From Frigoribacterium faeni (lineage in GTDB: Bacteria; Actinomycetota; Actinomycetes; Actinomycetales; Microbacteriaceae), in NCBI RefSeq assembly GCF_007988805.1, contig NZ_BJUV01000016.1:1-64000 (forward strand): DNA of 64,000 bases. The letters are read 5' to 3'. Shown here in pieces: positions 1-64,000 of this stretch. The position numbers and the translations under genes are program-made. Within the stretch, counting starts at the first letter, position 1; every line of letters starts with the position of its first letter. The notes under the pieces were generated by a model, which saw nothing but the letters and a program-made list of their open reading frames with translations, had not been told where the DNA came from and searched no databases.

Positions 1-17
1 GGGAGGGGCGGGGGGGG

Positions 18-1070
18 CTACTCGACCAGGGCGTCGTCGTCGCCGTGGTGCACGGTGATCGAGCCGAGCGCCTCGAGCTCGCGGATCGCGCGGACGACCT
101 CGGCCCGCGCCTCCTCGACCTGCGACTTGCGGACCGGCCCCATCGACTGGAGCTCGTCGTCGAGCAGCTCGGCGTTGCGGGCCGAGACGTTGCCGCGGAT
201 GACGGCGGTGACCGCGGGCGGGGCGCCCTTCATGGCCGTGGCCAGGACGGCCGCGTCGATGCCGCGCAGCACCTGCTGGATGTCGCGCGACTCGAGCTTG
301 ACGATGTCCTCGAAGGTGAGCATGCGCGAGCGGACCTCCTCGGCGAGCTCCGGGTCGCGGGCGTCGAGCCCGTCGAGGAGGGCGCGCTCGGTGGCGCTGT
401 CGCTGCGGTTGATGATCTCGACCAGCGGCTGGATGCCGCCGACGACCTCGATCTGGTCGCGCGGGGCGACCACCGCACCGGCCCGGACCTTCATCGTCGC
501 GGAGACGATGCCGACGGCCTCGGGCGTGGCCGTGCCCATCGTCGCGATGGCCTGGGCGACGTCGGCGCGCACGTCGAGGTCGAGCCCGGCGAGCACGATC
601 GACGCCTGCTGAGGACGCACGTGCGCGAGCACCAGCGCGATCGTCTGCGGCAGCTCGCCGTCGAGCAGCGCGACGACCTGGCCGGGGTCGGCGTCGTCGA
701 GGAACTCGAACGACTTGCGGGCCATGTTCGAGGCGAGCCGCTCCATCACGCTGGCCGCGTGCTCCGCGCCGAACGACGCCTCGAGCAGGCCGATGGCGAC
801 GTCGTGACCGCCGCGACGCCGGTAGCGGCCCGAGACGCTCAGGTCGTGGAACTCGGCGACGGCGGACTCCGCCACCTCGGGGTCGACGCGACGCAGGCGG
901 ACGATCTCGGCCGTGATCTCGTCGGCCTCCTCCTGGCTGAACTGCTGCATCACGGTCGCGGCGCGCGTCTGCTCCATCTGCATGAGGATCACGGCGACCT
1001 TCTGCGCGCCCGTGAGATCGGCCGAGGCCGAACCGGAGGTCGCCTCGCCGAGCGGGACGACGGCGCTCAC
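18..1070 (-). CDS. fliG: Flagellar motor switch protein FliG
   Basis: This 350-residue protein is FliG, the rotor component on the cytoplasmic face of the MS ring that transmits torque and sets switching. The N-terminal FliF-binding domain spans about residues 18-110. The middle domain carries ELPQTIA at 139-145, a variant of the usual EHPQTIA. The C-terminal torque domain has LTFEDI near 251 and the charged DDELQSMGPVR stretch near 304. The start is GTG, overlapping the fliF stop as GTGA, so translation is coupled. The stop lies 18 bases from the window edge, and fliH and fliI would be expected beyond it. Family assignment is secure. Confidence 0.96.
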   Translation of the reverse strand: MSAVVPLGEATSGSASADLTGAQKVAVILMQMEQTRAATVMQQFSQEEADEITAEIVRLRRVDPEVAESAVAEFHDLSVSGRYRRRGGHDVAIGLLEASFGAEHAASVMERLASNMARKSFEFLDDADPGQVVALLDGELPQTIALVLAHVRPQQASIVLAGLDLDVRADVAQAIATMGTATPEAVGIVSATMKVRAGAVVAPRDQIEVVGGIQPLVEIINRSDSATERALLDGLDARDPELAEEVRSRMLTFEDIVKLESRDIQQVLRGIDAAVLATAMKGAPPAVTAVIRGNVSARNAELLDDELQSMGPVRKSQVEEARAEVVRAIRELEALGSITVHHGDDDALVE

Positions 1071-2749
1071 ACGCCGCTCCGCTGGTCGAGCAGGCTGCGC
1101 AGCAGCTCCGCCGTCTTGGCGGGGTCGCGTTCGGCGAGCGCGTCGACCTCGGCCCGGCGGCGCTCGGCGGTGAGGTTCTCGGGCGAGGGCTCCGGGGCCT
1201 CCACCGTCGGCAGCATCTGCGTCGCGGTGTCGTCGGCGCCCAGCATGGAACGGCCGGAGGCGGCGTCCAGGTCGAGACGCATGGTCGCGTCCCAGGTCTG
1301 CGCGGCGTTGGCCGACGCGAGCTCGCCGAGGTCGACGTCCTCACGGGCCTGCCGGCGGCTGCGGCGGGCGAAGACGATGAGCGCGACGATCGCGGCGAGC
1401 GCGATGAACCCGACGATGCTGGCCGTCCGGATCGTCGACCACATGGCCTCGGTCGCGGCGGCGGCGTCGGCGGCCGCCAGGGCCTCCTGCGCGGCCGTCG
1501 CGGCGCTGGTGTCGAAGTCGACCAGGGCGACGTCGACCGCGTCGCCGCGGGCGCCGTCGATGCCGGCGGCGCTGTCGACCAGGTCGCGGATGCTCTGCAT
1601 GTTGACGCCCTGCGCGGCCGTCGCGTTCAGCGCGACCGACACGGTCTGGCGGGCGACGGTCCCCGAGGGCACCGTCATCGTCTCGGTCGTCTTGTCGACG
1701 GCGTTGTTCTTGGTCGCCGACTCGTTCACGTACCCGTCGGCGGCGGTGCCGTCCGCGGCCGTGCCGTCCGCCGCGGCGGCGTCGGCGCCGGTGGGCACGG
1801 CGATGTTGTCGGGGCCGAGCACGCCGGTGGTGCCGGTCCCGGCGCCGCCCGCGCCGTACTGCTCGGTGCTGCTCGACTCGTTGAGCGCGAGGGGGCCGCT
1901 CTCGGGCTCGGTGAACGACTCGGTGACGCGCGTCCCCGAGTTCTGGTCGAGCTGGGCCGCGACCACGACCGACGAGTTGCCGACGCCGACCACCTTGTCG
2001 AGCATGGTCTGGACGGCCGTCTGCACCTTCGTCTCGTAGTCGCTGGCCTCGCCCGCGCCTCCTCCGATCGCACCGGTGCCGACCTGCGAGAGCACGGCCC
2101 CCGTCGCGTCGGTGACCGCCACGTCGGTCGGGGTCATGCCCTCGACGGAGGCGCTGGTCAGGTTGACGATGGCCTGCACCTGCTTGTCGGTGAGGGTGAC
2201 GCCGGCCTGGGTCTCGACGAACACCGAGGCGGTCGGGTCGCGCTGCTCGGCCACGAAGACGCTCTCCTCGGGGATCGCCAGCTGCACGGTCGCGTTCTTC
2301 ACGCCGTCCATCGCCTTGATCGTGTTCGCGAGCTCGCCCTCGATGGCGCGCTTGTAGGTGACGTCCTGCTGGAACTCCGACGAGGTGACCCCCATCGTGT
2401 CGAGCAGGCTGTACCCGCCGGCGCCGGCCGTCGACGGCAGGCCCGCGGCGGCGGCGGTGAGGCGCTCCTGGTAGACGTGCTCCTCGGGGACGAGGATCGT
2501 GTTGCCGCCCGCGGTGAGCTCGTAGGGCACGCCGTCGGCCTGCAGCTGCTCGACGATCGCGCTCGCGTCGGCGGGATCGACGCCGCTGAACAGCGGCGTG
2601 TAGGTCGGCTTGGTCAGCCAGCTGACCAGGGCGACGACGCCGAGCACGATCACGGCGAGCAGGATGACCGCGATGGTCCTCTGCGCGATCGAGAAGCCCG
2701 CGAGCGCGGCCCGCATCCGGTCGAACGAGTTCTTGACGGCGGTGGGCAT
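1067..2749 (-). CDS. fliF: Flagellar MS-ring protein FliF
   Basis: The 560-residue protein matches FliF, which builds the membrane-embedded MS ring on which the rotor and export gate assemble. One membrane segment lies at about residues 24-45 and a second at about 442-461. Between them is the large extracytoplasmic ring-building region with a Gly/Ala/Thr-rich, probably disordered insert in its second half. After the second segment comes a cytoplasmic tail that should bind FliG, the next gene. The start overlaps the fliE stop by one base and the end overlaps the fliG start, giving tight coupling. Confidence 0.96.
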   Translation of the reverse strand: MPTAVKNSFDRMRAALAGFSIAQRTIAVILLAVIVLGVVALVSWLTKPTYTPLFSGVDPADASAIVEQLQADGVPYELTAGGNTILVPEEHVYQERLTAAAAGLPSTAGAGGYSLLDTMGVTSSEFQQDVTYKRAIEGELANTIKAMDGVKNATVQLAIPEESVFVAEQRDPTASVFVETQAGVTLTDKQVQAIVNLTSASVEGMTPTDVAVTDATGAVLSQVGTGAIGGGAGEASDYETKVQTAVQTMLDKVVGVGNSSVVVAAQLDQNSGTRVTESFTEPESGPLALNESSSTEQYGAGGAGTGTTGVLGPDNIAVPTGADAAAADGTAADGTAADGYVNESATKNNAVDKTTETMTVPSGTVARQTVSVALNATAAQGVNMQSIRDLVDSAAGIDGARGDAVDVALVDFDTSAATAAQEALAAADAAAATEAMWSTIRTASIVGFIALAAIVALIVFARRSRRQAREDVDLGELASANAAQTWDATMRLDLDAASGRSMLGADDTATQMLPTVEAPEPSPENLTAERRRAEVDALAERDPAKTAELLRSLLDQRSGV

Positions 2750-3096
2750 CAGGCCTGCATCCTCATGATCTCGTTGAACGCGTCGACGCCCTTGTTGCGG
2801 ACGGCGCTGACGAGCTCGAGGGTGACCTGGGCGCGGGTGGCCGCGATGGTCGCGTCGTGGATGTCGGTGAGGTCACCCGTGACGGCCTTGACGGCGAGGG
2901 TCTTCGCCTCGCCCTGCAGCTGCTGCAGGCCCTCGACGGCGCCGGCCATGCTGGCGCCGAAGGTGGCCCCGGAGGCGCTGGTCGCCCCGGTCGCGCCGGT
3001 CGCGCCGGCACCGCCGCCGGCCCCGCCCGTCTGGAGCAGCCTGCCGACGTCGGCGTAACCGGTCGCCTGCACGGCGGTGATGGGGGAGAAGGGCAT
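2749..3096 (-). CDS. fliE: Flagellar hook-basal body protein FliE
   Basis: The 115-residue protein starts MPFSPITAVQ and ends with the conserved FliE pattern of a hydrophobic helix followed by FNEIMRMQA. FliE joins the MS ring to the rod. A Gly/Ala/Thr-rich spacer lies at about residues 24-48. I chose the ATG at 3096 because it shares one base with the flgC stop, as elsewhere in this operon; a longer frame reading upstream overlaps flgC completely and is not credible. FliE sits between flgC and fliF, the usual order. Confidence 0.93.
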   Translation of the reverse strand: MPFSPITAVQATGYADVGRLLQTGGAGGGAGATGATGATSASGATFGASMAGAVEGLQQLQGEAKTLAVKAVTGDLTDIHDATIAATRAQVTLELVSAVRNKGVDAFNEIMRMQA

Positions 3097-3491
3097 CAGC
3101 CACGTCCGATCTGGAGGGCGGCCTCGTAGGCCGTCTTGGCACGGTCGACGACAGCGGCGTTGGCCTGGTAGCCGCGCTGCGCCATGATCAGGTCGCCCAT
3201 CTGGGCGCCGAGGTCGATGTCGGGCATCCGCACGTAGCCCTCGGCGTCCGCCAGGGGGTGGTCGGGCTGGTAGGTGACCCGTCCCTCCTCGCTGCCGTAG
3301 CGGTCGGCCTTGACGAAGACGCCGGACGTGCCGTCGCCCTCCTGGACCTCGATGTAGCGCGCCTGGAACGCGGTGTCGTCCATCGACTTCACGGTGTTCG
3401 CGTTGGCGATGTTGTCGGAGACGGCGTCGAGCCACTTGCGGTGCACGGTCAGGCCGGTGCTCGCGATGCCGATCGCGTCGAAGGCGGTCAT
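3096..3491 (-). CDS. flgC: Flagellar basal-body rod protein FlgC
   Basis: The 131-residue protein is FlgC, a proximal rod subunit. The N-terminal rod signature SDNIANANTVKS lies at about residues 25-36. The C-terminal helix with MAQRGYQANAAVV and a final AALQIGRG is the usual C-terminal rod motif. It overlaps flgB by one base upstream and fliE by one base downstream, so the five genes flgB to fliG read as a single coupled unit. It is exported by the flagellar type III apparatus and so has no Sec signal peptide. Confidence 0.95.
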   Translation of the reverse strand: MTAFDAIGIASTGLTVHRKWLDAVSDNIANANTVKSMDDTAFQARYIEVQEGDGTSGVFVKADRYGSEEGRVTYQPDHPLADAEGYVRMPDIDLGAQMGDLIMAQRGYQANAAVVDRAKTAYEAALQIGRG

Positions 3492-3835
3492 CAGGTGGTC
3501 CGGAACGCGGCGCGGACGGCCGTCAGCTCGGAGTTCATCGCCTGGGTCGCGAACTGGTACCGCAGCACCGTGTCGACGTTCGAGAGCGTCTCGGTGTCGA
3601 GGTTGACGTTGCTGCCGTCGGTGCGGGTCGGCTCGAGCGAGCGCGCCGTGGTGGCGTCGACCGCGCCGCTGCCCTGCGCGACCGACCGGCCGAGCGCCTC
3701 CTCGAAGGCCACCCGCTTGGCCTGGTAGCCGGGGGTGTTCACGTTCGCGATGTTGTTCGCGATGGTCTTCTGGCGCAGCGAGAGACCGTCGAGCGCGCTC
3801 TGCAGCGCCGCTTGCGTCACGGATTCGAGTGGCAT
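3491..3835 (-). CDS. flgB: Flagellar basal-body rod protein FlgB
   Basis: The 114-residue protein is FlgB, the rod subunit next to the MS ring. The N-terminal helix contains the rod signature IANNIANVNTPGYQAKRV at about residues 24-41. This is the first gene of the flgB-flgC-fliE-fliF-fliG operon. About 80 bases upstream lies a sequence matching a flagellar sigma-28 promoter (see 3913-3939). Start ATG at 3835; the upstream bases contain a CGGGACAGG run rather than a clear Shine-Dalgarno. Confidence 0.94.
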   Translation of the reverse strand: MPLESVTQAALQSALDGLSLRQKTIANNIANVNTPGYQAKRVAFEEALGRSVAQGSGAVDATTARSLEPTRTDGSNVNLDTETLSNVDTVLRYQFATQAMNSELTAVRAAFRTT

Positions 3836-3912
3836 GCCTGTCCCGGAGGGGTCGGTGGGGTGCGGGAGGCCGATCCGTGGCCGGGGTGCGAGCGATCCGT
3901 GCTCACTGCGCT

Positions 3913-3939
3913 CTATCGGCGGGCGACGACGGCGCGTAA
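3913..3939 (-). promoter_or_regulatory. Sigma-28 (FliA)-type promoter of the flgB operon
   Basis: On the minus strand the sequence reads TTAC, 15 bases, GCCGATAG. This closely matches the flagellar sigma consensus TAAA-N15-GCCGATAA and has the same spacing as the candidate promoters before fliC and flgN. The 5' leader would be about 70 bases. The rest of the 200-base gap between flgB and the response-regulator gene shows no further clear signal. Confidence 0.7.
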
Positions 3940-4035
3940 GCGGGCGCCGACCGCCCGCCCCCGGAGTGGGGGCGCGGGAGCCGACGGGATCGCGACGCGG
4001 GGCGATGCCGGGGTCGACGCGGGGCGACGCGCGGG

Positions 4036-4731
4036 TCAGGGGCGCGAGTAGCGGTGCTCGGGGCGGCCGGTGGTGCCGTAGCTGAGCTTCATCGTGACGA
4101 GGCCGTCGGCGGTGAGCGCGGCCAGGTAGCGCTGCGCCGTGGCCCGCGAGACCCCCACGCGGGCGGCGACGTCGGCGGCCGACAGCTCGACCGCGCCCGA
4201 CCCGGCACCCGACCCGGCGCCCGCCCCGGGGCCGAACTGCTCGAGCACCGACTGCTCGGTCGCCGACCGCGAGGGCGACGCCGCCTTGACCGCGTCGCCC
4301 GAGTGGAGGATCCGCAGGGCCCGTTCGAGCGCCTCCTGGTCGACGCCGGTGCGTTCGTCGAGCACGTTCCGGTAGCGCTGGTAGGCGCCGAGCCGGTCGG
4401 CCAGCAGCCCCGAGGCGAACGGCTTGATCAGGTAGCCGAGGGCGCCGCGACGCAGCGCCCGGCGGACGGTCGCGGCGTCCGAGGCCGCGCTGAGCACGAA
4501 CGCGTCGACGTCGAGGTCGCGCAGCAGGTCGAGCCCGTCGCCATCGGGGAGGTGGACGTCGAGCAGCAGCAGGTCGACGTGCTGCTCGGCGAGCACGCTC
4601 CGCACCTGGCGGGCGGTGCCGACGGCCGGCAGGGCCCGCATCCCGGGCACCTGCTCGACCTGACGGCGGTGCAGGTCGGCGACGTAGAAGTCGTCGTCGA
4701 CCACCAGCACGGTCAGCTCGGGAGTCGTCAC
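4036..4731 (-). CDS. Two-component response regulator, CitB/DcuR-like
   Basis: The 231-residue protein has a receiver domain with acidic pocket VDDD (11-14), phospho-acceptor D58 in LLLDVHLPDGDG, S81 and K103. The C-terminal third holds a helix-turn-helix reading ARVGVSRATAQRYLAAL. This is the architecture of regulators paired with CitA/DcuS-type kinases. The GTG start overlaps the kinase stop (GTGA), so the pair is co-translated. The divergent CitMHS-family transporter at 6924 is the probable target. The linker at about 150-180 is Gly/Ala/Ser-rich. Whether citrate or another di- or tricarboxylate is sensed cannot be told from sequence. Confidence 0.85.
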   Translation of the reverse strand: MTTPELTVLVVDDDFYVADLHRRQVEQVPGMRALPAVGTARQVRSVLAEQHVDLLLLDVHLPDGDGLDLLRDLDVDAFVLSAASDAATVRRALRRGALGYLIKPFASGLLADRLGAYQRYRNVLDERTGVDQEALERALRILHSGDAVKAASPSRSATEQSVLEQFGPGAGAGSGAGSGAVELSAADVAARVGVSRATAQRYLAALTADGLVTMKLSYGTTGRPEHRYSRP

Positions 4732-6659
4732 GGGGTCCTCTCGGGGTCGTCGGGTCGCGCAGCGGGGTCCGCGTCGGTGGACGAGGAGGCGCGGGTCGGC
4801 TCGGCGGGGCGCCTCGCCACCGCGCCCACCAGCCTGGCGCAGAACACGGCCCCGTGATCGACGTCGCCCGCCGACCCCAGCCAGACGTCGCCGCCGTGAC
4901 GGCGGGCGATGTCGCGCGAGAGCGGCAGACCGAAGCCGAGGCCGTGCACGGGGTCGTCGTCGTCGGCGTCGGCCCGCGGGCCGCCGCCGTCGTCGCCGCG
5001 GTCGGCTCGCGAGCCGTCGCCCCGTCTCGGGTCGCGCTCGAACAGCCGGCCCGCCTCGGCCACCCCCTCGCCCGAGTCCATCACCGAGAGGTGCAGGTCG
5101 GCGCCGTCGTCGAGCACCTCGACCTCGATCCACGCCGGGGTGACGCGACCCGCCACCGCGGCCCGGACGGCGTTGTCGATCAGGTTGCCGAGCACGGTCG
5201 TGACGTCGCCGGGCTCGACCACGGTGCCGGTCACGAGGGTCTCGGGGCCGAGCTTGAGCAGCACGCCGCGCTCCGCCGCCTCGACGCCCTTCGCCCCGAG
5301 GAACGCCTGGAGATACGGCTCGGTCAGTCGATCGGCGTGCGCCACGGGGTACCGCAGGGGCCCGTGGTCGAGCACGTCGGCCAGGTAGCCGCGCGCCTGC
5401 TCGGCCCGACCGAGCTCGAGCATGCCCGAGAGGGCGTGCAGGCGGTTGGCGAACTCGTGGCGCTGCGCCCGGAGGGCCGTCGTCATCGCACCCACCGCGT
5501 CGAGCCGGCGCGTGAGGGCCTCGACGGCGGTCCGGTCGCGGACCACGGCGACCCGGCCGAGGTCGACGCCGTCGCGCGAGACCGGGCGCACGTCGACCAG
5601 CAGCACGTGCCTCCCGACGACGAGCGTCGTGTCGCCCGATTCGACCGGCCGACCGCCCGCACCGGGACCGGCGGCGGCGGTGCCGCCCGCGCCCTCGCGC
5701 AGCAGCTCCACGAGCGCGGCGGGGAGGTCGAGCTCGTCGAGCGGCCGGCCGACGCCCGCCGGCCCGTCGACCCCGAGGAGGCGCGCGGCCTGGTCGTTGC
5801 AGACCGTCACGATCCCGTCGCGCGAGACCGCGAGCACCCCCTCGCCCACCCCGCCGAGCACCGCCTGCTGGTTCTGCACCAGCGCCGACAGCTCCTCGGG
5901 CTGAAGGCCGAGGGTCGCGCGGTCGAGCCGTCGCCGGATCAGCACGGACGCCACGACGCCGATCACCAGGGCCAGCACGGCCACGCCGATCACGGGCAGG
6001 CTGTCGCGCGCGAGGGTGTCGTACACCCGGGCGGGCGCGTACCCGACGCTCACCTCGCCCACGACCGACCCCGCGGAGCCCGCCTCCGCCGACGGGGCGT
6101 AGATCGGCACCTTGGCGCGGGCGGACTCGCCGAGCGTGCCGCGCTCCCACGACACGACCTCCTCGCCGCGGAGCGCGGCGTCCGGACTGGTGCTCACCCG
6201 CTCGCCGATGCGCGACGCATCGGGGTGGGCCAGGCGCACACCGCGGTCGTCCGTGACGACGACGAAGAGCGCCCCGGTGCGCTGCTGCGCCGCGACGGCC
6301 GTGAGCTGCAGGTCGCCCGCCGCCAGCGCCTCCTCGTCGATGACGGTGCCGTCGACGCTGAGGGCCGCGACCTCGGTGCGCACGTCGGCGTCGGACGCGA
6401 CGCTCTGCGCCACGGCGAGCGCGGTCGACTCGGCCTCGCGCGCCAGGCGCTGGACGGCGATCGCGGCGAACACGGCGCTGGTCAGCAGCACGATCGCGGT
6501 GACGACGGCGAGCTGCAGCAGCAGCACCTCGGTGGCGAAGCGGCGCTTCCGGAGGCGCGGTGCCGGCGCCCGCCCCGTGTCGCCCCGTGCACCCGCCCGA
6601 GCGCTCGTCCGACGGTCGGGCGCGCTGCGGCGCCGCCGTGGTGAGCTGTCGTCGGTCAC
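4728..6659 (-). CDS. Sensor histidine kinase, CitA/DcuS family
   Basis: The 643-residue protein has a basic N-terminal tail, a membrane segment at about 42-66, an extracytoplasmic sensor of about 150 residues, a second segment at about 221-242 and a cytoplasmic PAS-like region. The H-box RHEFANRLHALSG, the N-box LGNLIDNAVRAA and G-boxes including HGLGFGLPLS follow. HEFxNxLH is typical of CitA/DcuS kinases, which sense carboxylates. The GTG start is chosen because a TACCCT box lies 7 bases upstream, implying a leaderless message. The acidic low-complexity stretch between the G-boxes and the tail containing TRASS look disordered, and the tail is encoded by a copy of the dispersed AGGAGGCGCG repeat. 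Confidence 0.85.
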   Translation of the reverse strand: MTDDSSPRRRRSAPDRRTSARAGARGDTGRAPAPRLRKRRFATEVLLLQLAVVTAIVLLTSAVFAAIAVQRLAREAESTALAVAQSVASDADVRTEVAALSVDGTVIDEEALAAGDLQLTAVAAQQRTGALFVVVTDDRGVRLAHPDASRIGERVSTSPDAALRGEEVVSWERGTLGESARAKVPIYAPSAEAGSAGSVVGEVSVGYAPARVYDTLARDSLPVIGVAVLALVIGVVASVLIRRRLDRATLGLQPEELSALVQNQQAVLGGVGEGVLAVSRDGIVTVCNDQAARLLGVDGPAGVGRPLDELDLPAALVELLREGAGGTAAAGPGAGGRPVESGDTTLVVGRHVLLVDVRPVSRDGVDLGRVAVVRDRTAVEALTRRLDAVGAMTTALRAQRHEFANRLHALSGMLELGRAEQARGYLADVLDHGPLRYPVAHADRLTEPYLQAFLGAKGVEAAERGVLLKLGPETLVTGTVVEPGDVTTVLGNLIDNAVRAAVAGRVTPAWIEVEVLDDGADLHLSVMDSGEGVAEAGRLFERDPRRGDGSRADRGDDGGGPRADADDDDPVHGLGFGLPLSRDIARRHGGDVWLGSAGDVDHGAVFCARLVGAVARRPAEPTRASSSTDADPAARPDDPERTP

Positions 6660-6666
6660 GTCGGCC

Positions 6667-6672
6667 AGGGTA
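6667..6672 (-). promoter_or_regulatory. -10 box for a leaderless kinase message
   Basis: TACCCT on the minus strand ends 7 bases before the GTG of the kinase gene, and no Shine-Dalgarno lies between. This is the leaderless arrangement common in actinobacteria and repeated many times in this window. Confidence 0.5.
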
Positions 6673-6862
6673 CCGGGCGCGGTGCGGCCGACCCGCGCCT
6701 CCTGCCGTCCCCGCGCCGCTCCTTTCCTGCCGAGGGGGCGGGGCGGCGGGTCCCACCCCGTGCGGCACGGGGCGGACCCGGCTGAGCAGAACGCGCAGAA
6801 CGCCGCGAACGCGGGATAGTCCGCCAATGCGCACAAGCGCGACGAGGCCGAGGAGGCGCGGC

Positions 6863-6868
6863 TAGCGT
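6863..6868 (+). promoter_or_regulatory. Candidate -10 box for the CitMHS transporter
   Basis: TAGCGT lies about 55 bases before the transporter start, directly behind a copy of the dispersed repeat (AGGAGGCGCGG at 6851-6861). The 264-base divergent gap 6660-6923 should hold the operator bound by the adjacent response regulator. I saw no convincing direct or inverted repeat to name as that site. Confidence 0.35.
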
Positions 6869-6923
6869 GCCCGGACACGCTCGGCGCCCCCACGGCGCCA
6901 CCCACTCGGACGAAGGAGTTCGG

Positions 6924-8462
6924 ATGCTCGTCGTACTCGGTTACCTCATGGTGCTGACCTTCATGGTGCTGATCATGACCAAACGGCTGTCGCCGATGCT
7001 GGCCCTGATCATGGTGCCGACCATCTTCGGCCTCTTCGCCGGCGCCGGTCTCGGCATCGGCGACATGGTCATCGAGGCGATCGGCGACCTGGCCCCGACC
7101 GCGGCGCTGCTGATGTTCGCGATCATGTACTTCGGCCTGATGATCGACGTCGGGCTGTTCGACCCGCTGGTGCGCCTGATCCTGCGGGTGACGGGCAACG
7201 ACCCGGCGAAGGTCGTGCTCGGCACGGCCCTGCTGGCCGGCGCGGTCTCGCTCGACGGCGACGGATCGACCACGTTCATCGTGACGACGGCGGCCATGCT
7301 GCCGATCTACCTCAAGCTCGGCATGAGCCCCGTCGTGCTCACCTGCGTCGCGGGCCTCGCGAACGGCACGCTCAACATCGTGCCGTGGGGCGGGCCGACC
7401 GTGCGCGCCGCCGCCGCCCTCGGCGTCCAGCCGAGCGACATCTTCGTGCCGCTCGTGCCCTCCCTGATCGCGGGCCTCGTGCTCGTGTTCGTCTTCGCCT
7501 GGCTGATGGGCCTGCGCGAACGACGCCGCCTCGGCACGCTCGAGGTCGGCGGCTCGCGTCTCGAGGCCGCCGCGGCCGCGATGTCTCCGCTGTCGCAGGA
7601 GCTCGCGACCGCCTCGCGCGGCGGCGGCACCGGCGTGCCCGGCGTCGGCGTCTCGATGTTCACCAGCCCGACCGTCGCGCTCGGCGTGCGGGGCGGACGC
7701 GCCGACGGCAGCCGTGCCGACGCCCCCGGCGAGCGCGCCGTCGACAACCCCGTCGGCGCCGGCGCCTCCGATGGGAACGAGAACGGCACCCCCGGCGGCG
7801 CGACGATGGCCGACACGATGCTCGACCCCGACCGCCCGACGCTGCGCCCGCGGATGATCTGGTTCAACCTCGTGCTGACGGTCGCCGTGATGGTGCTGCT
7901 CGTCGCCGACCTGTTCCCGCTCGCCTACGTCTTCATGGTCGGCACGGCCATCGCGCTGCTGGTGAACTTCCCGCGGGTGAAGGAGCAGTCCGCCGAGATC
8001 GTCGCCCACGCCCCCAGCATCGTCGGGGTCGTGTCGATGGTCTTCGCCGCCGGCGTGCTGATCGGCGTGCTGAACGGCACCGGCATGGTGGACGCCATGG
8101 CGCAGTGGCTGGTCGACGTGATCCCCACCTCGATGGGCCCGTACCTCGCCGTCATCACCGGTGTGCTGAGCCTGCCGCTCACCTTCTTCATGAGCAACGA
8201 CGCCTTCTACTTCGGCATCCTGCCGGTGCTCGCGCAGAGCGGCGCCGCCTTCGGCATCGACCCCGTCGAGATGGCCCGCGCCTCGGTGGTCGGCCAGCCC
8301 GTGCACCTGCAGAGCCCGCTCGTGCCGGCGATCCTGCTGCTCGTGAGTCTCGCCAACGTGAACCTCGGCGACCACCACAAGAAGGTGCTCTGGCGTGCGG
8401 CGATCGTGTCGCTCGTCATGCTCGCGGTCGCGATCGTGGTCGGCGTGATCCCCTGGGGCTGA
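6924..8462 (+). CDS. CitMHS-family citrate/metal:H+ symporter
   Basis: The 512-residue integral membrane protein has about twelve hydrophobic segments and matches the CitMHS family, which imports citrate complexed to divalent metal with protons. Recognisable are the opening MLVVLGYLMVLTFMVLIM, the SLDGDGSTTFIVT loop and the PLTFFMSNDAFYFGILPVL segment. A long Gly/Ser/Asp-rich cytoplasmic loop of about 80 residues, near 225-300, separates the two halves. The ATG at 6924 is preceded by GAAGGAG; a longer in-frame extension lacks membrane character. It is divergent from the CitA/DcuS-like two-component pair, which probably controls it. Confidence 0.9.
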   Translation: MLVVLGYLMVLTFMVLIMTKRLSPMLALIMVPTIFGLFAGAGLGIGDMVIEAIGDLAPTAALLMFAIMYFGLMIDVGLFDPLVRLILRVTGNDPAKVVLGTALLAGAVSLDGDGSTTFIVTTAAMLPIYLKLGMSPVVLTCVAGLANGTLNIVPWGGPTVRAAAALGVQPSDIFVPLVPSLIAGLVLVFVFAWLMGLRERRRLGTLEVGGSRLEAAAAAMSPLSQELATASRGGGTGVPGVGVSMFTSPTVALGVRGGRADGSRADAPGERAVDNPVGAGASDGNENGTPGGATMADTMLDPDRPTLRPRMIWFNLVLTVAVMVLLVADLFPLAYVFMVGTAIALLVNFPRVKEQSAEIVAHAPSIVGVVSMVFAAGVLIGVLNGTGMVDAMAQWLVDVIPTSMGPYLAVITGVLSLPLTFFMSNDAFYFGILPVLAQSGAAFGIDPVEMARASVVGQPVHLQSPLVPAILLLVSLANVNLGDHHKKVLWRAAIVSLVMLAVAIVVGVIPWG

Positions 8463-8479
8463 TCCCGGGCTGACCCCGT

Positions 8480-8507
8480 GGCCGGCCCGAGGCCGGCCCC
8501 GGGCCGG
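8480..8507. terminator. GC-rich inverted repeats between convergent genes
   Basis: Overlapping GGCCGG/CCGGCC palindromes fill the gap between the end of the transporter gene (+) and the end of fliT (-). They could act as a bidirectional terminator. There is no T-run. Confidence 0.4.
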
Positions 8508-8508
8508 A

Positions 8509-8865
8509 TCAGCCCAGGGCGTCCAGGTAGACCGGGCGATCGGGCTCGTGCGACCGTTCGACGGTGCGGACGGCGCCGAGGTGCTGCAGCACGGCCGAGC
8601 GGGCCGTGTGGAGGCGCTCGGCGACCGCCTGCTGACGAGCGAGCACCGAGGAGGCGCGGGTCGACAGCTCGACCGGCAGCGGCCCCAGCCCCGTGGGCGG
8701 CGTCCAGCGGGCGGCCGCCGTCGACGGGGCCGACTCCGGCTCCATCGACGTCAGGGTCCGCTCGGCGTCGTCGATCCCGCGCTCGAGGTCGTCGAGCGCG
8801 GCCGACCACGCCGGGTGCCGTTCGGCGGCGGCGTCCGTCGTCGCGGTCGTGGGCTCAGCCGACAC
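8509..8865 (-). CDS. FliT-like small flagellar protein (putative chaperone)
   Basis: The 118-residue protein is predicted to be mostly helical. It lies directly behind fliD and fliS, the position held by the FliD chaperone FliT. Sequence conservation with FliT is too weak to see directly, so the call rests on size, helicity and position. The GTG start lies inside the end of fliS (11-base overlap). A middle segment LSTRASSV is encoded by a copy of the dispersed AGGAGGCGCGGGTC repeat. Confidence 0.55.
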   Translation of the reverse strand: MSAEPTTATTDAAAERHPAWSAALDDLERGIDDAERTLTSMEPESAPSTAAARWTPPTGLGPLPVELSTRASSVLARQQAVAERLHTARSAVLQHLGAVRTVERSHEPDRPVYLDALG

Positions 8866-9391
8866 CGAGCGCTCCTCCGAGGCCCGACGCCCCGCCCGCG
8901 CCGTAGCCGCCGGCCGCGCCGTAGCCCGCGCCGGCGGGCGCCGACCCGGTCGAGGCCCGGCCCTCGGCCTGCAGCGACGCGGCGGCCTCGTGCCAGGTCT
9001 GACGGAGCGGTTCGAGCAGTCCGACGACCTCGCGGGTCAGGGCGACGTCGCGGTGGATGTTCGCGTTGACCAGGGCCGTCGACGAGTACGTGTAGAGCGC
9101 GAGCAGACCCTCTCCGCCGTCCCAGACGTCGATCTTGAGCGACGACGACAGCTCGGCGACGATCGCCTGGGCGTGCAGCAGCTGCTCGGAGGCGGCGGCC
9201 CAGTCGGCGGAGACCTGGGCGGCCTCGGCCCTCGAGAGGTCGAGCAGCAGGCGGTCGTAGAGCATGGTGACGAGCTGCACCGGGGTGGCCGACTGCACGG
9301 CGTCGGCGGTGTACTGCGCGCGCTGCTTCTGCACGACGGCCGAGGGGCCGGACGTGGCGGCGGCGAAGGCCGCGAACGAGGTGGCGTCCAT
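8855..9391 (-). CDS. fliS: Flagellar export chaperone FliS
   Basis: FliS binds the flagellin C-terminus in the cytoplasm and prevents premature polymerisation. The 178-residue protein carries the FliS hallmark ATPVQLVTMLYDRLLLDL near residues 36-53, followed by helices typical of the four-helix bundle. The last 35-40 residues are a Gly/Ala/Tyr-rich tail not found in short FliS proteins. The ATG at 9391 shares one base with the fliD stop, so it is coupled to fliD. Confidence 0.93.
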   Translation of the reverse strand: MDATSFAAFAAATSGPSAVVQKQRAQYTADAVQSATPVQLVTMLYDRLLLDLSRAEAAQVSADWAAASEQLLHAQAIVAELSSSLKIDVWDGGEGLLALYTYSSTALVNANIHRDVALTREVVGLLEPLRQTWHEAAASLQAEGRASTGSAPAGAGYGAAGGYGAGGASGLGGALGVG

Positions 9392-10779
9392 CAGCTGCTG
9401 CTCGTCGAGAGTCCGGCGAGCTGGCTGGTGATGTAGCTCTGCTGGGCGGTGAGGTTGCTGAGGGCGACCTCGAGGGCGGAGTAGGTCTTCTGCAGGTTCT
9501 CGCGACGCGCCGCGAGGCGGTCGTCCCACACGCTGACGCGGTCGTTCAGGTCGCGGACGACCGACTGCTGGCCCGTGATCACCTTGGTCAGCGAGCCGTC
9601 GAACTTGTCCGACACTGCCGTCGAGGTCGACGCGACGCGGGCGGCGATGGCGCTCATCGTCGCCTGGACCTTCTCGGGGTCGGCGGCGAGGGCCGCCGCG
9701 AACTTCTCGGCGTCGACCGAGAACTGGCCGGTCTTGGCGTCGATCGAGATGCCGATCGCGCTGGGCGACCGGCCGTCGACCGGACTGAGGACGGCGTCGG
9801 TCAACCGCTGCGTGATGCCGCGGGTCGTCGAGTTGCCGCCGAAGACGCCCGCCGTGACGGTCGTCGTGCCGGACGAGCTCGTCGACGTCGTCGCGGCGCT
9901 CTTGGTGCTGATGATCGTGAGGGCGGCGTTGACCCCGGCGATCAGGTCGCTCGCCACCTTCGTCGCGGCGGTGGCGTCGCGGGCGATCGTGAGGTGCACG
10001 GGCTCGGCGGTCACGGCCGAGACCGTCACCGAGACCCCGGGGATCACGTCGGCGAAGGTGTTGCTGCCGCTCGTGACGACCTGCTCGGCCGCCGTGCCGG
10101 CCCACAGCGTGATCGAGGCGTCGCGCGCCTGCGCGATGACGGCCGCGCCGGGCTGCGCCATCAGGTCGGCGGCCGTACCGGCCTCGACGTCGGCGGCCGT
10201 GCCGCGGTGGACCTCGAAGCCGCCGGCGGCGCCGCTCGTCGTGCTCGAGAGCTGGAGGCGGTACTGCACGGCGCCCGAGGCGTCCGTGCCCGAGGCCACC
10301 TTCACGGCGGAGACGCCGGCGGCCGAGGCGTTGACGGCCTTGACGACGTCGTCGAGCGACGAGGAGGCGGCGGTCACCTCGGTCGTCTTCCCCGAGGCCG
10401 AGACGAAGGTGAGGGTCGCGGGCGAGTCCGGCCAGGCCGTCATCGCCGCGGTCACCGCGGTCTTCGACGACGCGGTGGCGCCGACGACGAGGTCGACCGA
10501 GCCCGACACCGCGCCCGCCGAGGTCGTCGCGGTGACGGCCGTCGAGCTGCTGGTGGGGGTGAAGAGCGAGAGCGATCCGGCCTTGGCGGTCGAGGTCGCG
10601 AGGGTGGCCAGGTCGGCGATCCTGCTGTTCAGCCCCTGCAGGGCGGCGACGAGCGTCTGACCGGCGGTGGCCTTGTTCTTCAGGATCGTCTGCGGCACGG
10701 CCTCGGACTGCATCAACGTGTTGATCAGCGTCGTCGTGTCGAGCCCGCTGACGAGGCCGTCGATGCCGAGCGAGGCCAT
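9391..10779 (-). CDS. fliD: Flagellar filament cap protein FliD
   Basis: The 462-residue protein is the filament cap that guides flagellin assembly at the tip. The N-terminus MASLGIDGLVSGLDTTTLI is the conserved FliD opening. The C-terminus contains a coiled-coil-like region ending in LTAQQSYITSQLAGL. The middle is Ala/Thr/Ser-rich and poorly conserved, as in other caps. AGGAG stands just before the ATG. The gene heads fliD-fliS-fliT. Its promoter is not obvious; CCCGACAG upstream is only a weak -10 match to the FliA sites. Confidence 0.94.
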   Translation of the reverse strand: MASLGIDGLVSGLDTTTLINTLMQSEAVPQTILKNKATAGQTLVAALQGLNSRIADLATLATSTAKAGSLSLFTPTSSSTAVTATTSAGAVSGSVDLVVGATASSKTAVTAAMTAWPDSPATLTFVSASGKTTEVTAASSSLDDVVKAVNASAAGVSAVKVASGTDASGAVQYRLQLSSTTSGAAGGFEVHRGTAADVEAGTAADLMAQPGAAVIAQARDASITLWAGTAAEQVVTSGSNTFADVIPGVSVTVSAVTAEPVHLTIARDATAATKVASDLIAGVNAALTIISTKSAATTSTSSSGTTTVTAGVFGGNSTTRGITQRLTDAVLSPVDGRSPSAIGISIDAKTGQFSVDAEKFAAALAADPEKVQATMSAIAARVASTSTAVSDKFDGSLTKVITGQQSVVRDLNDRVSVWDDRLAARRENLQKTYSALEVALSNLTAQQSYITSQLAGLSTSSS

Positions 10780-10879
10780 CTGGTGCTCCTGACGAAGGGG
10801 GTGGGGTGCGGCGGGATGCCACGGGGTGGAACGGGTGGAGCGGATCGGGCCGGTGGGGCGGAGGGCCGGCTGTCGGGGT

Positions 10880-10983
10880 GAGACCGGGCGGGACGACGGC
10901 GCAGGATCAGCTGCGACGTCGGCGCCACCCGGTCTCCGACCGCGGTGAGGCGAGGGGTCAGGTCCGAGCTGGGAGCACGGACC
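10880..10983. other. fliC-fliD gap with two inverted repeats
   Basis: Behind the fliC stop, GGTCCG (10961-10966) pairs with CGGACC (10978-10983). Farther on, GAGACCGGG (10880-10888) pairs with CCCGGTCTC (10928-10936). The first could end the flagellin transcript; the second has a long loop and may be regulatory or incidental. Neither has a T-run. Confidence 0.35.
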
Positions 10984-10998
10984 GGAGCTCGTCTACGA

Positions 10999-11823
10999 CT
11001 AGCGGAGCAGCGACAGGACGCTCGAGGTGCTCTGGTTCGCCTGGGCCAGCATCGCGGTGCCGGCCTGGCTGAGCACGTTCGAGCGGGTGTACTTGACCAT
11101 CTCCTCGGCCATGTCCACGTCGCGGATGCGCGACTGGGCCGCCGTGAGGTTCTCCTTCGCGACGTTGGTCGACGCGATGGAGTGCTCGAAGCGGTTCTGG
11201 ACGGCACCCAGCTCGGAGCGAGCCGACGACACGGCGGTGATCTGCTCGTCGAGCGCCTCGATCGAGGTCAGGGCGTTGGCGGCCGTGTCGAAGGTGAGGC
11301 CCTCGACGACCGTCGCGACGGCCGTGATGTCGGTGAGGTTCACCGAGATCTGGTCGTTGGCCGCCGTGTATCCGGCGCCGACCTGGAACGTCAGGGTACC
11401 GGTGCTGTTGAGCAGGTCGATGCCGTTGAAGTTGGTCGAGTTGCCGATACGGGTCAGTTCGTCCTTGAGAGCCGTGACCTCGGTCTGGATCGCCGTGCGG
11501 GCGTCCGCGTTGTTCGAGTCGTTGCCCGACTGGACGGCCAGGTCGCGGACACGCTGGAGGATCGAGTGGACCTCCGTCAGTCCGCCTTCCGCGGTCTGGA
11601 CGACCGAGATGCCGTCCTGGGCGTTGCGGGCGGCCACCGTGAGTCCGCCGACCTGCGAGCGCAGGCCCTCGGAGATCGCGAGACCCGCCGCGTCGTCAGC
11701 GGCACGGTTGATGCGAAGACCGCTGGAGAGCTTCTCGAGGCTCTTCGACAGGTCGTTCTGCGTGCTGTTGAGGTTGCGGTAGGTGTTGTTGGCCGCGAGG
11801 TTGGTGTTGATCTGCATACCCAT
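10999..11823 (-). CDS. fliC: Flagellin FliC
   Basis: The 274-residue flagellin starts MGMQINTNLAANNTYRNL and has the D0/D1 signatures LEKLSSGLRINRAADDAAGL near residues 29-48 and a C-terminal helix ending TSSVLSLLR. It is short: almost only the D0 and D1 core, with little of the exposed D2/D3 domain. The ATG at 11823 is chosen because GGAGGAG lies six bases upstream; a longer in-frame reading lacks this. A sigma-28-type promoter stands about 60-90 bases upstream. It is the single flagellin in this cluster. Confidence 0.97.
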   Translation of the reverse strand: MGMQINTNLAANNTYRNLNSTQNDLSKSLEKLSSGLRINRAADDAAGLAISEGLRSQVGGLTVAARNAQDGISVVQTAEGGLTEVHSILQRVRDLAVQSGNDSNNADARTAIQTEVTALKDELTRIGNSTNFNGIDLLNSTGTLTFQVGAGYTAANDQISVNLTDITAVATVVEGLTFDTAANALTSIEALDEQITAVSSARSELGAVQNRFEHSIASTNVAKENLTAAQSRIRDVDMAEEMVKYTRSNVLSQAGTAMLAQANQSTSSVLSLLR

Positions 11824-11883
11824 GGTGTTCTCCTCCGTGACTGGGTGTTGTTCGTCTGCCCGTCCGTGGGCTGACACCGATCA

Positions 11884-11910
11884 CTGTCGACCGGTCGACC
11901 GCGACGGTTA
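11884..11910 (-). promoter_or_regulatory. Sigma-28 (FliA)-type promoter of fliC
   Basis: On the minus strand the sequence is TAAC, 15 bases, GTCGACAG, differing in two positions from the GCCGATAG of the flgB and flgN promoters and sharing their exact spacing. The leader would be about 55 bases and contains the GGAGGAG ribosome site. Confidence 0.65.
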
Positions 11911-11940
11911 GGAAGTCGCGGAAGTTTTTCGTCGACGGCC

Positions 11941-12762
11941 TCAGACGGCCGTGCTGAAGCCCTCGGCCTCGGGTTCGCGCATGGCCCGGGCGATGCCGAC
12001 CGCGGCGTTCGTCGCGACCCGCGACAGGTACGCGCTGCGGCGGGCGGGCGCCGTCCTCGACACGGGCTCGAACCCGGCGTCGGGGTCGTCGGCGTAGTGC
12101 GCGGCGAGACCGTCGCGCAGCAGGCGGATCGCCTCGGTGCGCTGCTGCGACACCGCGCTGTGGGTGATGCCGAGCTCGTCGGCGATCTCGGTGACCGTGC
12201 GGTCGCCGAAGTAGACGCCCTCGACGATGAGGCGCATCCGTTCGGGGAGGGCCTCGACGGCGGCGCGCAGGTAGCGACCGCGCTCCTCGACGAGCAGGTT
12301 CTCGCCGGGCAGCGGGAGGTCGGCGGCCAGGTGGTCGGCGACCGTCTCGTCGAGCGCGGTGACGGTGCGGCCCGCGTCGCTCAACGCCGAGGAGGCCGTC
12401 TGACGGTCGACGCCGAGGGCGCCGGCGATCTCGTCGACCGACGGGATACGACCCAGGGAGGCGGTGAGCGCCTCCTGGACGGCCAGGGTCTCCTTGATGC
12501 GCTTGCGGGTGCCGCGGCTCGCCCAGTCGCCCGAGCGCATGTCGTCGGCGAAGGCGCCGACGATGCGGGTGCGCGCGTAGGCACCGAACGGGATGCCGAG
12601 AGTCGGGTCGAAGGCGTCGGCCGCCTGCACGAGGGCGACGGCGCCGACGCTCGCGAGGTCATCGCGCGACAGGTGCGTGGCGCGGGCGCAGACCTCGGAG
12701 ACGAGGTAGCCGACGAGCGGCAGGTTCTCGACCACGAGGGCGTTGCGTTCGGTGCGGTTCAT
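11941..12762 (-). CDS. fliA: Flagellar sigma factor FliA (sigma-28 family)
   Basis: The 273-residue sigma-70-family protein lacks region 1 and is typical of FliA/WhiG. Region 2 includes LVSEVCARATHLSRDDLASVGAV and FGAYARTRIVGAFADDMR. Region 3 follows (IPSVDEIAGALGV). Region 4 ends with the helix-turn-helix TVTEIADELGITHSAVSQ. The ATG at 12762 has GGGAG upstream; a longer frame is possible but lacks conservation. The C-terminal about 45 residues extend past region 4. Its probable targets, with matching promoters, are flgB, fliC and flgN. Confidence 0.93.
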   Translation of the reverse strand: MNRTERNALVVENLPLVGYLVSEVCARATHLSRDDLASVGAVALVQAADAFDPTLGIPFGAYARTRIVGAFADDMRSGDWASRGTRKRIKETLAVQEALTASLGRIPSVDEIAGALGVDRQTASSALSDAGRTVTALDETVADHLAADLPLPGENLLVEERGRYLRAAVEALPERMRLIVEGVYFGDRTVTEIADELGITHSAVSQQRTEAIRLLRDGLAAHYADDPDAGFEPVSRTAPARRSAYLSRVATNAAVGIARAMREPEAEGFSTAV

Positions 12763-12899
12763 CGCTTGCTCCCAGCAAGAGGGGCCCGATGGACGGGCGT
12801 GTGACGTGTCCGCGGGCGCGACGAACAGCCCTCTGATCAGGGCTGGATCGAGCGACGCGGAATGATCTGCGGGTAAGCGAATCGGGCGTTCGGAACTGC

Positions 12900-12929
12900 G
12901 GGTGACGCCGGGTGACGTCGGGTGATCTG
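12900..12929. repeat. Three direct repeats GGGTGACGYC, 10-base period
   Basis: GGGTGACGCC, GGGTGACGTC and GGGTGATCTG follow each other without spacing, one helical turn apart, about 140 bases upstream of fliA. The 509-base gap 12763-13271 between fliA and flgN is the main divergent control region of the cluster, and this array is a candidate regulator-binding site there. Function is inferred. Confidence 0.4.
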
Positions 12930-12996
12930 ACACTGCGCGACCGGTCGAGTCGGGGTGACCGGTCGGGCGGGTCGGGACCGCCCTGCACCGACCACG

Positions 12997-13004
12997 CTAT
13001 CGGC
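12997..13004 (-). promoter_or_regulatory. GCCGATAG -10-like element upstream of fliA
   Basis: A perfect copy of the FliA-type -10 octamer points toward fliA, about 235 bases before its start. The -35 position lacks TAAC, so it may be a weak autoregulated promoter or chance. Confidence 0.3.
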
Positions 13005-13025
13005 GTCCACACAGGCTGAGGGGGG

Positions 13026-13054
13026 CCTGTGTGCCCCCAGTCAGGGGGAACAGG
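13026..13054. other. Stem-loop in the fliA-flgN gap
   Basis: CCTGT, CCCCC, loop AGTCA, GGGGG, ACAGG form a nested hairpin of ten pairs with small bulges. It lies between the divergent fliA and flgN transcription units and could end antisense transcription. Confidence 0.35.
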
Positions 13055-13186
13055 CGTCACGTCTCCGGGGGACCCGCCCTGTACCCCCTCCCCCCGAATG
13101 GGGACGAGAACCCTCTGTCGCGCGAGGGCGCGACACGGTAGGAGGACCATCGTCGCCCCGATCGCCGCTCACCGACCCCTGGTGGC

Positions 13187-13213
13187 TAACGGCGGTCGTC
13201 CCCGCGCCGATAG
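13187..13213 (+). promoter_or_regulatory. Sigma-28 (FliA)-type promoter of flgN operon
   Basis: TAAC, 15 bases, GCCGATAG: the best match of the three flagellar promoters in the window. The expected start site is about 50 bases before the flgN ATG. Confidence 0.75.
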
Positions 13214-13271
13214 TCCCCCATCGGGAGGACGGCACGCCCTCCCCCGAGACCATCCCGACCGAGGAGGCACC

Positions 13272-13811
13272 ATGGGCGCGAACGAGTTGTCCGCGCTGCT
13301 CTGGCGTGAACGCGAGCTGCTCGAGCTGCTCACGTTCAAGCTCGAGGAGGAACAGCTGCTGCTCACCGCCGGCCGCACCCGCTGGATCGACCACGCCACC
13401 CGCGAGGTCGAGCAGGTGCTCGACCGCCTCCGCTCGGCCGGCCTCGAGCGCAGCGTCGAGGTCTCGTCGGTCGCCCAGCAGTGGGGGACGGACGAGGAGG
13501 CGCCCCTCCGCGACATCATCGCCGCGGCTCCCGCAGGCCCCTGGGGCGAGATCTTCACGGCGCACCTCAAGGCCATGACCGACCTGACCGCCCGGATCGC
13601 TCAGCTGCGCGACGAGAACGAACGGTTCCTCCGCGCCGCCGCCCGGGCCACCCAGGAGACGCTGGCGACCACCACCGGCGACGCGACCGCCGCCGCCGGC
13701 GCCATCTACGACGCCACGGGGTCGACGGCGACGAGCGCCTCCGGACTCCGCAGCGGCACGGCCGCGCCGACCACCGCCACGGGCGGGCACCTCTTCGACG
13801 GGAGGCTCTGA
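13272..13811 (+). CDS. flgN: FlgN-like flagellar export chaperone
   Basis: The 179-residue protein opens with a helical region LWRERELLELLTFKLEEEQ and contains the coiled-coil pattern seen in FlgN, the chaperone that delivers FlgK and FlgL to the export apparatus. Those two genes follow immediately. GAGGAGG lies five bases before the ATG. The last 50 residues are Ala/Thr/Gly-rich and look disordered. The gene is the first of flgN-flgK-flgL-fliW behind a FliA-type promoter. Confidence 0.85.
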   Translation: MGANELSALLWRERELLELLTFKLEEEQLLLTAGRTRWIDHATREVEQVLDRLRSAGLERSVEVSSVAQQWGTDEEAPLRDIIAAAPAGPWGEIFTAHLKAMTDLTARIAQLRDENERFLRAAARATQETLATTTGDATAAAGAIYDATGSTATSASGLRSGTAAPTTATGGHLFDGRL

Positions 13812-13813
13812 CC

Positions 13814-15238
13814 GTGGGCAGCACCTTCGGCGGCCTGAACACCGCCTACACCGGCCTCGTCGCCGCGCGCTCCGGGCTCGACGTCACCGGGCAGAACATC
13901 GCCAACGTCAACACCGAGGGCTACACCCGGCAGCGCGTGACGACCTCGTCGATCGAGTCGCCGGCCCGCGCCGGCCTGTTCAGCGCCGGCGTCGTCGCGG
14001 GGCAGGGCGTGTCGGTCGACGCCATCGCGCGCCTCGGCGACCAGGTGGTGGACGGACAGGTGCGCAGCGCCGCCGCGACGGCCGGGTACCAGTCGACCCG
14101 CGCCTCCGTCATCGCCACCCTCGAGGCCTCGCTGGGCGAGCCCAGCACGACGGGCATCGCGAGCCAGCTCACCGCGTTCTGGTCGGCCTGGGGCGACGTC
14201 GCCAACAACCCGGCCGAATCCGGGCCCGCCGCGGTGCTGATCGGTCAGGCGACCTCGCTCGCCGCCTCCCTGTCGGCCGGCCATCGCGCGGTCGACGAGC
14301 AGTGGTCCGGCCTCCGCACGCAGGCCGACGGCCTCGCCGCCGAACTGAACTCGGCCGCGTCGCAGGTCGCCGACCTCAACGCCCGGATCCGCACCAACAC
14401 GCAGCTCGGGGTCAGCTCGAACGAGCTGATCGACGCCCGCTCCGTGCTCACCGAACGGATCGCCGCGATCGCCGGCGGCACCGTCCGCGAGGTCGGCGAC
14501 GGCACCGTCGACGTGCTCGTCGGCGGCAACGCCCTCGTCAGCGGCACCTCGTCGCGCACGGTCGCCGTCACCGGCGGCTACAGCATGGCCACCGCCGGCG
14601 CGGGCGTCTCGGTCGAGTGGGCCGACCGGCCCGGGCAGTCGGTCGCTCTGACCGGCGGCAGCCTCGCCGGAGCCGTCTCGCTGCTGCAGCCCGCGGCCGC
14701 CGGAGGCACGGGCGGCGTGCTCGCCGAGGCCGCCGCCTCGTACGACGCCCTGGCGACGCAGCTCGCCACGCAGGTCAACGCGGTGCACCGGACCGGGGTC
14801 ACCGCCGACGGCACCTCCGACCACGACTTCTTCGCGCTGACGCCGGGCGTCTCGGCGGCCCGCGGCCTGACCGTGCTGCCGACCGGGGCCGCGACCATCG
14901 CCTCGGGCAACGGCACCGGAGGCGCCCACGACAGCACGGTCGCCCTCGCGATCGAGCGGCTCGGCACCGGCACGGGCTCGCCCGACCGCGCCTGGTCGGC
15001 GATCGTCGCCGGCATCGGGGCCACGTCGAAGAGCGAGTCGCAGCAGGCCACGCTGACCGACCTCGCGGCGACCTCGGCGAAGAACCGCCAGCTGTCGGGC
15101 TCGGGCGTCAGCCTCGACGAGGAGAACGTCAACCTGCTCTCGTACCAGCACGCCTATCAGGGGGCCGCCCGCGTCATGACCGCCATCGACGAGATGCTCG
15201 ACACGCTCATCAACGGCATGGGCCGGGTCGGGAGGTAA
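13814..15238 (+). CDS. flgK: Flagellar hook-associated protein FlgK
   Basis: The 474-residue protein is HAP1, the first junction between hook and filament. The N-terminus has LNTAYTGLVAARSGLDVTG then QNIANVNTEGYTRQRV, and the C-terminus has SGVSLDEENVNLLSYQHAYQ followed by a final amphipathic helix. GTG start with GGGAGG upstream inside the end of flgN. Length fits small actinobacterial FlgK proteins. Confidence 0.95.
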   Translation: MGSTFGGLNTAYTGLVAARSGLDVTGQNIANVNTEGYTRQRVTTSSIESPARAGLFSAGVVAGQGVSVDAIARLGDQVVDGQVRSAAATAGYQSTRASVIATLEASLGEPSTTGIASQLTAFWSAWGDVANNPAESGPAAVLIGQATSLAASLSAGHRAVDEQWSGLRTQADGLAAELNSAASQVADLNARIRTNTQLGVSSNELIDARSVLTERIAAIAGGTVREVGDGTVDVLVGGNALVSGTSSRTVAVTGGYSMATAGAGVSVEWADRPGQSVALTGGSLAGAVSLLQPAAAGGTGGVLAEAAASYDALATQLATQVNAVHRTGVTADGTSDHDFFALTPGVSAARGLTVLPTGAATIASGNGTGGAHDSTVALAIERLGTGTGSPDRAWSAIVAGIGATSKSESQQATLTDLAATSAKNRQLSGSGVSLDEENVNLLSYQHAYQGAARVMTAIDEMLDTLINGMGRVGR

Positions 15239-15244
15239 CGGATC

Positions 15245-16129
15245 ATGATCAGCCGCGTCACCGACCAGATGACCTCCCTGCAGTCGCAGCAGCACCTCCA
15301 GGCGAGCAAGGCCCGCGTCTCCGACATGCAGGCGCGCGCGTCGAGCCTGCAGAGGATCGCCCGGCCGTCCGACGACCCGACGGCCACGGCCGAGGCCATG
15401 CGCGTCAAGAGCCTGCAGGCCGCCACCGCCCAGCAGGCGCGCAACGTCGACGACGGCAACGGCTGGCTGTCGACCGCCGACTCCGCCCTGACCGCCGCCG
15501 ACGCGATCCTCGCCAAGGTGCGTCAGCTCACCCTCCAGGGCGCGAACACGGGAGCCGTGTCGCCCGACGCGCTCGACGCGATCGCGACCGAGCTCGAGGG
15601 CCTCAAGAAGGACCTGCTCAGCACCGCGAACGCCAGCTACAACGGCCGCAGCGTCTTCGCGGGGACCTCCGACGCCGGGGTCGCCTGGACCGACGACTAC
15701 ACGTTCACCGGCGGCGTCGACGCGGCCGTCCTGCGTCGCATCGGGCCGGAGACCACCGTGCGCGTCGACGCCGACGGCGCCCGGGCCTTCGGCGACGGCG
15801 ACGACTCGGTGTTCCGGCTGATCGACGACATCGTCACCGACCTCCGCGGAGGGACCAACGTCAGCACGCATCTCGCCGCGATCGACGTTCGCGTCGGCGA
15901 TCTGCGCGGCGTACAGTCGGGCGTCGGAGCACGCCATGCCCAGCTACTGAGAGCCGAGGACACCCTGATGGACACCAAGGTCAGCCTCGAGGCGCAGCGC
16001 TCCGAGCTGGAGGACCTCGACCTCGGTCAGGCCGTGCTCGACCTGCAGCTGCAGCAGAACTCGTACCAGGCCGCCCTGGCGATCACCGCGAAGGTCGTCC
16101 AGACCTCGCTGATGGACTTCCTCCGATGA
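15245..16129 (+). CDS. flgL: Flagellar hook-associated protein FlgL
   Basis: The 294-residue flagellin-like protein is HAP3, the second hook-filament junction protein. It starts MISRVTDQM, has RIARPSDDPTATAEAMRV near residues 37-54, and ends in a flagellin-like C-terminal helix with SYQAALAITAKVVQTSLMDFL. It begins six bases after flgK, and its stop overlaps the fliW start (ATGA). Confidence 0.95.
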   Translation: MISRVTDQMTSLQSQQHLQASKARVSDMQARASSLQRIARPSDDPTATAEAMRVKSLQAATAQQARNVDDGNGWLSTADSALTAADAILAKVRQLTLQGANTGAVSPDALDAIATELEGLKKDLLSTANASYNGRSVFAGTSDAGVAWTDDYTFTGGVDAAVLRRIGPETTVRVDADGARAFGDGDDSVFRLIDDIVTDLRGGTNVSTHLAAIDVRVGDLRGVQSGVGARHAQLLRAEDTLMDTKVSLEAQRSELEDLDLGQAVLDLQLQQNSYQAALAITAKVVQTSLMDFLR

Positions 16130-16518
16130 GCGGCACGACGCAGTCGCACGTGGCCTTCGTCTCGCCGCCGTTCGGACTCGAGCCCCGCGTGGACTTCGTG
16201 CTCGACGAGATCGAGGGCGCCGTCGGGCTCTTCGCCCTGCGGACCGTCGACGCGGGCGACGAGGTGCGGCTCTTCGTGCTCGACGCCGCCGTGCACCTGC
16301 CCGACTACTCGCCGGTCGTCAGCGACGAGCAGACCGCGCTGCTCGGGCTGACCGACGCGGACGACGCGATCCTCCTCGTCGTGGCGACCCCCGCCTCCTC
16401 GGGGATGACCGTCAACCTGCTCGCCCCGATCGTCGTGAACCGGGTCACGGGCGCCGGCGCGCAGCTGATCCTCGAGGGCCAGGACTGGCCGCTCCGGGCG
16501 GAGCTCGCCGCGCACTGA
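16126..16518 (+). CDS. fliW: Flagellar assembly factor FliW
   Basis: The 130-residue protein has the FliW pattern: a central LPDYSPVVSDEQTALLGL and a C-terminal segment TVNLLAPIVVN followed by GAQLILEGQDWPLRAEL. In Bacillus and relatives FliW binds flagellin and, when free, antagonises the translational repressor CsrA. The start overlaps the flgL stop. No csrA gene follows or is seen elsewhere in the window, so its partner here is either distant, absent or only flagellin. Confidence 0.92.
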   Translation: MSGTTQSHVAFVSPPFGLEPRVDFVLDEIEGAVGLFALRTVDAGDEVRLFVLDAAVHLPDYSPVVSDEQTALLGLTDADDAILLVVATPASSGMTVNLLAPIVVNRVTGAGAQLILEGQDWPLRAELAAH

Positions 16519-16536
16519 CCGGCGTCCCGTCGCGCC

Positions 16537-16569
16537 GACCCGGCTCCGACCCGGCTCCGACCCGGCTCC
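16537..16569. repeat. Tandem repeat, 11 bases x 3
   Basis: GACCCGGCTCC is repeated three times directly behind fliW, followed by a partial copy. Copy number probably varies between strains; no function is evident. Confidence 0.75.
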
Positions 16570-16575
16570 GACCGA

Positions 16576-16601
16576 GGGTGTCCCCCAGAGGGCGGACACC
16601 C
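16576..16601 (+). terminator. Stem-loop behind the flgN-fliW operon
   Basis: GGGTGTCC and GGACACCC form an eight-pair stem around a ten-base loop, just past fliW. There is no T-run, as is usual for GC-rich actinobacterial terminators. Confidence 0.5.
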
Positions 16602-16686
16602 GCGTCACGGTCCGACAACGATCACCCGATCCGCGCCGATCGGGCCCTCGGCGTCCTGTCTCATTGATGGCGAGGAGGCGCGACAC

Positions 16687-17880
16687 ATGACGACGAGACG
16701 ACGCACCACGGCCCTCGCAGCCGCAGCCGCGGTCGGCGCCCTGCTCTTCGCGGGCTGCACCGGTCAGGCCTCATCGACCCTGCCGTCGATCTCCGACGCG
16801 TCGACCTCCGCCGACGCCGCCGCGCCCTCGACCGCCTCGGCCGGCCCGTCGCCCGTCTCCGCGACGACCAGCACCGCCGGCGTCACGATCGCCGACGACT
16901 CCGCCACGACCGATGTGGCGACCGGGCTCGAGTCGCCCTGGTCGGTCGTCCGACTCGACAGCGGCTCGGCGCTGATCAGCCTGCGCGACAGCGGTCGCGT
17001 CGTCGAGCTCACCGCCTCGGGCGATCTGCGCGAGGTCGCCGCGATCGAGGGCGTGGTGCACGAGGGCGAGGGCGGCCTGCTCGGACTCGCCGTGCTCGGC
17101 GGCGCTCCGTCGTACCTCTACGCGTACCTGACCACCGCCGACGACAACCGCGTCGTCCGCGCCCCGATCACCGGCTCGGCGGGCTCGTACGGGCTCGGCC
17201 CGGTCGACGACGTGCTGACCGGCATACCGAAGGCGTCGAACCACGACGGCGGACGCCTCGCCTTCGGCCCCGACGGGATGCTCTACGTCACCACGGGCGA
17301 CGCGTCCGACCCCACCGCGGCGCAGGATCCCGACTCGCTCGGCGGCAAGGTGCTGCGCCTCTCGCCGACGGGCGCCGTGCCGACCGACAACCCGATGCCC
17401 GGCTCGCCGGTCTACACGCTCGGTCACCGCAACCCGCAGGGCATCGCGTGGGACGCCTTCGGCTCGCCCTGGGCTGCCGAGTTCGGGCAGAACACCTACG
17501 ACGAGCTCAACGCGCTCTCTCCCGGCGGGAACTACGGCTGGCCCGAGGTCGAGGGCCGCGGCGACGACGGCGCGTTCCTCAACCCCGTGCTGCAGTGGTC
17601 GACCGACGAGGCGAGCCCGAGCGGCCTGACGGCGGTGGGCTCGACGCTGTTCCTGGCCGGTCTCGGCGGCGAGAAGCTGTTCGAGATCCAGGTGCCCGAC
17701 TCGTCCGACGCGACGCCGACCGAGCGCTTCGCCGGCGACGAGTCGCTCGGACGCATCCGCGACGTGCTGCCGGGGCCCGACGGCACCCTGTGGCTGCTGA
17801 CGAACAACACCGACGGCCGGGGGTCGCCGGGCGACGGCGACGACCGCATCGTCAGCGTGCCGCTCACGCGCCTGCCCTGA
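16687..17880 (+). CDS. Lipoprotein PQQ-type sugar (sorbosone/glucose) dehydrogenase
   Basis: The 397-residue protein has a lipoprotein signal with lipobox LLFAGC (cysteine about 23), then a Ser/Thr/Ala-rich linker. It continues as a six-bladed beta-propeller of the soluble glucose/sorbosone dehydrogenase family: EGGLLGLAV, NHDGGRLAFGPDGMLYVTTGDA, LGHRNPQGIAWD and GGNYGWPEVEG. These proteins oxidise sugars at the outer face of the membrane, usually with PQQ; the substrate is unknown. The ATG follows GAGGAGG at seven bases, a ribosome site supplied by a copy of the dispersed AGGAGGCGCG repeat. Confidence 0.88.
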   Translation: MTTRRRTTALAAAAAVGALLFAGCTGQASSTLPSISDASTSADAAAPSTASAGPSPVSATTSTAGVTIADDSATTDVATGLESPWSVVRLDSGSALISLRDSGRVVELTASGDLREVAAIEGVVHEGEGGLLGLAVLGGAPSYLYAYLTTADDNRVVRAPITGSAGSYGLGPVDDVLTGIPKASNHDGGRLAFGPDGMLYVTTGDASDPTAAQDPDSLGGKVLRLSPTGAVPTDNPMPGSPVYTLGHRNPQGIAWDAFGSPWAAEFGQNTYDELNALSPGGNYGWPEVEGRGDDGAFLNPVLQWSTDEASPSGLTAVGSTLFLAGLGGEKLFEIQVPDSSDATPTERFAGDESLGRIRDVLPGPDGTLWLLTNNTDGRGSPGDGDDRIVSVPLTRLP

Positions 17881-17956
17881 GCCGCGCTCGGGCGACATGA
17901 CGGCGTCTGCCGGACGACGCCTGCGCGCCGCGCGGCCCGTTCGGGGTACGGGCGGT

Positions 17957-17962
17957 TACCCT
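17957..17962 (+). promoter_or_regulatory. -10 box (TACCCT) for a leaderless TPR-protein message
   Basis: TACCCT ends eight bases before the ATG at 17971, with no ribosome site between them. Confidence 0.45.
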
Positions 17963-17970
17963 CGAACACG

Positions 17971-19128
17971 ATGAGTGAGCACGACCCCCGCCTCGGATCC
18001 GCACCCGGCAGCGCCCGCCCCCAGAGCGTGCCCCCGGGTCTCGCCGCGCCTGCCGTCGCGAACCTCGGAGGCGCGGGCCGCTTCGACCCGATCAGCCTGC
18101 GCACCGCCGTCGACGTGCCCGCCGCCGAAGCGCGGCTCGCGGCCCTCGGCCAGAGCCGCAGCACCTCCGCGCTGGGCGAGCGGGCCGACCTGCTGCGCCT
18201 GCTCGGCCGCCTGGACGAGGCCCTCGCCATCGCCGAGGAGGCCTTCCGCCTGGCCCACTTCACGGGCGACCGCGCCGACTCCACCGCGGCGCGCATCCGC
18301 CGCGCCCACATCTTCCGCGAGCAGGGCAAGCTCGAGCGCGCCCTGAACGACCTGCACACGAGCCGCATCACCGCCGCCACCGAGGAGTGGCGCGAGCTCG
18401 AGGCCGCCGCCGCCGAGCTCGAGGGCTACACCCTCTTCGACCTCGGCCGTCACGACGAGGCGCGCGAGAACCTCGCGCAGGCCCTCGCCGCCTACGAGGC
18501 CAGCGGTGCGCCCCGCGATCGCACCGAGGGTCTCCGCGTCGCGATCGAGAACGTCATGCGCGCCTACATGACGATGGGCACCGACACCGCCGCCCCCGAC
18601 GTCTCCCCCGCAGGAGGCGCGGCGTACGACCACGAGGCCCCGCGGCCCGGCGACACCAACCCGACCGGCGTCCTGCCCTCGAGCTCCTCGGTCGACCCCG
18701 CGCACCTCCCTTCGGCCACGAGCGCCGACGCCGACGCCGACGCCGACGACCCCTCGGCCGTCGACCCCTCGGCGGCCGCCCGCGCCGCCGCGACCCGCAC
18801 CGACGACTCCGACGAGCACCCCGCGTCCGGCGTCCGACGTGACGCGGCCCCGGTCGAGTCCCCGTCGGACGACCGCCCGGTCCGCGCCGACACCAGCCTC
18901 TGGGGCAAGATCTCGAGCCTCGCGGCCAATGCCGCCGGTCACCGCGACGGCGACCGCTTCCGCGACTCGTCGAGCCGCCCGACCCACGCGTCGCACTCGG
19001 CCCCGGTCGACGACGAGGATCGCAACGAGGACGACGAGCCCCGTCCGGGCGCGACTGGCGTCACCGGCGTGGTCGAGGGGCTGCCGCGGGACGACCAGCC
19101 GTCGACGTGGCCGTTCCCTCGTCGCTGA
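17971..19128 (+). CDS. TPR-repeat protein with disordered C-terminal half
   Basis: Residues of roughly 45-190 form helical hairpins of TPR type (RLDEALAIAEEAFRLAHF, GKLERALNDLHTSR, GRHDEARENLAQALAAYE). The second half is Asp/Ser/Pro/Ala-rich, contains an Ala-Asp repeat (SADADADADD) and is probably disordered. No signal peptide or membrane segment is seen. It is probably a cytoplasmic scaffold; function unknown. The SprT-like gene follows 21 bases later and may be co-transcribed. Confidence 0.75.
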   Translation: MSEHDPRLGSAPGSARPQSVPPGLAAPAVANLGGAGRFDPISLRTAVDVPAAEARLAALGQSRSTSALGERADLLRLLGRLDEALAIAEEAFRLAHFTGDRADSTAARIRRAHIFREQGKLERALNDLHTSRITAATEEWRELEAAAAELEGYTLFDLGRHDEARENLAQALAAYEASGAPRDRTEGLRVAIENVMRAYMTMGTDTAAPDVSPAGGAAYDHEAPRPGDTNPTGVLPSSSSVDPAHLPSATSADADADADDPSAVDPSAAARAAATRTDDSDEHPASGVRRDAAPVESPSDDRPVRADTSLWGKISSLAANAAGHRDGDRFRDSSSRPTHASHSAPVDDEDRNEDDEPRPGATGVTGVVEGLPRDDQPSTWPFPRR

Positions 19129-19149
19129 CCCGCGCCTCCTGAACCGACC

Positions 19150-19605
19150 GTGGCCGATCTCGATCGGGTGAGGCACTGGGCCGACGCCCTGATCGCCCTG
19201 CACCTCGACCCCGCCGTGTGGAGCTTCGGCTTCGACAACGCCAAGACCCGCGCGGGCCTGTGCAACTACACGCAGAAGCGCATCACCGTGTCGAAGCACC
19301 TCGCCGGCCGGTACGACGACGACGAGATCCACCAGGTGCTGCTGCACGAGGTCGCGCACGCCCTCGCCGGGTCGAGGGCCGGTCACGGTCCGCGCTGGAA
19401 GGCGGTGGCCGGCGACCTCGGCTACGTCGGGAGCCGCCTGCACGACGGGGCGATCGCCTCCGACCTCGCACCGTGGGTGGGCGTCTGCGCCGCCGGGCAC
19501 GAGCACTACCGGTACCGCGAGCCGAAGCGGCCGCTCTCGTGCGGGCGCTGCTCGCGGCGCTACGACCCGGCCCACCTCATCAGCTGGACCCGGCGCGAGC
19601 CCTGA
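19150..19605 (+). CDS. SprT-like zinc metalloprotease domain protein
   Basis: The 151-residue protein carries the zinc protease motif HEVAHALAG near residue 75 with a downstream GHGPRWKAVA, the SprT pattern. A C-terminal zinc ribbon follows (CAAGHEHYRY then CGRCSRRYDPAHL). SprT-family proteins resemble the DNA-protein crosslink protease Spartan, but bacterial roles are unclear. Start GTG at 19150. A repeat copy, GACCCGCGCCTCCT, occupies the 21-base gap before it. Confidence 0.88.
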   Translation: MADLDRVRHWADALIALHLDPAVWSFGFDNAKTRAGLCNYTQKRITVSKHLAGRYDDDEIHQVLLHEVAHALAGSRAGHGPRWKAVAGDLGYVGSRLHDGAIASDLAPWVGVCAAGHEHYRYREPKRPLSCGRCSRRYDPAHLISWTRREP

Positions 19606-19724
19606 CCCGCGCCTCCCTCGCTCCCTCCCTCGAGGGGTGACGACCGGCCGCTCGCACCGTCAGCCCGCGGCACGTCGTGACGCCTCGGCGTCGATCGGAC
19701 GAGCCGGGGAGGCACGTAACCGGT

Positions 19725-19730
19725 TAGGCT
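19725..19730 (+). promoter_or_regulatory. -10 box (TAGGCT) for a leaderless CGNR-gene message
   Basis: TAGGCT ends exactly six bases before the GTG at 19737. Confidence 0.6.
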
Positions 19731-19736
19731 GGTTCG

Positions 19737-20381
19737 GTGCAGACCGGACAGTGGCTCAGATCCGACACCGACACCCGGTGGTTCTTCGACTCGGGCGCGC
19801 TCAGCCTCGACTTCGCCTACCTCGGCGGGTTCCGCGCCGGTTCGCGCTTCGGCCCCGAGTCCGGGCTCGCCCTGCCGGCCGACGGCTCCACCCCGTGGGA
19901 CGGCCTGCTGCTCACCGCCGACCTCGACGACTGGATCGGCGAGCGCTTCGCCGGCATCTCGGGTGCCGCCTCCGACCGCGAGCTGGCCGACGCCCGCGCC
20001 CTCCGCGACGCCATCGCGCGCCTCGCGGTGGCCGCCGCCGACGGCACCTCGACCGATCCCGACGACGTCGACACGCTCAACCTCTTCGCGGCGACCCCCG
20101 ACGTGCCGCCGTCGCTCGAAGGCGGGCGCCGTCAGGCCGGGGCAGGCCGGCTGCGGCTCGGCCAGGCGATGTCGTCGGTGGCGCGCGACGCGGTGACGCT
20201 CTTCACGGCCGTGGGGTTCGTCGGCGGGCCGGACTCGCGCCTCCGTCGCTGCTCGAACGAGCTCTGCGGGCTGCTCTTCCACGACGAGTCGCGGGCGGGC
20301 AGCCGCCGCTGGTGCTCGATGCAGCGCTGCGGCAACCGGGCCAAGGTGCGGGCGCACCGCCAGCGGTCGGCGGGGCGCTGA
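19737..20381 (+). CDS. CGNR zinc-finger protein, ABATE-domain family
   Basis: The 214-residue protein has an N-terminal stress-associated ABATE domain (GALSLDFAYLGGF early on) and a C-terminal zinc finger with cysteines in RRCSNELCGLLFHD, then SRRWCSMQRCGNRAKV, the motif that names the CGNR family. These are thought to be DNA-binding regulators. GTG start fixed by the TAGGCT box six bases upstream. A neighbouring target gene is not evident. Confidence 0.88.
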   Translation: MQTGQWLRSDTDTRWFFDSGALSLDFAYLGGFRAGSRFGPESGLALPADGSTPWDGLLLTADLDDWIGERFAGISGAASDRELADARALRDAIARLAVAAADGTSTDPDDVDTLNLFAATPDVPPSLEGGRRQAGAGRLRLGQAMSSVARDAVTLFTAVGFVGGPDSRLRRCSNELCGLLFHDESRAGSRRWCSMQRCGNRAKVRAHRQRSAGR

Positions 20382-20410
20382 GGCCGGGCGCTGAGGCCGG
20401 GCGCTGAGGC
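20375..20410. repeat. Tandem repeat, 13 bases x 2.8
   Basis: GCGCTGAGGCCGG is repeated across the stop codon of the CGNR gene; the first unit supplies the TGA. Confidence 0.75.
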
Positions 20411-20432
20411 GCCTTCCGCCACGCCACCAGAA

Positions 20433-20474
20433 GATGGGCACGGCACCAGGACTTCTCCTGGTGCGGTGCCCATC
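20433..20474. terminator. Strong bidirectional hairpin
   Basis: A 19-base arm starting GATGGGCACGGCACC pairs with its complement across a four-base CTTC loop, with one mismatch. It lies between the convergent CGNR and DUF427 genes and should terminate both. Confidence 0.75.
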
Positions 20475-20498
20475 CCCTGGTGCGGTGCGCGGTGCGCG

Positions 20499-20804
20499 CT
20501 ACTCGACGACCTGCACGTCCTTCCAGAACGCGACGTAGCCGGTGTAGTCCTCGCCGACGCGCTCGAACGAGGTCGGGATCGGCGCAGGGTAGCTCCAGGC
20601 GCGGTCCTGCAGCAGGTCGTCGCCCGCCTTGACGCTGAAGTACTGGGTGTCGCCCTTCCACGGGCAGTGGTACTGCGTCGGGCTCTCCTCGAGCAGGGTG
20701 GCGTCGACGCTCGCGGGAGGGAAGTACCAGTTGCCCTCGATCGAGATCAGATCGTCCTTCGGGGCTTCGGCGACGACGGTTCCATCGGTGAGCACGGCCT
20801 TCAT
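20499..20804 (-). CDS. DUF427 domain protein
   Basis: The 101-residue protein matches DUF427: MKAVLTDGTVVAEAP, GNWYFPPASVDATLL, then TQYHCPWKGDTQYFSV. Members are small cytoplasmic beta-rich proteins of unknown function. I chose the ATG at 20804 because GGAGG lies seven bases upstream; a reading starting 13 codons earlier exists but has no such site. Confidence 0.88.
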   Translation of the reverse strand: MKAVLTDGTVVAEAPKDDLISIEGNWYFPPASVDATLLEESPTQYHCPWKGDTQYFSVKAGDDLLQDRAWSYPAPIPTSFERVGEDYTGYVAFWKDVQVVE

Positions 20805-20898
20805 GGTTCCTCCAGCGGATCGGGGCGACGTCGTGGTCGCCATCGCTGCAACGCTACGCCCGCCCCGGTGATTCCCCGCCGAGCGGGGGCACGGGGTC

Positions 20899-20982
20899 AG
20901 GAGGCGCGGGATCAGGAGGCGCGGACCACCTCGCCCACCTGGCCGACCTCCCCGAGCGGGGCGCGGGATCAGGAGGCGCGGG
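20899..20982 (+). repeat. Cluster of three AGGAGGCGCG repeats
   Basis: Copies at 20899-20910, 20914-20924 and 20971-20982 lie in the gap between DUF427 and the ComB-like gene; the last includes the latter's stop codon. A fourth copy is inside that gene at 21019-21030. This is the densest cluster of the dispersed repeat in the window. Confidence 0.85.
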
Positions 20983-21547
20983 CCACCTCGACCGCGACCG
21001 CCCGGTCGGCCTGCCCCGAGGAGGCGCGGGCCGACTCCACGAGATCGCCACGGTCGGTCGCCACCAGCTCGGCCGCGGACGCCGAGGCGGTCAGCAGGTG
21101 GGTCGAGGCGCGGGCGAGCGAGACGGCGGCGGCGCAGGCGACGGCGGCTTCAGGGGAGGAGGCGTCGATGCCGAGGGCGGCGAGCGCGTCGACGACGGCG
21201 CCGGCGGCCAGCTGATCCTCGACGGCGGGGCGGAAGCCGTCGGGCTCGACGGAGCCGGCCGCGACGATCGCGACGACGGCGCGGTCCCCCCGTCGGGCCT
21301 GGCGTTCGATGACGCGGCGGGCGGCGTCGGCTGCCGCGGCCGGGCCGGTGACGAGCAGCAGGTCGGCGTCGGGGTCGACGCCCGGGGCGGAGGCGACGGC
21401 GCGGAGGGTCTCGGCGGTGCTGAGCAGACCGTGCCCGTCGAGGGCGTCGACGACCACCACGAGGTGGGCCCCCGGGGCGATGCGGCTCGCCCCGGCGATG
21501 CCGTGGTCGAGGCGGACCTGGTGCTTCTGCTGGCCATGCGCGTTCAC
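20969..21547 (-). CDS. ComB-like 2-phosphosulfolactate phosphatase family protein
   Basis: The 192-residue protein matches the ComB family: RLDHGIAGA, LVVVVDALDGHG, then PDGFRPAVEDQLAAGAVVDAL and SPEAAVACAAA. ComB acts in coenzyme M synthesis in archaea, but actinobacterial homologues occur without that pathway, so the substrate here is unknown. GTG start fixed by TACGCT six bases upstream. The last residues, SARASSG and VARAS, are encoded by copies of the dispersed repeat, one of which also supplies the stop codon. Confidence 0.72.
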   Translation of the reverse strand: MNAHGQQKHQVRLDHGIAGASRIAPGAHLVVVVDALDGHGLLSTAETLRAVASAPGVDPDADLLLVTGPAAAADAARRVIERQARRGDRAVVAIVAAGSVEPDGFRPAVEDQLAAGAVVDALAALGIDASSPEAAVACAAAVSLARASTHLLTASASAAELVATDRGDLVESARASSGQADRAVAVEVARAS

Positions 21548-21553
21548 CCTGCC

Positions 21554-21559
21554 AGCGTA
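21554..21559 (-). promoter_or_regulatory. -10 box (TACGCT) for a leaderless ComB-like message
   Basis: TACGCT ends six bases before the GTG at 21547 on the minus strand. Confidence 0.6.
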
Positions 21560-21679
21560 GGTCGCGACCGACCGCGGTCGCCCGTGCGTGACGCGCCGTG
21601 ACGTCCGCGGCCGGGGCGACCCGGCCCGGGAGCCGCGCCCGGCCGCACCGCCCTCAGCCCGCGGGAGTTGGATCGGGTC

Positions 21680-22168
21680 ATGCACGTGCAGCTCAAGCTC
21701 CGCCTCGCCTGCCCCGTCGACGTCGCGACGGACGCCCTGCGCGACCCCCGCGTGATGGTGGCCGTGACGAAGCCCCTGGTCGTCTACCGCTCGGAGGCGC
21801 CCGACGGGTTCCCGTCTCGCTGGACCGAGGAGGCGCACCCGGTCTCGGCGCGCATCCTCGGCCTGCTCCCGCTCGGCAGCACCCACGTCGACCTCGACTG
21901 GCACGAACGCGACGGAGCCTGGATCCAGCGCGACACCGGCCGCGGGACGAGCGGGCAGTTCGCTCGGATGCGCATCAACCACCGCATGGCCGTCACCCCG
22001 GACGGGGCGAACGGCACCCTGCTGCGCGACCGCCTCGAGTTCCACGCCGGGCCGCTGGGCGTCGCACTCTGGCCGGGTCTCTGGCTGACCTGGCAGTGGC
22101 GCGCCCTGCGCATGAAGGCCCTCGCCCCCACCTGGCGCGGAGCGCCCACGCACCCCAAGCACGCCTGA
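21680..22168 (+). CDS. SRPBCC-like small protein, function unknown
   Basis: The 162-residue protein starts MHVQLKLRLACPVDVATDAL and has a pattern of beta-strands with a C-terminal helix, reminiscent of SRPBCC/polyketide-cyclase-like lipid-binding folds. The family call is tentative. The last 30 residues include a Trp-rich segment (LWPGLWLTWQWR). The ATG at 21680 is preferred over an in-frame TTG four codons earlier. It is divergent from the ComB-like gene. Confidence 0.6.
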   Translation: MHVQLKLRLACPVDVATDALRDPRVMVAVTKPLVVYRSEAPDGFPSRWTEEAHPVSARILGLLPLGSTHVDLDWHERDGAWIQRDTGRGTSGQFARMRINHRMAVTPDGANGTLLRDRLEFHAGPLGVALWPGLWLTWQWRALRMKALAPTWRGAPTHPKHA

Positions 22169-22238
22169 GGCCGGCACACCGCCCGGCTCCCGAGCCCGCC
22201 CGGCTCCCGAGCCCGCCCGTCCGCCCTCGCGGCGGAGG

Positions 22239-22739
22239 CTACGACCAGAAGCCGGCATGCACCGCCGACGCCTCCTCGAACAGGGCCGGGCCCGAGACGG
22301 ACACGGCGTCGCCGCCGCGGGCGAAGACCTCGCGGCAGGGCAGGTCGAGGGTGGCCTCGCCCTCCTGCTCGGTGACCATGCCGAGCAGCTGCTGCTCGGC
22401 GAGCGCGTAGACCACGCGCCCGATGCCGGCCCAGTGGATGGCCCCGGCGCACATCGCGCACGGCTCGGTGCTCGTGTAGAGCGTCGCGCCCTTGAGGGTC
22501 GCCTTGTCGAATCGCCGCGCGACGAGGCGGACGAGCCCGGTCTCGGCGTGCCCGGTCGGATCGCCCTCCGTGACGACCGTGTTCTCGGCCTCGACGACCT
22601 CGCCGCCGGCGGTGCGCAGCAACGAGCCGAACGGGTGGTTGCCGTGGTCGCGGGCGCGCTGGGCGATCGCGATCGCCTCGTGCAGCAGCTCGAGGTCGGC
22701 GGGGCTGACGGTGGGGTCGGGGGCGGTCGTGTCGCTCAT
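22239..22739 (-). CDS. Nucleoside/cytidine-type deaminase
   Basis: The 166-residue protein has the zinc-deaminase signature: HAET with the proton-shuttle glutamate near residue 75, and PCAMCAGAIHW with the two zinc cysteines. This places it with guanine/cytosine and tRNA-adenosine-like deaminases; the length favours a free base or nucleoside substrate over tRNA. A TACGCT box six bases before the ATG implies a leaderless message. Confidence 0.88.
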   Translation of the reverse strand: MSDTTAPDPTVSPADLELLHEAIAIAQRARDHGNHPFGSLLRTAGGEVVEAENTVVTEGDPTGHAETGLVRLVARRFDKATLKGATLYTSTEPCAMCAGAIHWAGIGRVVYALAEQQLLGMVTEQEGEATLDLPCREVFARGGDAVSVSGPALFEEASAVHAGFWS

Positions 22740-22745
22740 GGGCCG

Positions 22746-22751
22746 AGCGTA
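22746..22751 (-). promoter_or_regulatory. -10 box (TACGCT) for a leaderless deaminase message
   Basis: TACGCT ends six bases before the ATG at 22739. Confidence 0.6.
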
Positions 22752-22855
22752 GCGACGACCGCCGACGGGGCGACCCGCCGTGCGCTGGGCGGGCACGAGC
22801 GGTGGACGGCGGACGGGCTGTGAAGGAGGCGCGGGCACCGGACGCGGGGGCTGCG

Positions 22856-22861
22856 TACGGT
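22856..22861 (+). promoter_or_regulatory. -10 box (TACGGT) for a leaderless DUF1684 message
   Basis: TACGGT ends seven bases before the GTG at 22869, which decides between two in-frame GTG codons. A dispersed-repeat copy (22824-22835) lies about 20 bases before the box. Confidence 0.55.
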
Positions 22862-22868
22862 GAGGTGC

Positions 22869-23555
22869 GTGACCGACCCGACCCGTGCCTCCTCGACTCC
22901 TCCGCTCTCCGACTCCGACGACTCCCCTCGTTCGGCCGCGCGGTCCGCGCTCGACATCGCGTCGTGGCGCCGCACGATCCACGGGCTCTACCGGGAGGTC
23001 CGCGACGCGACGGACCTCGCCTCGGCGCACGATCTCTGGCGCCGCACGCGCGACGGCCTGTTCACGACGCACCCGTCGACGCCGCTGCTGCCCGAGGACC
23101 GGCCCGACTTCACCGGCCTGCCCACGGCCCCGTACGACCCGGCGTGGCGGTTCGAGGTGCCCGTCGAGCCCGTCGAGACGCGGCGCATGGTGGTCGAGAC
23201 CGGGACCGACGGCGACGTCCAGTTCGACCTGGTGGGGGTGGCGGACGTCCCGGGCGTGGGCCGTCTCGATGTCTGGAAGCTGGTGCAGTACGGCGGCGGG
23301 CTGTTCGTGCCGGTGAAGGACGCCCTGGCCGGCAAGCCCGGGGGGACGTACGGCGGCGGACGCTACCTGATCGACTCGGTGAAGGGCGCCGATCTGGGTG
23401 AGGGCTCGGTGCCCGGAACGATCGTGCTCGACTTCAACTTCGCCTACAACCCGAGCTGCGCGTACGACCCCGCCTGGGCCTGCCCCCTCGCCCAGCCGGG
23501 CAACACCGTCGCGGTGGAGATCCCCGTCGGCGAGCGCTACGGGCGGGTTCGCTGA
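22869..23555 (+). CDS. DUF1684 domain protein
   Basis: The 228-residue protein matches DUF1684: WRRTRDGLFTTHPSTPL, GLFVPVKDALAGKPGGTYGGGRYLID and the cysteine-containing C-terminus FNFAYNPSCAYDPAWACPLA. Many members are annotated only as hypothetical; function is unknown. Cytoplasmic, with no signal peptide. The N-terminal PTRASS is encoded by a variant of the dispersed repeat and looks like an insertion ahead of the conserved domain. Confidence 0.88.
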   Translation: MTDPTRASSTPPLSDSDDSPRSAARSALDIASWRRTIHGLYREVRDATDLASAHDLWRRTRDGLFTTHPSTPLLPEDRPDFTGLPTAPYDPAWRFEVPVEPVETRRMVVETGTDGDVQFDLVGVADVPGVGRLDVWKLVQYGGGLFVPVKDALAGKPGGTYGGGRYLIDSVKGADLGEGSVPGTIVLDFNFAYNPSCAYDPAWACPLAQPGNTVAVEIPVGERYGRVR

Positions 23556-23628
23556 GGCGTCGTGCGCCAGGAGGCGTCGCGCCGCTTCCTGAGCACCCCC
23601 GAGGCCGGCTCAGGGCCGCCGATCGTCA

Positions 23629-24093
23629 TCACGGAGGACCGGTGGCCTCAGGGTCCTCTTCTCGTGGTCGGGCACTGAGGCACTCGTCGTCGCCTGCCGC
23701 GTCATCGCGGTAGGACAGCCGGATGTCGGCCTCGTCCGCGACGACGGCCCCGTGCACGGCGGCGTCGGCGTCGAGGGCGGCCGCGTAGAGGTCGTTGCAG
23801 AGGGCGTCTGCCTGACGCGAGTTCTCGAGGCTGTTCGCGGCGACGATCGCCACGACGGTCTCTCGCCGCACGTGGAGCGAGATGAGGTCGAGCGGATCAT
23901 CGTCGCGGCCCCCTCCGGCGACCCAGGCGGCGGAGACCGACTCGGCTTCGGGCGAGTCGGTCATCCACGTCGCCGGAGGAGTGGCTGCGACGTCTTCCGT
24001 GACGATGTCCGTGCCACAGGCGCTGACGGTCGCGAGGGAAGCGACAGCAGTGAGAGCCGCCCACAGCCGTCGGGCGCGTGTGCGGCTCGTCAT
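23629..24093 (-). CDS. Small lipoprotein, function unknown
   Basis: The 154-residue protein has an RTRARR n-region, a hydrophobic segment and lipobox TVSAC (cysteine about 23). The mature part is Asp/Glu/Ala-rich, with LISLHVRRETVVAIVAANS suggesting one beta strand and helix. I do not recognise a family. The ATG overlaps the stop of the upstream exported protein (ATGA), so the two are made together. This is the downstream half of the minus-strand arm of the 23.6-28.7 kb island. Confidence 0.7.
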   Translation of the reverse strand: MTSRTRARRLWAALTAVASLATVSACGTDIVTEDVAATPPATWMTDSPEAESVSAAWVAGGGRDDDPLDLISLHVRRETVVAIVAANSLENSRQADALCNDLYAAALDADAAVHGAVVADEADIRLSYRDDAAGDDECLSARPREEDPEATGPP

Positions 24094-24569
24094 GACGCAG
24101 GGGCCGTTCGAGCGCCCCCCGTCGCGACGCACGACAGGGCTGTAGCGGCGTAGACCGTGCCGGAGGTCGCGACGACGAGCACCCGAGCCGACTGGTACCC
24201 CGTGTTCACGTTCTTGTTGGTGTGGCCCCCGATCGTGCCCGCGACGGTTCGTCTTCCCGTGACGCCGGGCAGTCGCCAATAGGTGATCTCGGTGTAGTGC
24301 GCAAAGGACTCGACGTGGGCCTTGACGGTCCGATTCGGGCCGCAGGTCTTCTCGTACACGACCGACGAGTAATGCCTCGCCTGGGGTGGGGCGCCGTGCG
24401 CCTCCGCGACGGGCGCGATGCCGAGGGCGCCCACCAGGGCCGTCAAGGCGAGGACGGCAGCACCTCGTCCGGAGCGGTGCCTGGATCGACTGGACTCGGC
24501 GCACTGGAGGGTCGCGTCGTCGTAGCTGTGCGCGTTCTGGGGAAGGTCCTGGGATCGAGAGACAATCAT
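24090..24569 (-). CDS. Small exported protein, function unknown
   Basis: The 159-residue protein has a long N-terminal region, then a basic stretch and hydrophobic core AAVLALTALVGALG followed by APVAEAHG, a plausible signal peptidase I site near residues 55-58. The mature part of about 100 residues contains two cysteines far apart (TCGPN and LSCVA), a possible disulfide, and alternating Thr/Val patterns that suggest beta structure. No family recognised. Start ATG at 24569 has only a weak GGA upstream. It is divergent from the Tat-exported gene across a 38-base gap. Confidence 0.65.
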   Translation of the reverse strand: MIVSRSQDLPQNAHSYDDATLQCAESSRSRHRSGRGAAVLALTALVGALGIAPVAEAHGAPPQARHYSSVVYEKTCGPNRTVKAHVESFAHYTEITYWRLPGVTGRRTVAGTIGGHTNKNVNTGYQSARVLVVATSGTVYAATALSCVATGGARTAPAS

Positions 24570-24594
24570 GGTGGTATTCCTATCGCACGTTAGG

Positions 24595-24600
24595 CATACT
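24595..24600 (+). promoter_or_regulatory. -10 box (CATACT) for a leaderless island transcript
   Basis: CATACT ends seven bases before the ATG at 24608. The 38-base divergent gap must hold both promoters of the island, so the two arms could be co-regulated. Confidence 0.45.
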
Positions 24601-24607
24601 GTCCAGC

Positions 24608-25696
24608 ATGTTCATTGCACATGTCTCACGACGCCAACTGCTCGGCGTGGCCACACTGGGTGCGGCGATGCCGTTCGTCGTGGGCGCAGCAGGTGACGCG
24701 TCCACTGGGGCACCCGCCCGAGCATCCTCAGAGGACGGCGAGAGCACGTCACCGGGCCTGGAGATGACATCGGTCGAGTTCCGTACGATCGACGTCTTCG
24801 CGGCCGGCTTCACCTCCGAAGACACGATCCGCTGCCCTCGCAGCATCGTGCTCTCGAACATCGACGCGGAGCCACTGTCACTGAGTCTCGAGTTCGACCC
24901 GCGCCTCTATGACGTCTCGGACGGCGTCACACTGATCAACGACGACGGAACGCTCTACATCGAGACCCCGGCACCGACCATCATCTCTCCGTCGAGGTCC
25001 GTTCTCGCGTTCCAGATCGACACAGCTGCAATGGGGCAGGGTGACGCTGAGGTCTCCATCCCTCTCGCACCTGCCAACAGATATCCGGCGGAGGACTTGG
25101 CACCCGTCACGGACACGACCGTGACCGTCTCCTCCGCTGGCGACGCCGTGGTCCGAGCGACCTGGGGCACGACCTCCACAACACCTCTCTCGCGCGCCTG
25201 GGGCGCTGAGGTCTCCGCCGGCTGGGCCGACGTGGCCGTCAGCCAAGCAGGAGCGACGCGCCAGTACCGCGTACCGACCGTCATCCGATGTCGGAGCATA
25301 GGCCCGCAGGCGATTCCCGAGCGGGCCGTCGTCACTGTCACGCTCGACGGTACGATCACTTCTCCGCCCGTGCTCGCGTCGGTGATGATCGACGACGAGC
25401 CCGCCGAGCTCGCCCGGTTCGGAACCTCTCTCCGCCGCGACGGCGGCGCGTACCTGTTCGACGTCACGACGCCCGACGAAGTGGCCGCTCAGTCGACGCT
25501 GATGCTCGTCTTCGTCGACCCCGTACGTCGCGGGCGAACCGAACCCCGTGTCGACTCACTGCACATGGCGACCGTCACCCTCCGAGCTCCGGAGAATGCA
25601 GCCGAGCGGCGCCGCACCACGACGAGCGACTCGGCCGTCGACATCTCCTCATCGGGAAATCCACTCGCCCCCGACGCCGCCACCGGCACGATCTGA
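24608..25696 (+). CDS. Tat-exported protein, function unknown
   Basis: The 362-residue protein begins with a twin-arginine signal SRRQLLGVATLGAAMPFVVG (residues 7-26). The mature region is Thr/Val/Ser-rich with a predicted all-beta character: repeated strands separated by short acidic loops, resembling two immunoglobulin-like or surface domains. The C-terminal about 30 residues are Arg/Thr/Ser-rich. No family recognised. The 804-residue DUF1906 protein starts 13 bases after its stop, so they are probably co-transcribed. Composition is less GC-rich than flanking genes. Confidence 0.7.
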   Translation: MFIAHVSRRQLLGVATLGAAMPFVVGAAGDASTGAPARASSEDGESTSPGLEMTSVEFRTIDVFAAGFTSEDTIRCPRSIVLSNIDAEPLSLSLEFDPRLYDVSDGVTLINDDGTLYIETPAPTIISPSRSVLAFQIDTAAMGQGDAEVSIPLAPANRYPAEDLAPVTDTTVTVSSAGDAVVRATWGTTSTTPLSRAWGAEVSAGWADVAVSQAGATRQYRVPTVIRCRSIGPQAIPERAVVTVTLDGTITSPPVLASVMIDDEPAELARFGTSLRRDGGAYLFDVTTPDEVAAQSTLMLVFVDPVRRGRTEPRVDSLHMATVTLRAPENAAERRRTTTSDSAVDISSSGNPLAPDAATGTI

Positions 25697-25709
25697 AAGC
25701 GAACCCTCC

Positions 25710-28124
25710 ATGTTCAGAGACCTCGAAGTCGAACGAGCCCAAAAGCACCTGAACGATACCTACGGACACCATTCGTGGTTCACGCGGCTCACCGTCGACG
25801 GCCAGACCGGCTGGTCGACGATGTTCGCGCTGACCCGCGCTCTCCAGCACGAATTAGGCATCTCGGCGAAATCGGACTCGTTCGGTCCGACGACTATGTC
25901 GACCTTGACCTCCAAGGTCGGCTCGCTGACGACGACGAACGCCGCGTCGCATCGGGCGATCACGGCACTTGCGCAATGCGGCCTCTGGTGCAAGGGCTAC
26001 AAAGGTGGTGCGACTTTCGGATCGTTCTCGCCGGACGTCGCTACGGGGATCATGGAGATGAAGGCGGACATGGGACTGCCGCCCACGGCATCCCTGGCCC
26101 CCAAAACCTTCAAGAGTCTTCTCACGATGGACGCGTACAAGCGCGTCGGGAGTGGAACCACGGCTATCCGTGACATCCAGAAGTGGATGAATTCGCGCTA
26201 TCACTCACGTCAGGACTTCTTCATCGTTCCCTGTGACGGCATCTTCTCTCGAGACGTGCAGCGTGGGCTGATGCTCGCTCTTCAGTACGAAGTCGACATG
26301 GTGGACGGCGTGGCGAATGGGAACTTCGGACCGGGAACCCAAGCCGGGATCAAACGCAAGGGGCTCGTCTCGTCGGGCTCTCGAGACACGACGCGATCCT
26401 TCGTGCGTCTCTTCCAGGCAGCGCTGACGTTCAACGGCTACGAAGCCCCCTTCGATGGCGTGTTCGGCGACTCCACGGCTGCAGTCGTGCGGTCGTTCCA
26501 GTCGTTCGCCGAGTTGAGCACGACCGGCGCGGGCGATTTCCGGACTTGGGCGTCGCTTCTCGTGAGCACCGGTGACACGAGCAGGCCTGGCACGGCCGCC
26601 GATGCATCGACGGTTCTGACGCCTGCCACGGCCGCTCTTCTCAAGGCACATGGCTACAACACTGTCGGGCGGTACTTGTCGGTGGCCGCGAAGCGGATCG
26701 CACCCGGCGAGCTGGACGTCATCGTCGATGCGGGGCTGAAGGTCTTCCCCATCTTCCAAGAATGGAACAATGCGCCCGGATACTTCACCGAGGCAGCCGG
26801 TTACGGGCAAGCAGTGGCTGCCGTCAAACGGGCCCGCAACCTCGGATTCACGGCCGGCACGACCATCTTCTTCGCCGTCGACTACGACGCGACGGCCACT
26901 GAGATCCCAGCCCTGATAATTCCCTACTTCCGCGGCATCGCCCGCGGAGTCGCCTCGTCTCGCCTCGTCCAATACAGAGTCGGCATCTACGGCACACGAA
27001 ACGTCTGCTCACAGGTCTCCGAGGCCGGTCTCGCCGCGAGCTCCTTCGTCAGTGGGATGTCGACCGGATACAGCGGGAACCTCGGGTTCCCCCTGCCCAA
27101 CAACTGGGCATACGACCAGGTGCTCGAGTACAAGCTCACCTCCGGCGCGACGAGCCTCGAGTTGGACAAGGACATCGCATCCAGTCGAGCCGACCCCGTG
27201 GGGCGCGAGCAGGTTCTGCCGACACCGACAATCGGGGCCGAAGGCAGTCCACGCTCGTTTGACGAATCGTACTTCTGGCAGTACACGGAATGGAGCCATC
27301 AAGTCGAACTAGGGGCCGGAAACCGCCTCTTCGGCATGCACATCAACGACGTCGTTCTTCACGAGCTCCATCGAAATTCATACTGGGATATTAAGTGGCA
27401 GGCGTTTACGCCGATCGTACTTGGGAGCGATAATGCAGCCACATACGCGGAAATCACGCGAGCAAGGCAAGCAATCGCACGGACATCACACTTACTGTCG
27501 ATCCCCAGCTACCCACACTTTGACACTCCACACTTCGCCGCCTCCTGCCGGGGCATCCTTAGCTGGGGTAAGCCCAGAAGCACGCGCGCCGTCGGCTGGG
27601 CTGATTTGGGCGGTTGGGGTCTTGATCTGGTTCAGGCATGGAACGACTACGTCGAGGCAAGCCGAGCCGGGTACCCCCACGATGCTGAGACATGGATGTC
27701 GACACGTATCGGCGCCGACCAGAAGGACATCGATAGCCTTCAAGACCCCGGAGATATGAAGCTAAACCGTTCAAACGGTTTCTCACGGGAGGATCTTAAC
27801 GCTGATATAGATGCCCAACTGGTCGCCTACCGCTTAATTGATACACCTGATCGGCCACTTCCGGATGTCATCCGCAAGATCCGCACTGCGTCGCTGGAGC
27901 AGCCGTCATGGCGTCGAGAAACCTTCCTGACCGAGCGATTCGGAAGCTCGAACACGAGTACCGAAATAGAGGCTTGCATTGATAATCTTTTTACAAGCCA
28001 GAAATTCTGGATCGATTATCCCGTCGGCCAGTTCCTCAATGTACGTCGTCCGATCGAGTCCGAATTAGCACAGATCAGTCGAGGGTTCATTTCGCTATCA
28101 GGAATTTTGTCGATTGATGACTAA
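25710..28124 (+). CDS. Multidomain protein: PG-binding-like repeats, DUF1906, novel C-terminus
   Basis: Residues 1-290 of this 804-residue protein contain about four peptidoglycan-binding-like helical repeats (for example FQAALTFNGYEAPFDGVFGD). Residues about 295-492 match DUF1906, the glycoside-hydrolase-like barrel of Rv2525c-type proteins (TVGRYLSV, VFPIFQEWN, TIFFAVDYD, VGIYGT). Residues 493-804 are unrecognised, of lower GC and rich in Trp, His and Asp (GWADLGGWGLDLVQAWNDY). There is no signal peptide, odd for a wall-active enzyme, so export may be Tat-coupled, non-classical or absent. TTA leucine codons occur at 25854, 27834 and 28065, suggesting acquisition. Confidence 0.8.
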   Translation: MFRDLEVERAQKHLNDTYGHHSWFTRLTVDGQTGWSTMFALTRALQHELGISAKSDSFGPTTMSTLTSKVGSLTTTNAASHRAITALAQCGLWCKGYKGGATFGSFSPDVATGIMEMKADMGLPPTASLAPKTFKSLLTMDAYKRVGSGTTAIRDIQKWMNSRYHSRQDFFIVPCDGIFSRDVQRGLMLALQYEVDMVDGVANGNFGPGTQAGIKRKGLVSSGSRDTTRSFVRLFQAALTFNGYEAPFDGVFGDSTAAVVRSFQSFAELSTTGAGDFRTWASLLVSTGDTSRPGTAADASTVLTPATAALLKAHGYNTVGRYLSVAAKRIAPGELDVIVDAGLKVFPIFQEWNNAPGYFTEAAGYGQAVAAVKRARNLGFTAGTTIFFAVDYDATATEIPALIIPYFRGIARGVASSRLVQYRVGIYGTRNVCSQVSEAGLAASSFVSGMSTGYSGNLGFPLPNNWAYDQVLEYKLTSGATSLELDKDIASSRADPVGREQVLPTPTIGAEGSPRSFDESYFWQYTEWSHQVELGAGNRLFGMHINDVVLHELHRNSYWDIKWQAFTPIVLGSDNAATYAEITRARQAIARTSHLLSIPSYPHFDTPHFAASCRGILSWGKPRSTRAVGWADLGGWGLDLVQAWNDYVEASRAGYPHDAETWMSTRIGADQKDIDSLQDPGDMKLNRSNGFSREDLNADIDAQLVAYRLIDTPDRPLPDVIRKIRTASLEQPSWRRETFLTERFGSSNTSTEIEACIDNLFTSQKFWIDYPVGQFLNVRRPIESELAQISRGFISLSGILSIDD

Positions 28125-28719
28125 TCACAGGGCAAGGCCGCTCGATCGAAGATGGATTTGGTCAGCCCTCGTCGCATTCACTGGTGCCGCTTGCTCCCTC
28201 GTGCAGGCCAACGCCATCAACTGGGTCTCCTTCATGCTGGTCCTGACCGACGGGTGCCACAGGGTCGCCGCTGATGCTCGCTTCGAACCCATGCTGGCGG
28301 CCGTCGTGACGACCTCATGGCTCCCCCTGTGGGGATCGATGTCGGTAGGAGGTTGGGCGACATCCCAGCCACGAGCCTGGTTCATCCTGCAGATCGGCTT
28401 CGTCCTGCTCGCCCTGCTCCCCATCTCCCTCGTCGTCGGCATCGAGGTACTCCTGTCATGGGAGGAGATCCAACAGATGCCGTCGCCCGGCGTCGGCGTG
28501 GCCATACACCTGACTCCGGCCATCCCGCCACTTCTGTGGTTCGGGGCCGCCCTCGTACTCAGCCGACGCACGCCTCTGGAGCCCCTGACACGGAAACATG
28601 GTCGCGCCATCGGTTTCGTGACGGCCATGCTGACGATCGCCGTCCCAGCTGTTGTTCTCCTCAAACTCTCTGACGGGTGCCTGTTGGCCGAGCTCCTGCC
28701 AACGGTCCGAATCTGGTGA
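28117..28719 (+). CDS. Small integral membrane protein, function unknown
   Basis: The 200-residue protein has about four membrane segments (near 11-35, 45-68, 85-108 and 160-185, with another hydrophobic stretch around 130-145). No family recognised. The ATG lies inside the end of the preceding gene (8-base overlap), so the two are translationally coupled. This suggests it anchors, exports or protects against its multidomain partner. GC content is intermediate between the island and the flanks. Confidence 0.7.
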   Translation: MTNHRARPLDRRWIWSALVAFTGAACSLVQANAINWVSFMLVLTDGCHRVAADARFEPMLAAVVTTSWLPLWGSMSVGGWATSQPRAWFILQIGFVLLALLPISLVVGIEVLLSWEEIQQMPSPGVGVAIHLTPAIPPLLWFGAALVLSRRTPLEPLTRKHGRAIGFVTAMLTIAVPAVVLLKLSDGCLLAELLPTVRIW

Positions 28720-29174
28720 TCGAGGGGGAGTACAGCTGGTCGACCTTTGCTCACGACCGTTGGCCTCCCTGCCGACGTGCTCCGCGCTCCACCGGCGACC
28801 GGGATCCGCTTCGCGCGCGGCGTCGCGACTCGACCCGCCCCTCCTCGGCACCCCCGTCGCGCTTTCCGCGTGCCTCCGCTAGGCTTGGATCACTTGCGAG
28901 TCGGCCTGACCGGCTCCCTGCGTCGTAGCACGCCCCTCCCCGCCTCTCCCGTCCTGGCACACACCCAGGCAGCCCAGCAGGCGCGCGAAGCTCACTCTGC
29001 GGCGAAACGATCGTGCACACCTGCACCGTCGCCACATCTCGAGCCCGGCTACGACAGCCGTTCTCCCGGCACTGCCCCGCCCTCGCGCGAACACGTCAGC
29101 ACGACGTCGTCGCCCGACACGGTGGTCACGCAGCCTGGCCCGGCTCGACACCGATGCCCCGAAAGGTGCACCAC
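28720..29174 (+). promoter_or_regulatory. Long leader region of the RNA-helicase gene
   Basis: This 455-base gap holds no credible gene. A TAGGCT box at 28880-28885 would start transcription near 28892 and give a leader of about 280 bases. Long leaders are typical of cold-shock and DEAD-box helicase genes and may fold into a regulatory RNA. A variant of the dispersed repeat (GACCCGCCCCTCCT) lies near 28840. Confidence 0.45.
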
Positions 29175-31094
29175 ATGTCAACGAACACTCTCGACACCGA
29201 GAACACCACCGCCGCCGGTTCGACCGTCGACGAGACGGCCGACGCCGTCACCTTCAGCTCGCTGGGCGTGCCCGCCCCGATCCTGAAGTCCCTCGCAGCG
29301 GAGGGCAAGACCACCGCGTTCCCGATCCAGGTCGACACCCTGCCCGACACCCTCGGCGGCCGCGACGTGCTCGGCCGCGGCAAGACCGGCTCCGGCAAGA
29401 CCCTCGCCTTCTCGATCCCCATGGCGGCGCGCCTCGGCGGCAAGCTCGCCGGCGGCAACCGCCGCGCCGGCCGCCCCCTCGGCCTCGTGCTCGCCCCCAC
29501 CCGCGAGCTCGCCACCCAGATCGACGCCGTGCTCGCCCCGCTCGCCGAGGCCTACGGCATGCGCACCACCACCATCTTCGGCGGCGTCTCGCAGAACCGT
29601 CAGGTGCAGGCCCTCAAGGCCGGCGTCGACATCATCATCGCCTGCCCCGGCCGCCTCGAGGACCTCATGAAGCAGGGCTTCGTCAAGCTCGACGCCATCG
29701 AGATCACCGTGCTCGACGAGGCCGACCACATGGCCGACCTGGGCTTCCTGCCCGGCGTCACGCGCATCCTGAAGGCCACCCCGACCGACGGTCAGCGTCT
29801 GCTCTTCAGCGCCACGCTCGACAACGGCGTGGACAAGCTGGTCAAGCAGTTCCTCCACAACGAGGTGCTGCACTCGGTCGACGAGGCCAACTCGCCCGTC
29901 GCCAAGATGACCCACCACGTCTTCGAGACCCCCGACGTCGACAGCAAGAACGCCCTCGTGCAGAAGCTCGCCGGCGGCAAGGGCCGTCGCATCCTCTTCA
30001 TGCGCACCAAGCACCACGCCAAGAAGCTCGCCAAGAAGCTGACCGACGCCGGCATCCCCGCCGTCGACCTGCACGGCAACCTCTCGCAGCCGCAGCGCGA
30101 CCGCAACCTCGCCGCCTTCCAGGACGGCTCGGCCCGCGTGCTCGTCGCCACCGACGTCGCCGCCCGAGGCGTGCACGTCGACGACATCGAGCTCGTCATC
30201 CACGTCGACCCGCCCACCGAGCACAAGGCGTACCTGCACCGCTCGGGCCGCACCGCCCGCGCCGGCGCCGAGGGCGACGTCGTCACCCTCGTCATCCCCA
30301 GCCAGAAGCGCGACGTCGCCCAGCTGATGAAGAAGGCCGACATCCGCCCGACCATCACCGCCGTCGTGCCGTCCTCGCCCGAGGTAGCCGCGCTGGTCGG
30401 CGAGGTCGCCGCCTACGTCAAGCCCGCTCCCCGCGCCGCCGTCCAGCAGCAGCAGGGTGGCGGCGGTCGCTCGCAGGGCGCCAACGCGCAGCGCAAGCGC
30501 GCCGCCCGCCAGGACTCGCAGGGCAACCCCATCGCCCGCCAGGACCGCTCGGGTCGCCCCGCAGCCGGTTCCGCCGGCGGCTCGACCCGTCAGGGCCAGG
30601 GAGGCGCGGGTCGCGGATCCGACGCCGGTCGCGGTCGCGACGGCGCAGCCCGCTCGGGCGGCTCGCGTGACGGCGGACGTCAGGGCGGCCGCGACGGCGG
30701 TTCGCGCCGCGACGCCGCGCCCCGCGGTGGCGCCTCGACCTTCTACTCGACCGAGTCCGGCCGCGGCGCCGTGACCCCGGTCCGCGAGGACTCGCGCGGC
30801 GGCCGTGACGGCGGCCGCGACGAGGTCCGCGGTACCCGCCAGACCGGACGCCGCGCCCAGAGCGACGGCGGCCAGAGCCGCACCAACGCCGTGCGCAACG
30901 ACCAGGCCGAGTTCGCCGCCTCGCAGGGCGGCCAGCGCGACGCCGGTTCGCGCGACGCCGGTTCGCGCGACGGCGGCCAGCGCTCCGGCGGACGCCGCGC
31001 CTCGTCCGAGGGCGGCCGTCCCGGCACGCTCAAGGTCGGCGGGCTCGTCGGCGGCAAGGCGCGCACGGGCGGCGGCCAGCGCGGCGGTCGCTGA
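29175..31094 (+). CDS. DEAD-box ATP-dependent RNA helicase
   Basis: The 639-residue protein has the DEAD-box motifs in order: Q-motif (AFPIQVDTLP), GKTGSGKT, APTRELA, DEAD (VLDEADHMADLGF), SAT, then RVLVATDVAARGVHVDDI and HRSGRTAR. The last about 200 residues are an Arg/Gly/Ser/Asp-rich tail with repeated GGRDGG-type units, probably disordered and RNA-binding. It probably remodels structured RNA, as in ribosome assembly or cold adaptation. ATG chosen by GAAAGG upstream. The tail includes GGAGRGS encoded by a copy of the dispersed repeat. Confidence 0.95.
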   Translation: MSTNTLDTENTTAAGSTVDETADAVTFSSLGVPAPILKSLAAEGKTTAFPIQVDTLPDTLGGRDVLGRGKTGSGKTLAFSIPMAARLGGKLAGGNRRAGRPLGLVLAPTRELATQIDAVLAPLAEAYGMRTTTIFGGVSQNRQVQALKAGVDIIIACPGRLEDLMKQGFVKLDAIEITVLDEADHMADLGFLPGVTRILKATPTDGQRLLFSATLDNGVDKLVKQFLHNEVLHSVDEANSPVAKMTHHVFETPDVDSKNALVQKLAGGKGRRILFMRTKHHAKKLAKKLTDAGIPAVDLHGNLSQPQRDRNLAAFQDGSARVLVATDVAARGVHVDDIELVIHVDPPTEHKAYLHRSGRTARAGAEGDVVTLVIPSQKRDVAQLMKKADIRPTITAVVPSSPEVAALVGEVAAYVKPAPRAAVQQQQGGGGRSQGANAQRKRAARQDSQGNPIARQDRSGRPAAGSAGGSTRQGQGGAGRGSDAGRGRDGAARSGGSRDGGRQGGRDGGSRRDAAPRGGASTFYSTESGRGAVTPVREDSRGGRDGGRDEVRGTRQTGRRAQSDGGQSRTNAVRNDQAEFAASQGGQRDAGSRDAGSRDGGQRSGGRRASSEGGRPGTLKVGGLVGGKARTGGGQRGGR

Positions 31095-31182
31095 GACGCG
31101 ACCCCGCTGGGTGGCGGGTCGTCCGCGATGACGACCCGCGCCTCCTGAGCTGACGTCGCCGCCCTGCGCGCGCCGCGGCCAT

Positions 31183-31242
31183 GAACCCCGGATGCGACGA
31201 TGAACCCCGTTCTCTCGGGGTTCATCGTCGTATCCGGGGTTC
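31183..31242. terminator. Long hairpin behind the RNA-helicase gene
   Basis: A 27-base arm GAACCCCGGATGCGACGATG... pairs with its complement across a six-base loop, with one G-T mismatch. It terminates the helicase transcript and resembles the palindromes found at other gene ends in the window, but with ATGAACCCC in place of TACACCCC. Confidence 0.75.
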
Positions 31243-31351
31243 TTCGCTGTGCGGCCAGGGCACGGCGTGCATCCAGCCCACGCCAAGCGGGCCCGAGTTC
31301 GCTGACGGTCGCGGGTAGCTCGTACCCGCACCCCGACGAGAGGTCCCGGCG

Positions 31352-31660
31352 ATGCCCACCAAGATCACGATCATCTTCGACAACCCGACCGATCCGGGCG
31401 CGTTCGAGGCGGGGTTCCCCCACTCGCTCGAGCTCGCCAAGGCCCTCCCGGGTCTCGAGCGCATCGAATCGGGCAAGGTCTGGCCCAAGGAGGACGGCAG
31501 CGAGACGCCGGCCTATCGCACGCTCGACCTCTACTTCGCCGACTACGACACGGCGAGCGCCGCGGTGCAGACCCCCGAGGCGGGCGCGTTCTTCCCCACC
31601 GTGTTCGAGCTCGGGGCCGCCGGCGTCAAGGCGCTGTTCACCAACATCGAGGCCGTCTAG
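31352..31660 (+). CDS. EthD-like small dimeric alpha-beta protein
   Basis: The 102-residue protein begins MPTKITIIFDNPTDPGAFEAG, typical of the EthD/dimeric alpha-beta barrel family. These small proteins occur beside degradative enzymes or alone, and their reaction is usually unknown. GAGAGG lies before the ATG. Nothing nearby suggests a catabolic pathway. Confidence 0.75.
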   Translation: MPTKITIIFDNPTDPGAFEAGFPHSLELAKALPGLERIESGKVWPKEDGSETPAYRTLDLYFADYDTASAAVQTPEAGAFFPTVFELGAAGVKALFTNIEAV

Positions 31661-31693
31661 CCCGACCGTCGTGCCGCTCGTGCACCCCGTCTT

Positions 31694-32059
31694 CGGCGCT
31701 ACACCCCGTTCACTCGGGGTGTAGCGCCGAGTTCCGGGTGCGGCGCCGAGTTCGGGGGGCGGCGCCGGGTTCCGGGTGCGGCCCCGGGCACGCGGTGCGG
31801 CCCCGGGCTGCACCCCGTTTCCGGCACTACACCCCGTTCACTCGGGGTGTAGCGCCGAGTTCGGGGTGTGGCCCCGGGCTCGGGGTGTGGCGCCGGGCTG
31901 CACCCTGTTTCCGGCGCTGCACCCTGATCACTTGGGGTGCGGCGCCGAGTTCGGGGTGCGGCGTCGGGTTCGTGCGGGGTGCGGCGCCGAGTTCGGGGTG
32001 TGGCGCCGGGCTCGGGGGTGTGGCGCCGGGCTCGGGGAGGGGGCGGCGTCGGGCTCGGG
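31694..32059. repeat. Array of GGGGTGTGGCGCC palindromic repeats
   Basis: About a dozen imperfect copies of GGGGTGYGGCGCCGRGYTC (about 19-20 bases) follow each other. Two perfect or near-perfect hairpins are built from them: 31694-31708 with 31715-31729, and 31822-31836 with 31843-31857. The array fills the 400-base gap between two convergent genes. Smaller members of the same family stand at 33052-33190, 39672-39731 and 62648-62700. Confidence 0.85.
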
Positions 32060-32062
32060 GGC

Positions 32063-32986
32063 TCAGCGGACGCCGGCTCGACGCAGGGCCGCGAGCAGGG
32101 GTTCCGCGCGCATCGCGTCGGCCCAGTTCCACCGCACGACCGCTCTCACGCCCGGCATCGACCGCAGGGCGTCCTCGCGCCGCTTCTCGTCGATGACGAC
32201 CTGCTCGGGCGTTCGACCCCGCAACATGTCCGCGGTGCGGTATTTGACCTCGCCGTCGAACTCGCCCACGACGCCGAACTCGGGCCACCAGAAGTCGACG
32301 ATCCCCACGAGCGGCCCCGCCGGGGGGAACCGGACCTGCAGCTCGGGCATCGTGAGACCCGCCAGGTGGATCACGGCGCGACTCAGGGACTCGCCCGGCG
32401 AGTCGGAACGGCCGTCGGCGAAGGCCACCGCGGCCGCTGCGCGACGGATCCCGGGCACGCGTCGACGCGACGCGACCACCGCCTGGAGGTCCTCCCGCGT
32501 GAAGGCGCCGACCCGCAGCCCGTGGTCGAGGATCACGGCGCCGCCCGCGAGGTCACGCCGCCGGACGACGTCGACGGCGGCACGACGCGCCGCGACCACC
32601 CGCAGGCCGCCGACGACCTCGACTTCCTCGCCGACGAGTGGTGCCGCATGCTGGTGGGACCAGGGGCCCACCTTGTCGTGATCGCGACGGGGATTCACCA
32701 CGTGGACGCGCTCCGGCCAGTCTCCGAGCAGCGGGAAGCCGCGCAGCGCCAACGCCGACTCGTGCGAGACCGCGACGTCATCGCCGAGTCGGGGCACCAC
32801 CGCCTGCACTCGTGCCACGTGACGTCGCACGGGAGTGAGCGCCTGCCAGGCCGGGGTGGGCGCGTAGACACCGGGCGCGAGCCGTCGCAGCAGGCCTCGC
32901 CGGGCGTCACGCTCGAGCGAGGAGCTGTCGCCGCCCGCCGCGATGACGCTCTCTCGACGGATGATCAGTTCGGTTCCATGGTGCAC
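32063..32986 (-). CDS. AbiEi-like / DUF559-type endonuclease-fold protein
   Basis: The 307-residue protein has an N-terminal winged-helix-like segment (REDARRGLLRRLAPGVYAP region) as in AbiEi antitoxin-type proteins. The C-terminal domain carries GIVDFWWPEFGVVGEFDGEVKY and VIDEKRREDALRS, the DUF559/Vsr-like endonuclease fold pattern with Asp, Glu and Lys placed for metal-dependent cleavage. Such proteins are frequent single genes in Microbacteriaceae, and the role is unproven. No AbiEii toxin gene adjoins it. GTG start is supported by CATGCT six bases upstream. Confidence 0.7.
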   Translation of the reverse strand: MHHGTELIIRRESVIAAGGDSSSLERDARRGLLRRLAPGVYAPTPAWQALTPVRRHVARVQAVVPRLGDDVAVSHESALALRGFPLLGDWPERVHVVNPRRDHDKVGPWSHQHAAPLVGEEVEVVGGLRVVAARRAAVDVVRRRDLAGGAVILDHGLRVGAFTREDLQAVVASRRRVPGIRRAAAAVAFADGRSDSPGESLSRAVIHLAGLTMPELQVRFPPAGPLVGIVDFWWPEFGVVGEFDGEVKYRTADMLRGRTPEQVVIDEKRREDALRSMPGVRAVVRWNWADAMRAEPLLAALRRAGVR

Positions 32987-32992
32987 GGAAGA

Positions 32993-32998
32993 AGCATG
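32993..32998 (-). promoter_or_regulatory. -10 box (CATGCT) for a leaderless AbiEi-like message
   Basis: CATGCT ends six bases before the GTG at 32986. Confidence 0.45.
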
Positions 32999-33051
32999 AC
33001 GCGCGTGATCCTGCGTGCGCCACCCGCGCCTCTCGGCCTGTGGAGAGAAGC

Positions 33052-33190
33052 CGCTGCACCCCGGAATCCGCGCTGCACCCCGAGACCCAGGGGTGTGGCG
33101 CGGTTTCCGGGGTGGAGCGCGGCTTCAGGGGTGCGGGGCGGCGCGGGTTCAGCGGGCGGTGCGGCTTGAGGGGTGCGGCGCGGCTCTAGG
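33052..33190. repeat. GGGGTGTGGCGC palindrome family, second locus
   Basis: An imperfect 30-base inverted repeat (33052-33081 with 33090-33120) is followed by three more degenerate units. It lies just past the end of the NUDIX gene. Confidence 0.75.
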
Positions 33191-33194
33191 GGGG

Positions 33195-33737
33195 CTAGTG
33201 CAGCGCGCCGACGGAGGCGAGGGCGCTGCGCAGCAGGGCCCCGCGGCCGCCCTCCATCTCGGCGGCGACCTCGTCGCTGGCGGCCTGGTGAGGGGTCAGC
33301 CAGGTGAGTTCGAGGGCGTCCTGGCGGGGATCGCAGGTGCCCGTGACGGGCACGACGTAGGCGAGCGACACCGCGTGCTGGCGGGCGTCGGTGTACACCG
33401 ACGTGCCGGGCAGCGGGAAGTACTCGGCGACCTGGAACGGCACCGGCGACGCGGGCAGCTGCGGGAACGCCATCGGCCCGAGGTCCTTCTCGAGGTGGCG
33501 GAACAGAGCGGTGCGCAGGCTCTCGCCGTACATGACGCGCCCGGACACGAGCATGCGCGACATCGACCCCTCGGGCGAGGCCCGCAGCAGCACGCCCACC
33601 TCGGTGACGACGCCCATGCCGTCGACCCGCACGGGGACGGCCTCGACGTAGAGGATCGGCAGCCGCTGCCGCGCCTGGAAGAGCTCCTCTTCGGAGAGCC
33701 AGCCGGGATTGGGGTCGGGGGTCTGCACGGAGCTCAT
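33195..33737 (-). CDS. NUDIX-type (DUF4916) hydrolase family protein
   Basis: The 180-residue protein matches the DUF4916 branch of NUDIX proteins. The NUDIX box region reads GESLRTALFRHLEKDLG, in which two of the usual metal-binding glutamates are replaced by His and Lys, so catalysis may be altered or lost. The C-terminal part has TWLTPHQAASDEV. A TAGACA box six bases before the ATG may be a weak -10 for a leaderless message. Confidence 0.8.
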   Translation of the reverse strand: MSSVQTPDPNPGWLSEEELFQARQRLPILYVEAVPVRVDGMGVVTEVGVLLRASPEGSMSRMLVSGRVMYGESLRTALFRHLEKDLGPMAFPQLPASPVPFQVAEYFPLPGTSVYTDARQHAVSLAYVVPVTGTCDPRQDALELTWLTPHQAASDEVAAEMEGGRGALLRSALASVGALH

Positions 33738-33889
33738 GGGGCATGTCTACCAATCCCGTGTGACGGCCGCGTGACGAAACGCTACGGGCGAACACTGCCG
33801 ACCGGTCGCGACCGCCTGTGGAGGAGCCGCCCCGACGGGCGATCGCCCACGGTGCACCGAGGAGGCGCGCCACGATCGGCCCCGCTGGC

Positions 33890-33895
33890 TAGGCT
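33890..33895 (+). promoter_or_regulatory. -10 box (TAGGCT) for a leaderless esterase message
   Basis: TAGGCT ends six bases before the ATG at 33902. A dispersed-repeat copy (33860-33869) lies 20 bases upstream of the box. Confidence 0.6.
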
Positions 33896-33901
33896 CGGTC
33901 C

Positions 33902-34588
33902 ATGGTGCAGATCGATCCCTCCCTCATCCAGTGGTCCGTCGACGAGTCCGAGCGCGACGGGCGACCGCTGCTCGTCCTGCTGCACGGGGTCGGTTCGCAC
34001 GAGGGCGACCTGATCGGTCTCGCGCCCTACCTGCCGCAGGCGTTCGCCATCGCGTCGCTCCGGGCTCCGCTCGGGCACGGCGACGGCTTCTCGTGGTACC
34101 CCCTGACGACGCCGGGCTCGCCCGACCCCGAGCCGGTCGACGAGGCCGCCGCCGCCGTCCTGGCCTGGCTCGACACGCTGGGCGACACCCACCCGAGCAT
34201 CAGCCTGCTGGGCTTCTCGCAGGGCGGCTCGCTGTCGCTGCAGCTGCTCCGGCACGCTCCCGAGCGCTTCACGTTCGCGGCCGTGCTCGCCGGCTTCGTC
34301 GTGCCCGACCCCGCCGCCGAGCAGCGCGACGCCGAGCTCGCCCGGGTCCGCCCCGCCGTCTTCTACGGTCGCGGCGACGCCGACCAGGTCATCCCGATCG
34401 ACGCCGTGACCCGCACCACCGAGTGGCTGGGCGAGCACGCCGACGCCGAGCTCGCGATCTACCCGGGGCTGGCGCACGGCGTCTCGCAGGACGAGCTCGA
34501 CGACCTCAACGCGTTCATCTCCCGGGTGACGAACCCGGTCACCGCCGACAGCACCCAGGCACCCGACAGCACCGACGTCGTCCTCTAG
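33902..34588 (+). CDS. Phospholipase/carboxylesterase-type alpha/beta hydrolase
   Basis: The 228-residue protein is an alpha/beta hydrolase: LLVLLHGVGSHEGD (oxyanion region), LLGFSQGGSLSL with the nucleophilic serine near residue 106, an aspartate in GRGDADQVIP and the histidine in LAHGVS. This is the carboxylesterase/lysophospholipase pattern. The substrate is unknown. The SIMPL gene follows eight bases later, so they form a pair. Confidence 0.9.
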   Translation: MVQIDPSLIQWSVDESERDGRPLLVLLHGVGSHEGDLIGLAPYLPQAFAIASLRAPLGHGDGFSWYPLTTPGSPDPEPVDEAAAAVLAWLDTLGDTHPSISLLGFSQGGSLSLQLLRHAPERFTFAAVLAGFVVPDPAAEQRDAELARVRPAVFYGRGDADQVIPIDAVTRTTEWLGEHADAELAIYPGLAHGVSQDELDDLNAFISRVTNPVTADSTQAPDSTDVVL

Positions 34589-34596
34589 GGAGCACC

Positions 34597-35268
34597 ATGG
34601 CCACGCTCGCCGTCTCCGGCTCCGTCACGCACCGCCACCACGCCGAGCGCGGCGTGCTGCATCTCTCGATCGGCTTCGAGGGCGACGACCGCCCGACCGT
34701 GGTCGACGAGAGCATGGCCGTGCACAACCGCGTCAGCGACCGTGCCACCGCCCTGCGCCGGCAGGGCGCGGCGACCTGGTGGAGCGCGCAGTCGGTGTCG
34801 GTCAGCCTCGTGACCGAGCCGGGCGTCGGCGACGGGAGCCGCGCCTCCTCGGTCCGGTACCGCACGCGGTCGACGATCGACGTGCGCTTCCAGGACTTCG
34901 CCGCGCTCACCGAGTGGGTCGGCGAGCTCGCCCACGTCGAGGGCGTCTCGATCGACGGCATCGAGTGGTCGCTCGGCCACGAGCGACGGGCCGAGGTCGA
35001 GCGGGCCGCACGGGTCGCGGCGATCGCGGACGCGGTCGCCCGGGCGGCGGACTACGCCGAGGCGCTGGGGCTCGGGACCCCCGTGCTCGCGGCCGTGTAC
35101 GAGCCGGGCCTGCGTCCCGGTGACGGCGGCACCGGCGCCATGCCCTTCGGCGTCGCCCGGGCCGCGATGATGTCGACCTGGGGCGCGGGTCAGGGCTCGA
35201 CGACGTTCGACCTGCAACCCGACGACATCGAGGTCACCGCGAGCATCAGCGCCGACTTCACGGCCTGA
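34597..35268 (+). CDS. SIMPL (DUF541) domain protein
   Basis: The 223-residue protein has the DUF541/SIMPL pattern, with RVSDRATALRRQG in the N-terminal half and VARAADYAEALGLG in the C-terminal half. Homologues include Brucella periplasmic BP26 and E. coli YggE, linked to oxidative stress. No signal peptide is seen here, so it is probably cytoplasmic. AGGGAG before the ATG. The segment GSRASSV is encoded by a dispersed-repeat copy (34839-34849), in a loop. Confidence 0.82.
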   Translation: MATLAVSGSVTHRHHAERGVLHLSIGFEGDDRPTVVDESMAVHNRVSDRATALRRQGAATWWSAQSVSVSLVTEPGVGDGSRASSVRYRTRSTIDVRFQDFAALTEWVGELAHVEGVSIDGIEWSLGHERRAEVERAARVAAIADAVARAADYAEALGLGTPVLAAVYEPGLRPGDGGTGAMPFGVARAAMMSTWGAGQGSTTFDLQPDDIEVTASISADFTA

Positions 35269-35365
35269 CGCCCGGGCGCCCCACCGCGCGCCCGTCGGAC
35301 CCCGCGCACCCGTCGGACCCCGGGCCCCCACACCGGACGCCGCGCCCCGCCGCGGACGCGGCGCC

Positions 35366-36454
35366 TCAGAGCTTCCTGCTCCACACCCCCTCGTACTCGA
35401 AGGGGACGAAGCCGACGGCCTCGTTGACGTCGAGCATCGGGCGGTTCTCCTCGGCGTTGAACGTGAAGATCCCCGGGTGGCCCGGGCGCTCCGCGGTCAG
35501 CAGGTCGGTGGTGGCCACCTTGAGCAGCCAGCCCAGCCGGTGCCCGCGGTGCTCCTTCAGCACCAGGGTGTCCTGCTGGAACGCGGGCCGCGACCGGTCG
35601 GCCGGCGCCTCCACCTGGCTGAAGCCGGCCAGCCGCCCCGACGGGACGTGCTCGACGACCGCGGTGAAGCGCGTCCGCGGCCCCGCCAGCGACTTCTCCT
35701 CGGCGTCGCGGAACCGCTCGGGCGTCCAGACGTCCTCCGGCTCGTCCACCCCGCCCGAGGGCGCGTCCGTGCTCATCCGCGATTCGAGCTCGGCGAGGTC
35801 AGCGATCCACCGGTCGGGCGAGCGTCCCACCCAGGTGTGCAGCCGGTAGTCGTCCCCGGCGGCGGCGCGGGCGCGCTCGCGGATCGCGCCCAGCGCCTCC
35901 TCATCGACCGGCAGCGCCAGCCTGCTGCACCGCATCACCTGCCCCAGCACCCAGCCGTGGCCCCGCAGGAACCGCGTCGCGGCGTCGTCCGCCCCGACCG
36001 ACCCGGCACCCGTCGGCGGCAGGAGGCGCGGCTCGGCCTCGCCCGTCGAGCGCACGTAGGCGATCAGCTGCGTCCGGCCCTCGCGGCGCGCGACCTCCTC
36101 GACGTGCGCGAGGAGGGCCGTGCCGAGGCCGCGGCGGCGGAAGGCCGGCAGCACGGTGACGTCGACGTACGCCGTGGTCGCGGCGTCGCCGTCGAGCCGG
36201 GTCTCGTACGAGCCGGTCGCCACGATGCGTCCGCCGTCGCGCACGACGAACCAGCGCATGTCCATGTACGAGTCGAGCCAGTTCGGCAGCTGCTCGTCGG
36301 GCAGCCACGCCATCTCGTCCGAGCCGAGGGCGTCGGCGCGGATCTCGTTCTCGACGGCCACCGTCTCGACGAAGTCGGCGGCGTCGGGTGCGTCGACGGA
36401 CGCGGGGATCGCGATGCGCTCGATGACGAACGGTGCGGGGTCGGTGGATGTCAT
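35366..36454 (-). CDS. Double-GNAT acetyltransferase
   Basis: The 362-residue protein has two GNAT domains. The first carries the acetyl-CoA loop RRRGLGTALLAHVEE near residue 105; the second has HRGHRLGWLLKVA near residue 302. This tandem form resembles mycothiol synthase-like and antibiotic N-acetyltransferase proteins, but the substrate is unknown. GGAAGG lies before the ATG. A Pro/Gly-rich inter-strand loop is encoded by a dispersed-repeat copy (36021-36031). Confidence 0.85.
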   Translation of the reverse strand: MTSTDPAPFVIERIAIPASVDAPDAADFVETVAVENEIRADALGSDEMAWLPDEQLPNWLDSYMDMRWFVVRDGGRIVATGSYETRLDGDAATTAYVDVTVLPAFRRRGLGTALLAHVEEVARREGRTQLIAYVRSTGEAEPRLLPPTGAGSVGADDAATRFLRGHGWVLGQVMRCSRLALPVDEEALGAIRERARAAAGDDYRLHTWVGRSPDRWIADLAELESRMSTDAPSGGVDEPEDVWTPERFRDAEEKSLAGPRTRFTAVVEHVPSGRLAGFSQVEAPADRSRPAFQQDTLVLKEHRGHRLGWLLKVATTDLLTAERPGHPGIFTFNAEENRPMLDVNEAVGFVPFEYEGVWSRKL

Positions 36455-36551
36455 GACGTGACCTTCCGGCCGCAGGAGCGTGCGGTCGATGCGCGCCGCC
36501 CTCGGGGCAGCCGACCAGACTAGCGGGTCCGGTGGCGCGTAGAACAGAGCG

Positions 36552-37001
36552 ATGACCGATGCGCCCGACGCCGACCTGCTCGACCGACACGACCTCGAGC
36601 GCTTCGTCTCCGCTCAGGAGGCGCACGGCACCTACGACCGGGCGCTCGCCGAGCTGCGCGACGGCCGCAAGGTCAGCCACTGGATGTGGTTCGTGTTCCC
36701 GCAGATCGCGGGGCTGGGTCGCAGCTCGACCGCCCGCCGCTACGCCGTCGGGACGATCGGCGAGGCCCGCGCCTACCTCGCGCATCCGCTGCTCGGGCCC
36801 CGTCTGCTCGAGTGCGTCGACGCGCTGCTCGACCTGCCGACCCACGACGCCGAGCAGGTCTTCGGCGGCGTCGACGCCATGAAGGCCCGTTCGTCGCTGA
36901 CGCTCTTCGCGCAGGCCGACCCGTCCGAGCCCCGCTTCGCGCGGGCGCTGGAGACGTACTTCGACGGCGCTCTCGACCGGGCGACGCTCGACCTGCTCTG
37001 A
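36552..37001 (+). CDS. DUF1810 domain protein
   Basis: The 149-residue protein shows the DUF1810 signature: ERFVSAQE, HWMWFVFPQIAGLG, then LGPRLLECVDALLDL. Small helical cytoplasmic proteins of this family have no established role. TAGAAC stands six bases before the ATG in the leaderless position. Confidence 0.9.
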   Translation: MTDAPDADLLDRHDLERFVSAQEAHGTYDRALAELRDGRKVSHWMWFVFPQIAGLGRSSTARRYAVGTIGEARAYLAHPLLGPRLLECVDALLDLPTHDAEQVFGGVDAMKARSSLTLFAQADPSEPRFARALETYFDGALDRATLDLL

Positions 37002-37050
37002 CGCGGGAGCCGAGGAGGCGCGCGAGGGCGATCGGGACCGCCCACCTCGC

Positions 37051-37056
37051 TAGTCT
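37051..37056 (+). promoter_or_regulatory. -10 box (TAGTCT) for a leaderless epimerase message
   Basis: TAGTCT ends six bases before the ATG at 37063. Confidence 0.6.
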
Positions 37057-37062
37057 CGACGG

Positions 37063-37917
37063 ATGAGCGTTCTGATCGCGGGCTGCGGCGACCTGGGCAC
37101 CGAGGCGGGTCTGCGGTTCGCCGCCGACGGTCACCGCGTCGTGGGCCTGCGCCGCCGTGCCGACCTGCTGCCCAGCCGGATCGAGGGGCGCTCGGTCGAT
37201 CTGCGTCGCGAGACGCCCGTCGTCGACGACGACACCGAGGTCGTGGTCGTCGCCCTGGCCGCGGGCACCCGCACGCCGGGCGAGTACCGGGCGACCTACG
37301 TGCAGGGGCTGCGCCACGTGCTCGACGGGATCGACGCCTCGCGGGCCGAGCCGCGCCTCCTGATGGTCTCGTCGACGGCCGTCTACGACGTCGCCGACGG
37401 CAGCGAGGTCGACGAGACGACCCCGGCGACGGGCGGCACCCCGACGGCGGACGTGCTGGTCGAGGCCGAGCAGCTGCTGCGCGGACGCGCGCCCGGTTCG
37501 GTGCTCTTCCGCCTCGGCGGGGTCTACGGGCCCGGGCGCGAGCGGCTGATCGAGCAGGTCCGCGATGGCGGGGCCACGCGCTCCGACTCGCCGAGCGGGT
37601 CGCCGCACACCAACCGGATCCATCGCGACGACGCCGCCGCCGCCATCGTGCACCTGACCACCGTCGTCCCCCGGCCCGAGAGCCTCTATCTCGGAGTGGA
37701 CGACGAGCCCGCCCGTCTCGACGACGTGCTGCTCTTCCTGGCCGACGAGCTGGGCGTCCCCGCCCCGCCGACGGCGCCTCCGATCGGTCGGCAGGCGGGC
37801 GGCGACAAGCGCCTCTCGAACGCCCGGCTGCGATCGACGGGCTTCGCCTTCGCGTACCCGACGTTCCGCGAGGGGTACCGGGCCGTGCTCGGCGGTCAGG
37901 GCACGCGGCACGCCTGA
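37063..37917 (+). CDS. NAD(P)-dependent epimerase/dehydratase-like protein
   Basis: The 284-residue Rossmann protein starts MSVLIAGCGDLGTEAGLRF, the nucleotide-binding GxGxxG loop of the YeeZ-like extended SDR group. It has a VSSTAVYDV strand, but the usual YxxxK is not clear, so catalysis may be atypical. NRIHRDDAAAAIVHL is a conserved SDR segment. Substrate unknown. Confidence 0.83.
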   Translation: MSVLIAGCGDLGTEAGLRFAADGHRVVGLRRRADLLPSRIEGRSVDLRRETPVVDDDTEVVVVALAAGTRTPGEYRATYVQGLRHVLDGIDASRAEPRLLMVSSTAVYDVADGSEVDETTPATGGTPTADVLVEAEQLLRGRAPGSVLFRLGGVYGPGRERLIEQVRDGGATRSDSPSGSPHTNRIHRDDAAAAIVHLTTVVPRPESLYLGVDDEPARLDDVLLFLADELGVPAPPTAPPIGRQAGGDKRLSNARLRSTGFAFAYPTFREGYRAVLGGQGTRHA

Positions 37918-38058
37918 CGCCGGCGCTCGCGCCTGCGCCCGCACCCGCGCCCGACGGTCGTCCCCAGGAGCCGAGGAGGCGCGCCCTCCCCCGCCGGCTC
38001 GGGTCACCACCCCGAGCGTCACGGCCCCTGCCCGGCGAGGCCGTCGAGCGAGCGCGGG

Positions 38059-38064
38059 TACGGT
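38059..38064 (+). promoter_or_regulatory. -10 box (TACGGT) for a leaderless PAP2-kinase message
   Basis: TACGGT ends six bases before the GTG at 38071. Confidence 0.6.
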
Positions 38065-38070
38065 GGACGC

Positions 38071-39657
38071 GTGCTCCCCGACCTCGACGCCCCCGCCGCC
38101 CGGCGACGGCTCCTCCCCGTCTTCACCCTGCCGATGGGGGTCCGTCGCGTCGATCGGGCGGCGGCGACCCTGATCAACGGCCGGCAGCGGCACCCCGTCT
38201 CCGACCGGGCCTGGAAGCGCCTCTCGCACTCCGCCGACCACGGCACGCTGTGGCTGACGACCGCCGCGGGCCTGCTGCTGCTCGGCAACCGACGCGCGGG
38301 GTCGCGCGGCGCGCTCTCGCTCGGCATGGCCAGCCTGATCGCCAACGCGGTCGGCAAGAACCTGGTGGGCGGCCCGCGCCCGCTGCTCGACGACGTGCCC
38401 CTGGCCCGTCAGCTGCGTCGGCAGCCGCGCAGCGCCTCCTTCCCCTCCGGTCACACCGCCAGCGCGGTCGCCTTCGTGACGGGGGTCGCGCTCGAGTCGC
38501 CGCGGACCGGTCTCGTGCTCGCGCCGCTCGCCGCCGCCGTGTCGTACTCGCGCCTGAAGGTCGGGGCGCACTGGCTCTCCGACGTGGTGGGCGGGGCGCT
38601 GCTGGGGGCCGGCGTCGCCGTCGCCGGGCGCCTCCTGCTGCCCGTGCCCGCGCATCCCTTGGGCCCCGCCACGCTCGGCGGCACCCCGATCGACCTGCCC
38701 GTGTCGACACGGGGCGAGGGCGTGCTGGTCGTCTCGAACAGCTCGTCGGGGTCGGCGCGCCGCCGCGACCCGGTCGCCCTGCTGCGCCGTCGACTGCCCG
38801 ACGCGCGCTACCGTTCGCTCGGCGACACCGACCTCTCCGACATCGTCGCGTTCGAGCTGCGTCGCCGCACCCCTCCGCGGGTGCTCGCCGTCGTCGGCGG
38901 CGACGGCACGGTCGAGACCGCGGCCCGGGTCGCCATCGAGCACGACCTGCCGCTGCTCGTCGTGCCGGGCGGCACCTTCGACCACTTCTCGCGGGCCGTG
39001 GGCACCGACTCGGTCGACGCCGCCGTCGCCGCGCTGACCTCGGGCTCCGGGGCGCGAGTCGACGTCGCCGCGGTCAGCATCGACGGCGAGGCGCACCATC
39101 TCGCCATCAACGCCACCGCGCTGGGGGTGTACGCCGACTACCTCGCCGAGCGCGACCGCCTCGAGGACCGGCTCGGCAAGCGCGTGGCCGGCCTCGTCGC
39201 GGGCGTGCAGATCCTGCGGCGCGGTCGCACGATCTCGATCGACCGCGATGGCGACGGCGTCCGGCGTCCGGCGTGGTCGGTCTTCGTCGGGGTCGGCCGC
39301 AACGACGACGACGTGGTCTCGCCGATGCGCCGCCGTGCCCTCGACGACGGAGCCCTCGAGGTGCGCACCCTCTCGTCCGACACCCGGCGCGGGCGCGTCG
39401 GGGCGCTGTCGTCGCTGGCGTTCGGTCCGCGGAGCACGACGACCCTGCGCCTCCTCGGCCTGCTGCCCGAGCCGTCCGCCTTCTCGACCGAGGTCACGGC
39501 GTCGTTCGGCGCGACCGTCGGGCCCGCTCGCCGTCCGGCGGTGGCCCACGACGGCGAGGGCGACACGTCGCTGCCCGCGTCGGCCGAGCGCGAGGGCTTC
39601 CGGTACGACGTGCGTCTGCTGCCCCGCGCCCTGCGCGTCTACCGCCCCCGCGCCTGA
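38071..39657 (+). CDS. PAP2 phosphatase-diacylglycerol kinase fusion protein
   Basis: Residues about 20-195 of this 528-residue protein are a membrane PAP2 phosphatase: KNLVGGPRP, SFPSGHTAS and SRLKVGAHWLSDVVGG carry the acid-phosphatase triad. Residues about 210-520 are a DAGK-family lipid kinase with VVGGDGTVETA and VPGGTFDHFSRAVG. The fusion joins opposite reactions on lipid phosphates and is known in actinobacteria. It may cycle phosphatidic acid, polyprenyl or diacylglycerol species at the membrane. GTG start fixed by the TACGGT box. Confidence 0.9.
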   Translation: MLPDLDAPAARRRLLPVFTLPMGVRRVDRAAATLINGRQRHPVSDRAWKRLSHSADHGTLWLTTAAGLLLLGNRRAGSRGALSLGMASLIANAVGKNLVGGPRPLLDDVPLARQLRRQPRSASFPSGHTASAVAFVTGVALESPRTGLVLAPLAAAVSYSRLKVGAHWLSDVVGGALLGAGVAVAGRLLLPVPAHPLGPATLGGTPIDLPVSTRGEGVLVVSNSSSGSARRRDPVALLRRRLPDARYRSLGDTDLSDIVAFELRRRTPPRVLAVVGGDGTVETAARVAIEHDLPLLVVPGGTFDHFSRAVGTDSVDAAVAALTSGSGARVDVAAVSIDGEAHHLAINATALGVYADYLAERDRLEDRLGKRVAGLVAGVQILRRGRTISIDRDGDGVRRPAWSVFVGVGRNDDDVVSPMRRRALDDGALEVRTLSSDTRRGRVGALSSLAFGPRSTTTLRLLGLLPEPSAFSTEVTASFGATVGPARRPAVAHDGEGDTSLPASAEREGFRYDVRLLPRALRVYRPRA

Positions 39658-39671
39658 CCGCCTTCGGCGCC

Positions 39672-39731
39672 ACACCCCGAAACCGGCGCCACACCCCGAG
39701 AACTCGAGGTGTGGCGCCGGTTTCGGGGTGT
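39672..39731. terminator. 29-base palindromic hairpin, GGGGTGTGGCGCC family
   Basis: Arms 39672-39700 and 39703-39731 pair over 29 bases with one mismatch around a two-base loop. It lies between the convergent PAP2-kinase and aldo/keto reductase genes and probably terminates both. It is the cleanest member of the palindrome family. Confidence 0.8.
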
Positions 39732-39749
39732 AGCCCGTTCCGGGCTGCG

Positions 39750-40730
39750 CTACCAGCGGGGGTGGACGGCCTCGCGGAAGTACTTCTCGTAGATGCGGAC
39801 GACCTCGGAGTCGAGCCCCTCGTCGAGCTCGACGTCGCCGGCGGCCGCGTTCGCGCGAGCCTGATCGACGTTGCGGGCCCCGGGGATGACCGTGCTGACG
39901 CCCGGCTGCTCGACGATCCAGGCGAGCGCCGCCTGCGGGACGGTGACGCCGTCGGGCACGGACTCGGCGAACTCCTGCGCGGCGGCCACGCCCTGCTCGA
40001 AGTCGACGCCGCTGAACGTCTCGCCCTGGTCGAACGCCTCGCCGTGACGGTTGAAGCTGCGGTGGTCGTTCTCGGCGAAGGTCGTCTGGGCCGTGTACTT
40101 GCCCGAGAGCAGGCCGCTGGCGAGCGGGACGCGCGCGATGATGCCGACCCCCGCCTCCTGGGCCGCCGGGAGCACCTCGTCGAGGGGCTTCAGGCGGAAC
40201 GCGTTGAGGATGATCTGCACCGTCGCGAGGTTCGGGCGGGCGATGGCGGTGAGGGCCTGCGCGGTCTCCTCGACGCTGACGCCGTAGGCGGCGATCGCCC
40301 CGTTCGCGACGAGCTCGTCGAGGGCGTCGTAGACGGCGTCGCTCTCGAAGACGGGGGTCGGCGGGCAGTGCAGCTGCACGAGGTCGAGAGTGTCGACCCC
40401 GAGGTTGCGACGCGACCGGTCGGTCCACTCGATGAAGTTGCGACGGACGTAGTTCGCCGGCAGCTGCTCGAGTCGGCGGCCCATCTTGGTCGCCACGGTG
40501 AGCGGGACGTCGGGGTTCGCGGCACGGAAGGTGCCGATCAGCTGCTCGCTGCGGCCGTCGCCGTAGACGTCGGCGGTGTCGAAGAAGGTGACCCCGGCCT
40601 CCACGGAGGCGCCGAGCACCTCGAGGGCGTCGCTCTCGGTGACGTCACCCCAATCGGCTCCGAGTTGCCAGGTGCCGAGTCCGATGACGGAGACTTCGCG
40701 GCCGGTGCGTCCGAGTGTGCGACTGTGCAT
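39750..40730 (-). CDS. Aldo/keto reductase
   Basis: The 326-residue protein is a TIM-barrel AKR: GLGTWQLG, then FFDTADVYGDGRSEQLIG with the catalytic Asp and Tyr, ATKMGRR with Lys, and LVQLHCPPTP with His. The C-terminal STVIPGARNVDQA binds NADPH. Substrate unknown. A TACGCT box six bases before the ATG indicates a leaderless message. Confidence 0.92.
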   Translation of the reverse strand: MHSRTLGRTGREVSVIGLGTWQLGADWGDVTESDALEVLGASVEAGVTFFDTADVYGDGRSEQLIGTFRAANPDVPLTVATKMGRRLEQLPANYVRRNFIEWTDRSRRNLGVDTLDLVQLHCPPTPVFESDAVYDALDELVANGAIAAYGVSVEETAQALTAIARPNLATVQIILNAFRLKPLDEVLPAAQEAGVGIIARVPLASGLLSGKYTAQTTFAENDHRSFNRHGEAFDQGETFSGVDFEQGVAAAQEFAESVPDGVTVPQAALAWIVEQPGVSTVIPGARNVDQARANAAAGDVELDEGLDSEVVRIYEKYFREAVHPRW

Positions 40731-40736
40731 GGGGAC

Positions 40737-40742
40737 AGCGTA
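40737..40742 (-). promoter_or_regulatory. -10 box (TACGCT) for a leaderless reductase message
   Basis: TACGCT ends six bases before the ATG at 40730. Confidence 0.6.
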
Positions 40743-40814
40743 GGCGGTGCCGCCGGACGCGGTCCGGGCCGGCGCGAGGCGGCTCGGAGCGCGGCGGCGT
40801 CAGCGGCGGCGGCG

Positions 40815-41021
40815 TCAGCGGCGGCGGGTGGCCGACCGGGCGAGGGCGAACGCCGACGCCATGAGCGCCACCGCGATCACGACGAAGATCCCCCCGGCGA
40901 CGACGTGCGCCTGGAGGATGCGCACGAGACCGACGACGAGCGCGAGCGCGGACACGAAGGCGAGCACCTTGCCGGCGGCCAGCTGCCCGCGGCGGAGAGC
41001 CGCGCCTCCTCGGCGACCCAC
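40815..41021 (-). CDS. Small two-segment membrane protein
   Basis: The 68-residue product has two membrane segments (about 18-35 and 40-60) flanked by arginines, a plausible small inner-membrane protein. It begins with GTG eight bases behind the azoreductase stop. The first residues VGRRGGAALRR include a dispersed-repeat copy (41000-41010), so the true start may be a GTG farther in. No family recognised. Confidence 0.55.
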   Translation of the reverse strand: MGRRGGAALRRGQLAAGKVLAFVSALALVVGLVRILQAHVVAGGIFVVIAVALMASAFALARSATRRR

Positions 41022-41028
41022 GTGCGCG

Positions 41029-41673
41029 TCAGCCGAGACGGCGGGCGGCGTCGGCCGCGGCCTGCGTGGCCTCGGCGAACTCGCGCTCGGCCCGCTCGCG
41101 CGATCCGTCGGGCATCGGCAGTCGGTCGCTGAGGGTCAGGTTGGTCGCGATGACCTCGACCCGCATGCCCAGCGTCCTGCCGAGGATGATGTCGAGCACG
41201 GGCGTGGCATGGTCCCAGCCCTCGGTGTCGGTGCCCTCGTCGTAGACCCCGCCCCGGCTCGTCACGATCACGGCGGGACGGCCGGCGAGCGGCTGCTGGT
41301 CGTCGCCGTCGAACGGGGCGGTCACGGCGGGCAGGTGGATGTTGTCGATCCAGGCCTTCAGCGTCGAGGGCACCGAGTAGTTGTAGAGCGGGGCGCCGAT
41401 CAGCAGCACGTCGGCGGCGACGAGCTCGGCGATGAGCGTCTGCTGCAGGGCCTCGTGGGCGGGATCGGGGGCGTCGCCGGCCTGACGCAGACGCGGCGGC
41501 CAGTGCAGGGCGCTGTCGCTGAGGTGCGGCAGCTGGTCGACGTGCAGGTCGCGTCGGGTGACGGTGTGGTCGTCGCCGAGCGCGCGCCAGGCGTCGGCGA
41601 ACGCCGCGGTGATGGCTCGCGAGCGGCTGGTCGAGAGGTCGGCGGACGAGTCGAGGTGCAGCAGGTTCGGCAT
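41029..41673 (-). CDS. FMN-dependent NADH-azoreductase family protein
   Basis: The 214-residue flavodoxin-fold protein starts MPNLLHLDSSADLSTSRSR and contains LIGAPLYNYSVPSTLKAWID with a strand ending VIVTSRGG, the AzoR pattern. These enzymes reduce quinones and azo compounds with NAD(P)H and may protect against electrophiles. A TACGGT box six bases before the ATG indicates a leaderless start. Confidence 0.9.
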   Translation of the reverse strand: MPNLLHLDSSADLSTSRSRAITAAFADAWRALGDDHTVTRRDLHVDQLPHLSDSALHWPPRLRQAGDAPDPAHEALQQTLIAELVAADVLLIGAPLYNYSVPSTLKAWIDNIHLPAVTAPFDGDDQQPLAGRPAVIVTSRGGVYDEGTDTEGWDHATPVLDIILGRTLGMRVEVIATNLTLSDRLPMPDGSRERAEREFAEATQAAADAARRLG

Positions 41674-41679
41674 GTGCCC

Positions 41680-41685
41680 ACCGTA
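41680..41685 (-). promoter_or_regulatory. -10 box (TACGGT) for a leaderless azoreductase message
   Basis: TACGGT ends six bases before the ATG at 41673. Confidence 0.6.
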
Positions 41686-41743
41686 GCCGGGCCGCCCGCC
41701 CGACCGCCCCGGGCGCGGGTGCCGAGGAGGCGCGCAGGGCGGA

Positions 41744-44700
41744 ATGTCGGAGGTCCAGAGCAAGATGGCAGCGATGACCGACGTGCTCGACCGCTTCTCC
41801 CCCGCCACCCGCGAGTGGTTCCGCGGGGCGTTCGCCGCGCCGACCAGGGCTCAGGAGGGCGCGTGGACGGCCATCAGCCAGGGCGACCACGCGCTCGTGA
41901 TCGCGCCCACCGGGTCGGGCAAGACGCTGGCGTCGTTCCTCTGGTCGATCGACTCCCTCGCCTCGACGCCCCCGCCCGACGAGAAGCTGCACCGCACGCG
42001 CGTGCTCTACATCTCGCCGTTGAAGGCGCTCGGCGTCGACGTCGAGCGCAACCTCCGGTCGCCGCTGGTGGGCATCACGCAGACGGCCCGGCGGCTCGGC
42101 ACCGAGGCCCCCGACATCACGGTCGGCGTCCGCTCGGGCGACACCAGCTCGAGCGACCGCGGCAAGCTCGCCCGCACGCCCACCGACATCCTCATCACGA
42201 CGCCCGAGTCGCTCTACCTGATGCTCACCTCGCAGGCACGCGAGACGCTCAAGGGCGTGCAGACCGTCATCATCGACGAGGTGCACGCCGTCGCGTCCAC
42301 CAAGCGGGGCGCCCACCTCGCCCTCTCCCTCGAACGCCTCGACGCCCTGCTCGAGAAGCCGGCCCAGCGCATCGGCCTCAGCGCGACCGTCCGCCCGCCC
42401 GAGGAGGTGGCGCGGTTCCTGGCCGGGCCGGCTCCGGTCACCATCGTCAACCCGCGCGCCGACAAGAAGTTCGACCTGCGCGTCGTCGTGCCCGTCGACG
42501 ACATGACCGAACTCGGCACCGCGGCGCCGCTCGAGGGCTCCGCCGCGGGCGCCGCGCCGCAGGGCTCGATCTGGCCGCACGTCGAGGAGGGCATCGTCGA
42601 TCTGATCGCCGAGCACCGCTCGACCATCGTCTTCTCCAACTCGCGTCGCCTCGCCGAACGCCTCACCGCCCGGCTCAACGACATCTGGATCGAACGTCAG
42701 GGCGGCGATCTCGAGGCGGCGGCGCACGCCACCGAACGGGCCCGGACGACCGCCGACTCCGCCGGGCTCGCCGAGGAGGCGCAGGGCGAGCTGGTCACGG
42801 TCGGCGCCCTCGCCGACGGCTCGTCCCCCGACGGCGACGATGTCGTCGACCCGTTCGCCCCCTCGCCCGTCTCGGCTCGCAACCTTGCCGTCGGCGGAGG
42901 AGCCCCCGCCCAGCTGATGGGCGGCTCCGGCCAGACCTCCGGCTCCGAGCCGCTGCTCGCCCGCGCCCACCACGGCTCGGTGTCGAAAGACCAGCGAGCC
43001 CTCATCGAGGACGACCTGAAGAGCGGCCGCCTGCGCTGCGTCGTCGCGACGAGCTCGCTCGAGCTCGGCATCGACATGGGCGCCGTCGACCTCGTGATCC
43101 AGGTCGAGTCGCCGCCGTCGGTCGCCAGCGGCCTGCAGCGCGTCGGCCGTGCCGGGCACCAGGTCGGCGAGACCTCGCGCGGCGTGCTGTTCCCCAAGCA
43201 CCGGGCCGACCTGATCCACTCCGCCGTCGCGGCCGAGCGGATGGTCGCGGGCCTGATCGAAGAGCTGCGCGTGCCCACCAACCCGCTCGACGTGCTCGCC
43301 CAGCAGACGGTCGCCGCCGTCGCGCTCGACGAGCTCGACGCCGACGAGTGGTTCGAGACCGTGCGACGCAGCGCCCCCTTCGCGACGTTGCCCCGGTCGG
43401 CGTTCGACGCCACCCTCGACCTGCTGAGCGGCAAGTACCCCTCCGACGAGTTCGCCGAGCTGCGACCCCGCATCGTCTGGGATCGCGTGCACGGCACCCT
43501 CACCGGTCGACCCGGCTCCCAGCGACTCGCCGTCACCAGCGGCGGGACGATCCCCGACCGGGGGCTCTTCGGCGTCTTCATGGTCGGCGAGAAGGCCGCC
43601 CGCGTCGGCGAGCTCGATGAGGAGATGGTCTACGAGTCGCGCGTCGGCGACGTCTTCGCCCTCGGGGCCACCAGCTGGCGCATCGAGGACATCACCCACG
43701 ACCGGGTCCTCGTCTCGCCGGCCTACGGGCAGCCCGGCCGCGTCCCCTTCTGGAAGGGCGACGGCATCGGACGGCCCGCCGAGCTCGGCAAGGCGATCGG
43801 CGGCTACATCCGCGAGCTGTCGAACTCGAACGAGGCCGACGCCACCACCCGGGTCGCGGCCGGGGGCCTCGACGAGCGCGCGGCCCGCAACCTCATCGCG
43901 TTCCTCACCGAGCAGAAGGCGGCCACCGCCTACGTCCCCACCGACACGACCCTCGTCGTCGAACGGTTCCGCGACGAGCTCGGCGACTGGCGGCTCATCC
44001 TGCACTCGCCCTACGGGATGCAGGTCCACGCCCCCTGGGCCCTGGCGGTCTCGGCGCGCATCCGAGACCAGCTCGGGGTCGACGGCGGCGCGATGGCGGC
44101 CGACGACGGCATCGTCGTGCGCATCCCCGACACCGACGCCGAGCCTCCCGGGGCCGAGCTGTTCGCGTTCGAGCTCGACGACCTCGACGAGATCGTCACC
44201 GAGGAGGTCGGCGGCTCCGCCCTGTTCTCGTCGCGCTTCCGCGAGTGCGCGGCGCGCGCCCTGCTGCTGCCGCGCTACAACCCCGGCAAGCGGTCGCCGC
44301 TCTGGCAGCAGCGGCAGCGGTCGTCGCAACTGCTCGACGTCGCCCGGAAGTACCCGCAGTTCCCGATCGTGCTCGAGGCCGTGCGCGAGGTGCTGCAGGA
44401 CGTCTACGACCTGCCCGCCCTGATGAGCCTCACCCGCGATCTCGCGAGCCGCACCGTGCGCATCGTCGAGACCGAGACCGAGGTCCCCTCGCCCTTCGCG
44501 CGCTCGTTGCTGTTCGGCTACGTGGCCGCCTTCATGTACGAGGGCGACTCGCCCCTGGCCGAACGTCGCGCGGCGGCGCTGTCGCTCGACTCGACGCTGC
44601 TGCAGGAGCTCCTCGGGCGGGCCGAGCTGCGCGAGCTGCTCGACGCCGACGTCATCGACCAGCACGAGCTCGAGCTGCAGCGCCTCGCGCCCGACCGCCG

Positions 44701-46753
44701 CGCCCGCGACATCGAGGGCGTCGTCGACCTGCTCCGTCTGCTCGGCCCGCTCACCACCGACGAGATCATCGACCGCAGCTGGTTGTCCGCCACCCTCGTC
44801 ACCGGCGACGTCGCCGCCCGCGACGACGCCCACCGCGCCCTCGAGACCGCCCTCACCGACCTCGCCTGGTCGAACCGCGTGCTGCGGTTCACCCACGCCG
44901 GCGTGGTGCGCTGGGCGGGCATCGAAGACGCCTCGCGCCTCCGCGACGCCCTGGGGGTCGCCCTGCCGATCGGCGTGCCGACCGCGTTCGTCGAACCCGT
45001 CGACGACCCGCTCGGCGACCTGATCGGCCGGTTCGCCCGCACCCACGGCCCCTTCACGCCCGCGATGGTCGCCGACCGTCTCGGCCTCGGCACGGCCGTG
45101 GTGCTCGACACGCTGCGCAAGCTCGCCACCCAGCGCCGGGTAATCGAGGGCGAGTTCCGCCCGAGGCAGCAGGGCAGCGAGTGGTGCGACTCCGAGGTGC
45201 TGCGTCGCCTCCGCGGGAAGTCCCTGGCCGCCCTCCGGCACGAGGTCGAGCCCGTCGCCCCCGAGACGCTCGGCCGGTTCCTGCCCGCCTGGCAGCACGT
45301 CGCGACCGGGCTCAAGGGCTCGGGGCTCCGCGGGCTCGACGGCGTGCTGCAGGTCGTCGACCAGCTCAGCGGGGTCTCGCTGCCCGCCTCCGCCTGGGAG
45401 ACCCTCATCCTGCCCGCCCGCGTCACCGACTACAGCCCCGCGATGCTCGACGAGCTCACCGCCACCGGCGACGTCATCTGGTCGGGCACCGGCACGCTTC
45501 CCGGCAACGACGGCTGGGTCAGCCTGCATCTCGCCGACGGCGCCCAGGTCACCCTCCCCGAGCCTGCGGGCACCGAGACCGACGACCTGCAGCGCGAGGT
45601 GCTCGCCGCGTTGGCCGGCGGCGGCGCGTACTTCTTCCGGCAGCTGTCCGACGCCGTCGGCAGCACCGACGACGACGCCCTGGTCACCGCGATCTGGCAG
45701 CTCGTCTGGGCCGGGCAGATCACCAACGACACCTTCGCCCCGCTCCGCACCCAGGTGGGCGGCGGCCGGACGCCCCGGCCCCGGACGCCGACCCGGTCGC
45801 GCTCGTCGTACCGCAGCCGCGGCCGCATCGCCATGCCCCGCCAGGCCGGCCCCCCGACCGTGGGCGGGCGCTGGTCGCTGCTTCCGCTGGCCGAGCCCGA
45901 CGGCACGATCCGAGCGGCCGCGACCGCCGAGATCCTGCTCGAACGGCACGGCGTGGTGACCCGCGGCGCCGTGGTGAACGAGGGCGTGCGAGGCGGCTTC
46001 TCGACCGCGTACAAGGTGCTCAGCGGCTTCGAGGAGACCGGGCGTGCCCGCCGCGGCTACTTCGTCGAGGGGCTCGGAGCGGCGCAGTTCGCGACCGGCC
46101 CCACCGTCGACCGGCTGCGATCGTTCGTCCGCGACGACGGCGACCGGCGCGACGACGAGACCCTCGTCGCCGCCGGGCGGCAACGGGATGTCCCCGTCGT
46201 CACCCTCGCGGCGACCGACCCGGCCAACCCCTACGGCGCCGCCCTGCCCTGGCCCGGCCAGACGCTCGACGGCGCACCCGCCGACGAGGCCGCCGCGGCG
46301 GCGAGCGCAGCGGCTCGGGCGGCCGGCGCGGCGGCGGCGACCACGGCGACCGGAGCGGGCGCGCGCGGGGAGGCGGGCTCCGCGGGCGACGCGACCCGTG
46401 CCTCCTCGACGGCCGGCGCGGCGGAGAAGGGCGACACCGCAGGAGGCGCGGGCGCGAAGAAGAGGTCGGGTCACCGCCCGGGCCGCAAGGCCGGATCGCT
46501 CGTGGTGCTGGTCGACGGGCGCCTCGTCGTCTACGTCGAACGGGGCGGCAAGACGGTGCTCACCTTCGGCGAGCCCGACGAGCGCGAGCTCGCCCTGGCG
46601 GCGGCATCGCTCGCGGCGACCGTGCGCACGCGGCTCGGCAAGCTCGCGGTCGAGCGCGTCGACGGCGAGTTCGTGCTCGGCACGCCGCTCGGCGACGCCC
46701 TGCGCGACGCCGGGTTCGCTCCCACCCCCAGCGGCGTCCGGCTGCGGAGCTGA
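41744..46753 (+). CDS. lhr: Lhr-type ATP-dependent DNA/RNA helicase
   Basis: This protein of up to 1669 residues is Lhr, a superfamily-2 helicase. Motifs include APTGSGKT (about 54-61), VLYISPLKALGVD, DEVHAVASTKRGAHL, LSATVRPPEEV, then SSLELGIDMGAVDLV and QRVGRAGHQ, followed by the long Lhr C-terminal region. It unwinds DNA and RNA:DNA with 3'-5' polarity and acts in repair. Ala/Gly-rich linkers before the final domain contain TRASST and AGGAGA, encoded by dispersed-repeat copies. The start is uncertain: ATGs at 41744, 41765 and 41774 are all in frame. nei follows after four bases. Confidence 0.94.
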   Translation: MSEVQSKMAAMTDVLDRFSPATREWFRGAFAAPTRAQEGAWTAISQGDHALVIAPTGSGKTLASFLWSIDSLASTPPPDEKLHRTRVLYISPLKALGVDVERNLRSPLVGITQTARRLGTEAPDITVGVRSGDTSSSDRGKLARTPTDILITTPESLYLMLTSQARETLKGVQTVIIDEVHAVASTKRGAHLALSLERLDALLEKPAQRIGLSATVRPPEEVARFLAGPAPVTIVNPRADKKFDLRVVVPVDDMTELGTAAPLEGSAAGAAPQGSIWPHVEEGIVDLIAEHRSTIVFSNSRRLAERLTARLNDIWIERQGGDLEAAAHATERARTTADSAGLAEEAQGELVTVGALADGSSPDGDDVVDPFAPSPVSARNLAVGGGAPAQLMGGSGQTSGSEPLLARAHHGSVSKDQRALIEDDLKSGRLRCVVATSSLELGIDMGAVDLVIQVESPPSVASGLQRVGRAGHQVGETSRGVLFPKHRADLIHSAVAAERMVAGLIEELRVPTNPLDVLAQQTVAAVALDELDADEWFETVRRSAPFATLPRSAFDATLDLLSGKYPSDEFAELRPRIVWDRVHGTLTGRPGSQRLAVTSGGTIPDRGLFGVFMVGEKAARVGELDEEMVYESRVGDVFALGATSWRIEDITHDRVLVSPAYGQPGRVPFWKGDGIGRPAELGKAIGGYIRELSNSNEADATTRVAAGGLDERAARNLIAFLTEQKAATAYVPTDTTLVVERFRDELGDWRLILHSPYGMQVHAPWALAVSARIRDQLGVDGGAMAADDGIVVRIPDTDAEPPGAELFAFELDDLDEIVTEEVGGSALFSSRFRECAARALLLPRYNPGKRSPLWQQRQRSSQLLDVARKYPQFPIVLEAVREVLQDVYDLPALMSLTRDLASRTVRIVETETEVPSPFARSLLFGYVAAFMYEGDSPLAERRAAALSLDSTLLQELLGRAELRELLDADVIDQHELELQRLAPDRRARDIEGVVDLLRLLGPLTTDEIIDRSWLSATLVTGDVAARDDAHRALETALTDLAWSNRVLRFTHAGVVRWAGIEDASRLRDALGVALPIGVPTAFVEPVDDPLGDLIGRFARTHGPFTPAMVADRLGLGTAVVLDTLRKLATQRRVIEGEFRPRQQGSEWCDSEVLRRLRGKSLAALRHEVEPVAPETLGRFLPAWQHVATGLKGSGLRGLDGVLQVVDQLSGVSLPASAWETLILPARVTDYSPAMLDELTATGDVIWSGTGTLPGNDGWVSLHLADGAQVTLPEPAGTETDDLQREVLAALAGGGAYFFRQLSDAVGSTDDDALVTAIWQLVWAGQITNDTFAPLRTQVGGGRTPRPRTPTRSRSSYRSRGRIAMPRQAGPPTVGGRWSLLPLAEPDGTIRAAATAEILLERHGVVTRGAVVNEGVRGGFSTAYKVLSGFEETGRARRGYFVEGLGAAQFATGPTVDRLRSFVRDDGDRRDDETLVAAGRQRDVPVVTLAATDPANPYGAALPWPGQTLDGAPADEAAAAASAAARAAGAAAATTATGAGARGEAGSAGDATRASSTAGAAEKGDTAGGAGAKKRSGHRPGRKAGSLVVLVDGRLVVYVERGGKTVLTFGEPDERELALAAASLAATVRTRLGKLAVERVDGEFVLGTPLGDALRDAGFAPTPSGVRLRS

Positions 46754-46756
46754 CCG

Positions 46757-47533
46757 ATGCCCGAAGGAGACACCGTCTACCGCGCCGCGAAGAACCTCGA
46801 CGCGGTGCTGCACGGCCAGACGCTGACCGCGAGCGACTTCCGGGTGCCCGCGTTCGCGACCGTCGATCTCGCCGGAGAGGTCGTCGACGACGTCATCGCG
46901 CGGGGCAAGCACCTGCTGCACCACATCGGCGACCTGACCCTGCACACGCACCTCAAGATGGAGGGCTCCTGGCACGTCTACAAGCACGGGACGAAGTGGC
47001 GTCGACCGGCGTACCAGGCGCGGGTCGTGCTCGAGACGGCCGACTGGGTGGCCGTCGGGTTCGACCTCGGCATCGTCGAACTCGTGGCCCGCGACGACGA
47101 CGACAGCGTCGTGTCCTACCTCGGCCCCGACCTGCTCGGACCCGACTGGGACGCCGCGATCGCCCTCGCCAACCTCGAGGCCGATCCGACGCGCGAGGTC
47201 GGGCTCGCCCTGCTCGATCAGCGGGTGCTGGCCGGGGTGGGCAACGTCTACCGCAACGAGCTCTGCTTCCTGCGCGGGGTGCTGCCGACCCGCCCGGTCG
47301 GCGAGGTCGAGAACCGGCCGAAGCTGATCGATCTCGCGCACCGGCTGATCGTCGCCAACAAGGACCGCGTCGAGCGCACCACCACCGGCACGCTCCGGGG
47401 CACGACCGACTGGGTCTACGGCCGAGCCGGCAAGCCCTGCCTGCGCTGCGGCACGAAGATCCGGCGCGGCGAGCTCGGCGAGAGCGAGCTCGAGCTGCGC
47501 GAGACGTACTGGTGCCCGCACTGCCAGAGCTGA
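46757..47533 (+). CDS. nei: Nei/Fpg-family DNA glycosylase-AP lyase
   Basis: The 258-residue protein opens MPEGDTV, with catalytic Pro2 and Glu3, and ends with a four-cysteine zinc finger (PCLRCGTKIRRGE and YWCPHCQS). HTHLKMEGSW and the helix-two-turn-helix region AGVGNVYRNE are characteristic. It excises oxidised bases. The four-base gap from lhr suggests co-transcription; lhr-nei is a known actinobacterial pair and implies a shared repair role. Confidence 0.94.
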   Translation: MPEGDTVYRAAKNLDAVLHGQTLTASDFRVPAFATVDLAGEVVDDVIARGKHLLHHIGDLTLHTHLKMEGSWHVYKHGTKWRRPAYQARVVLETADWVAVGFDLGIVELVARDDDDSVVSYLGPDLLGPDWDAAIALANLEADPTREVGLALLDQRVLAGVGNVYRNELCFLRGVLPTRPVGEVENRPKLIDLAHRLIVANKDRVERTTTGTLRGTTDWVYGRAGKPCLRCGTKIRRGELGESELELRETYWCPHCQS

Positions 47534-47664
47534 CCGCCCCGCAGCGCGCGACCGCACCGGCCCGTGTCCGACCGCACCGGCCAGGGTGCGACCGAACCGG
47601 CCCCGCGCGCGACCTCGTGTGACGCCCCGTGACGCGCCCGCCTCTCCACCCCAGGTGACGTGCC

Positions 47665-47670
47665 TACGAT
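47665..47670 (+). promoter_or_regulatory. -10 box (TACGAT) of the first peroxiredoxin
   Basis: TACGAT lies about 56 bases before the ATG at 47726, leaving a leader with GAGAGGA near the start codon. The second copy has the same box and ribosome site. Confidence 0.45.
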
Positions 47671-47725
47671 CGGCGACACCCGACCGGGCCGTACCCGACG
47701 AGCCGGTCACCGCGAGAGGACGACC

Positions 47726-48418
47726 ATGTCGAACGCCAGCACGCCCCGCCCCACCGCCACGATCGCCGAGCAGGTGACCGAGTTCGACGAGGGCTTCACC
47801 GCTCAGATCGGCCCCGACTTCTCGAAGGTCTTCGCCGACGAGCAGAGCGCCCTGCGCGAGGCCGGGGTGCCCGACGACGCCGTCAAGCCCGGCGACACCG
47901 TCGTCGAGGCGACCCTGCTGACGCCCCGCGGCGACGAGGTCTCGCTCGCCGAGACGGTCGGCGAGGGCCCGGCCGTGCTCGTCTTCTACCGCGGCGCCTG
48001 GTGCCCGTACTGCAACCTGACCCTGAAGACCTACCAGGCCGAGCTCCTGCCGCGTCTGCGCGAGCGGGGCGTCGCGCTCGTCGCGATCAGCCCGCAGACC
48101 CCCGAGGGCTCCGAGGCGTCGGTGACGAACGGCAGCCTCGAGTTCCCCGTGCTGTCCGACCCCGGCAACGTGCTCAGCCGCGCGCTCGGCATCCGCACCG
48201 AGCCGAGCGCCGACGCCCGCGCCGTGCACACCGAGCTCGGCTTCGACGTCGCCGACAGCAACGCCGACGCGACGGGCGACATCCCGTTCCCGACCGTGCT
48301 CGTCGTCGACGCCGACGGCACCGTCGTCTTCGCCGACGTCCACACCGACTACACCACCCGCACCGAGGTCGACGAGATCGTCGCCGCCCTCGACCTGCTG
48401 GAGGCGCGGACGGCCTGA
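47726..48418 (+). CDS. AhpC/TSA-family peroxiredoxin, copy 1
   Basis: The 230-residue thioredoxin-fold protein has VLVFYRGAWCPYCNLTLKT with a CPYC active site, the AhpC/TSA-like peroxiredoxin branch. The N-terminal about 60 residues are helical (FDEGFTAQIGPDFSKVFADE). It probably reduces peroxides in the cytoplasm. GAGAGGA lies before the ATG. It is the first of two tandem copies that are highly alike throughout. Confidence 0.9.
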   Translation: MSNASTPRPTATIAEQVTEFDEGFTAQIGPDFSKVFADEQSALREAGVPDDAVKPGDTVVEATLLTPRGDEVSLAETVGEGPAVLVFYRGAWCPYCNLTLKTYQAELLPRLRERGVALVAISPQTPEGSEASVTNGSLEFPVLSDPGNVLSRALGIRTEPSADARAVHTELGFDVADSNADATGDIPFPTVLVVDADGTVVFADVHTDYTTRTEVDEIVAALDLLEARTA

Positions 48419-48495
48419 CCGGCATCGGTCGCCCCCGCGTCCGCTCCCGTCCCGAGCCCGCCCGCCCCGCACGGCGCTCTCCGACCCCCTTCCAC

Positions 48496-48501
48496 TACGA
48501 T
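48496..48501 (+). promoter_or_regulatory. -10 box (TACGAT) of the second peroxiredoxin
   Basis: TACGAT lies about 37 bases before the ATG at 48539, with GAGAGGA in the leader. The upstream region is partly copied from that of copy 1. Confidence 0.45.
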
Positions 48502-48538
48502 CAGGGGTCTGAACCCGTCAGAACCCGAGAGGACCGCC

Positions 48539-49210
48539 ATGTCGCCGAAGGCCATCGCCGAGCAGGTCGTCGAGTTCAACGAGGGGTTCAACGCCGAGAT
48601 CGGGCCCGACCTGACCGCCGTCTTCGACGCCGAGCAGGAGCAGCTGCGGGCCCTCGGCGTCCCCGCCGACGCCGTGCGGGTCGGCGACCAGATCGTCGAC
48701 GCCGCGCTGCTGACCCCCACCGGCGACGACGTCCTGCTGCTCGACGCGTTCGGCGGCTCACCCGCGGTCGTCGTCTTCTACCGCGGCGCCTGGTGCCCGT
48801 ACTGCAACCTGACGCTCAAGACCTACCAGGAGGACCTGCTGCCGGCGCTGCGGAAACGCGGGGTCGAGCTCGTCGCGGTGAGCCCCCAGACGCCGGTCGG
48901 CTCCGAGAAGTCGGTCGCCCAGGGCGACCTCGAGTTCACCGTGCTGTCCGACCCCGGCAACGTGCTCAGCCGCGGGCTCGGCATCGTGACCCAGCCCACG
49001 GCGGGAGCCCGAGGCGTGCACGCCCAGCTCGGCTTCGACGTCGCCGACAGCAACGCCGACCACACGGCCGAGATCCCGTTCCCGACCGTGCTCGTCGTCG
49101 ACGCCGACGGCCGCGTCGTGTTCGTCGACATCCACACCGACTACACCAGCCGCACCGAGGTGTCGCTCGTGCTCGAGACCCTCGACCTGCTCGAGATCGG
49201 CGTCCTCTAG
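48539..49210 (+). CDS. AhpC/TSA-family peroxiredoxin, copy 2
   Basis: The 223-residue protein repeats the plan of the upstream gene: RGAWCPYCNLTLKTYQ and LSDPGNVLSR are identical in both, while loops and the C-terminal helix differ. The tandem duplication with its own promoter suggests different timing or peroxide substrate. Cytoplasmic; the CPYC motif is intact. Confidence 0.9.
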   Translation: MSPKAIAEQVVEFNEGFNAEIGPDLTAVFDAEQEQLRALGVPADAVRVGDQIVDAALLTPTGDDVLLLDAFGGSPAVVVFYRGAWCPYCNLTLKTYQEDLLPALRKRGVELVAVSPQTPVGSEKSVAQGDLEFTVLSDPGNVLSRGLGIVTQPTAGARGVHAQLGFDVADSNADHTAEIPFPTVLVVDADGRVVFVDIHTDYTSRTEVSLVLETLDLLEIGVL

Positions 49211-49236
49211 CCGACGGCGCCTCCGGCCGACCGGAC

Positions 49237-49320
49237 CGGTCAGGACGACGCGACCCGGTCCCCCGACGACCGGACGGGACTAGACGGGTCAGGCCGACGC
49301 GACCCGCGCCTCCCGACGAC
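49237..49320. repeat. Imperfect 34-base direct repeat
   Basis: GGTCAGGACGACGCGACCCG at 49238 recurs as GGTCAGGCCGACGCGACCCG at 49287, each followed by a CCCCGACGAC or TCCCGACGAC stretch. The second copy contains the dispersed-repeat core GACCCGCGCCTCC. The gap between peroxiredoxin 2 and the permease holds no other signal I can see. Confidence 0.65.
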
Positions 49321-49378
49321 GGCAGGGGCCGGTCGACGCGATGAGCGCCTCCCGACCCCTGCGACGCAGGACCCGCGA

Positions 49379-50923
49379 TCAGTCGCGGGGCGCGACGGCT
49401 CCCGTGGGCTCGGGCGCCTCCTCGCCGAGGCCGACGCGCGAGTGCCGCCGCCCGTACGAGAGGTACACGACGACGCCGAGCACGAGCCAGGCGCCGAAGC
49501 GCGCCCAGGTGAGCGTCGTGAGGTTGAGCATAAGCCAGACGCAGAGCGCCGCCGAGAGGATCGGCAGCACCGGCGACAGCGGCACCCGGAACGCGCGCGG
49601 CAGGTCGGGGCGCTTGCGGCGCAGCACGATCACGCCGATGCTGACCAGCACGAAGGCCGAGAGCGTGCCGATGTTGATCATCTCCTCGAGCACCCCGACG
49701 TCGGTGAAGGCCGCGACGAACGCGACGACGGTTCCGGCGATGACCTGGATGCGCACGGGGGTCTTGCGGGTCGGGCTGGTCTTGGCGAGCCAGCGGGGCA
49801 GCAGTCCGTCGCGGCTCATCGAGAACACGATGCGCGAGAGGCCGAGCAGCAGGACCATGATCACCGTGGTCAGACCGGCGAGCGCGCCGATCGAGATGAT
49901 GCCGGCGGCCCAGTCGGCGCCGACCAGTCGGAACGCGGTCGCGAGCGAGGGGTCGTCCTCGCCGGCGAGGTCGCGGTACGACACCATGCCGGTGAGCACG
50001 ATCGAGACGAGCACGTAGAGCACCGTGACGACCGCGAGGCCGAGGAAGATGCCCCGCGGCAGGGTCTTCTGCGGGTTCTTGACCTCTTCGGCGCTGGTCG
50101 CGACGACGTCGAATCCGATGAACGCGAAGAACACCAGCGACGCGGCGGCGAGCAGCCCGAAGACCCCGTACTGGGCGGGGGCCGCGCCGGTCAGCCACGA
50201 GAACATCGACTGCGACCAGGTGTCGCTCGCCCCGGCCCCGGTGGCGCTCGGCTCGGCGGCGGGCACGAACGGCGAGTAGTTCGCGGCCCGCACGAAGAAG
50301 AAGCCGACCACGATGACGAACAGGACGATGACGACCTTGATGATCGTGAACACGGCGCCCACGCGGGCCGTGAGCTGGGTGCCCGCGACCAGCAGGGCGG
50401 TGAAGACGGCGACGATGAGGAACGCCGGCCAGCTGACCTCGATGCCGCCGAGCATGAACGTCGGCGGGATGCCGATGCCGAACGTGTCGAAGGCCGACGC
50501 GAGGTAGACGCCCCAGTACTTGGCGAGCACGGCGGAGGCGGTGAACATCTCGAGGATGAGGTCCCACCCGATGATCCAGGCGAGGAACTCGCCCATCGTG
50601 GCGTAGGTGAACGTGTACGCGCTGCCCGCGACGGGGATCGTCGAGGCGAACTCGGCGTAGCACATGATGGCGAGGCCGCAGGTGAGCGCGGCGAGCACGA
50701 ACGACAGCGTGACCGAGGGCCCGGCGTAGTTCGCGGCGGCGTTGGCGCCGACCGAGAAGATGCCGGCGCCGACCGCGACCGCGACGCCCATCAGCGTGAG
50801 GTCCCAGGTGCCGAGCGAGCGCTTCAGGCCGTTCTCCGACCCGAGCGAGTCGGCGATCGACGACTCGACCGACTTCGTGCGCCAGATGCTCCGCGGCCCT
50901 CTGGCCCTGGTGGGGTTCGCCAT
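49379..50923 (-). CDS. APC-family amino-acid permease
   Basis: The 514-residue protein has about twelve membrane segments and matches the cationic amino-acid transporter type of APC permeases. Recognisable are LKRSLGTWDLTLMGVAVAVG, GAGIFSVGA, IPVAGSAYTFTYATMGEFLA and FFAFIGFDVVATSAEEVKNP. It imports amino acids at the plasma membrane; the substrate cannot be inferred. GAGGAG lies before the ATG at 50923. Confidence 0.92.
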   Translation of the reverse strand: MANPTRARGPRSIWRTKSVESSIADSLGSENGLKRSLGTWDLTLMGVAVAVGAGIFSVGANAAANYAGPSVTLSFVLAALTCGLAIMCYAEFASTIPVAGSAYTFTYATMGEFLAWIIGWDLILEMFTASAVLAKYWGVYLASAFDTFGIGIPPTFMLGGIEVSWPAFLIVAVFTALLVAGTQLTARVGAVFTIIKVVIVLFVIVVGFFFVRAANYSPFVPAAEPSATGAGASDTWSQSMFSWLTGAAPAQYGVFGLLAAASLVFFAFIGFDVVATSAEEVKNPQKTLPRGIFLGLAVVTVLYVLVSIVLTGMVSYRDLAGEDDPSLATAFRLVGADWAAGIISIGALAGLTTVIMVLLLGLSRIVFSMSRDGLLPRWLAKTSPTRKTPVRIQVIAGTVVAFVAAFTDVGVLEEMINIGTLSAFVLVSIGVIVLRRKRPDLPRAFRVPLSPVLPILSAALCVWLMLNLTTLTWARFGAWLVLGVVVYLSYGRRHSRVGLGEEAPEPTGAVAPRD

Positions 50924-51108
50924 GTCGTCTCCTCGTTCGACGGCGTCGACCCCCGTTCGGGGACGACGCGCCAGCATACAAGGAGGCACGGCCCCGTGAC
51001 GAGGCCGCCCCGGCCCCGAGGAGGCGCGGGTCGTCCTCCCCAGGACGCCGCGGCCCGGTGGTCCTCCACAGCGGTCCGCACGCACTCGAACGGCGCGGGG
51101 CGCTCTCG

Positions 51109-51114
51109 TACGAT
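51109..51114 (+). promoter_or_regulatory. -10 box (TACGAT) for a leaderless beta-propeller message
   Basis: TACGAT ends six bases before the GTG at 51121. A dispersed-repeat copy stands at 51019-51032. Confidence 0.6.
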
Positions 51115-51120
51115 GGCCGC

Positions 51121-52851
51121 GTGGCGAACGACACCGACGGCGACGGCCCCCGGCCCCGGCCGGCCGTCGACGCGGCCTGGGCTCCGGTCCGGCCGCGGAC
51201 GGCGCCGGCGGCATGGGAGGCCGCGGCGGCGGATCCCCGCAGCCGCACCGCGGCCGAGCACGACGGCGACGCCTCCGACAGCCCCTCCGTCGAACCCGTC
51301 GCACCGGCCGACCCGTCCGCGCTCGAGCGGATGCTGCGCCGCGGCGGTCGGGGGGTGCGCGGCGTCTGGCGCCGCGCCTCCTCGGCTCGGCGGCTGGCGA
51401 CCGGGTTCGCGACGCTCGGCCTCGTGTCCGCGCTGGTCGTCGGGGCCGGGGTCGCGGCCCAGCCGCGGTACCCCGTGCCCGTGACCACCGGCGCGTTGTC
51501 CGCCGACCTGCGCACGGCGCCGTCGGGTGATCTCTGGAGCACCGATCTGGCGGCCCTCGGCGCCACCGACCTGCCCGACGGCTGCCGCGGCTTCCGCCCG
51601 CTGAGCGAGATCGACGGCGACGCCGTCGTCGCCTCGTCGGCCGTGGCCTACGACGGGTGCCGGGAGGCGGTGGCCCTGCTGGCGCGGATCGACCCGTCGA
51701 CCGGCGACGTGCGCTGGTCGATCGACCTCGCCGACCTGCTCGGCGGCCGGGGCATCTACCTGAGCATGGTGCGCGACGACGCGGGCTCCCTCGCGACCGT
51801 GAGCAGCCAGGAGTACCTCGGCGCGAGGTCGGTGCGCATCGACCTCGAGACCGGGCGCGTGCTCGGCGACGTCATCGGCGACGACGACTCCGACGACGTC
51901 GTGACCCAGCTGATGGGCGTGACCTCCGGCCGGCTCCTGCTGGCGTCGCAGCCCCGGGATCGCGTCGGCCCCGACGGGCAGTCCCTGACGTTCACCGACG
52001 GCGAGACCACCCCCTACCGCCTGATCGACGCCGACCACCCCGACACCGTGGTCTGGTCCGGCGACGTGGGCACCAGCGAGACCCCGTACCTGGCCGGCGC
52101 GTTCCTCGTGGTCGAGAGCGAGAACGGTCCGGTGCTGGTGGACGTCGAGACGGGCGAGGTGCACGTCGTGCCCGGCGGCATCGCGCTCGTCGAGAACGTG
52201 GTCCAGGCGGGCGACCTGCTCGTCGCGACCGTCACGACCCGGGCCGGCGAGCGGGAGGCGCTCGCCCTCGACCGCGCGGCCGAGCGGCGGTGGTCGGCCC
52301 CGCTCGAGCTCGACGCGCAGGTCGTCGTCGCCGCGAGCTGCGTGATCGTCGAGTCCGGGCGGTCGGACTTCCGCTGCCTCGAGCCGGACGACGGCCGCGA
52401 GCGCTGGTCGCGCACCCTGCCCGTGACCGAGCAGGACCAGGCCGCCGTCGACGTGTTCCAGCAGGGCCTGGAGACCTCGTCGCTCGTCGTGGACGTCACG
52501 TCGCAGATGCGGTCGGCCACGGGCGACGACGCGCCCACGACGATCCTCGGCCTCTCGCCGGCCACGGGCGAGACCACGTTCTCGGCCGAGGTGCCGCCGT
52601 TCTCGTACCTCACCGGTCTCGCGCGGACCGTCGGCTTCGCCGGCTCGTTCGTCGGTCAGGACTTCTCGAAGACCGTGGTCACCGCCTTCGACCTCGCCGA
52701 CGGTCGGCGGCTCTGGCAGCAGGACTCTCCCCCGCAGGGCTCGCTCGACTTCTGGGGCGACACGCTCGTCTCGGTCGACGCCGACGGCGTCGCCCACGGG
52801 CTGCGGACCACGGCCGACGTGGTGCCCGCCACCGCCGAGGCGTCGCGATGA
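51121..52851 (+). CDS. Membrane-anchored PQQ-like beta-propeller protein 1
   Basis: The 576-residue protein has a Pro/Ala-rich cytoplasmic tail of about 95 residues, a single membrane segment (about 100-120) preceded by arginines, and a large extracytoplasmic beta-propeller of PQQ-binding-like repeats (LLARIDPSTGDVRWSID, TVVWSGDVG, RRLWQQDSP). The cofactor residues of true quinoproteins are not evident, so this is more likely a scaffold or sensor. GTG start decided by the TACGAT box. A second, related gene lies 380 bases downstream. Confidence 0.75.
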   Translation: MANDTDGDGPRPRPAVDAAWAPVRPRTAPAAWEAAAADPRSRTAAEHDGDASDSPSVEPVAPADPSALERMLRRGGRGVRGVWRRASSARRLATGFATLGLVSALVVGAGVAAQPRYPVPVTTGALSADLRTAPSGDLWSTDLAALGATDLPDGCRGFRPLSEIDGDAVVASSAVAYDGCREAVALLARIDPSTGDVRWSIDLADLLGGRGIYLSMVRDDAGSLATVSSQEYLGARSVRIDLETGRVLGDVIGDDDSDDVVTQLMGVTSGRLLLASQPRDRVGPDGQSLTFTDGETTPYRLIDADHPDTVVWSGDVGTSETPYLAGAFLVVESENGPVLVDVETGEVHVVPGGIALVENVVQAGDLLVATVTTRAGEREALALDRAAERRWSAPLELDAQVVVAASCVIVESGRSDFRCLEPDDGRERWSRTLPVTEQDQAAVDVFQQGLETSSLVVDVTSQMRSATGDDAPTTILGLSPATGETTFSAEVPPFSYLTGLARTVGFAGSFVGQDFSKTVVTAFDLADGRRLWQQDSPPQGSLDFWGDTLVSVDADGVAHGLRTTADVVPATAEASR

Positions 52852-52891
52852 GGGGCGCGCGGTGGCGCGGGTGTCGCCGAGGAGGCGCGGG

Positions 52892-53098
52892 TCAGCTCCC
52901 GCGGACCAGCACCGGGAACACGAACACCGCGAACACGAAGAACAGCGCCATGACCCCGAGCAGGATGAACGGCCCCTTGCCGAGCACGGTCTGGCCCGCC
53001 GCCTCGCGACGACGCAGCACGCGACGGCGGTACACGGCCTGCATCACGATCAGGGCGACGGCCGCGACCGCGAGGATCGAGATGATGACGACGTCGAT
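52892..53098 (-). CDS. Small two-segment membrane protein with apparent ATC start
   Basis: The 68-residue product has two membrane segments (about 2-20 and 43-62) flanking a basic loop YRRRVLRRREAAG, a convincing small membrane protein. No ATG, GTG or TTG is in frame before the first segment. GGAAGGA lies seven bases before an ATC codon at 53098, where a start codon should be. An ATC start, or a sequencing error, would explain this. It sits between the two beta-propeller paralogues, on the opposite strand. Confidence 0.6.
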   Translation of the reverse strand: MDVVIISILAVAAVALIVMQAVYRRRVLRRREAAGQTVLGKGPFILLGVMALFFVFAVFVFPVLVRGS

Positions 53099-53200
53099 GG
53101 CGAGGTCCTTCCGGGCGGGGCGATCGGGCGGGTGCCACTTTACCCGGCACGCTCCGGGACGACGCCCGGCCGGGTGCGGAGCACCGACGGCGGCCGCTCG

Positions 53201-53206
53201 TACGAT
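53201..53206 (+). promoter_or_regulatory. -10 box (TACGAT) of beta-propeller gene 2
   Basis: TACGAT lies 24 bases before the GTG at 53231. GAGGAGG at 53219-53225, inside a dispersed-repeat copy, acts as the ribosome site. In the paralogue the same box is directly before the start, so the repeat appears to have changed a leaderless start into a led one. Confidence 0.45.
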
Positions 53207-53230
53207 GGGGCACCGGACGAGGAGGCGCGG

Positions 53231-55093
53231 GTGACGGATCGAGACGGCTCTCGCCCCTGGACTCCCCCGCGCCCCGACCGCGCCTCCGTCGCCTGGGAGG
53301 ACCGTGCCGCGGGCCTCGGCCACGCGTCGACGCCCGATGCGTCGGACACGTCCGACGAGCTCGACGACGGCCTCGACGAGGGCCACGAGGGCCGGGCCGC
53401 ACCGCCGATCGGGGCGCCGATGCGCGCCCGCTGGCGCCGCGCCTCCCGGGCTCGTCGCCTCGCGACCGCCGCGACCGCGCTGGTCGTGGCGGCCGCGACC
53501 GTCGTCGTGCTCGGCAGCGCGGTCCAGCCCCGCTACGCGACGGACGAGCCGACCGACGGCGTCGTGGTCGACGAGCTGCGGAACCGACCGGCGACGACGT
53601 CGTGGACGATCGGCACCCGAGAGCTCGGCATCCCCTCCGCGGACGACGGCTGCCTGACCTACTCGGTGCTGGGGTCGATCGGGTCCGACGTGCTCGTCGC
53701 GACCTCGTCGCAGCTCGCGTCGTCCGAGACCGGATGCTACGACCGGCAGGGCCGCTCGGAGCGCCTCGTGCGCCTCGACCCGTTCGCCGGCGACGTGCGG
53801 TGGTCGATCGACATCAGCGGGGTCAGCGGCGGCGGGGGCACCCTCGCGGCCTGGATCGACGCCGAGGCGGGCGACGCGATCGTCAGCACGACGGGGCTCT
53901 ACGGCTACGGTCGCGGCGCCTCGGGCTTCGGCCGGGTCGATCTCGCGACGGGCGGTCTGTCCGACGTGCACGTCGCGGAGGGCGATCGGATCCGCGTCGT
54001 CGACGCGAACAGCCGTCTCGTGCTCACGAGCGAGTCGCCCGCGGCCCCGGTCACGACCGGCGACGTGTCGGGCGGCGACGGCGCGGTCGTCGACGATCTC
54101 GCAGAGGACGGCGACGCCTCGGCCGCGGCCCTCGAGGCCGCAGCCGCGGCTCAGGAGGCCGCCGAGGCCGCCGCCTCCGAGGGCGCCGCCACCTCCGAGG
54201 CCGCCGACGCCGCGGCCGCGGCCGAGGCGGCCCTCGTCGACGACGACACCGGACCCCGCTCGACGCTCTACGACCGCTCCGACCTCGACACCCCCGTCTG
54301 GTCGGGCGACGGCGTGTACGCCGGCGTGACGAGCGAGGTGCTGCTCGACGACGGGCTCCTGAGCGTCGGGCAGGGCGTCGCCACCCTGGTCGACGGTCGG
54401 ACCGGCGAAGGCGACCCGTGGGCCGACGATCTCCCCCTCGACGCGCAGGGCTACCGCGTCGACGACACCGTCTACCTCGTCTCGTACGGCTCCGGCATGG
54501 ACTCCCCCGCCGAGCTGAGCGCCCGGTCGCTCGACGGCGCCGAGCGCTGGCGTCGCGAGTTCGAGCAGGACCGCTGGCCCGCCGTCACCGGCGACTGCGT
54601 CGTCTTCTCGGACCGGGCCGGGGTCCGGTGCGTCGACGAGACGACCGGCGTCGAGCGCTGGTCGCGTGCCCGATCGACGGAGACCCGCGGGCTGCCGATC
54701 GTCGGCGAGCGGCAGCCGGGCCAGTGGGGCGACGACGTCTTCCTGCAGACCTTCGAGGGCCGGTCCGCGCCGGTGGTGCCGGGCGGCGACCGGGCGCTGC
54801 TCGTGCTCGACGCCGCCGACGGCTCGGAGCGGGCGCGGGCGTTCATCTCCCGCGAGTCGACGCTGGTCGGCGCCTCCCGCTCGGTCGGCTACGCGGCCGT
54901 CGTGCGGTCCGCCGACTCGTTCGACGGCCAGGTCGTCTTCCGCGACGTCACCGCCGTCGACCTCTCGGACGGACGCCGGCTGTGGAACCTCCAGTCGGAG
55001 TCCGATCTGCAGTTCTGGGGCGGAGCACTCGTCTCCATCGCCGAGGACGGGTCGATCCGCCGCCTCGTGGACACGGTGCGCGTGACCCGCTGA
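53231..55093 (+). CDS. Membrane-anchored PQQ-like beta-propeller protein 2
   Basis: The 620-residue protein parallels its neighbour: an acidic cytoplasmic tail, WRRASRARRLATAATALVVAA (arginines and one membrane segment near 70-95) and an extracytoplasmic propeller ending RRLWNLQSESDLQFWGG. It differs by an insert of about 50 residues rich in Ala and Glu (AAALEAAAAAQEAAEAAASE, near residue 295), probably a helical linker between blades. Function unknown; duplication with divergence is clear. Confidence 0.75.
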   Translation: MTDRDGSRPWTPPRPDRASVAWEDRAAGLGHASTPDASDTSDELDDGLDEGHEGRAAPPIGAPMRARWRRASRARRLATAATALVVAAATVVVLGSAVQPRYATDEPTDGVVVDELRNRPATTSWTIGTRELGIPSADDGCLTYSVLGSIGSDVLVATSSQLASSETGCYDRQGRSERLVRLDPFAGDVRWSIDISGVSGGGGTLAAWIDAEAGDAIVSTTGLYGYGRGASGFGRVDLATGGLSDVHVAEGDRIRVVDANSRLVLTSESPAAPVTTGDVSGGDGAVVDDLAEDGDASAAALEAAAAAQEAAEAAASEGAATSEAADAAAAAEAALVDDDTGPRSTLYDRSDLDTPVWSGDGVYAGVTSEVLLDDGLLSVGQGVATLVDGRTGEGDPWADDLPLDAQGYRVDDTVYLVSYGSGMDSPAELSARSLDGAERWRREFEQDRWPAVTGDCVVFSDRAGVRCVDETTGVERWSRARSTETRGLPIVGERQPGQWGDDVFLQTFEGRSAPVVPGGDRALLVLDAADGSERARAFISRESTLVGASRSVGYAAVVRSADSFDGQVVFRDVTAVDLSDGRRLWNLQSESDLQFWGGALVSIAEDGSIRRLVDTVRVTR

Positions 55094-55106
55094 CCACCCC
55101 GCCGGC

Positions 55107-57209
55107 TCAGCCGTCGCCGCGCGCCTCCAGCGTCGAGCTCCCCGCGCTGAGGATGTACGCCATCGCGTAGGCCCGCGAGTTGCCGTCGTCGATGCCCGCC
55201 TCCGGCAGGTCGGCGAGCGCCGAGAGGGCATCCGCCGCCGCCGACGGACCGGCGAGCGACGAGTACATCAGCACGTAGTCGCCCAGCGGGCCCACGGCGC
55301 CGCCGTCGGCGACCCCGGACTCCGCGACGACCGCGGCGATCTGCTCCGCGCCTCCTGCCGCATCCGACGACAGGTACGAGACCGAGGTCGGGTCGAGCGG
55401 GATCAGCTGGATGCCGGCGATCGCCGACGGCTCGGCCGAGAACCAGGTCGCGTAGTCGCGCTTGGCGCCCCAGTTGAGCGACACGATGCGGTGCTCGTAG
55501 CCGTCGAGGACCGGGTCGGACAGGTCGGGGGCGACGAAGTAGGCGAGGGCGGACGCCGCCTCCGCGCTCAGCATCCAGGTCGCCTGCGCGGCCAGCGCGT
55601 CGTCACCGGTCGCCGTCGCCCAGAGCGAGAGGCCCGCGGAGGCGCCCACCGCCTCCGAGGACGACTCCTGGTTGTTGCCGTCCGCGAACGGCGAGTACCC
55701 GCTCGCCCAGCTGTGCGACCAGTACGGGTCGAAGGCGCGCTGGTCGGGGAACGCCCCGCTCTCCGACCCGGAGCCGATGTCGGCGGCGACCAGGTCCATC
55801 ACGGGCGCCCACCGCTCGGCGAGCTCGGGGTCGTCGGCCCCGAGCACGCCCGCGGCGTAGAGGAAGTACCCGTAGTGGAAGTGGTGGTCGTTGAACAGCT
55901 CGGAGCCGAACGACGACGCCTGGCCGACGAGGCCCTTCACGGTCGGGTCGTAGACGAAGCACTGCTGGGCCCGGACGGTGCAGCCGTCGGGGTCGGTCCA
56001 GAGGTCGAGCTGGTCGACGACGCGCTTCTTCACCGTGTCGGCCGACTCGTCGTCGCCGAGCTGCACCGCGAGCTGCCAGAGCATCGTCGCCCGGTAGATC
56101 GCCTTGCCGCCGTAGTAGGTGTCGGCGGGGAACTCGCCGGTCGACGCCACGTCGGCCCGGAGCTGCCGCCCGAGGGCGTCGCGCTCGTCGGCGCTGAGAC
56201 CGTCGAGGTCGAGCTCGGACGACGCCGTCACGGTCGGGGCGTCGAACGACAGCCTCGATCCGATCGTGAGCGGCACCGTGCCCATGATCGTCTCGTAGCC
56301 GAGGCCGGTGGCCGTCCCGCCGCCGGTCTCGCCCTGGTGCGGGGCGGGCACGATCAGCGTGTCGGCGGCGGCCGCGGTGACGTAGTCGAGCGTGGTGCTC
56401 GACGCCGCGCCTCCCGAGGTGCCGAACGTCGTGCGCACCTCGGTCAGGGGCGAGGCGGCCGCGTCGAGCACGGTGTCGACCTGACTCGGGGTCGCCCCGT
56501 CGGGCAGGGCCACGAGCACGACCGAACCGCCCGCGTCGAGGTCGACCGACGTACCGTCGAGACCGCCGCCCGTCACGACGACGCCCCAGCTGCTGCCGCC
56601 GACCTCGACCGTGCCGCGACCGTCTCCGGTGGGCACGACGGGTGCGCCGAGGGTGTCGGTCTGGTCGGTCTCGGCCGTGTACGACACGAGGGGCGAGCCC
56701 TGCGCGACGGTCGTCCGGCCGAGCACGGTGCCGCCCGCCCGGTGCTCGATCGTGACCGCGACCTTGTCGTACGACGAGACCAGCGCCTCCTCGGCTCCCA
56801 GATCGAGGGTGAGGCCGACGACCGCGGGCGCGACGACCGACGTCGACGACGTCACCGGTCGGGGCAGGCCCGCGGCCACCCCCGACGCGGTCAGCTGGAA
56901 CGAGATCGGGAACGGGAACACCGGCTGCGCGGTCTCGCCGAAGACCAGCCCGGCGAACCAGGTGCTCGTCGGGGGCACGAGGCCGTCGGCCAGTCGCATC
57001 GCAGGAGGCGCGGCGAGCGACTCCGAGGGCAGCGCGGCGATCAGCGGGTCGACCTGCGAGGCCGGATAGACGGGGCCTCCGGCGGCGTCGGGGGTGGGAT
57101 CGTCGTCCGCGGTGCAGCCGGAGACGACGAGCGCGGTCGCCACGATCAGGGCGCCCAGGGCGGCGGGCCGCCGCCCCGCCGTCCGGCCCTCCGCACCACG
57201 GATCGTCAG
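55107..57209 (-). CDS. GH81 endo-beta-1,3-glucanase, lipoprotein
   Basis: The roughly 700-residue protein matches glycoside hydrolase family 81: FNDHHFHYGYFLYAAG and NQESSSEAVGA are the catalytic-region motifs. GH81 cleaves beta-1,3-glucans. A lipobox VVSGC is present, but the first in-frame GTG (57143) leaves no positive n-region. A CTG at 57209 overlapping the HlyD-gene stop (CTGA) would add RTAGRRPAALG and give a complete signal, so I place the start there. It is third in the GT2-HlyD-GH81 operon and may trim the polymer or release it. Confidence 0.85.
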   Translation of the reverse strand: MTIRGAEGRTAGRRPAALGALIVATALVVSGCTADDDPTPDAAGGPVYPASQVDPLIAALPSESLAAPPAMRLADGLVPPTSTWFAGLVFGETAQPVFPFPISFQLTASGVAAGLPRPVTSSTSVVAPAVVGLTLDLGAEEALVSSYDKVAVTIEHRAGGTVLGRTTVAQGSPLVSYTAETDQTDTLGAPVVPTGDGRGTVEVGGSSWGVVVTGGGLDGTSVDLDAGGSVVLVALPDGATPSQVDTVLDAAASPLTEVRTTFGTSGGAASSTTLDYVTAAAADTLIVPAPHQGETGGGTATGLGYETIMGTVPLTIGSRLSFDAPTVTASSELDLDGLSADERDALGRQLRADVASTGEFPADTYYGGKAIYRATMLWQLAVQLGDDESADTVKKRVVDQLDLWTDPDGCTVRAQQCFVYDPTVKGLVGQASSFGSELFNDHHFHYGYFLYAAGVLGADDPELAERWAPVMDLVAADIGSGSESGAFPDQRAFDPYWSHSWASGYSPFADGNNQESSSEAVGASAGLSLWATATGDDALAAQATWMLSAEAASALAYFVAPDLSDPVLDGYEHRIVSLNWGAKRDYATWFSAEPSAIAGIQLIPLDPTSVSYLSSDAAGGAEQIAAVVAESGVADGGAVGPLGDYVLMYSSLAGPSAAADALSALADLPEAGIDDGNSRAYAMAYILSAGSSTLEARGDG

Positions 57210-57937
57210 ACCCCGATCTGGCGCAGGAAGTCCTGCACGGTGTCGACGGGGCCCGCGAGGATCCCGTCGTCCCGCAGGTGCATGGTCGCCTCGACCGGGG
57301 TGCCGCTCGCCACCAGGCCGTTGTACGCGCCCTCGGTGAGCTGCGAGCTGACGACCCGCACGGTGGCCGCGGCCGCCCCGTCCTTCGTCTCGACGGTGAC
57401 CAGGTCGACGCTGCCCTCGACGACCACCTGGTTCGGCAGCATGACGTCGACGGCCGCACCGTCCTGGATCCGCTCGTAGTCGCGGGGCGTGAGCGTGAAG
57501 TCGGCGGCCACGAACAGGGTGCCGGAGCGCTCGATCGTGGCGACCGCGGTGCCCGACCCGACGAAGCCGCCCTCGCGCACGTCGAGCTGCGACACGATGC
57601 CGTCGACGGTCGCGGTGAACGTCATCGTGCCGTCGTCCGCCACCGTGTAGGCGTCGGTGTCGGCGACCATGATGTCGTCCTCGAGATCCTTCTGCAGGGC
57701 GAGGCTCTGCAGCGAGAAGAGCGCGTCGCCCTTCGTCACGACGTCGCCCACCTCGACCTCGGTCGCCGTGACGGTGCCGCTGTAGTCGGTGCCGACCGTG
57801 AAGTCCTGGCTGGCGATCGCGGCGCTCGTGCTGATCACCTGCGCCTGGCGCTGGGTGAAGATCAGCGTGAACACCCCGACCAGGGCGAGCACCACGAGGA
57901 TGCCGACGGTCATCCTGATCCGGTTGCCCCAGGTCAC
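57206..57937 (-). CDS. HlyD/membrane-fusion-like protein
   Basis: The 243-residue protein has one N-terminal membrane segment (about 9-30) and an extracytoplasmic barrel-sandwich, lipoyl-like region (YSGTVTATEVEVGDVVTKGD, TATVDGIVSQLDVREGGFVG). This is the fold of membrane-fusion proteins and of adaptor subunits in synthase-dependent polysaccharide secretion. GTG start overlaps the glycosyltransferase stop (GTGA). The lack of an outer membrane suggests it guides polymer through the wall rather than across a second membrane. Confidence 0.78.
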   Translation of the reverse strand: MTWGNRIRMTVGILVVLALVGVFTLIFTQRQAQVISTSAAIASQDFTVGTDYSGTVTATEVEVGDVVTKGDALFSLQSLALQKDLEDDIMVADTDAYTVADDGTMTFTATVDGIVSQLDVREGGFVGSGTAVATIERSGTLFVAADFTLTPRDYERIQDGAAVDVMLPNQVVVEGSVDLVTVETKDGAAAATVRVVSSQLTEGAYNGLVASGTPVEATMHLRDDGILAGPVDTVQDFLRQIGV

Positions 57938-60015
57938 GAGATCACCTTCTCGCGGTCGGCGTCGGCGTCGGCGACGGCGAGCTCGGCCTCGAGCATGCGG
58001 CGGCGTTCACCGTCGCGCCGCTGCTGCCGGTCGCGCTCGTCGGATCGATCGCGTCGATCGGCCGCGTTGGCCGCATCCGCAGCGCCAGCACCGGCAACGC
58101 CGGCCGCGTCCGCCAGCACGAGGATCTCCTCGTGGCTGCGCGGCAGCGGGCGGGCCACCTGGGTGCGGAGGGCGGGCACGAGCACCTCGCCCGTCGGCAG
58201 CGGCTCGCTCATCGTCGTCCGGGCGCTCGACCCCGACCGGGCCGCCCGCTTGATCGCGCGCGCCTCGCGCAGGGCCGCCACGAGGAACCCCGAGAGCACG
58301 GCCGTGTTGATGAGGTTCCAGACCGTGGCGAGGGTGAGCACCCGGTTGTCCCAGTCGCGCCAGATCGCCACGAGCGAGGTGAGCGACAGGAACACCCAGA
58401 ACAGCACCTGCGGCACGATGAAGTCGAAGGGACTCGAGGCCGCCTTGCCGCCGGTCACATGCCAGGCGGTGTCCTTGCCGCTCAGCACGTTCCAGAGCGC
58501 CTTCACGTAGATCGGGAACGACACCGAGGCGAGCATCAGCACCTCCCACCGGAACGAGCCGAGCGTGAAGAACGCCAGCGCGATCTGCAGCAGGTAGAAG
58601 CCGCAGTAGAACAGCAGCCACTGGAGCACCGAGATGTGCAGGTTCATCGGACGCAGGTCGAAGAAGATCTCCATCGGCGGCACCATGATCAGCAGCAGGG
58701 GCGCGATGCCGGTCAGGTAGTGCGTCGCCGTCAGCGTGTACTGGAACCGCTGGTCCATGGTCAGGGTGCGGCGCGGGCTCAGCGGGTTGTGGCGCAGCAG
58801 GATCTCGAAGCCGCCGGTGGCCCAGCGCAGCTGCTGCTTGCTGTAGGCCTCGATCGTCTCGGGGGCGTCGCCGATGGCGAGCGTCAGCGGGATGTAGATC
58901 GAACGCCAGCCGGCCTCGTGCAGGAACAGGCTCGTCCAGACGTCCTCGGACTTCGAGTCGGTGTCGATGCCTCCGACGTCGTCGACGGCCGTGCGGCGGA
59001 AGATCACGTTGGTGCCGACGCAGAACGCCGCGTTGAAGCGGTTCCGCCCCGGCTGGATGAACCGGTAGAACACGGCCTGCATGTAGCCGGCGCCGCGGCT
59101 GACCAGGCTGACCAGGTTGCCGTACGACTGCGGCGTCTGGACGAAGGCGACCTTCTCGTCGACGAAGAACGGCACGGTCTCGTGCAGGAACAGCGGCTTC
59201 GGCACGAAGTCGGCGTCGAAGATGGCGAAGTAGTCGCCCTTCGCCACGGTGAGGGCGTGGTTGACGTTGCCCGCCTTGGCGCCGTTGCTGCTGAGGCGCC
59301 GCACGTAGCGGGCGCCGAGCGTCGCGGCCAGGTCGCGGACCTCGTCGCTGCGGCCGTCGTCGAGCACCCAGGTGCGGTGCTCACCCCGCATGGCGAGGGC
59401 GGCCTGCACCGTCATCGCGATCTTCGACAGCTCCTCGCCGTACACGGTGACGAACACGTCGACCACGACCGTCCTGCCGTCGACGACCATCGGCCAGAGG
59501 TGCGGCCGGTCGCGGACGCCGAGCCGGTCGATGGCCTCGTCGTCGTAGAGCGTGTCCTGCGTCGAGTGGAAGTCGAAGTCGCGGGGGTTCTGGCCGCCCG
59601 AGAGGATCGTCCACATCGACAGCAGCGCCTGGACGACGAGCACGGCCTCGGCCGTGATGACCGCCGCATAGGGCAGCAGGTCGCCGCGGTTGGCGGGGTT
59701 CAGCAGGAACTGCCCGTAGAGCAGGATCCCCATCGTGCAGGCCAGCACGAGCAGCACCATGAACGGGGAGTGCGCCCGCCCCTCGGTGCGCGAGACGATC
59801 GACGCGTGATGGTCGCTTCTCAGGCGCTTCGAGGGGCGGGACCGCGCGACCTGGGCGTCGTCCTGGAGTGCTAGGTGCCTCAGACCGCTGCGCGAGCGAG
59901 GCTCCAGGACGATGATCGGGTCGGCTCCGGGAGCGCCGGGGGCTGCGCTCTCGGTGCGGGGCGGGACGTCGCGGGTGGTGGCGTCGCTCTCGCGGACGCG
60001 CATGGTTCGGGACAT
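57934..60015 (-). CDS. Cellulose-synthase-like family-2 glycosyltransferase
   Basis: The 693-residue membrane protein has two N-terminal membrane segments, a GT2 catalytic domain and at least four C-terminal segments, the processive synthase plan. Motifs: DDGRSDE, IFDADFVPKP (DxD), KSEDVWTS, where TED is replaced by SED, and QQLRWATGG for QxxRW. It should polymerise a beta-glycan and pass it through the membrane. The C-terminal tail has an Arg/Asp/Ala-rich coiled stretch. ATG at 60015 follows AGGAGAG. No PilZ domain is seen. It is first in the GT2-HlyD-GH81 operon. Confidence 0.9.
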   Translation of the reverse strand: MSRTMRVRESDATTRDVPPRTESAAPGAPGADPIIVLEPRSRSGLRHLALQDDAQVARSRPSKRLRSDHHASIVSRTEGRAHSPFMVLLVLACTMGILLYGQFLLNPANRGDLLPYAAVITAEAVLVVQALLSMWTILSGGQNPRDFDFHSTQDTLYDDEAIDRLGVRDRPHLWPMVVDGRTVVVDVFVTVYGEELSKIAMTVQAALAMRGEHRTWVLDDGRSDEVRDLAATLGARYVRRLSSNGAKAGNVNHALTVAKGDYFAIFDADFVPKPLFLHETVPFFVDEKVAFVQTPQSYGNLVSLVSRGAGYMQAVFYRFIQPGRNRFNAAFCVGTNVIFRRTAVDDVGGIDTDSKSEDVWTSLFLHEAGWRSIYIPLTLAIGDAPETIEAYSKQQLRWATGGFEILLRHNPLSPRRTLTMDQRFQYTLTATHYLTGIAPLLLIMVPPMEIFFDLRPMNLHISVLQWLLFYCGFYLLQIALAFFTLGSFRWEVLMLASVSFPIYVKALWNVLSGKDTAWHVTGGKAASSPFDFIVPQVLFWVFLSLTSLVAIWRDWDNRVLTLATVWNLINTAVLSGFLVAALREARAIKRAARSGSSARTTMSEPLPTGEVLVPALRTQVARPLPRSHEEILVLADAAGVAGAGAADAANAADRRDRSDERDRQQRRDGERRRMLEAELAVADADADREKVIS

Positions 60016-60468
60016 GCGTGTTCTTCTCTCCTGGTTCGGGTCGTCGGAGATGTCGATCGACCAGGAGCGAGAGCTCGCCACAGGACGACCGGTGAGGGCG
60101 TCGGCACCTGTGGCGACTGGCCGGAGCGGGGATCGGGGTAAGCGGTCCGCGCTCCGCCCGGGATGGGTGGTCCCGGTCTGGCGTCGGTCACGGAGGTGCC
60201 TGCGTCGAGGGGTGATCGACGCGCCGTGACCTGGTCGCCGTGTGGTCCTTTCGGGGGACCTCTCGGCGACGTGGTCAGAACAGTACCGGCGGGTCTCGGA
60301 ACGTCACGGCCCCCGTTCGGGGGCCACGCGAGCCCCCTGCGTCGAGAACCCCGTACCTATGCGGGCGGCCTCACCCGTCGGGGCCGCAGCCTTCACCCGC
60401 GCAGGGGCGCCGTGTCACCCGTTCGCGGGCCGCGGAGGGGTGGCTTGACAAGGAGGCGCGGGTCGGCG
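60016..60468 (-). promoter_or_regulatory. Leader of the exopolysaccharide operon with inverted repeat
   Basis: This 450-base gap holds no credible gene. On the minus strand, TACTGT near 60283-60288 is a possible -10, giving a leader of about 260 bases. TCGCCACAGG (60075-60084) and CCTGTGGCGA (60107-60116) form a perfect 10-base inverted repeat 22 bases apart, a possible operator or RNA hairpin. A dispersed-repeat copy follows TTGACA at 60445-60464. Confidence 0.4.
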
Positions 60469-61362
60469 TCAGCCGCGGACGTCCGCCACCCAGCCCGCCA
60501 GGAACTCGGCCCCGGCCTCGTCGTGGATGAGCTCGGACGCGCTGGTCAGCACGGGGTACGGGGTCGTGGGGATGCCGTCGGCCGGCCGGACGTCGACGTG
60601 GGCTACGTCGTGCCCGTGGGCGTGCAGCCAGTCGGCCATCGCGTAGTCGCTCCGCGAGTCGCCCACCGTGCGCCAGCTGAGCGGCAGCGGGCCGTCGTCG
60701 GCCAGCAGCTCGAGGGCGCGCTCGGCCCCGCGATCCTTGCCGAGCAGCACCGACTCGATGTCGGTGGAGATGATCGTGGGGTCGATGCGCCACTGAACGT
60801 CGCCCTGCGCGTCGGGTCGGACGTCGTCGAGGCGGCGGACGCCGAAGCCCCGGGTGACCAGCGCCTCCATCGCCCGCTCGTCGAGGCCGCGCTGGCGCGC
60901 CAGGTAGTCGGCCGACGACACCGAGGTGAGCTGCTCGATCGAGACCATCGCGCGCTTGGTGTGGTCGAAGAACACCAGGTCGGCGTAGTCGCCCGTGACG
61001 AGCGCGTCCATCTCGGCGGAGAAGTCGGCCGGCATCGCCAGCGACTCGTCGACGACGACCTCGCTCATGCCCCCCGGCCCGTGCTCGGGGCCGATCGAGA
61101 ACCACGACGCGCCCTTCTCGCAGACGCCGTGCACGCGAGCGCCCCGGGGCAGCCCCGCCGCGATCAACGGCACGACGACCTCGTCGCGGATGAACGCGTC
61201 GGACCGCCCGGTGTTGAACACCAGGGGGATGCCGACCTCGGCGAGCGCCACCAGGTCGCGCGTGATGGCGGGGATCGCGATCCGGCGGGAGACCGGGCTG
61301 GCGATCGGCCCGTCGACGTCGAGGAGCAGCCCGAGGGCGGGGGAGGCGGTGGCGGAGTTCAC
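60469..61362 (-). CDS. HAD-superfamily hydrolase
   Basis: The 297-residue protein has HAD motif I LLLDVDGPIASP near residues 12-23, a threonine or serine motif in FNTGRSD, a lysine region LLGKDRGAERAL and motif IV VGDSRSDYAMADWL, the Cof/sucrose-phosphatase-like group. The substrate is a phosphorylated small molecule, unknown. GTG at 61362 follows GAAGAT six bases away, a weak leaderless box; a longer reading lacks support. Confidence 0.85.
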   Translation of the reverse strand: MNSATASPALGLLLDVDGPIASPVSRRIAIPAITRDLVALAEVGIPLVFNTGRSDAFIRDEVVVPLIAAGLPRGARVHGVCEKGASWFSIGPEHGPGGMSEVVVDESLAMPADFSAEMDALVTGDYADLVFFDHTKRAMVSIEQLTSVSSADYLARQRGLDERAMEALVTRGFGVRRLDDVRPDAQGDVQWRIDPTIISTDIESVLLGKDRGAERALELLADDGPLPLSWRTVGDSRSDYAMADWLHAHGHDVAHVDVRPADGIPTTPYPVLTSASELIHDEAGAEFLAGWVADVRG

Positions 61363-61457
61363 CCTGTCATCTTCGCAGCCGCACGCCGTCGCGATGTCAT
61401 GCGCGGCCAGGCGGCGGGGATGGGATGATGGAGCACCTGATCCGAAGGAGATCCTCT

Positions 61458-61901
61458 GTGGCGTCGCTCCCCCCGTCCGTGATCGAAGCACTCGAGGCCT
61501 TCGCCGCGCCCGAACAGCGCGGCACGGTGCACGACCTGACCCAGGCCACGACGGACGAGGCGCGCGATCGTCTCGCGGCGATGCTGGAGTCCGCCGACTG
61601 GGTCGACATGAACGCCAAGCACCCGATGGGGCCCGACCGCAGCGACCCCGAGGGCATGCGACGCCTGCTGCAGGCGATGGGCGCCGACGGCCGCTGCGCC
61701 GTCCTGTCGTCGACCGGCACCGAAGACGATCGCGATCTCGGCGGCGCCCTCGACCAGGTGCTGCACCAGGACCACGGCGCGCTGGTCGTCTGCCGTCCCG
61801 GCCCCCTCGCCTTCCTGGTGACGGCCGCCGACGAGCACTGGCTGCTCAGCGACCGCGAGATCCCGCAGCTGACCGGTCCGATCTCCATCGTCCGGCCGTA
61901 G
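61458..61901 (+). CDS. Conserved-looking small protein, function unknown
   Basis: The 147-residue soluble protein has helical N-terminal half (PPSVIEALEAFAAPEQRG) and strands in LVVCRPGPLAFLVTA. I do not recognise the family. GTG at 61458 is chosen because GAAGGAG lies seven bases upstream; an ATG eleven codons earlier lacks such a site. It lies between divergent HAD and co-directional SDR genes. Confidence 0.7.
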   Translation: MASLPPSVIEALEAFAAPEQRGTVHDLTQATTDEARDRLAAMLESADWVDMNAKHPMGPDRSDPEGMRRLLQAMGADGRCAVLSSTGTEDDRDLGGALDQVLHQDHGALVVCRPGPLAFLVTAADEHWLLSDREIPQLTGPISIVRP

Positions 61902-61932
61902 CGCACCCGGCCGGCGTCCGGTCGCCCCCCGT

Positions 61933-61938
61933 CATGAT
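61933..61938 (+). promoter_or_regulatory. -10 box (CATGAT) for a leaderless SDR message
   Basis: CATGAT ends six bases before the ATG at 61945. Confidence 0.45.
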
Positions 61939-61944
61939 GGGGGG

Positions 61945-62619
61945 ATGAAGACCGCACTCGTCACCGGATCCACCCGCGGCATCGGCCTCGTCGTCGCCCG
62001 CGACCTCGCCCGCGATCACCACGTGGTGGTGCACGGCCGATCCGAGGAGGCGGTGCGCGCGATCGCCGCGTCCCTCCCGTCGGCCACGGCCTGGGTCGCC
62101 GATCTCGGCGCCGCGTCGTTCGAGGCGCCCGCGCTCGACTCGCTCGACGTCGTCGTGCACGCCGCCGGAGTGATCGGCGGGGCCGAGGTCGAGCGCACCA
62201 CCCTCGACGACTGGCGTCGGGTGTTCGAGGTGAACGTCTTCGCCGTGGCCGAGCTCACGCGCCAGCTCCTGCCGGCGCTGCGGGCCGCGGAGGGCACGGT
62301 GGTCACCATCAACAGCGGCTCGGGCCTCACGGCGGGGCCGGGCGGCAGCACGTACGCGGCGAGCAAGTTCGCGCTGCGGGCGCTGACCGACTCGCTGCGC
62401 GAGGAGGAGCGTCCGAACGGGGTGCGGGTCAGCTCGGTGCATCCCGGTCGGGTCGACACCGACATGCAGCACGAGCTGGTCGAGAGGGAGGGCGGCGAGT
62501 ACGACGCCGCGCTCTATCTCGAACCGCAGTCGGTGGCCGACGCGGTGCGCCTCGTGGTCGATCTGCCGCACGGCGCGACCGTCGAGTCGCTCTCCCTCCG
62601 CCCCACGCGCAGGCGCTGA
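61945..62619 (+). CDS. Short-chain dehydrogenase/reductase
   Basis: The 224-residue Rossmann protein has the classical SDR motifs TGSTRGIG (residues 8-15), a NSGSG serine and YAASK (Tyr and Lys), followed by HPGRVDTDM. It uses NAD(P)H; substrate unknown. Length is at the short end for classical SDRs. It ends 104 bases before the G6PDH gene, with a palindrome repeat between them. Confidence 0.92.
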   Translation: MKTALVTGSTRGIGLVVARDLARDHHVVVHGRSEEAVRAIAASLPSATAWVADLGAASFEAPALDSLDVVVHAAGVIGGAEVERTTLDDWRRVFEVNVFAVAELTRQLLPALRAAEGTVVTINSGSGLTAGPGGSTYAASKFALRALTDSLREEERPNGVRVSSVHPGRVDTDMQHELVEREGGEYDAALYLEPQSVADAVRLVVDLPHGATVESLSLRPTRRR

Positions 62620-62647
62620 CCGCGCGTCCCCGCGACACCCCCTTCTC

Positions 62648-62700
62648 CGCACGACACCCGAATCTCTCGGGGTGTGGCGCCGAAAAGCGGGTGCGGCGCG
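62648..62700. repeat. GGGGTGTGGCGCC palindrome family, fourth locus
   Basis: ACGACACCCGAATCTCTCGGGGTGTGGCGCC forms an imperfect hairpin, followed by GCGGGTGCGGCGCGGG. It stands between the SDR and G6PDH genes and may terminate the former. Confidence 0.7.
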
Positions 62701-62711
62701 GGGCTGCCGAC

Positions 62712-62717
62712 TACCGT
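62712..62717 (+). promoter_or_regulatory. -10 box (TACCGT) for a leaderless G6PDH message
   Basis: TACCGT ends six bases before the ATG at 62724. Confidence 0.6.
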
Positions 62718-62723
62718 GCAGGC

Positions 62724-64000
62724 ATGACGAACGCGCACACCGAGTCCGCCACCCTCCTGATCCTCGGCGCGAGCGGGGATCTCGCCGCGCGCCTCCTGAT
62801 GCCCGGCCTCGGCGGTCTGCTCCATCATGAGCCCGAGCGTCGGGTGCAGCTGGTGGGCGCGGGCACCGAGGAGTTCGACGACGAGGCCTGGCGGGCGCAC
62901 GTCGCCGAGTCGTTCGCCGCCGTCGACGCCGTGGGTCCCGCGGTCGACGCGCTCCTCGAGTCGACGGTCTATCGCACGGTCGATGTGACCGACGCCGAGC
63001 AGATGCGGACGCTCCTCGACGAATGCGATGCGCCTCCGTCGATCTACTTCGCCCTGCCGCCCGCCATCACCGAGAGGTGCTGCGCGGCGTTGGCCGAGCT
63101 CGACCTGCCCGAGGGCACGGCGCTCGCGCTCGAGAAGCCGTTCGGCACCGATCTGGCGAGCGCCGAGAAGCTCAACCGCGAGGTGCTGAAGCTGGTGCCC
63201 GAGGACCAGATCCACCGCGTCGACCACTTCCTGGGGCGGTCGACGGTGCTGAACCTGCTCGGGCTGCGCTTCGCGAACCGGCTGATCGAGCCGATGCTGA
63301 ACAACCAGCACGTCGAGAGCGTCGAGATCGTCTACGACGAGGAGCTGGGCCTCGAGGGGCGGGCGCGCTACTACGACCACGCCGGCGCACTGGTCGACAT
63401 GATCCAGAGCCACCTGCTGCAGGTGATGGCGGTGCTGACGATGAACGCACCGGCGACGTTGACGGCGGCCGACCTGCGCGACGAGAAGGGCCTGGTGCTG
63501 CGGGCGACGCGGCTGTGGCAGAACGACCCGGTGGCGAACAGCCGTCGGGCCCGCTACGTCGCGGGCACGATCGACGGGCGCGAGCTCCCCGCCTATGCGG
63601 ACGAGGAGGGCGTGGACCCGTCGCTCGAGACCGAGACGCTGGCCGAGGTCGTCGTCGAGGTGGCGAACTGGCGCTGGGCGGGGGTGCCGATCCTGCTGCG
63701 GTCGGGCAAGGCGGTGGCCTCGAGGAGGCGCGAGATCGTGATCACGTTCCGTCCGCCCGCGCACGTGCCCGCCGAGTTCGAAGGCGGAGGGACGCCCGAC
63801 CGCCTGCGCATCGCGATCTCCCCCGACGAGATGTCGCTCGAGCTCAACGTCAACGGACCCGGTGACGCGTACGACCTCGGGCGGGCGACCCTGCACGCCG
63901 ACTTCGGCCGCTCGGACCTGACCGCCTACGGCGAGGTGCTGAGCGGGATCCTCGACGACGACCCGACGCTGTCGGTGCGCGGCGACACGGCCGAGCAGTG
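62724..64000 (+). CDS. zwf: Glucose-6-phosphate dehydrogenase, partial at window end
   Basis: The first 425 residues are present, and the 3' end lies outside the window. The N-terminus ILGASGDLAARLLMPGL is the NADP-binding loop, with RLL in place of the usual RKL. EKPFGTD and VDHFLGRSTVLNLL carry the substrate-binding and catalytic His motif (RVDHFLGR for RIDHYLGK). The enzyme opens the oxidative pentose-phosphate pathway. ATG fixed by the TACCGT box. The variations suggest a divergent paralogue (a second Zwf-like enzyme) rather than the main one. Confidence 0.88.
   Translation, partial: MTNAHTESATLLILGASGDLAARLLMPGLGGLLHHEPERRVQLVGAGTEEFDDEAWRAHVAESFAAVDAVGPAVDALLESTVYRTVDVTDAEQMRTLLDECDAPPSIYFALPPAITERCCAALAELDLPEGTALALEKPFGTDLASAEKLNREVLKLVPEDQIHRVDHFLGRSTVLNLLGLRFANRLIEPMLNNQHVESVEIVYDEELGLEGRARYYDHAGALVDMIQSHLLQVMAVLTMNAPATLTAADLRDEKGLVLRATRLWQNDPVANSRRARYVAGTIDGRELPAYADEEGVDPSLETETLAEVVVEVANWRWAGVPILLRSGKAVASRRREIVITFRPPAHVPAEFEGGGTPDRLRIAISPDEMSLELNVNGPGDAYDLGRATLHADFGRSDLTAYGEVLSGILDDDPTLSVRGDTAEQ

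Follow-up and report, generated by a model that had tools for sequence, protein, structure and literature searches.

A ten-letter word abundant across Frigoribacterium genomes is a probable DNA uptake sequence

Why does one ten-letter word, AGGAGGCGCG, recur so often in a stretch of the Frigoribacterium faeni genome? An earlier sequence-only reading of this stretch likened the word to either a DNA uptake sequence or a Chi/KOPS-type site. Here, its abundance, placement, orientation, and conservation are described, and the possible explanations are weighed. The F. faeni genome under study is labeled G000, and the labels G002, G003, G013, and G015 denote congeners.

RESULTS

Abundance and core of the word

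The window, i.e., the whole stretch of 64,000 nt that was analyzed, contained 34 exact copies of AGGAGGCGCG, 23 on the plus strand and 11 on the minus strand (Table 1). In 100 dinucleotide-preserving shuffles, the mean was 0.94 copies and the maximum was 3; the sequence-only reading had expected about one copy by chance. All 29 copies listed by the sequence-only reading were recovered at the same coordinate and strand, while five had been overlooked (106, 2054, 37352, and 62788 on the minus strand and 5776 on the plus strand). The four one-mismatch places that it named were found within 1 to 4 bases, at 13495, 19608, 30599, and 49305. The window held 43 single-mismatch copies in total, and 25 exact and single-mismatch copies jointly were expected.

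The whole F. faeni genome (3.38 Mb) contained 1204 copies (621 forward and 583 reverse), compared to 29 (14 and 15) for the reversed word. Under an order-4 Markov model, 464 kb of F. faeni sequence held 117 copies for an expectation of 6.1 and 400 kb of G015 sequence held 150 for an expectation of 3.7, an excess that is large, though below that over the reversed word. For the extended form of the word, the 15-mer AGGAGGCGCGGGTCG, the counts were 258 versus 0. The possibility that the frequency lies within expectation, which the sequence-only reading had named as a reason to abandon its idea, can thus be dismissed. The density of the word tracked local GC content (Spearman 0.47 and 0.78).

The core of the word is GGAGGC[G/a]C. 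The next base is mostly G, in many cases with GTCG or TG after it, and there is little conservation past about 18 bp. This core is almost all-or-none. One-mismatch words at seven core positions totaled 41 versus about 51 expected, whereas the exact 11-mer of the motif was 63-fold above expectation. At two of three places, changes in the CGC part were as poorly tolerated as changes in AGGAGG. Exact and singly mismatched copies occurred at 117:225 and 150:170, compared to 2:156 and 2:86 for the reversed-word control; the ratio is strongly shifted relative to the control yet below 1.

TABLE 1 Exact copies of AGGAGGCGCG in the window
Position	Strand	Location	Remarks
106..115	-	in gene 18-1070, sense	identical in G002, G003, G015, G013
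2054..2063	-	in gene 1067-2749, sense	
4784..4793	+	in gene 4728-6527, antisense	close to gene's end
5776..5785	+	in gene 4728-6527, antisense	
6694..6703	-	intergenic	identical in G002, G003, G015, G013
6851..6860	+	intergenic	first base differs in G015, G013
8649..8658	+	in gene 8509-8865, antisense	identical in G002, G003, G015, G013
16673..16682	+	4 bp upstream of called start, gene 16687-17880	could also serve as ribosome-binding site
18612..18621	+	in gene 17971-19128, sense	
19131..19140	-	2 bp behind gene 17971-19128	
20899..20908	+	intergenic	first in four-copy cluster
20914..20923	+	intergenic	in 20899-21028 cluster
20971..20980	+	end of gene 20969-21547, antisense	in 20899-21028 cluster
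21019..21028	+	in gene 20969-21547, antisense	in 20899-21028 cluster
22824..22833	+	intergenic	
31137..31146	-	42 bp behind gene 29154-31094	
33860..33869	+	intergenic	
34840..34849	-	in gene 34597-35268, antisense	identical in G002, G003, G015, G013
36021..36030	+	in GNAT gene 35366-36454, antisense	
37013..37022	+	11 bp behind gene 36552-37001	
37352..37361	-	in gene 37063-37917, antisense	
37974..37983	+	intergenic	
41001..41010	-	in gene 40815-41021, sense	
41725..41734	+	9 bp upstream of Lhr helicase gene	
46441..46450	+	in Lhr helicase gene 41744-46753, sense	identical in G003, G015, G013
51019..51028	+	intergenic	
51373..51382	-	in gene 51058-52851, antisense	
52880..52889	+	28 bp behind gene 51058-52851	
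53220..53229	+	1 bp upstream of called start, gene 53231-55093	
55347..55356	-	in GH81 gene 55107-57143, sense	
57003..57012	+	in GH81 gene 55107-57143, antisense	
60451..60460	+	intergenic, 8 bp from gene 60469-61362	
62788..62797	-	intergenic	
63723..63732	+	in gene 63593-63745, antisense	weak gene call

Placement and orientation

Copies outside gene calls made up 47/120, 73/150, and 144/281 in three samples in which nongenic sequence accounted for 14 to 16%, corresponding to an about threefold enrichment. Of 551 copies, 264 were outside gene calls, 286 were inside (114 sense and 172 antisense), and 1 was at an edge. Half of the window copies (17/34) lay within gene calls and were translated as RASS, PRLL, GGGA, EEAR, and similar. 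The sequence-only reading had placed intragenic copies mainly in termini and linkers. This was borne out in part, by such RASS- and GGGA-type readings and by the last tenth of genes, which held 17 of 71 intragenic copies in the 464-kb F. faeni sample. Conserved protein motifs do not account for all copies, as these occur in several reading frames, on both gene strands, and in gaps.

Pairs of copies within 60 bp of each other were convergent in 27 cases, opposite-facing (-+) in 10, and same-facing in 22. Convergent pairs outnumbered opposite-facing ones 21 to 6 in G000 and G015, but only 6 to 4 in the region from the other 12 species, in which some pairs were inherited from a common ancestor. 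None of the 27 convergent pairs, whose folding energies were -27 to -43 kcal/mol, was located between divergent genes, and 21 of the 23 measurable hairpins started 5 to 60 bp past a stop codon. The word was missing from a 20-kb stretch containing uvrA, uvrB, and uvrC and from a stretch containing ribonucleotide reductase in G015. Judged by such core genes, and with core and accessory genes taken together, these copy-free stretches do not look like foreign islands.

A bias of 22 copies to 7, reported by the sequence-only reading, was not borne out: the ratio was 23:11 in the window and 621:583 genome-wide. In 20 segments spread over the 3.7-Mb single contig of G015, 80 copies were on the plus strand and 70 were on the minus strand, and all 18 segments holding copies showed both strands (the origin of replication was not placed). 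The word therefore has no strand polarity on the chromosome. On contig C1 of F. faeni, strands alternated beyond chance (39 runs versus 30.1 expected); contig C2 and the window showed no clear departure of strand order from chance. Neighbors more than 150 bp apart were on the same strand in 43 cases and on opposite strands in 65 in G015, and in 28 and 27 cases, respectively, in the F. faeni genome. With pairs merged, spacing was hardly more even than random (coefficients of variation [CV], 0.92 and 0.93).

Conservation, genus limit, and competence genes

In aligned comparisons, AGGAGGCGCG was exactly kept at 183 of 254 sites, compared to 1246 of 3844 for GC-matched 10-mers. It was the better conserved in all 10 directed comparisons (nine species pairs), with odds ratios of 2.9 to 12.8 and a weakest P value of 0.038.

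Each of 16 Frigoribacterium genomes carried 513 to 1570 copies, and none of the 56 other genera of Microbacteriaceae examined came near this count. A metagenome-assembled genome (MAG) labeled Frigoribacterium (L041; 13 kb, 64.8% GC, 43% ComEC identity) had 0 copies and was taken for a mislabeled MAG. A second word, CGGATGCCGC, which shows no resemblance to AGGAGGCGCG, was at least fivefold over its control in 23 of the 56 other Microbacteriaceae genomes, but reached this level in 0 of 16 Frigoribacterium genomes and in 0 of 47 genomes outside the family. It is perhaps a second dialect of a candidate uptake word.

ComEC was found in all 16 Frigoribacterium genomes. That of F. faeni encodes ComEA, with SLBB and HhH, together with ComEC, as well as a Tad cluster. 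The type IVa pilus operon was present in 13 of 16 genomes and absent between rpoC and rpsL in G000, G002, and G003, which nevertheless hold 1204, 1249, and 1492 copies, respectively, with conservation maintained. A literature search on Frigoribacterium and natural transformation found no paper. Natural DNA uptake has been described in two freshwater Microbacteriaceae (PMC11577799).

DISCUSSION

As judged from genome sequences, AGGAGGCGCG probably serves Frigoribacterium as its DNA uptake sequence. Copy number, lack of polarity, preference for gaps, convergent hairpins, sharp core, conservation, genus limit, and competence genes are all in line with this half of the earlier proposal, and from them we infer that the word may govern uptake. 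The exact-to-mismatch ratio, the spacing, and core-genome enrichment do not clearly follow the pattern. The dependence of density on local GC, the raised indel frequency at AGGAGGCGCG sites, and the lack of a type IVa pilus operon in three species that keep the word also count against this reading. A type IV-family competence filament would carry a putative surface receptor that binds double-stranded DNA bearing the word. After filament retraction, ComEA would hold the DNA, ComEC would pass one strand inward, and RecA would recombine it. Word-bearing fragments would enter more often, so that word-bearing alleles would be copied over wordless ones. The word would accumulate on both strands where proteins and transcripts tolerate it, in gaps, at gene ends, and in hairpins past stop codons, and damaged copies would be repaired from neighbors. 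As the type IVa pilus operon of F. faeni is gone, its Tad pilus is presumably the competence filament; transformation of another actinobacterium, Micrococcus luteus, depends on Tad genes (PMC4322843).

Alternatively, AGGAGGCGCG could be a chromosomal site bound by a nucleoid, repair, or segregation protein specific to the genus, selected site by site and unrelated to uptake. This would account for the sharp core, the genus limit, and conservation where the type IVa pilus is missing. The density, which rises with local GC and varies along the chromosome, core genes included, also favors it. On its own, it explains neither the convergent hairpin pairs past stop codons and the missing polarity nor the unrelated, similarly spread word in sister genera, and we regard it as unlikely. 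Chi is usually orientation biased, and Chi and KOPS are polar relative to replication. Both resemble AGGAGGCGCG as short overrepresented chromosomal words, but AGGAGGCGCG is nonpolar. Because its orientation does not follow replication, the Chi/KOPS half of the earlier proposal is unsupported. A Chi-like recombination signal for a helicase-nuclease such as AdnAB or RecBCD would fit the hundreds to thousands of exact copies across the chromosome, and Chi varies between bacterial species (PMC3630211). Still, the absence of orientation bias in G000 and along the G015 chromosome, the enrichment outside genes and in inverted pairs, and the longer core with extended flanks make it quite improbable.

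The sequence-only reading also suggested insertion or selection in tolerant sites; insertion finds partial support only. Substitutions exceeded indels at nonidentical aligned sites (631 versus 363), and many presence/absence differences were one-base substitutions in place, which argues against spread as a short mobile or REP-like element. In favor of it, indels were about twice as frequent at AGGAGGCGCG sites (28/254) as at GC-matched 10-mers (236/3844), some presence/absence differences were alignment gaps (6 of the 42 G003 sites aligned to G002), and clusters were gained or lost (20899-21028 in the window and a four-copy run in G015). However, half of the copies lie in intergenic gaps, where indels are common anyway, published DNA uptake sequences (DUS) too are often opposite gaps in other genomes (PMC2397512), 286 of 551 copies are intragenic, and conservation fades beyond about 18 bp. 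Such an element is very unlikely. The 27 convergent pairs, mostly past stop codons, speak for a transcription terminator or some other hairpin formed in RNA, but these comprise only 54 of 551 copies. Unpaired intragenic copies rule out termination as the sole function, and the chance of this explanation is slimmer still. AGGAGG is the Shine-Dalgarno consensus and could recur because it is ribosome bound, together with codon and GC bias, as at 16673 and 53220 before called starts. With AGGAGG located 0 to 12 nt before a same-strand called start in only 5 of 267 copies, this is refuted as a general explanation. The intolerance of the CGC part and the absence of the word from 56 other genera of the family leave it hardly credible. 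An uptake sequence fits better than Chi, KOPS, a mobile repeat, a ribosome-binding site, or termination alone.

A wider proposal, which we put at slightly below an even chance, is that Microbacteriaceae represent a third origin of sequence-specific uptake. Two or more unrelated dialects would exist in the family: many genera would use CGGATGCCGC, and Frigoribacterium would have switched wholesale to AGGAGGCGCG. The word would be read by a Tad competence pilus or other surface receptor rather than a T4a minor pilin, and more than 1000 sites would have been rewritten on receptor change. The evolution of uptake sequences has so far been argued from two families, and a 2016 review places them in Pasteurellaceae and Neisseriaceae only (PMC5031613). 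If true, a third independent, actinobacterial origin would mean that DNA self-tags are able to evolve with different machinery, and the tag would be separated from the T4a pilus, because three species retain the word without it. Receptor coevolution would become testable across dialects inside one family, and a 10- to 15-bp tag might improve laboratory transformation of Frigoribacterium and Microbacterium.

Uptake signal sequences (USS) and DUS lack orientation bias, form close opposite pairs, prefer noncoding sequence, and occur as subclade types (PMC1626085, PMC3630211). Neisseriaceae DUS resemble AGGAGGCGCG in clade-confined dialects, inverted pairs at terminators, a strict inner core with laxer outer bases, and conservation above the surroundings (PMC3630211, PMC2397512). 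DUS dialects all share a CTG core (PMC3630211), whereas AGGAGGCGCG and CGGATGCCGC are unlike each other. DUS are also enriched in the core genome (PMC2397512), unlike the copy-free stretches with uvrABC and ribonucleotide reductase, as seen with core and accessory genes taken together. The only receptor known for DUS is the minor pilin ComP; lacking the type IVa pilus operon, G000, G002, and G003 are unlikely to have a ComP-like reader. M. luteus shares ComEA, ComEC, and Tad genes with F. faeni, but the available parts of the report on its Flp/Tad-dependent transformation mention no uptake word (PMC4322843). Pasteurellaceae USS (AAGTGCGGT and ACAAGCGGT types) likewise number hundreds to thousands without orientation bias, prefer gaps while keeping many intragenic copies (65% in ORFs versus about 86% coding), form close opposite pairs, are biased toward gene ends, and have subclade-specific types (PMC1626085, PMC2346458). 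Exact USS copies exceed singly mismatched ones in most Pasteurellaceae (PMC1626085), unlike those of AGGAGGCGCG, which is unrelated and GC rich, lacks AT-rich flanks, and has an actinobacterial host. Its density in Frigoribacterium is about 155 to 465 per Mb, compared to nearly one per kb for Pasteurellaceae USS.

Abundance and genus specificity of AGGAGGCGCG

The window contained 34 copies of AGGAGGCGCG (23 plus, 11 minus), compared to 0.94 expected from 100 dinucleotide shuffles. All 29 copies listed by the sequence-only reading were correct, and five others had been overlooked. In the source genome, G000 (3.38 Mb, 83 contigs), 621 + 583 copies were counted against 14 + 15 of the control, which for AGGAGGCGCG, AGGAGGCGCGGGTCG, and CGGATGCCGC was the same word read backwards. 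The 15-mer AGGAGGCGCGGGTCG occurred 258 times in this genome and its control 0 times. The excess also held under a Markov model, the test which the sequence-only reading had proposed. With order-4 expectation, 117 copies were observed in 464 kb of G000 where 6.1 were expected (19-fold), and 150 in 400 kb of the congener G015 where 3.7 were expected (40-fold). Words of the AGGAGGCGCG motif topped the enrichment rankings of 8-, 10-, and 12-mers in both samples.

Frigoribacterium belongs to the family Microbacteriaceae. By name, the closest ComEC relatives came from Frigoribacterium sp. Leaf263 and CFBP 13712 (68 to 70% identity), in keeping with this genus. In a survey of 119 relatives, each of the 15 other congeners carried 513 to 1570 copies of AGGAGGCGCG. 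Among 56 other genomes of the family, those with at least 50 copies never exceeded 3.7 times their own control, as in G023 (52 versus 14) and G069 (216 versus 75). Among 47 genomes of the order's other families, those with at least 30 copies never exceeded about 2.5 times the control. Frigoribacterium loci L036 to L038 contained 34 copies in 67 kb, and 76 loci under other labels (1.60 Mb) contained 7, with a control count of 24. L041, a 13-kb MAG locus under the label Frigoribacterium (64.8% GC, 43% ComEC identity), had no copy.

To define the word, we used single-base variants of the 11-mer AGGAGGCGCGG, which was found 200 times in 864 kb where 3.2 were expected. Variants at position 2 to 7 or 9 summed to 41, with about 51 expected, and were near chance, the highest single one reaching 3.3-fold. 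Tolerance was seen at position 1 (C, 8-fold; G, 16-fold), position 8 (A, 13-fold), position 10 (A, 9-fold; T, 13-fold), and position 11 (7- to 13-fold). The working word in Frigoribacterium is therefore close to GGAGGC[G/a]C with favoured flanks. The preference in the flanks of 117 aligned AGGAGGCGCG copies was weak, about CCG on the 5' side and GGTCG on the 3' side, and in G015 GGAGGCGCGGGT (48) and GGAGGCGCGGTG (45) were about equally frequent.

Placement, pairing, and orientation

Genes were called with an in-house codon-bias script, not a published gene finder, and G013 was left out of the placement and pair counts because it is a near copy of G015. Copies of AGGAGGCGCG outside called genes amounted to 47 of 120 in G000 (484 kb) and 73 of 150 in G015 (400 kb), and the window region, taken from 12 species, had 144 of 281 outside; the non-genic share of sequence in these samples was 14 to 16%. 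In the window itself, 17 of the 34 copies were intergenic. The intragenic copies of the three samples comprised 114 sense and 172 antisense.

Pairs separated by no more than 60 bp were convergent in 27 cases, faced the opposite way in 10, and faced the same way in 22. The convergent surplus was due to G000 and G015 (21 versus 6), the 12-species set giving 6 convergent versus 4 opposite-facing pairs. Most convergent pairs had a spacing of 26 to 34 bp, and such pairs folded at -27 to -43 kcal/mol. They lay between tandem genes (15), between convergent genes (8), or within genes (2), two being unplaced and none lying between divergent genes. A four-copy run with 19-bp steps was also observed in G015 and was mostly absent from G005 and G014.

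The strand skew along the chromosome that the sequence-only reading had considered was absent. Twenty segments across the 3.7-Mb contig of G015 yielded 80 plus and 70 minus copies; both strands were represented in each of the 18 copy-bearing segments, and orientation was independent of chromosome position. Density ranged from 0 to 15 per 20 kb and tracked local GC (Spearman 0.78, segments L116 to L135); one guess is that recombination rate lies behind this relationship.

Locations of features in the window and in relatives
Feature	Location	Observation
AGGAGGCGCG cluster	window 20899-21028	four direct copies inside 130 bp at gene end
Stretch between AGGAGGCGCG copies	window, between 22833 and 31137	no copy
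Low-GC stretch	window 24001-28000	about 63% GC versus 71-75% in most of window
Gene-poor stretch	window about 24000-29150	single short gene call, no Rfam match
Second local repeat CGGGGTGTGGCGCCG	window 31694-32028, 39665-39719, 62668	22 places with at most two mismatches versus 2.04 expected (window); arrays tandem and inverted, steps of about 19-23 bp
Copy-free G015 segments	2.22 and 2.41 Mb	zero AGGAGGCGCG copies
T4a operon comparison, rpoC-rpsL	L173, L174, L175 versus L120	absent in three congeners, present in 13 (by PilM)
CGGATGCCGC carriers	G016, G021, G023, G040, G044, G054, G071; Microbacterium loci L044-L115	

Conservation of sites between species

Four aligned AGGAGGCGCG sites at the pilM locus were compared among 13 congeners. 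Three of them differed from non-sites by gap-free substitutions, and the fourth lay at a ragged alignment end. The window region was compared among 15 species in all directions, yielding 5432 site-by-species cells; G008 was excluded from this comparison and from the tree (contig of 3.9 kb). Of these cells, 3359 were unaligned, largely because the compared regions were unequal in length. Among the aligned cells, 1079 were identical, 363 had an indel, 414 carried between one and three substitutions, and 217 carried at least four. Clusters of AGGAGGCGCG were both gained and lost between species.

Exact conservation was higher for AGGAGGCGCG sites than for GC-matched 10-mers in all 10 directed comparisons (summed, 183/254 versus 1246/3844). 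It reached 30/35 versus 134/419 from G002 to G003 and 15/19 versus 101/366 from G000 to G003, and the weakest comparison was from G000 to G015 (7/17 versus 65/335, P = 0.038). Indels were about twice as frequent at AGGAGGCGCG sites (28/254 versus 236/3844), which counts against an origin by point mutation alone.

Competence genes and pili

The ComEA (SLBB, HhH) and ComEC genes of G000 were open, and ComEC was present in 16 of 16 congeners. In G015, the interval between rpsL and a gene which we take to be rpoC (this and some other gene names were assigned by recognition, not by family search) harbored a type IVa pilus (T4a) operon with two T2SSE ATPases, T2SSF, three N-methyl pilins, a prepilin peptidase, PilM, and PilO. 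PilM was found in 13 of 16 congeners. In G000, G002, and G003 the same interval held two or three small genes only, and searches of these whole genomes recovered no N-methyl pilin and no PilM. The T4a pilus was the expected reader of AGGAGGCGCG; this is contradicted by the absence of the operon from these three species, which carry 1204, 1249, and 1492 copies, respectively. In the tree, G000 stood apart from G002 and G003, and grouping all three was not rejected (p-AU = 0.355), so that one T4a loss or two are both compatible with it. The count in G000 was the lowest of a nine-species clade (1204 versus 1214 to 1570). However, its copies are still better conserved than matched words, and we therefore claim no decay following pilus loss.

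A Tad pilus cluster in G000 encodes T2SSE, T2SSF, DUF4244, and a TadE/G-like protein. According to excerpts of one report, transformation of Micrococcus luteus requires Tad genes (PMC4322843). Given the missing T4a pilus, the Tad cluster, and this precedent, we propose that the DNA-uptake platform in this species would be Tad rather than T4a, the Tad cluster being known from G000.

Resemblance to known uptake sequences

Excerpts of published work on DUS/USS, the uptake sequences of Neisseriaceae and Pasteurellaceae, place them in these two families and describe a lack of orientation bias, close opposite pairs, a preference for gaps alongside frequent intragenic copies, types confined to clades, and strong conservation (PMC1626085, PMC3630211, PMC2397512, PMC2346458, PMC5031613). 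AGGAGGCGCG shares these sequence marks. On the other hand, host G000 is missing the T4a pilus, the exact-to-mismatch ratio of AGGAGGCGCG is below 1, its spacing is weakly even, and some core regions are without copies. Judged from sequence, AGGAGGCGCG probably works like a DUS and is a candidate member of the DUS/USS class. The sequence-only reading had likened the word to a DNA-uptake sequence or a Chi/KOPS-type site. The former reading fits most of the DUS/USS sequence marks, and Chi and KOPS were rejected for want of polarity, both along the single-contig congener G015 and by a runs test.

A Shine-Dalgarno role was rejected, since just 5 of 267 copies placed AGGAGG within 0 to 12 nt of a called start on the same strand, and a mobile repeat was rejected from the alignments of the pilM locus (13 species) and the window region (15 species). 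Rfam gave no match in the window at gathering scores. Copy-free stretches were considered as foreign islands; a scan of 10 proteins showed that they instead contain uvrABC, a ribonucleotide reductase, and genes of ordinary metabolism, and no depletion of AGGAGGCGCG in islands is therefore claimed. Searches of the open-access literature, with subscription papers and preprints mostly outside, returned no paper on natural transformation in Frigoribacterium, a Microbacterium DNA uptake sequence, or an Actinomycetota uptake sequence. By title and abstract, none of the listed matches containing the letters of AGGAGGCGCG dealt with the subject, and titles and abstract openings of the other matches listed mentioned no actinobacterial uptake sequence.

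A second word in sister genera

In the 119 relatives, CGGATGCCGC stood at five times its control or more in 23 of the other 56 genomes of the family and reached tenfold in 13 of these, with up to 1182 copies per genome; G016, for example, had 1179 versus 20. None of 16 Frigoribacterium genomes reached the fivefold level, and neither did any of the 47 genomes from other families, whose top ratio was 2.3. It should be noted that the reversed control contains the stop codon TAG, scarce in coding DNA, which inflates these ratios; the contrast between genera is independent of it. Using order-3 Markov models and distinct contexts, GGATGCCGCG was 8.5-fold (182 versus 21.3 expected) and GGATGCCG 4.7-fold (709 versus 149.8) enriched in Microbacterium. 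Against such a model, in 60 kb each, GCGGCATCCG was enriched 18-fold in G016 (13 versus 0.74) and 16-fold in G023 (18 versus 1.14).

Neighbouring GGATGCCG copies in 40 Microbacterium loci shared the strand in 274 cases and were opposite in 373. Three of these loci were dropped from the pair and placement counts, and 10 were used for the exact-to-mismatch ratio and spacing. In the remaining 37, close pairs were convergent (24), opposite (6), or same-facing (17), and coding copies were 336 sense and 317 antisense. The second word was weak in Curtobacterium (107 versus 49), where neighbours mostly shared a strand (57 versus 26). Unlike AGGAGGCGCG, it had no non-coding enrichment in Microbacterium (98 of 755 copies; non-coding share, 12%), and codon context may thus account for some of the surplus.

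In nine other genera, CGGATGCCGC showed no clean association with T4a pili: G019 had pilin matches without CGGATGCCGC excess, and G018 had the excess without pilin matches. The mutually exclusive spread of CGGATGCCGC and AGGAGGCGCG suggests that they are dialects of one system, which is the least secure part of our reading. A third origin of sequence-specific uptake in Microbacteriaceae, with unrelated dialects, a switch in Frigoribacterium, and a Tad or other non-T4a receptor, may be entertained tentatively, with doubt slightly prevailing; we set its probability lower because of the inflated CGGATGCCGC ratios. Other words were also over-represented: GGTTGAGGAG (17 copies) and GTTTCGAGAC (11) in 60 kb of G023 (L182 to L184), with about 0.1 expected each, and GGGGGAGT / ACTCCCCC in each of the three genera sampled, through the comEC loci of Microbacterium and Curtobacterium and through L009 to L028 plus the window.
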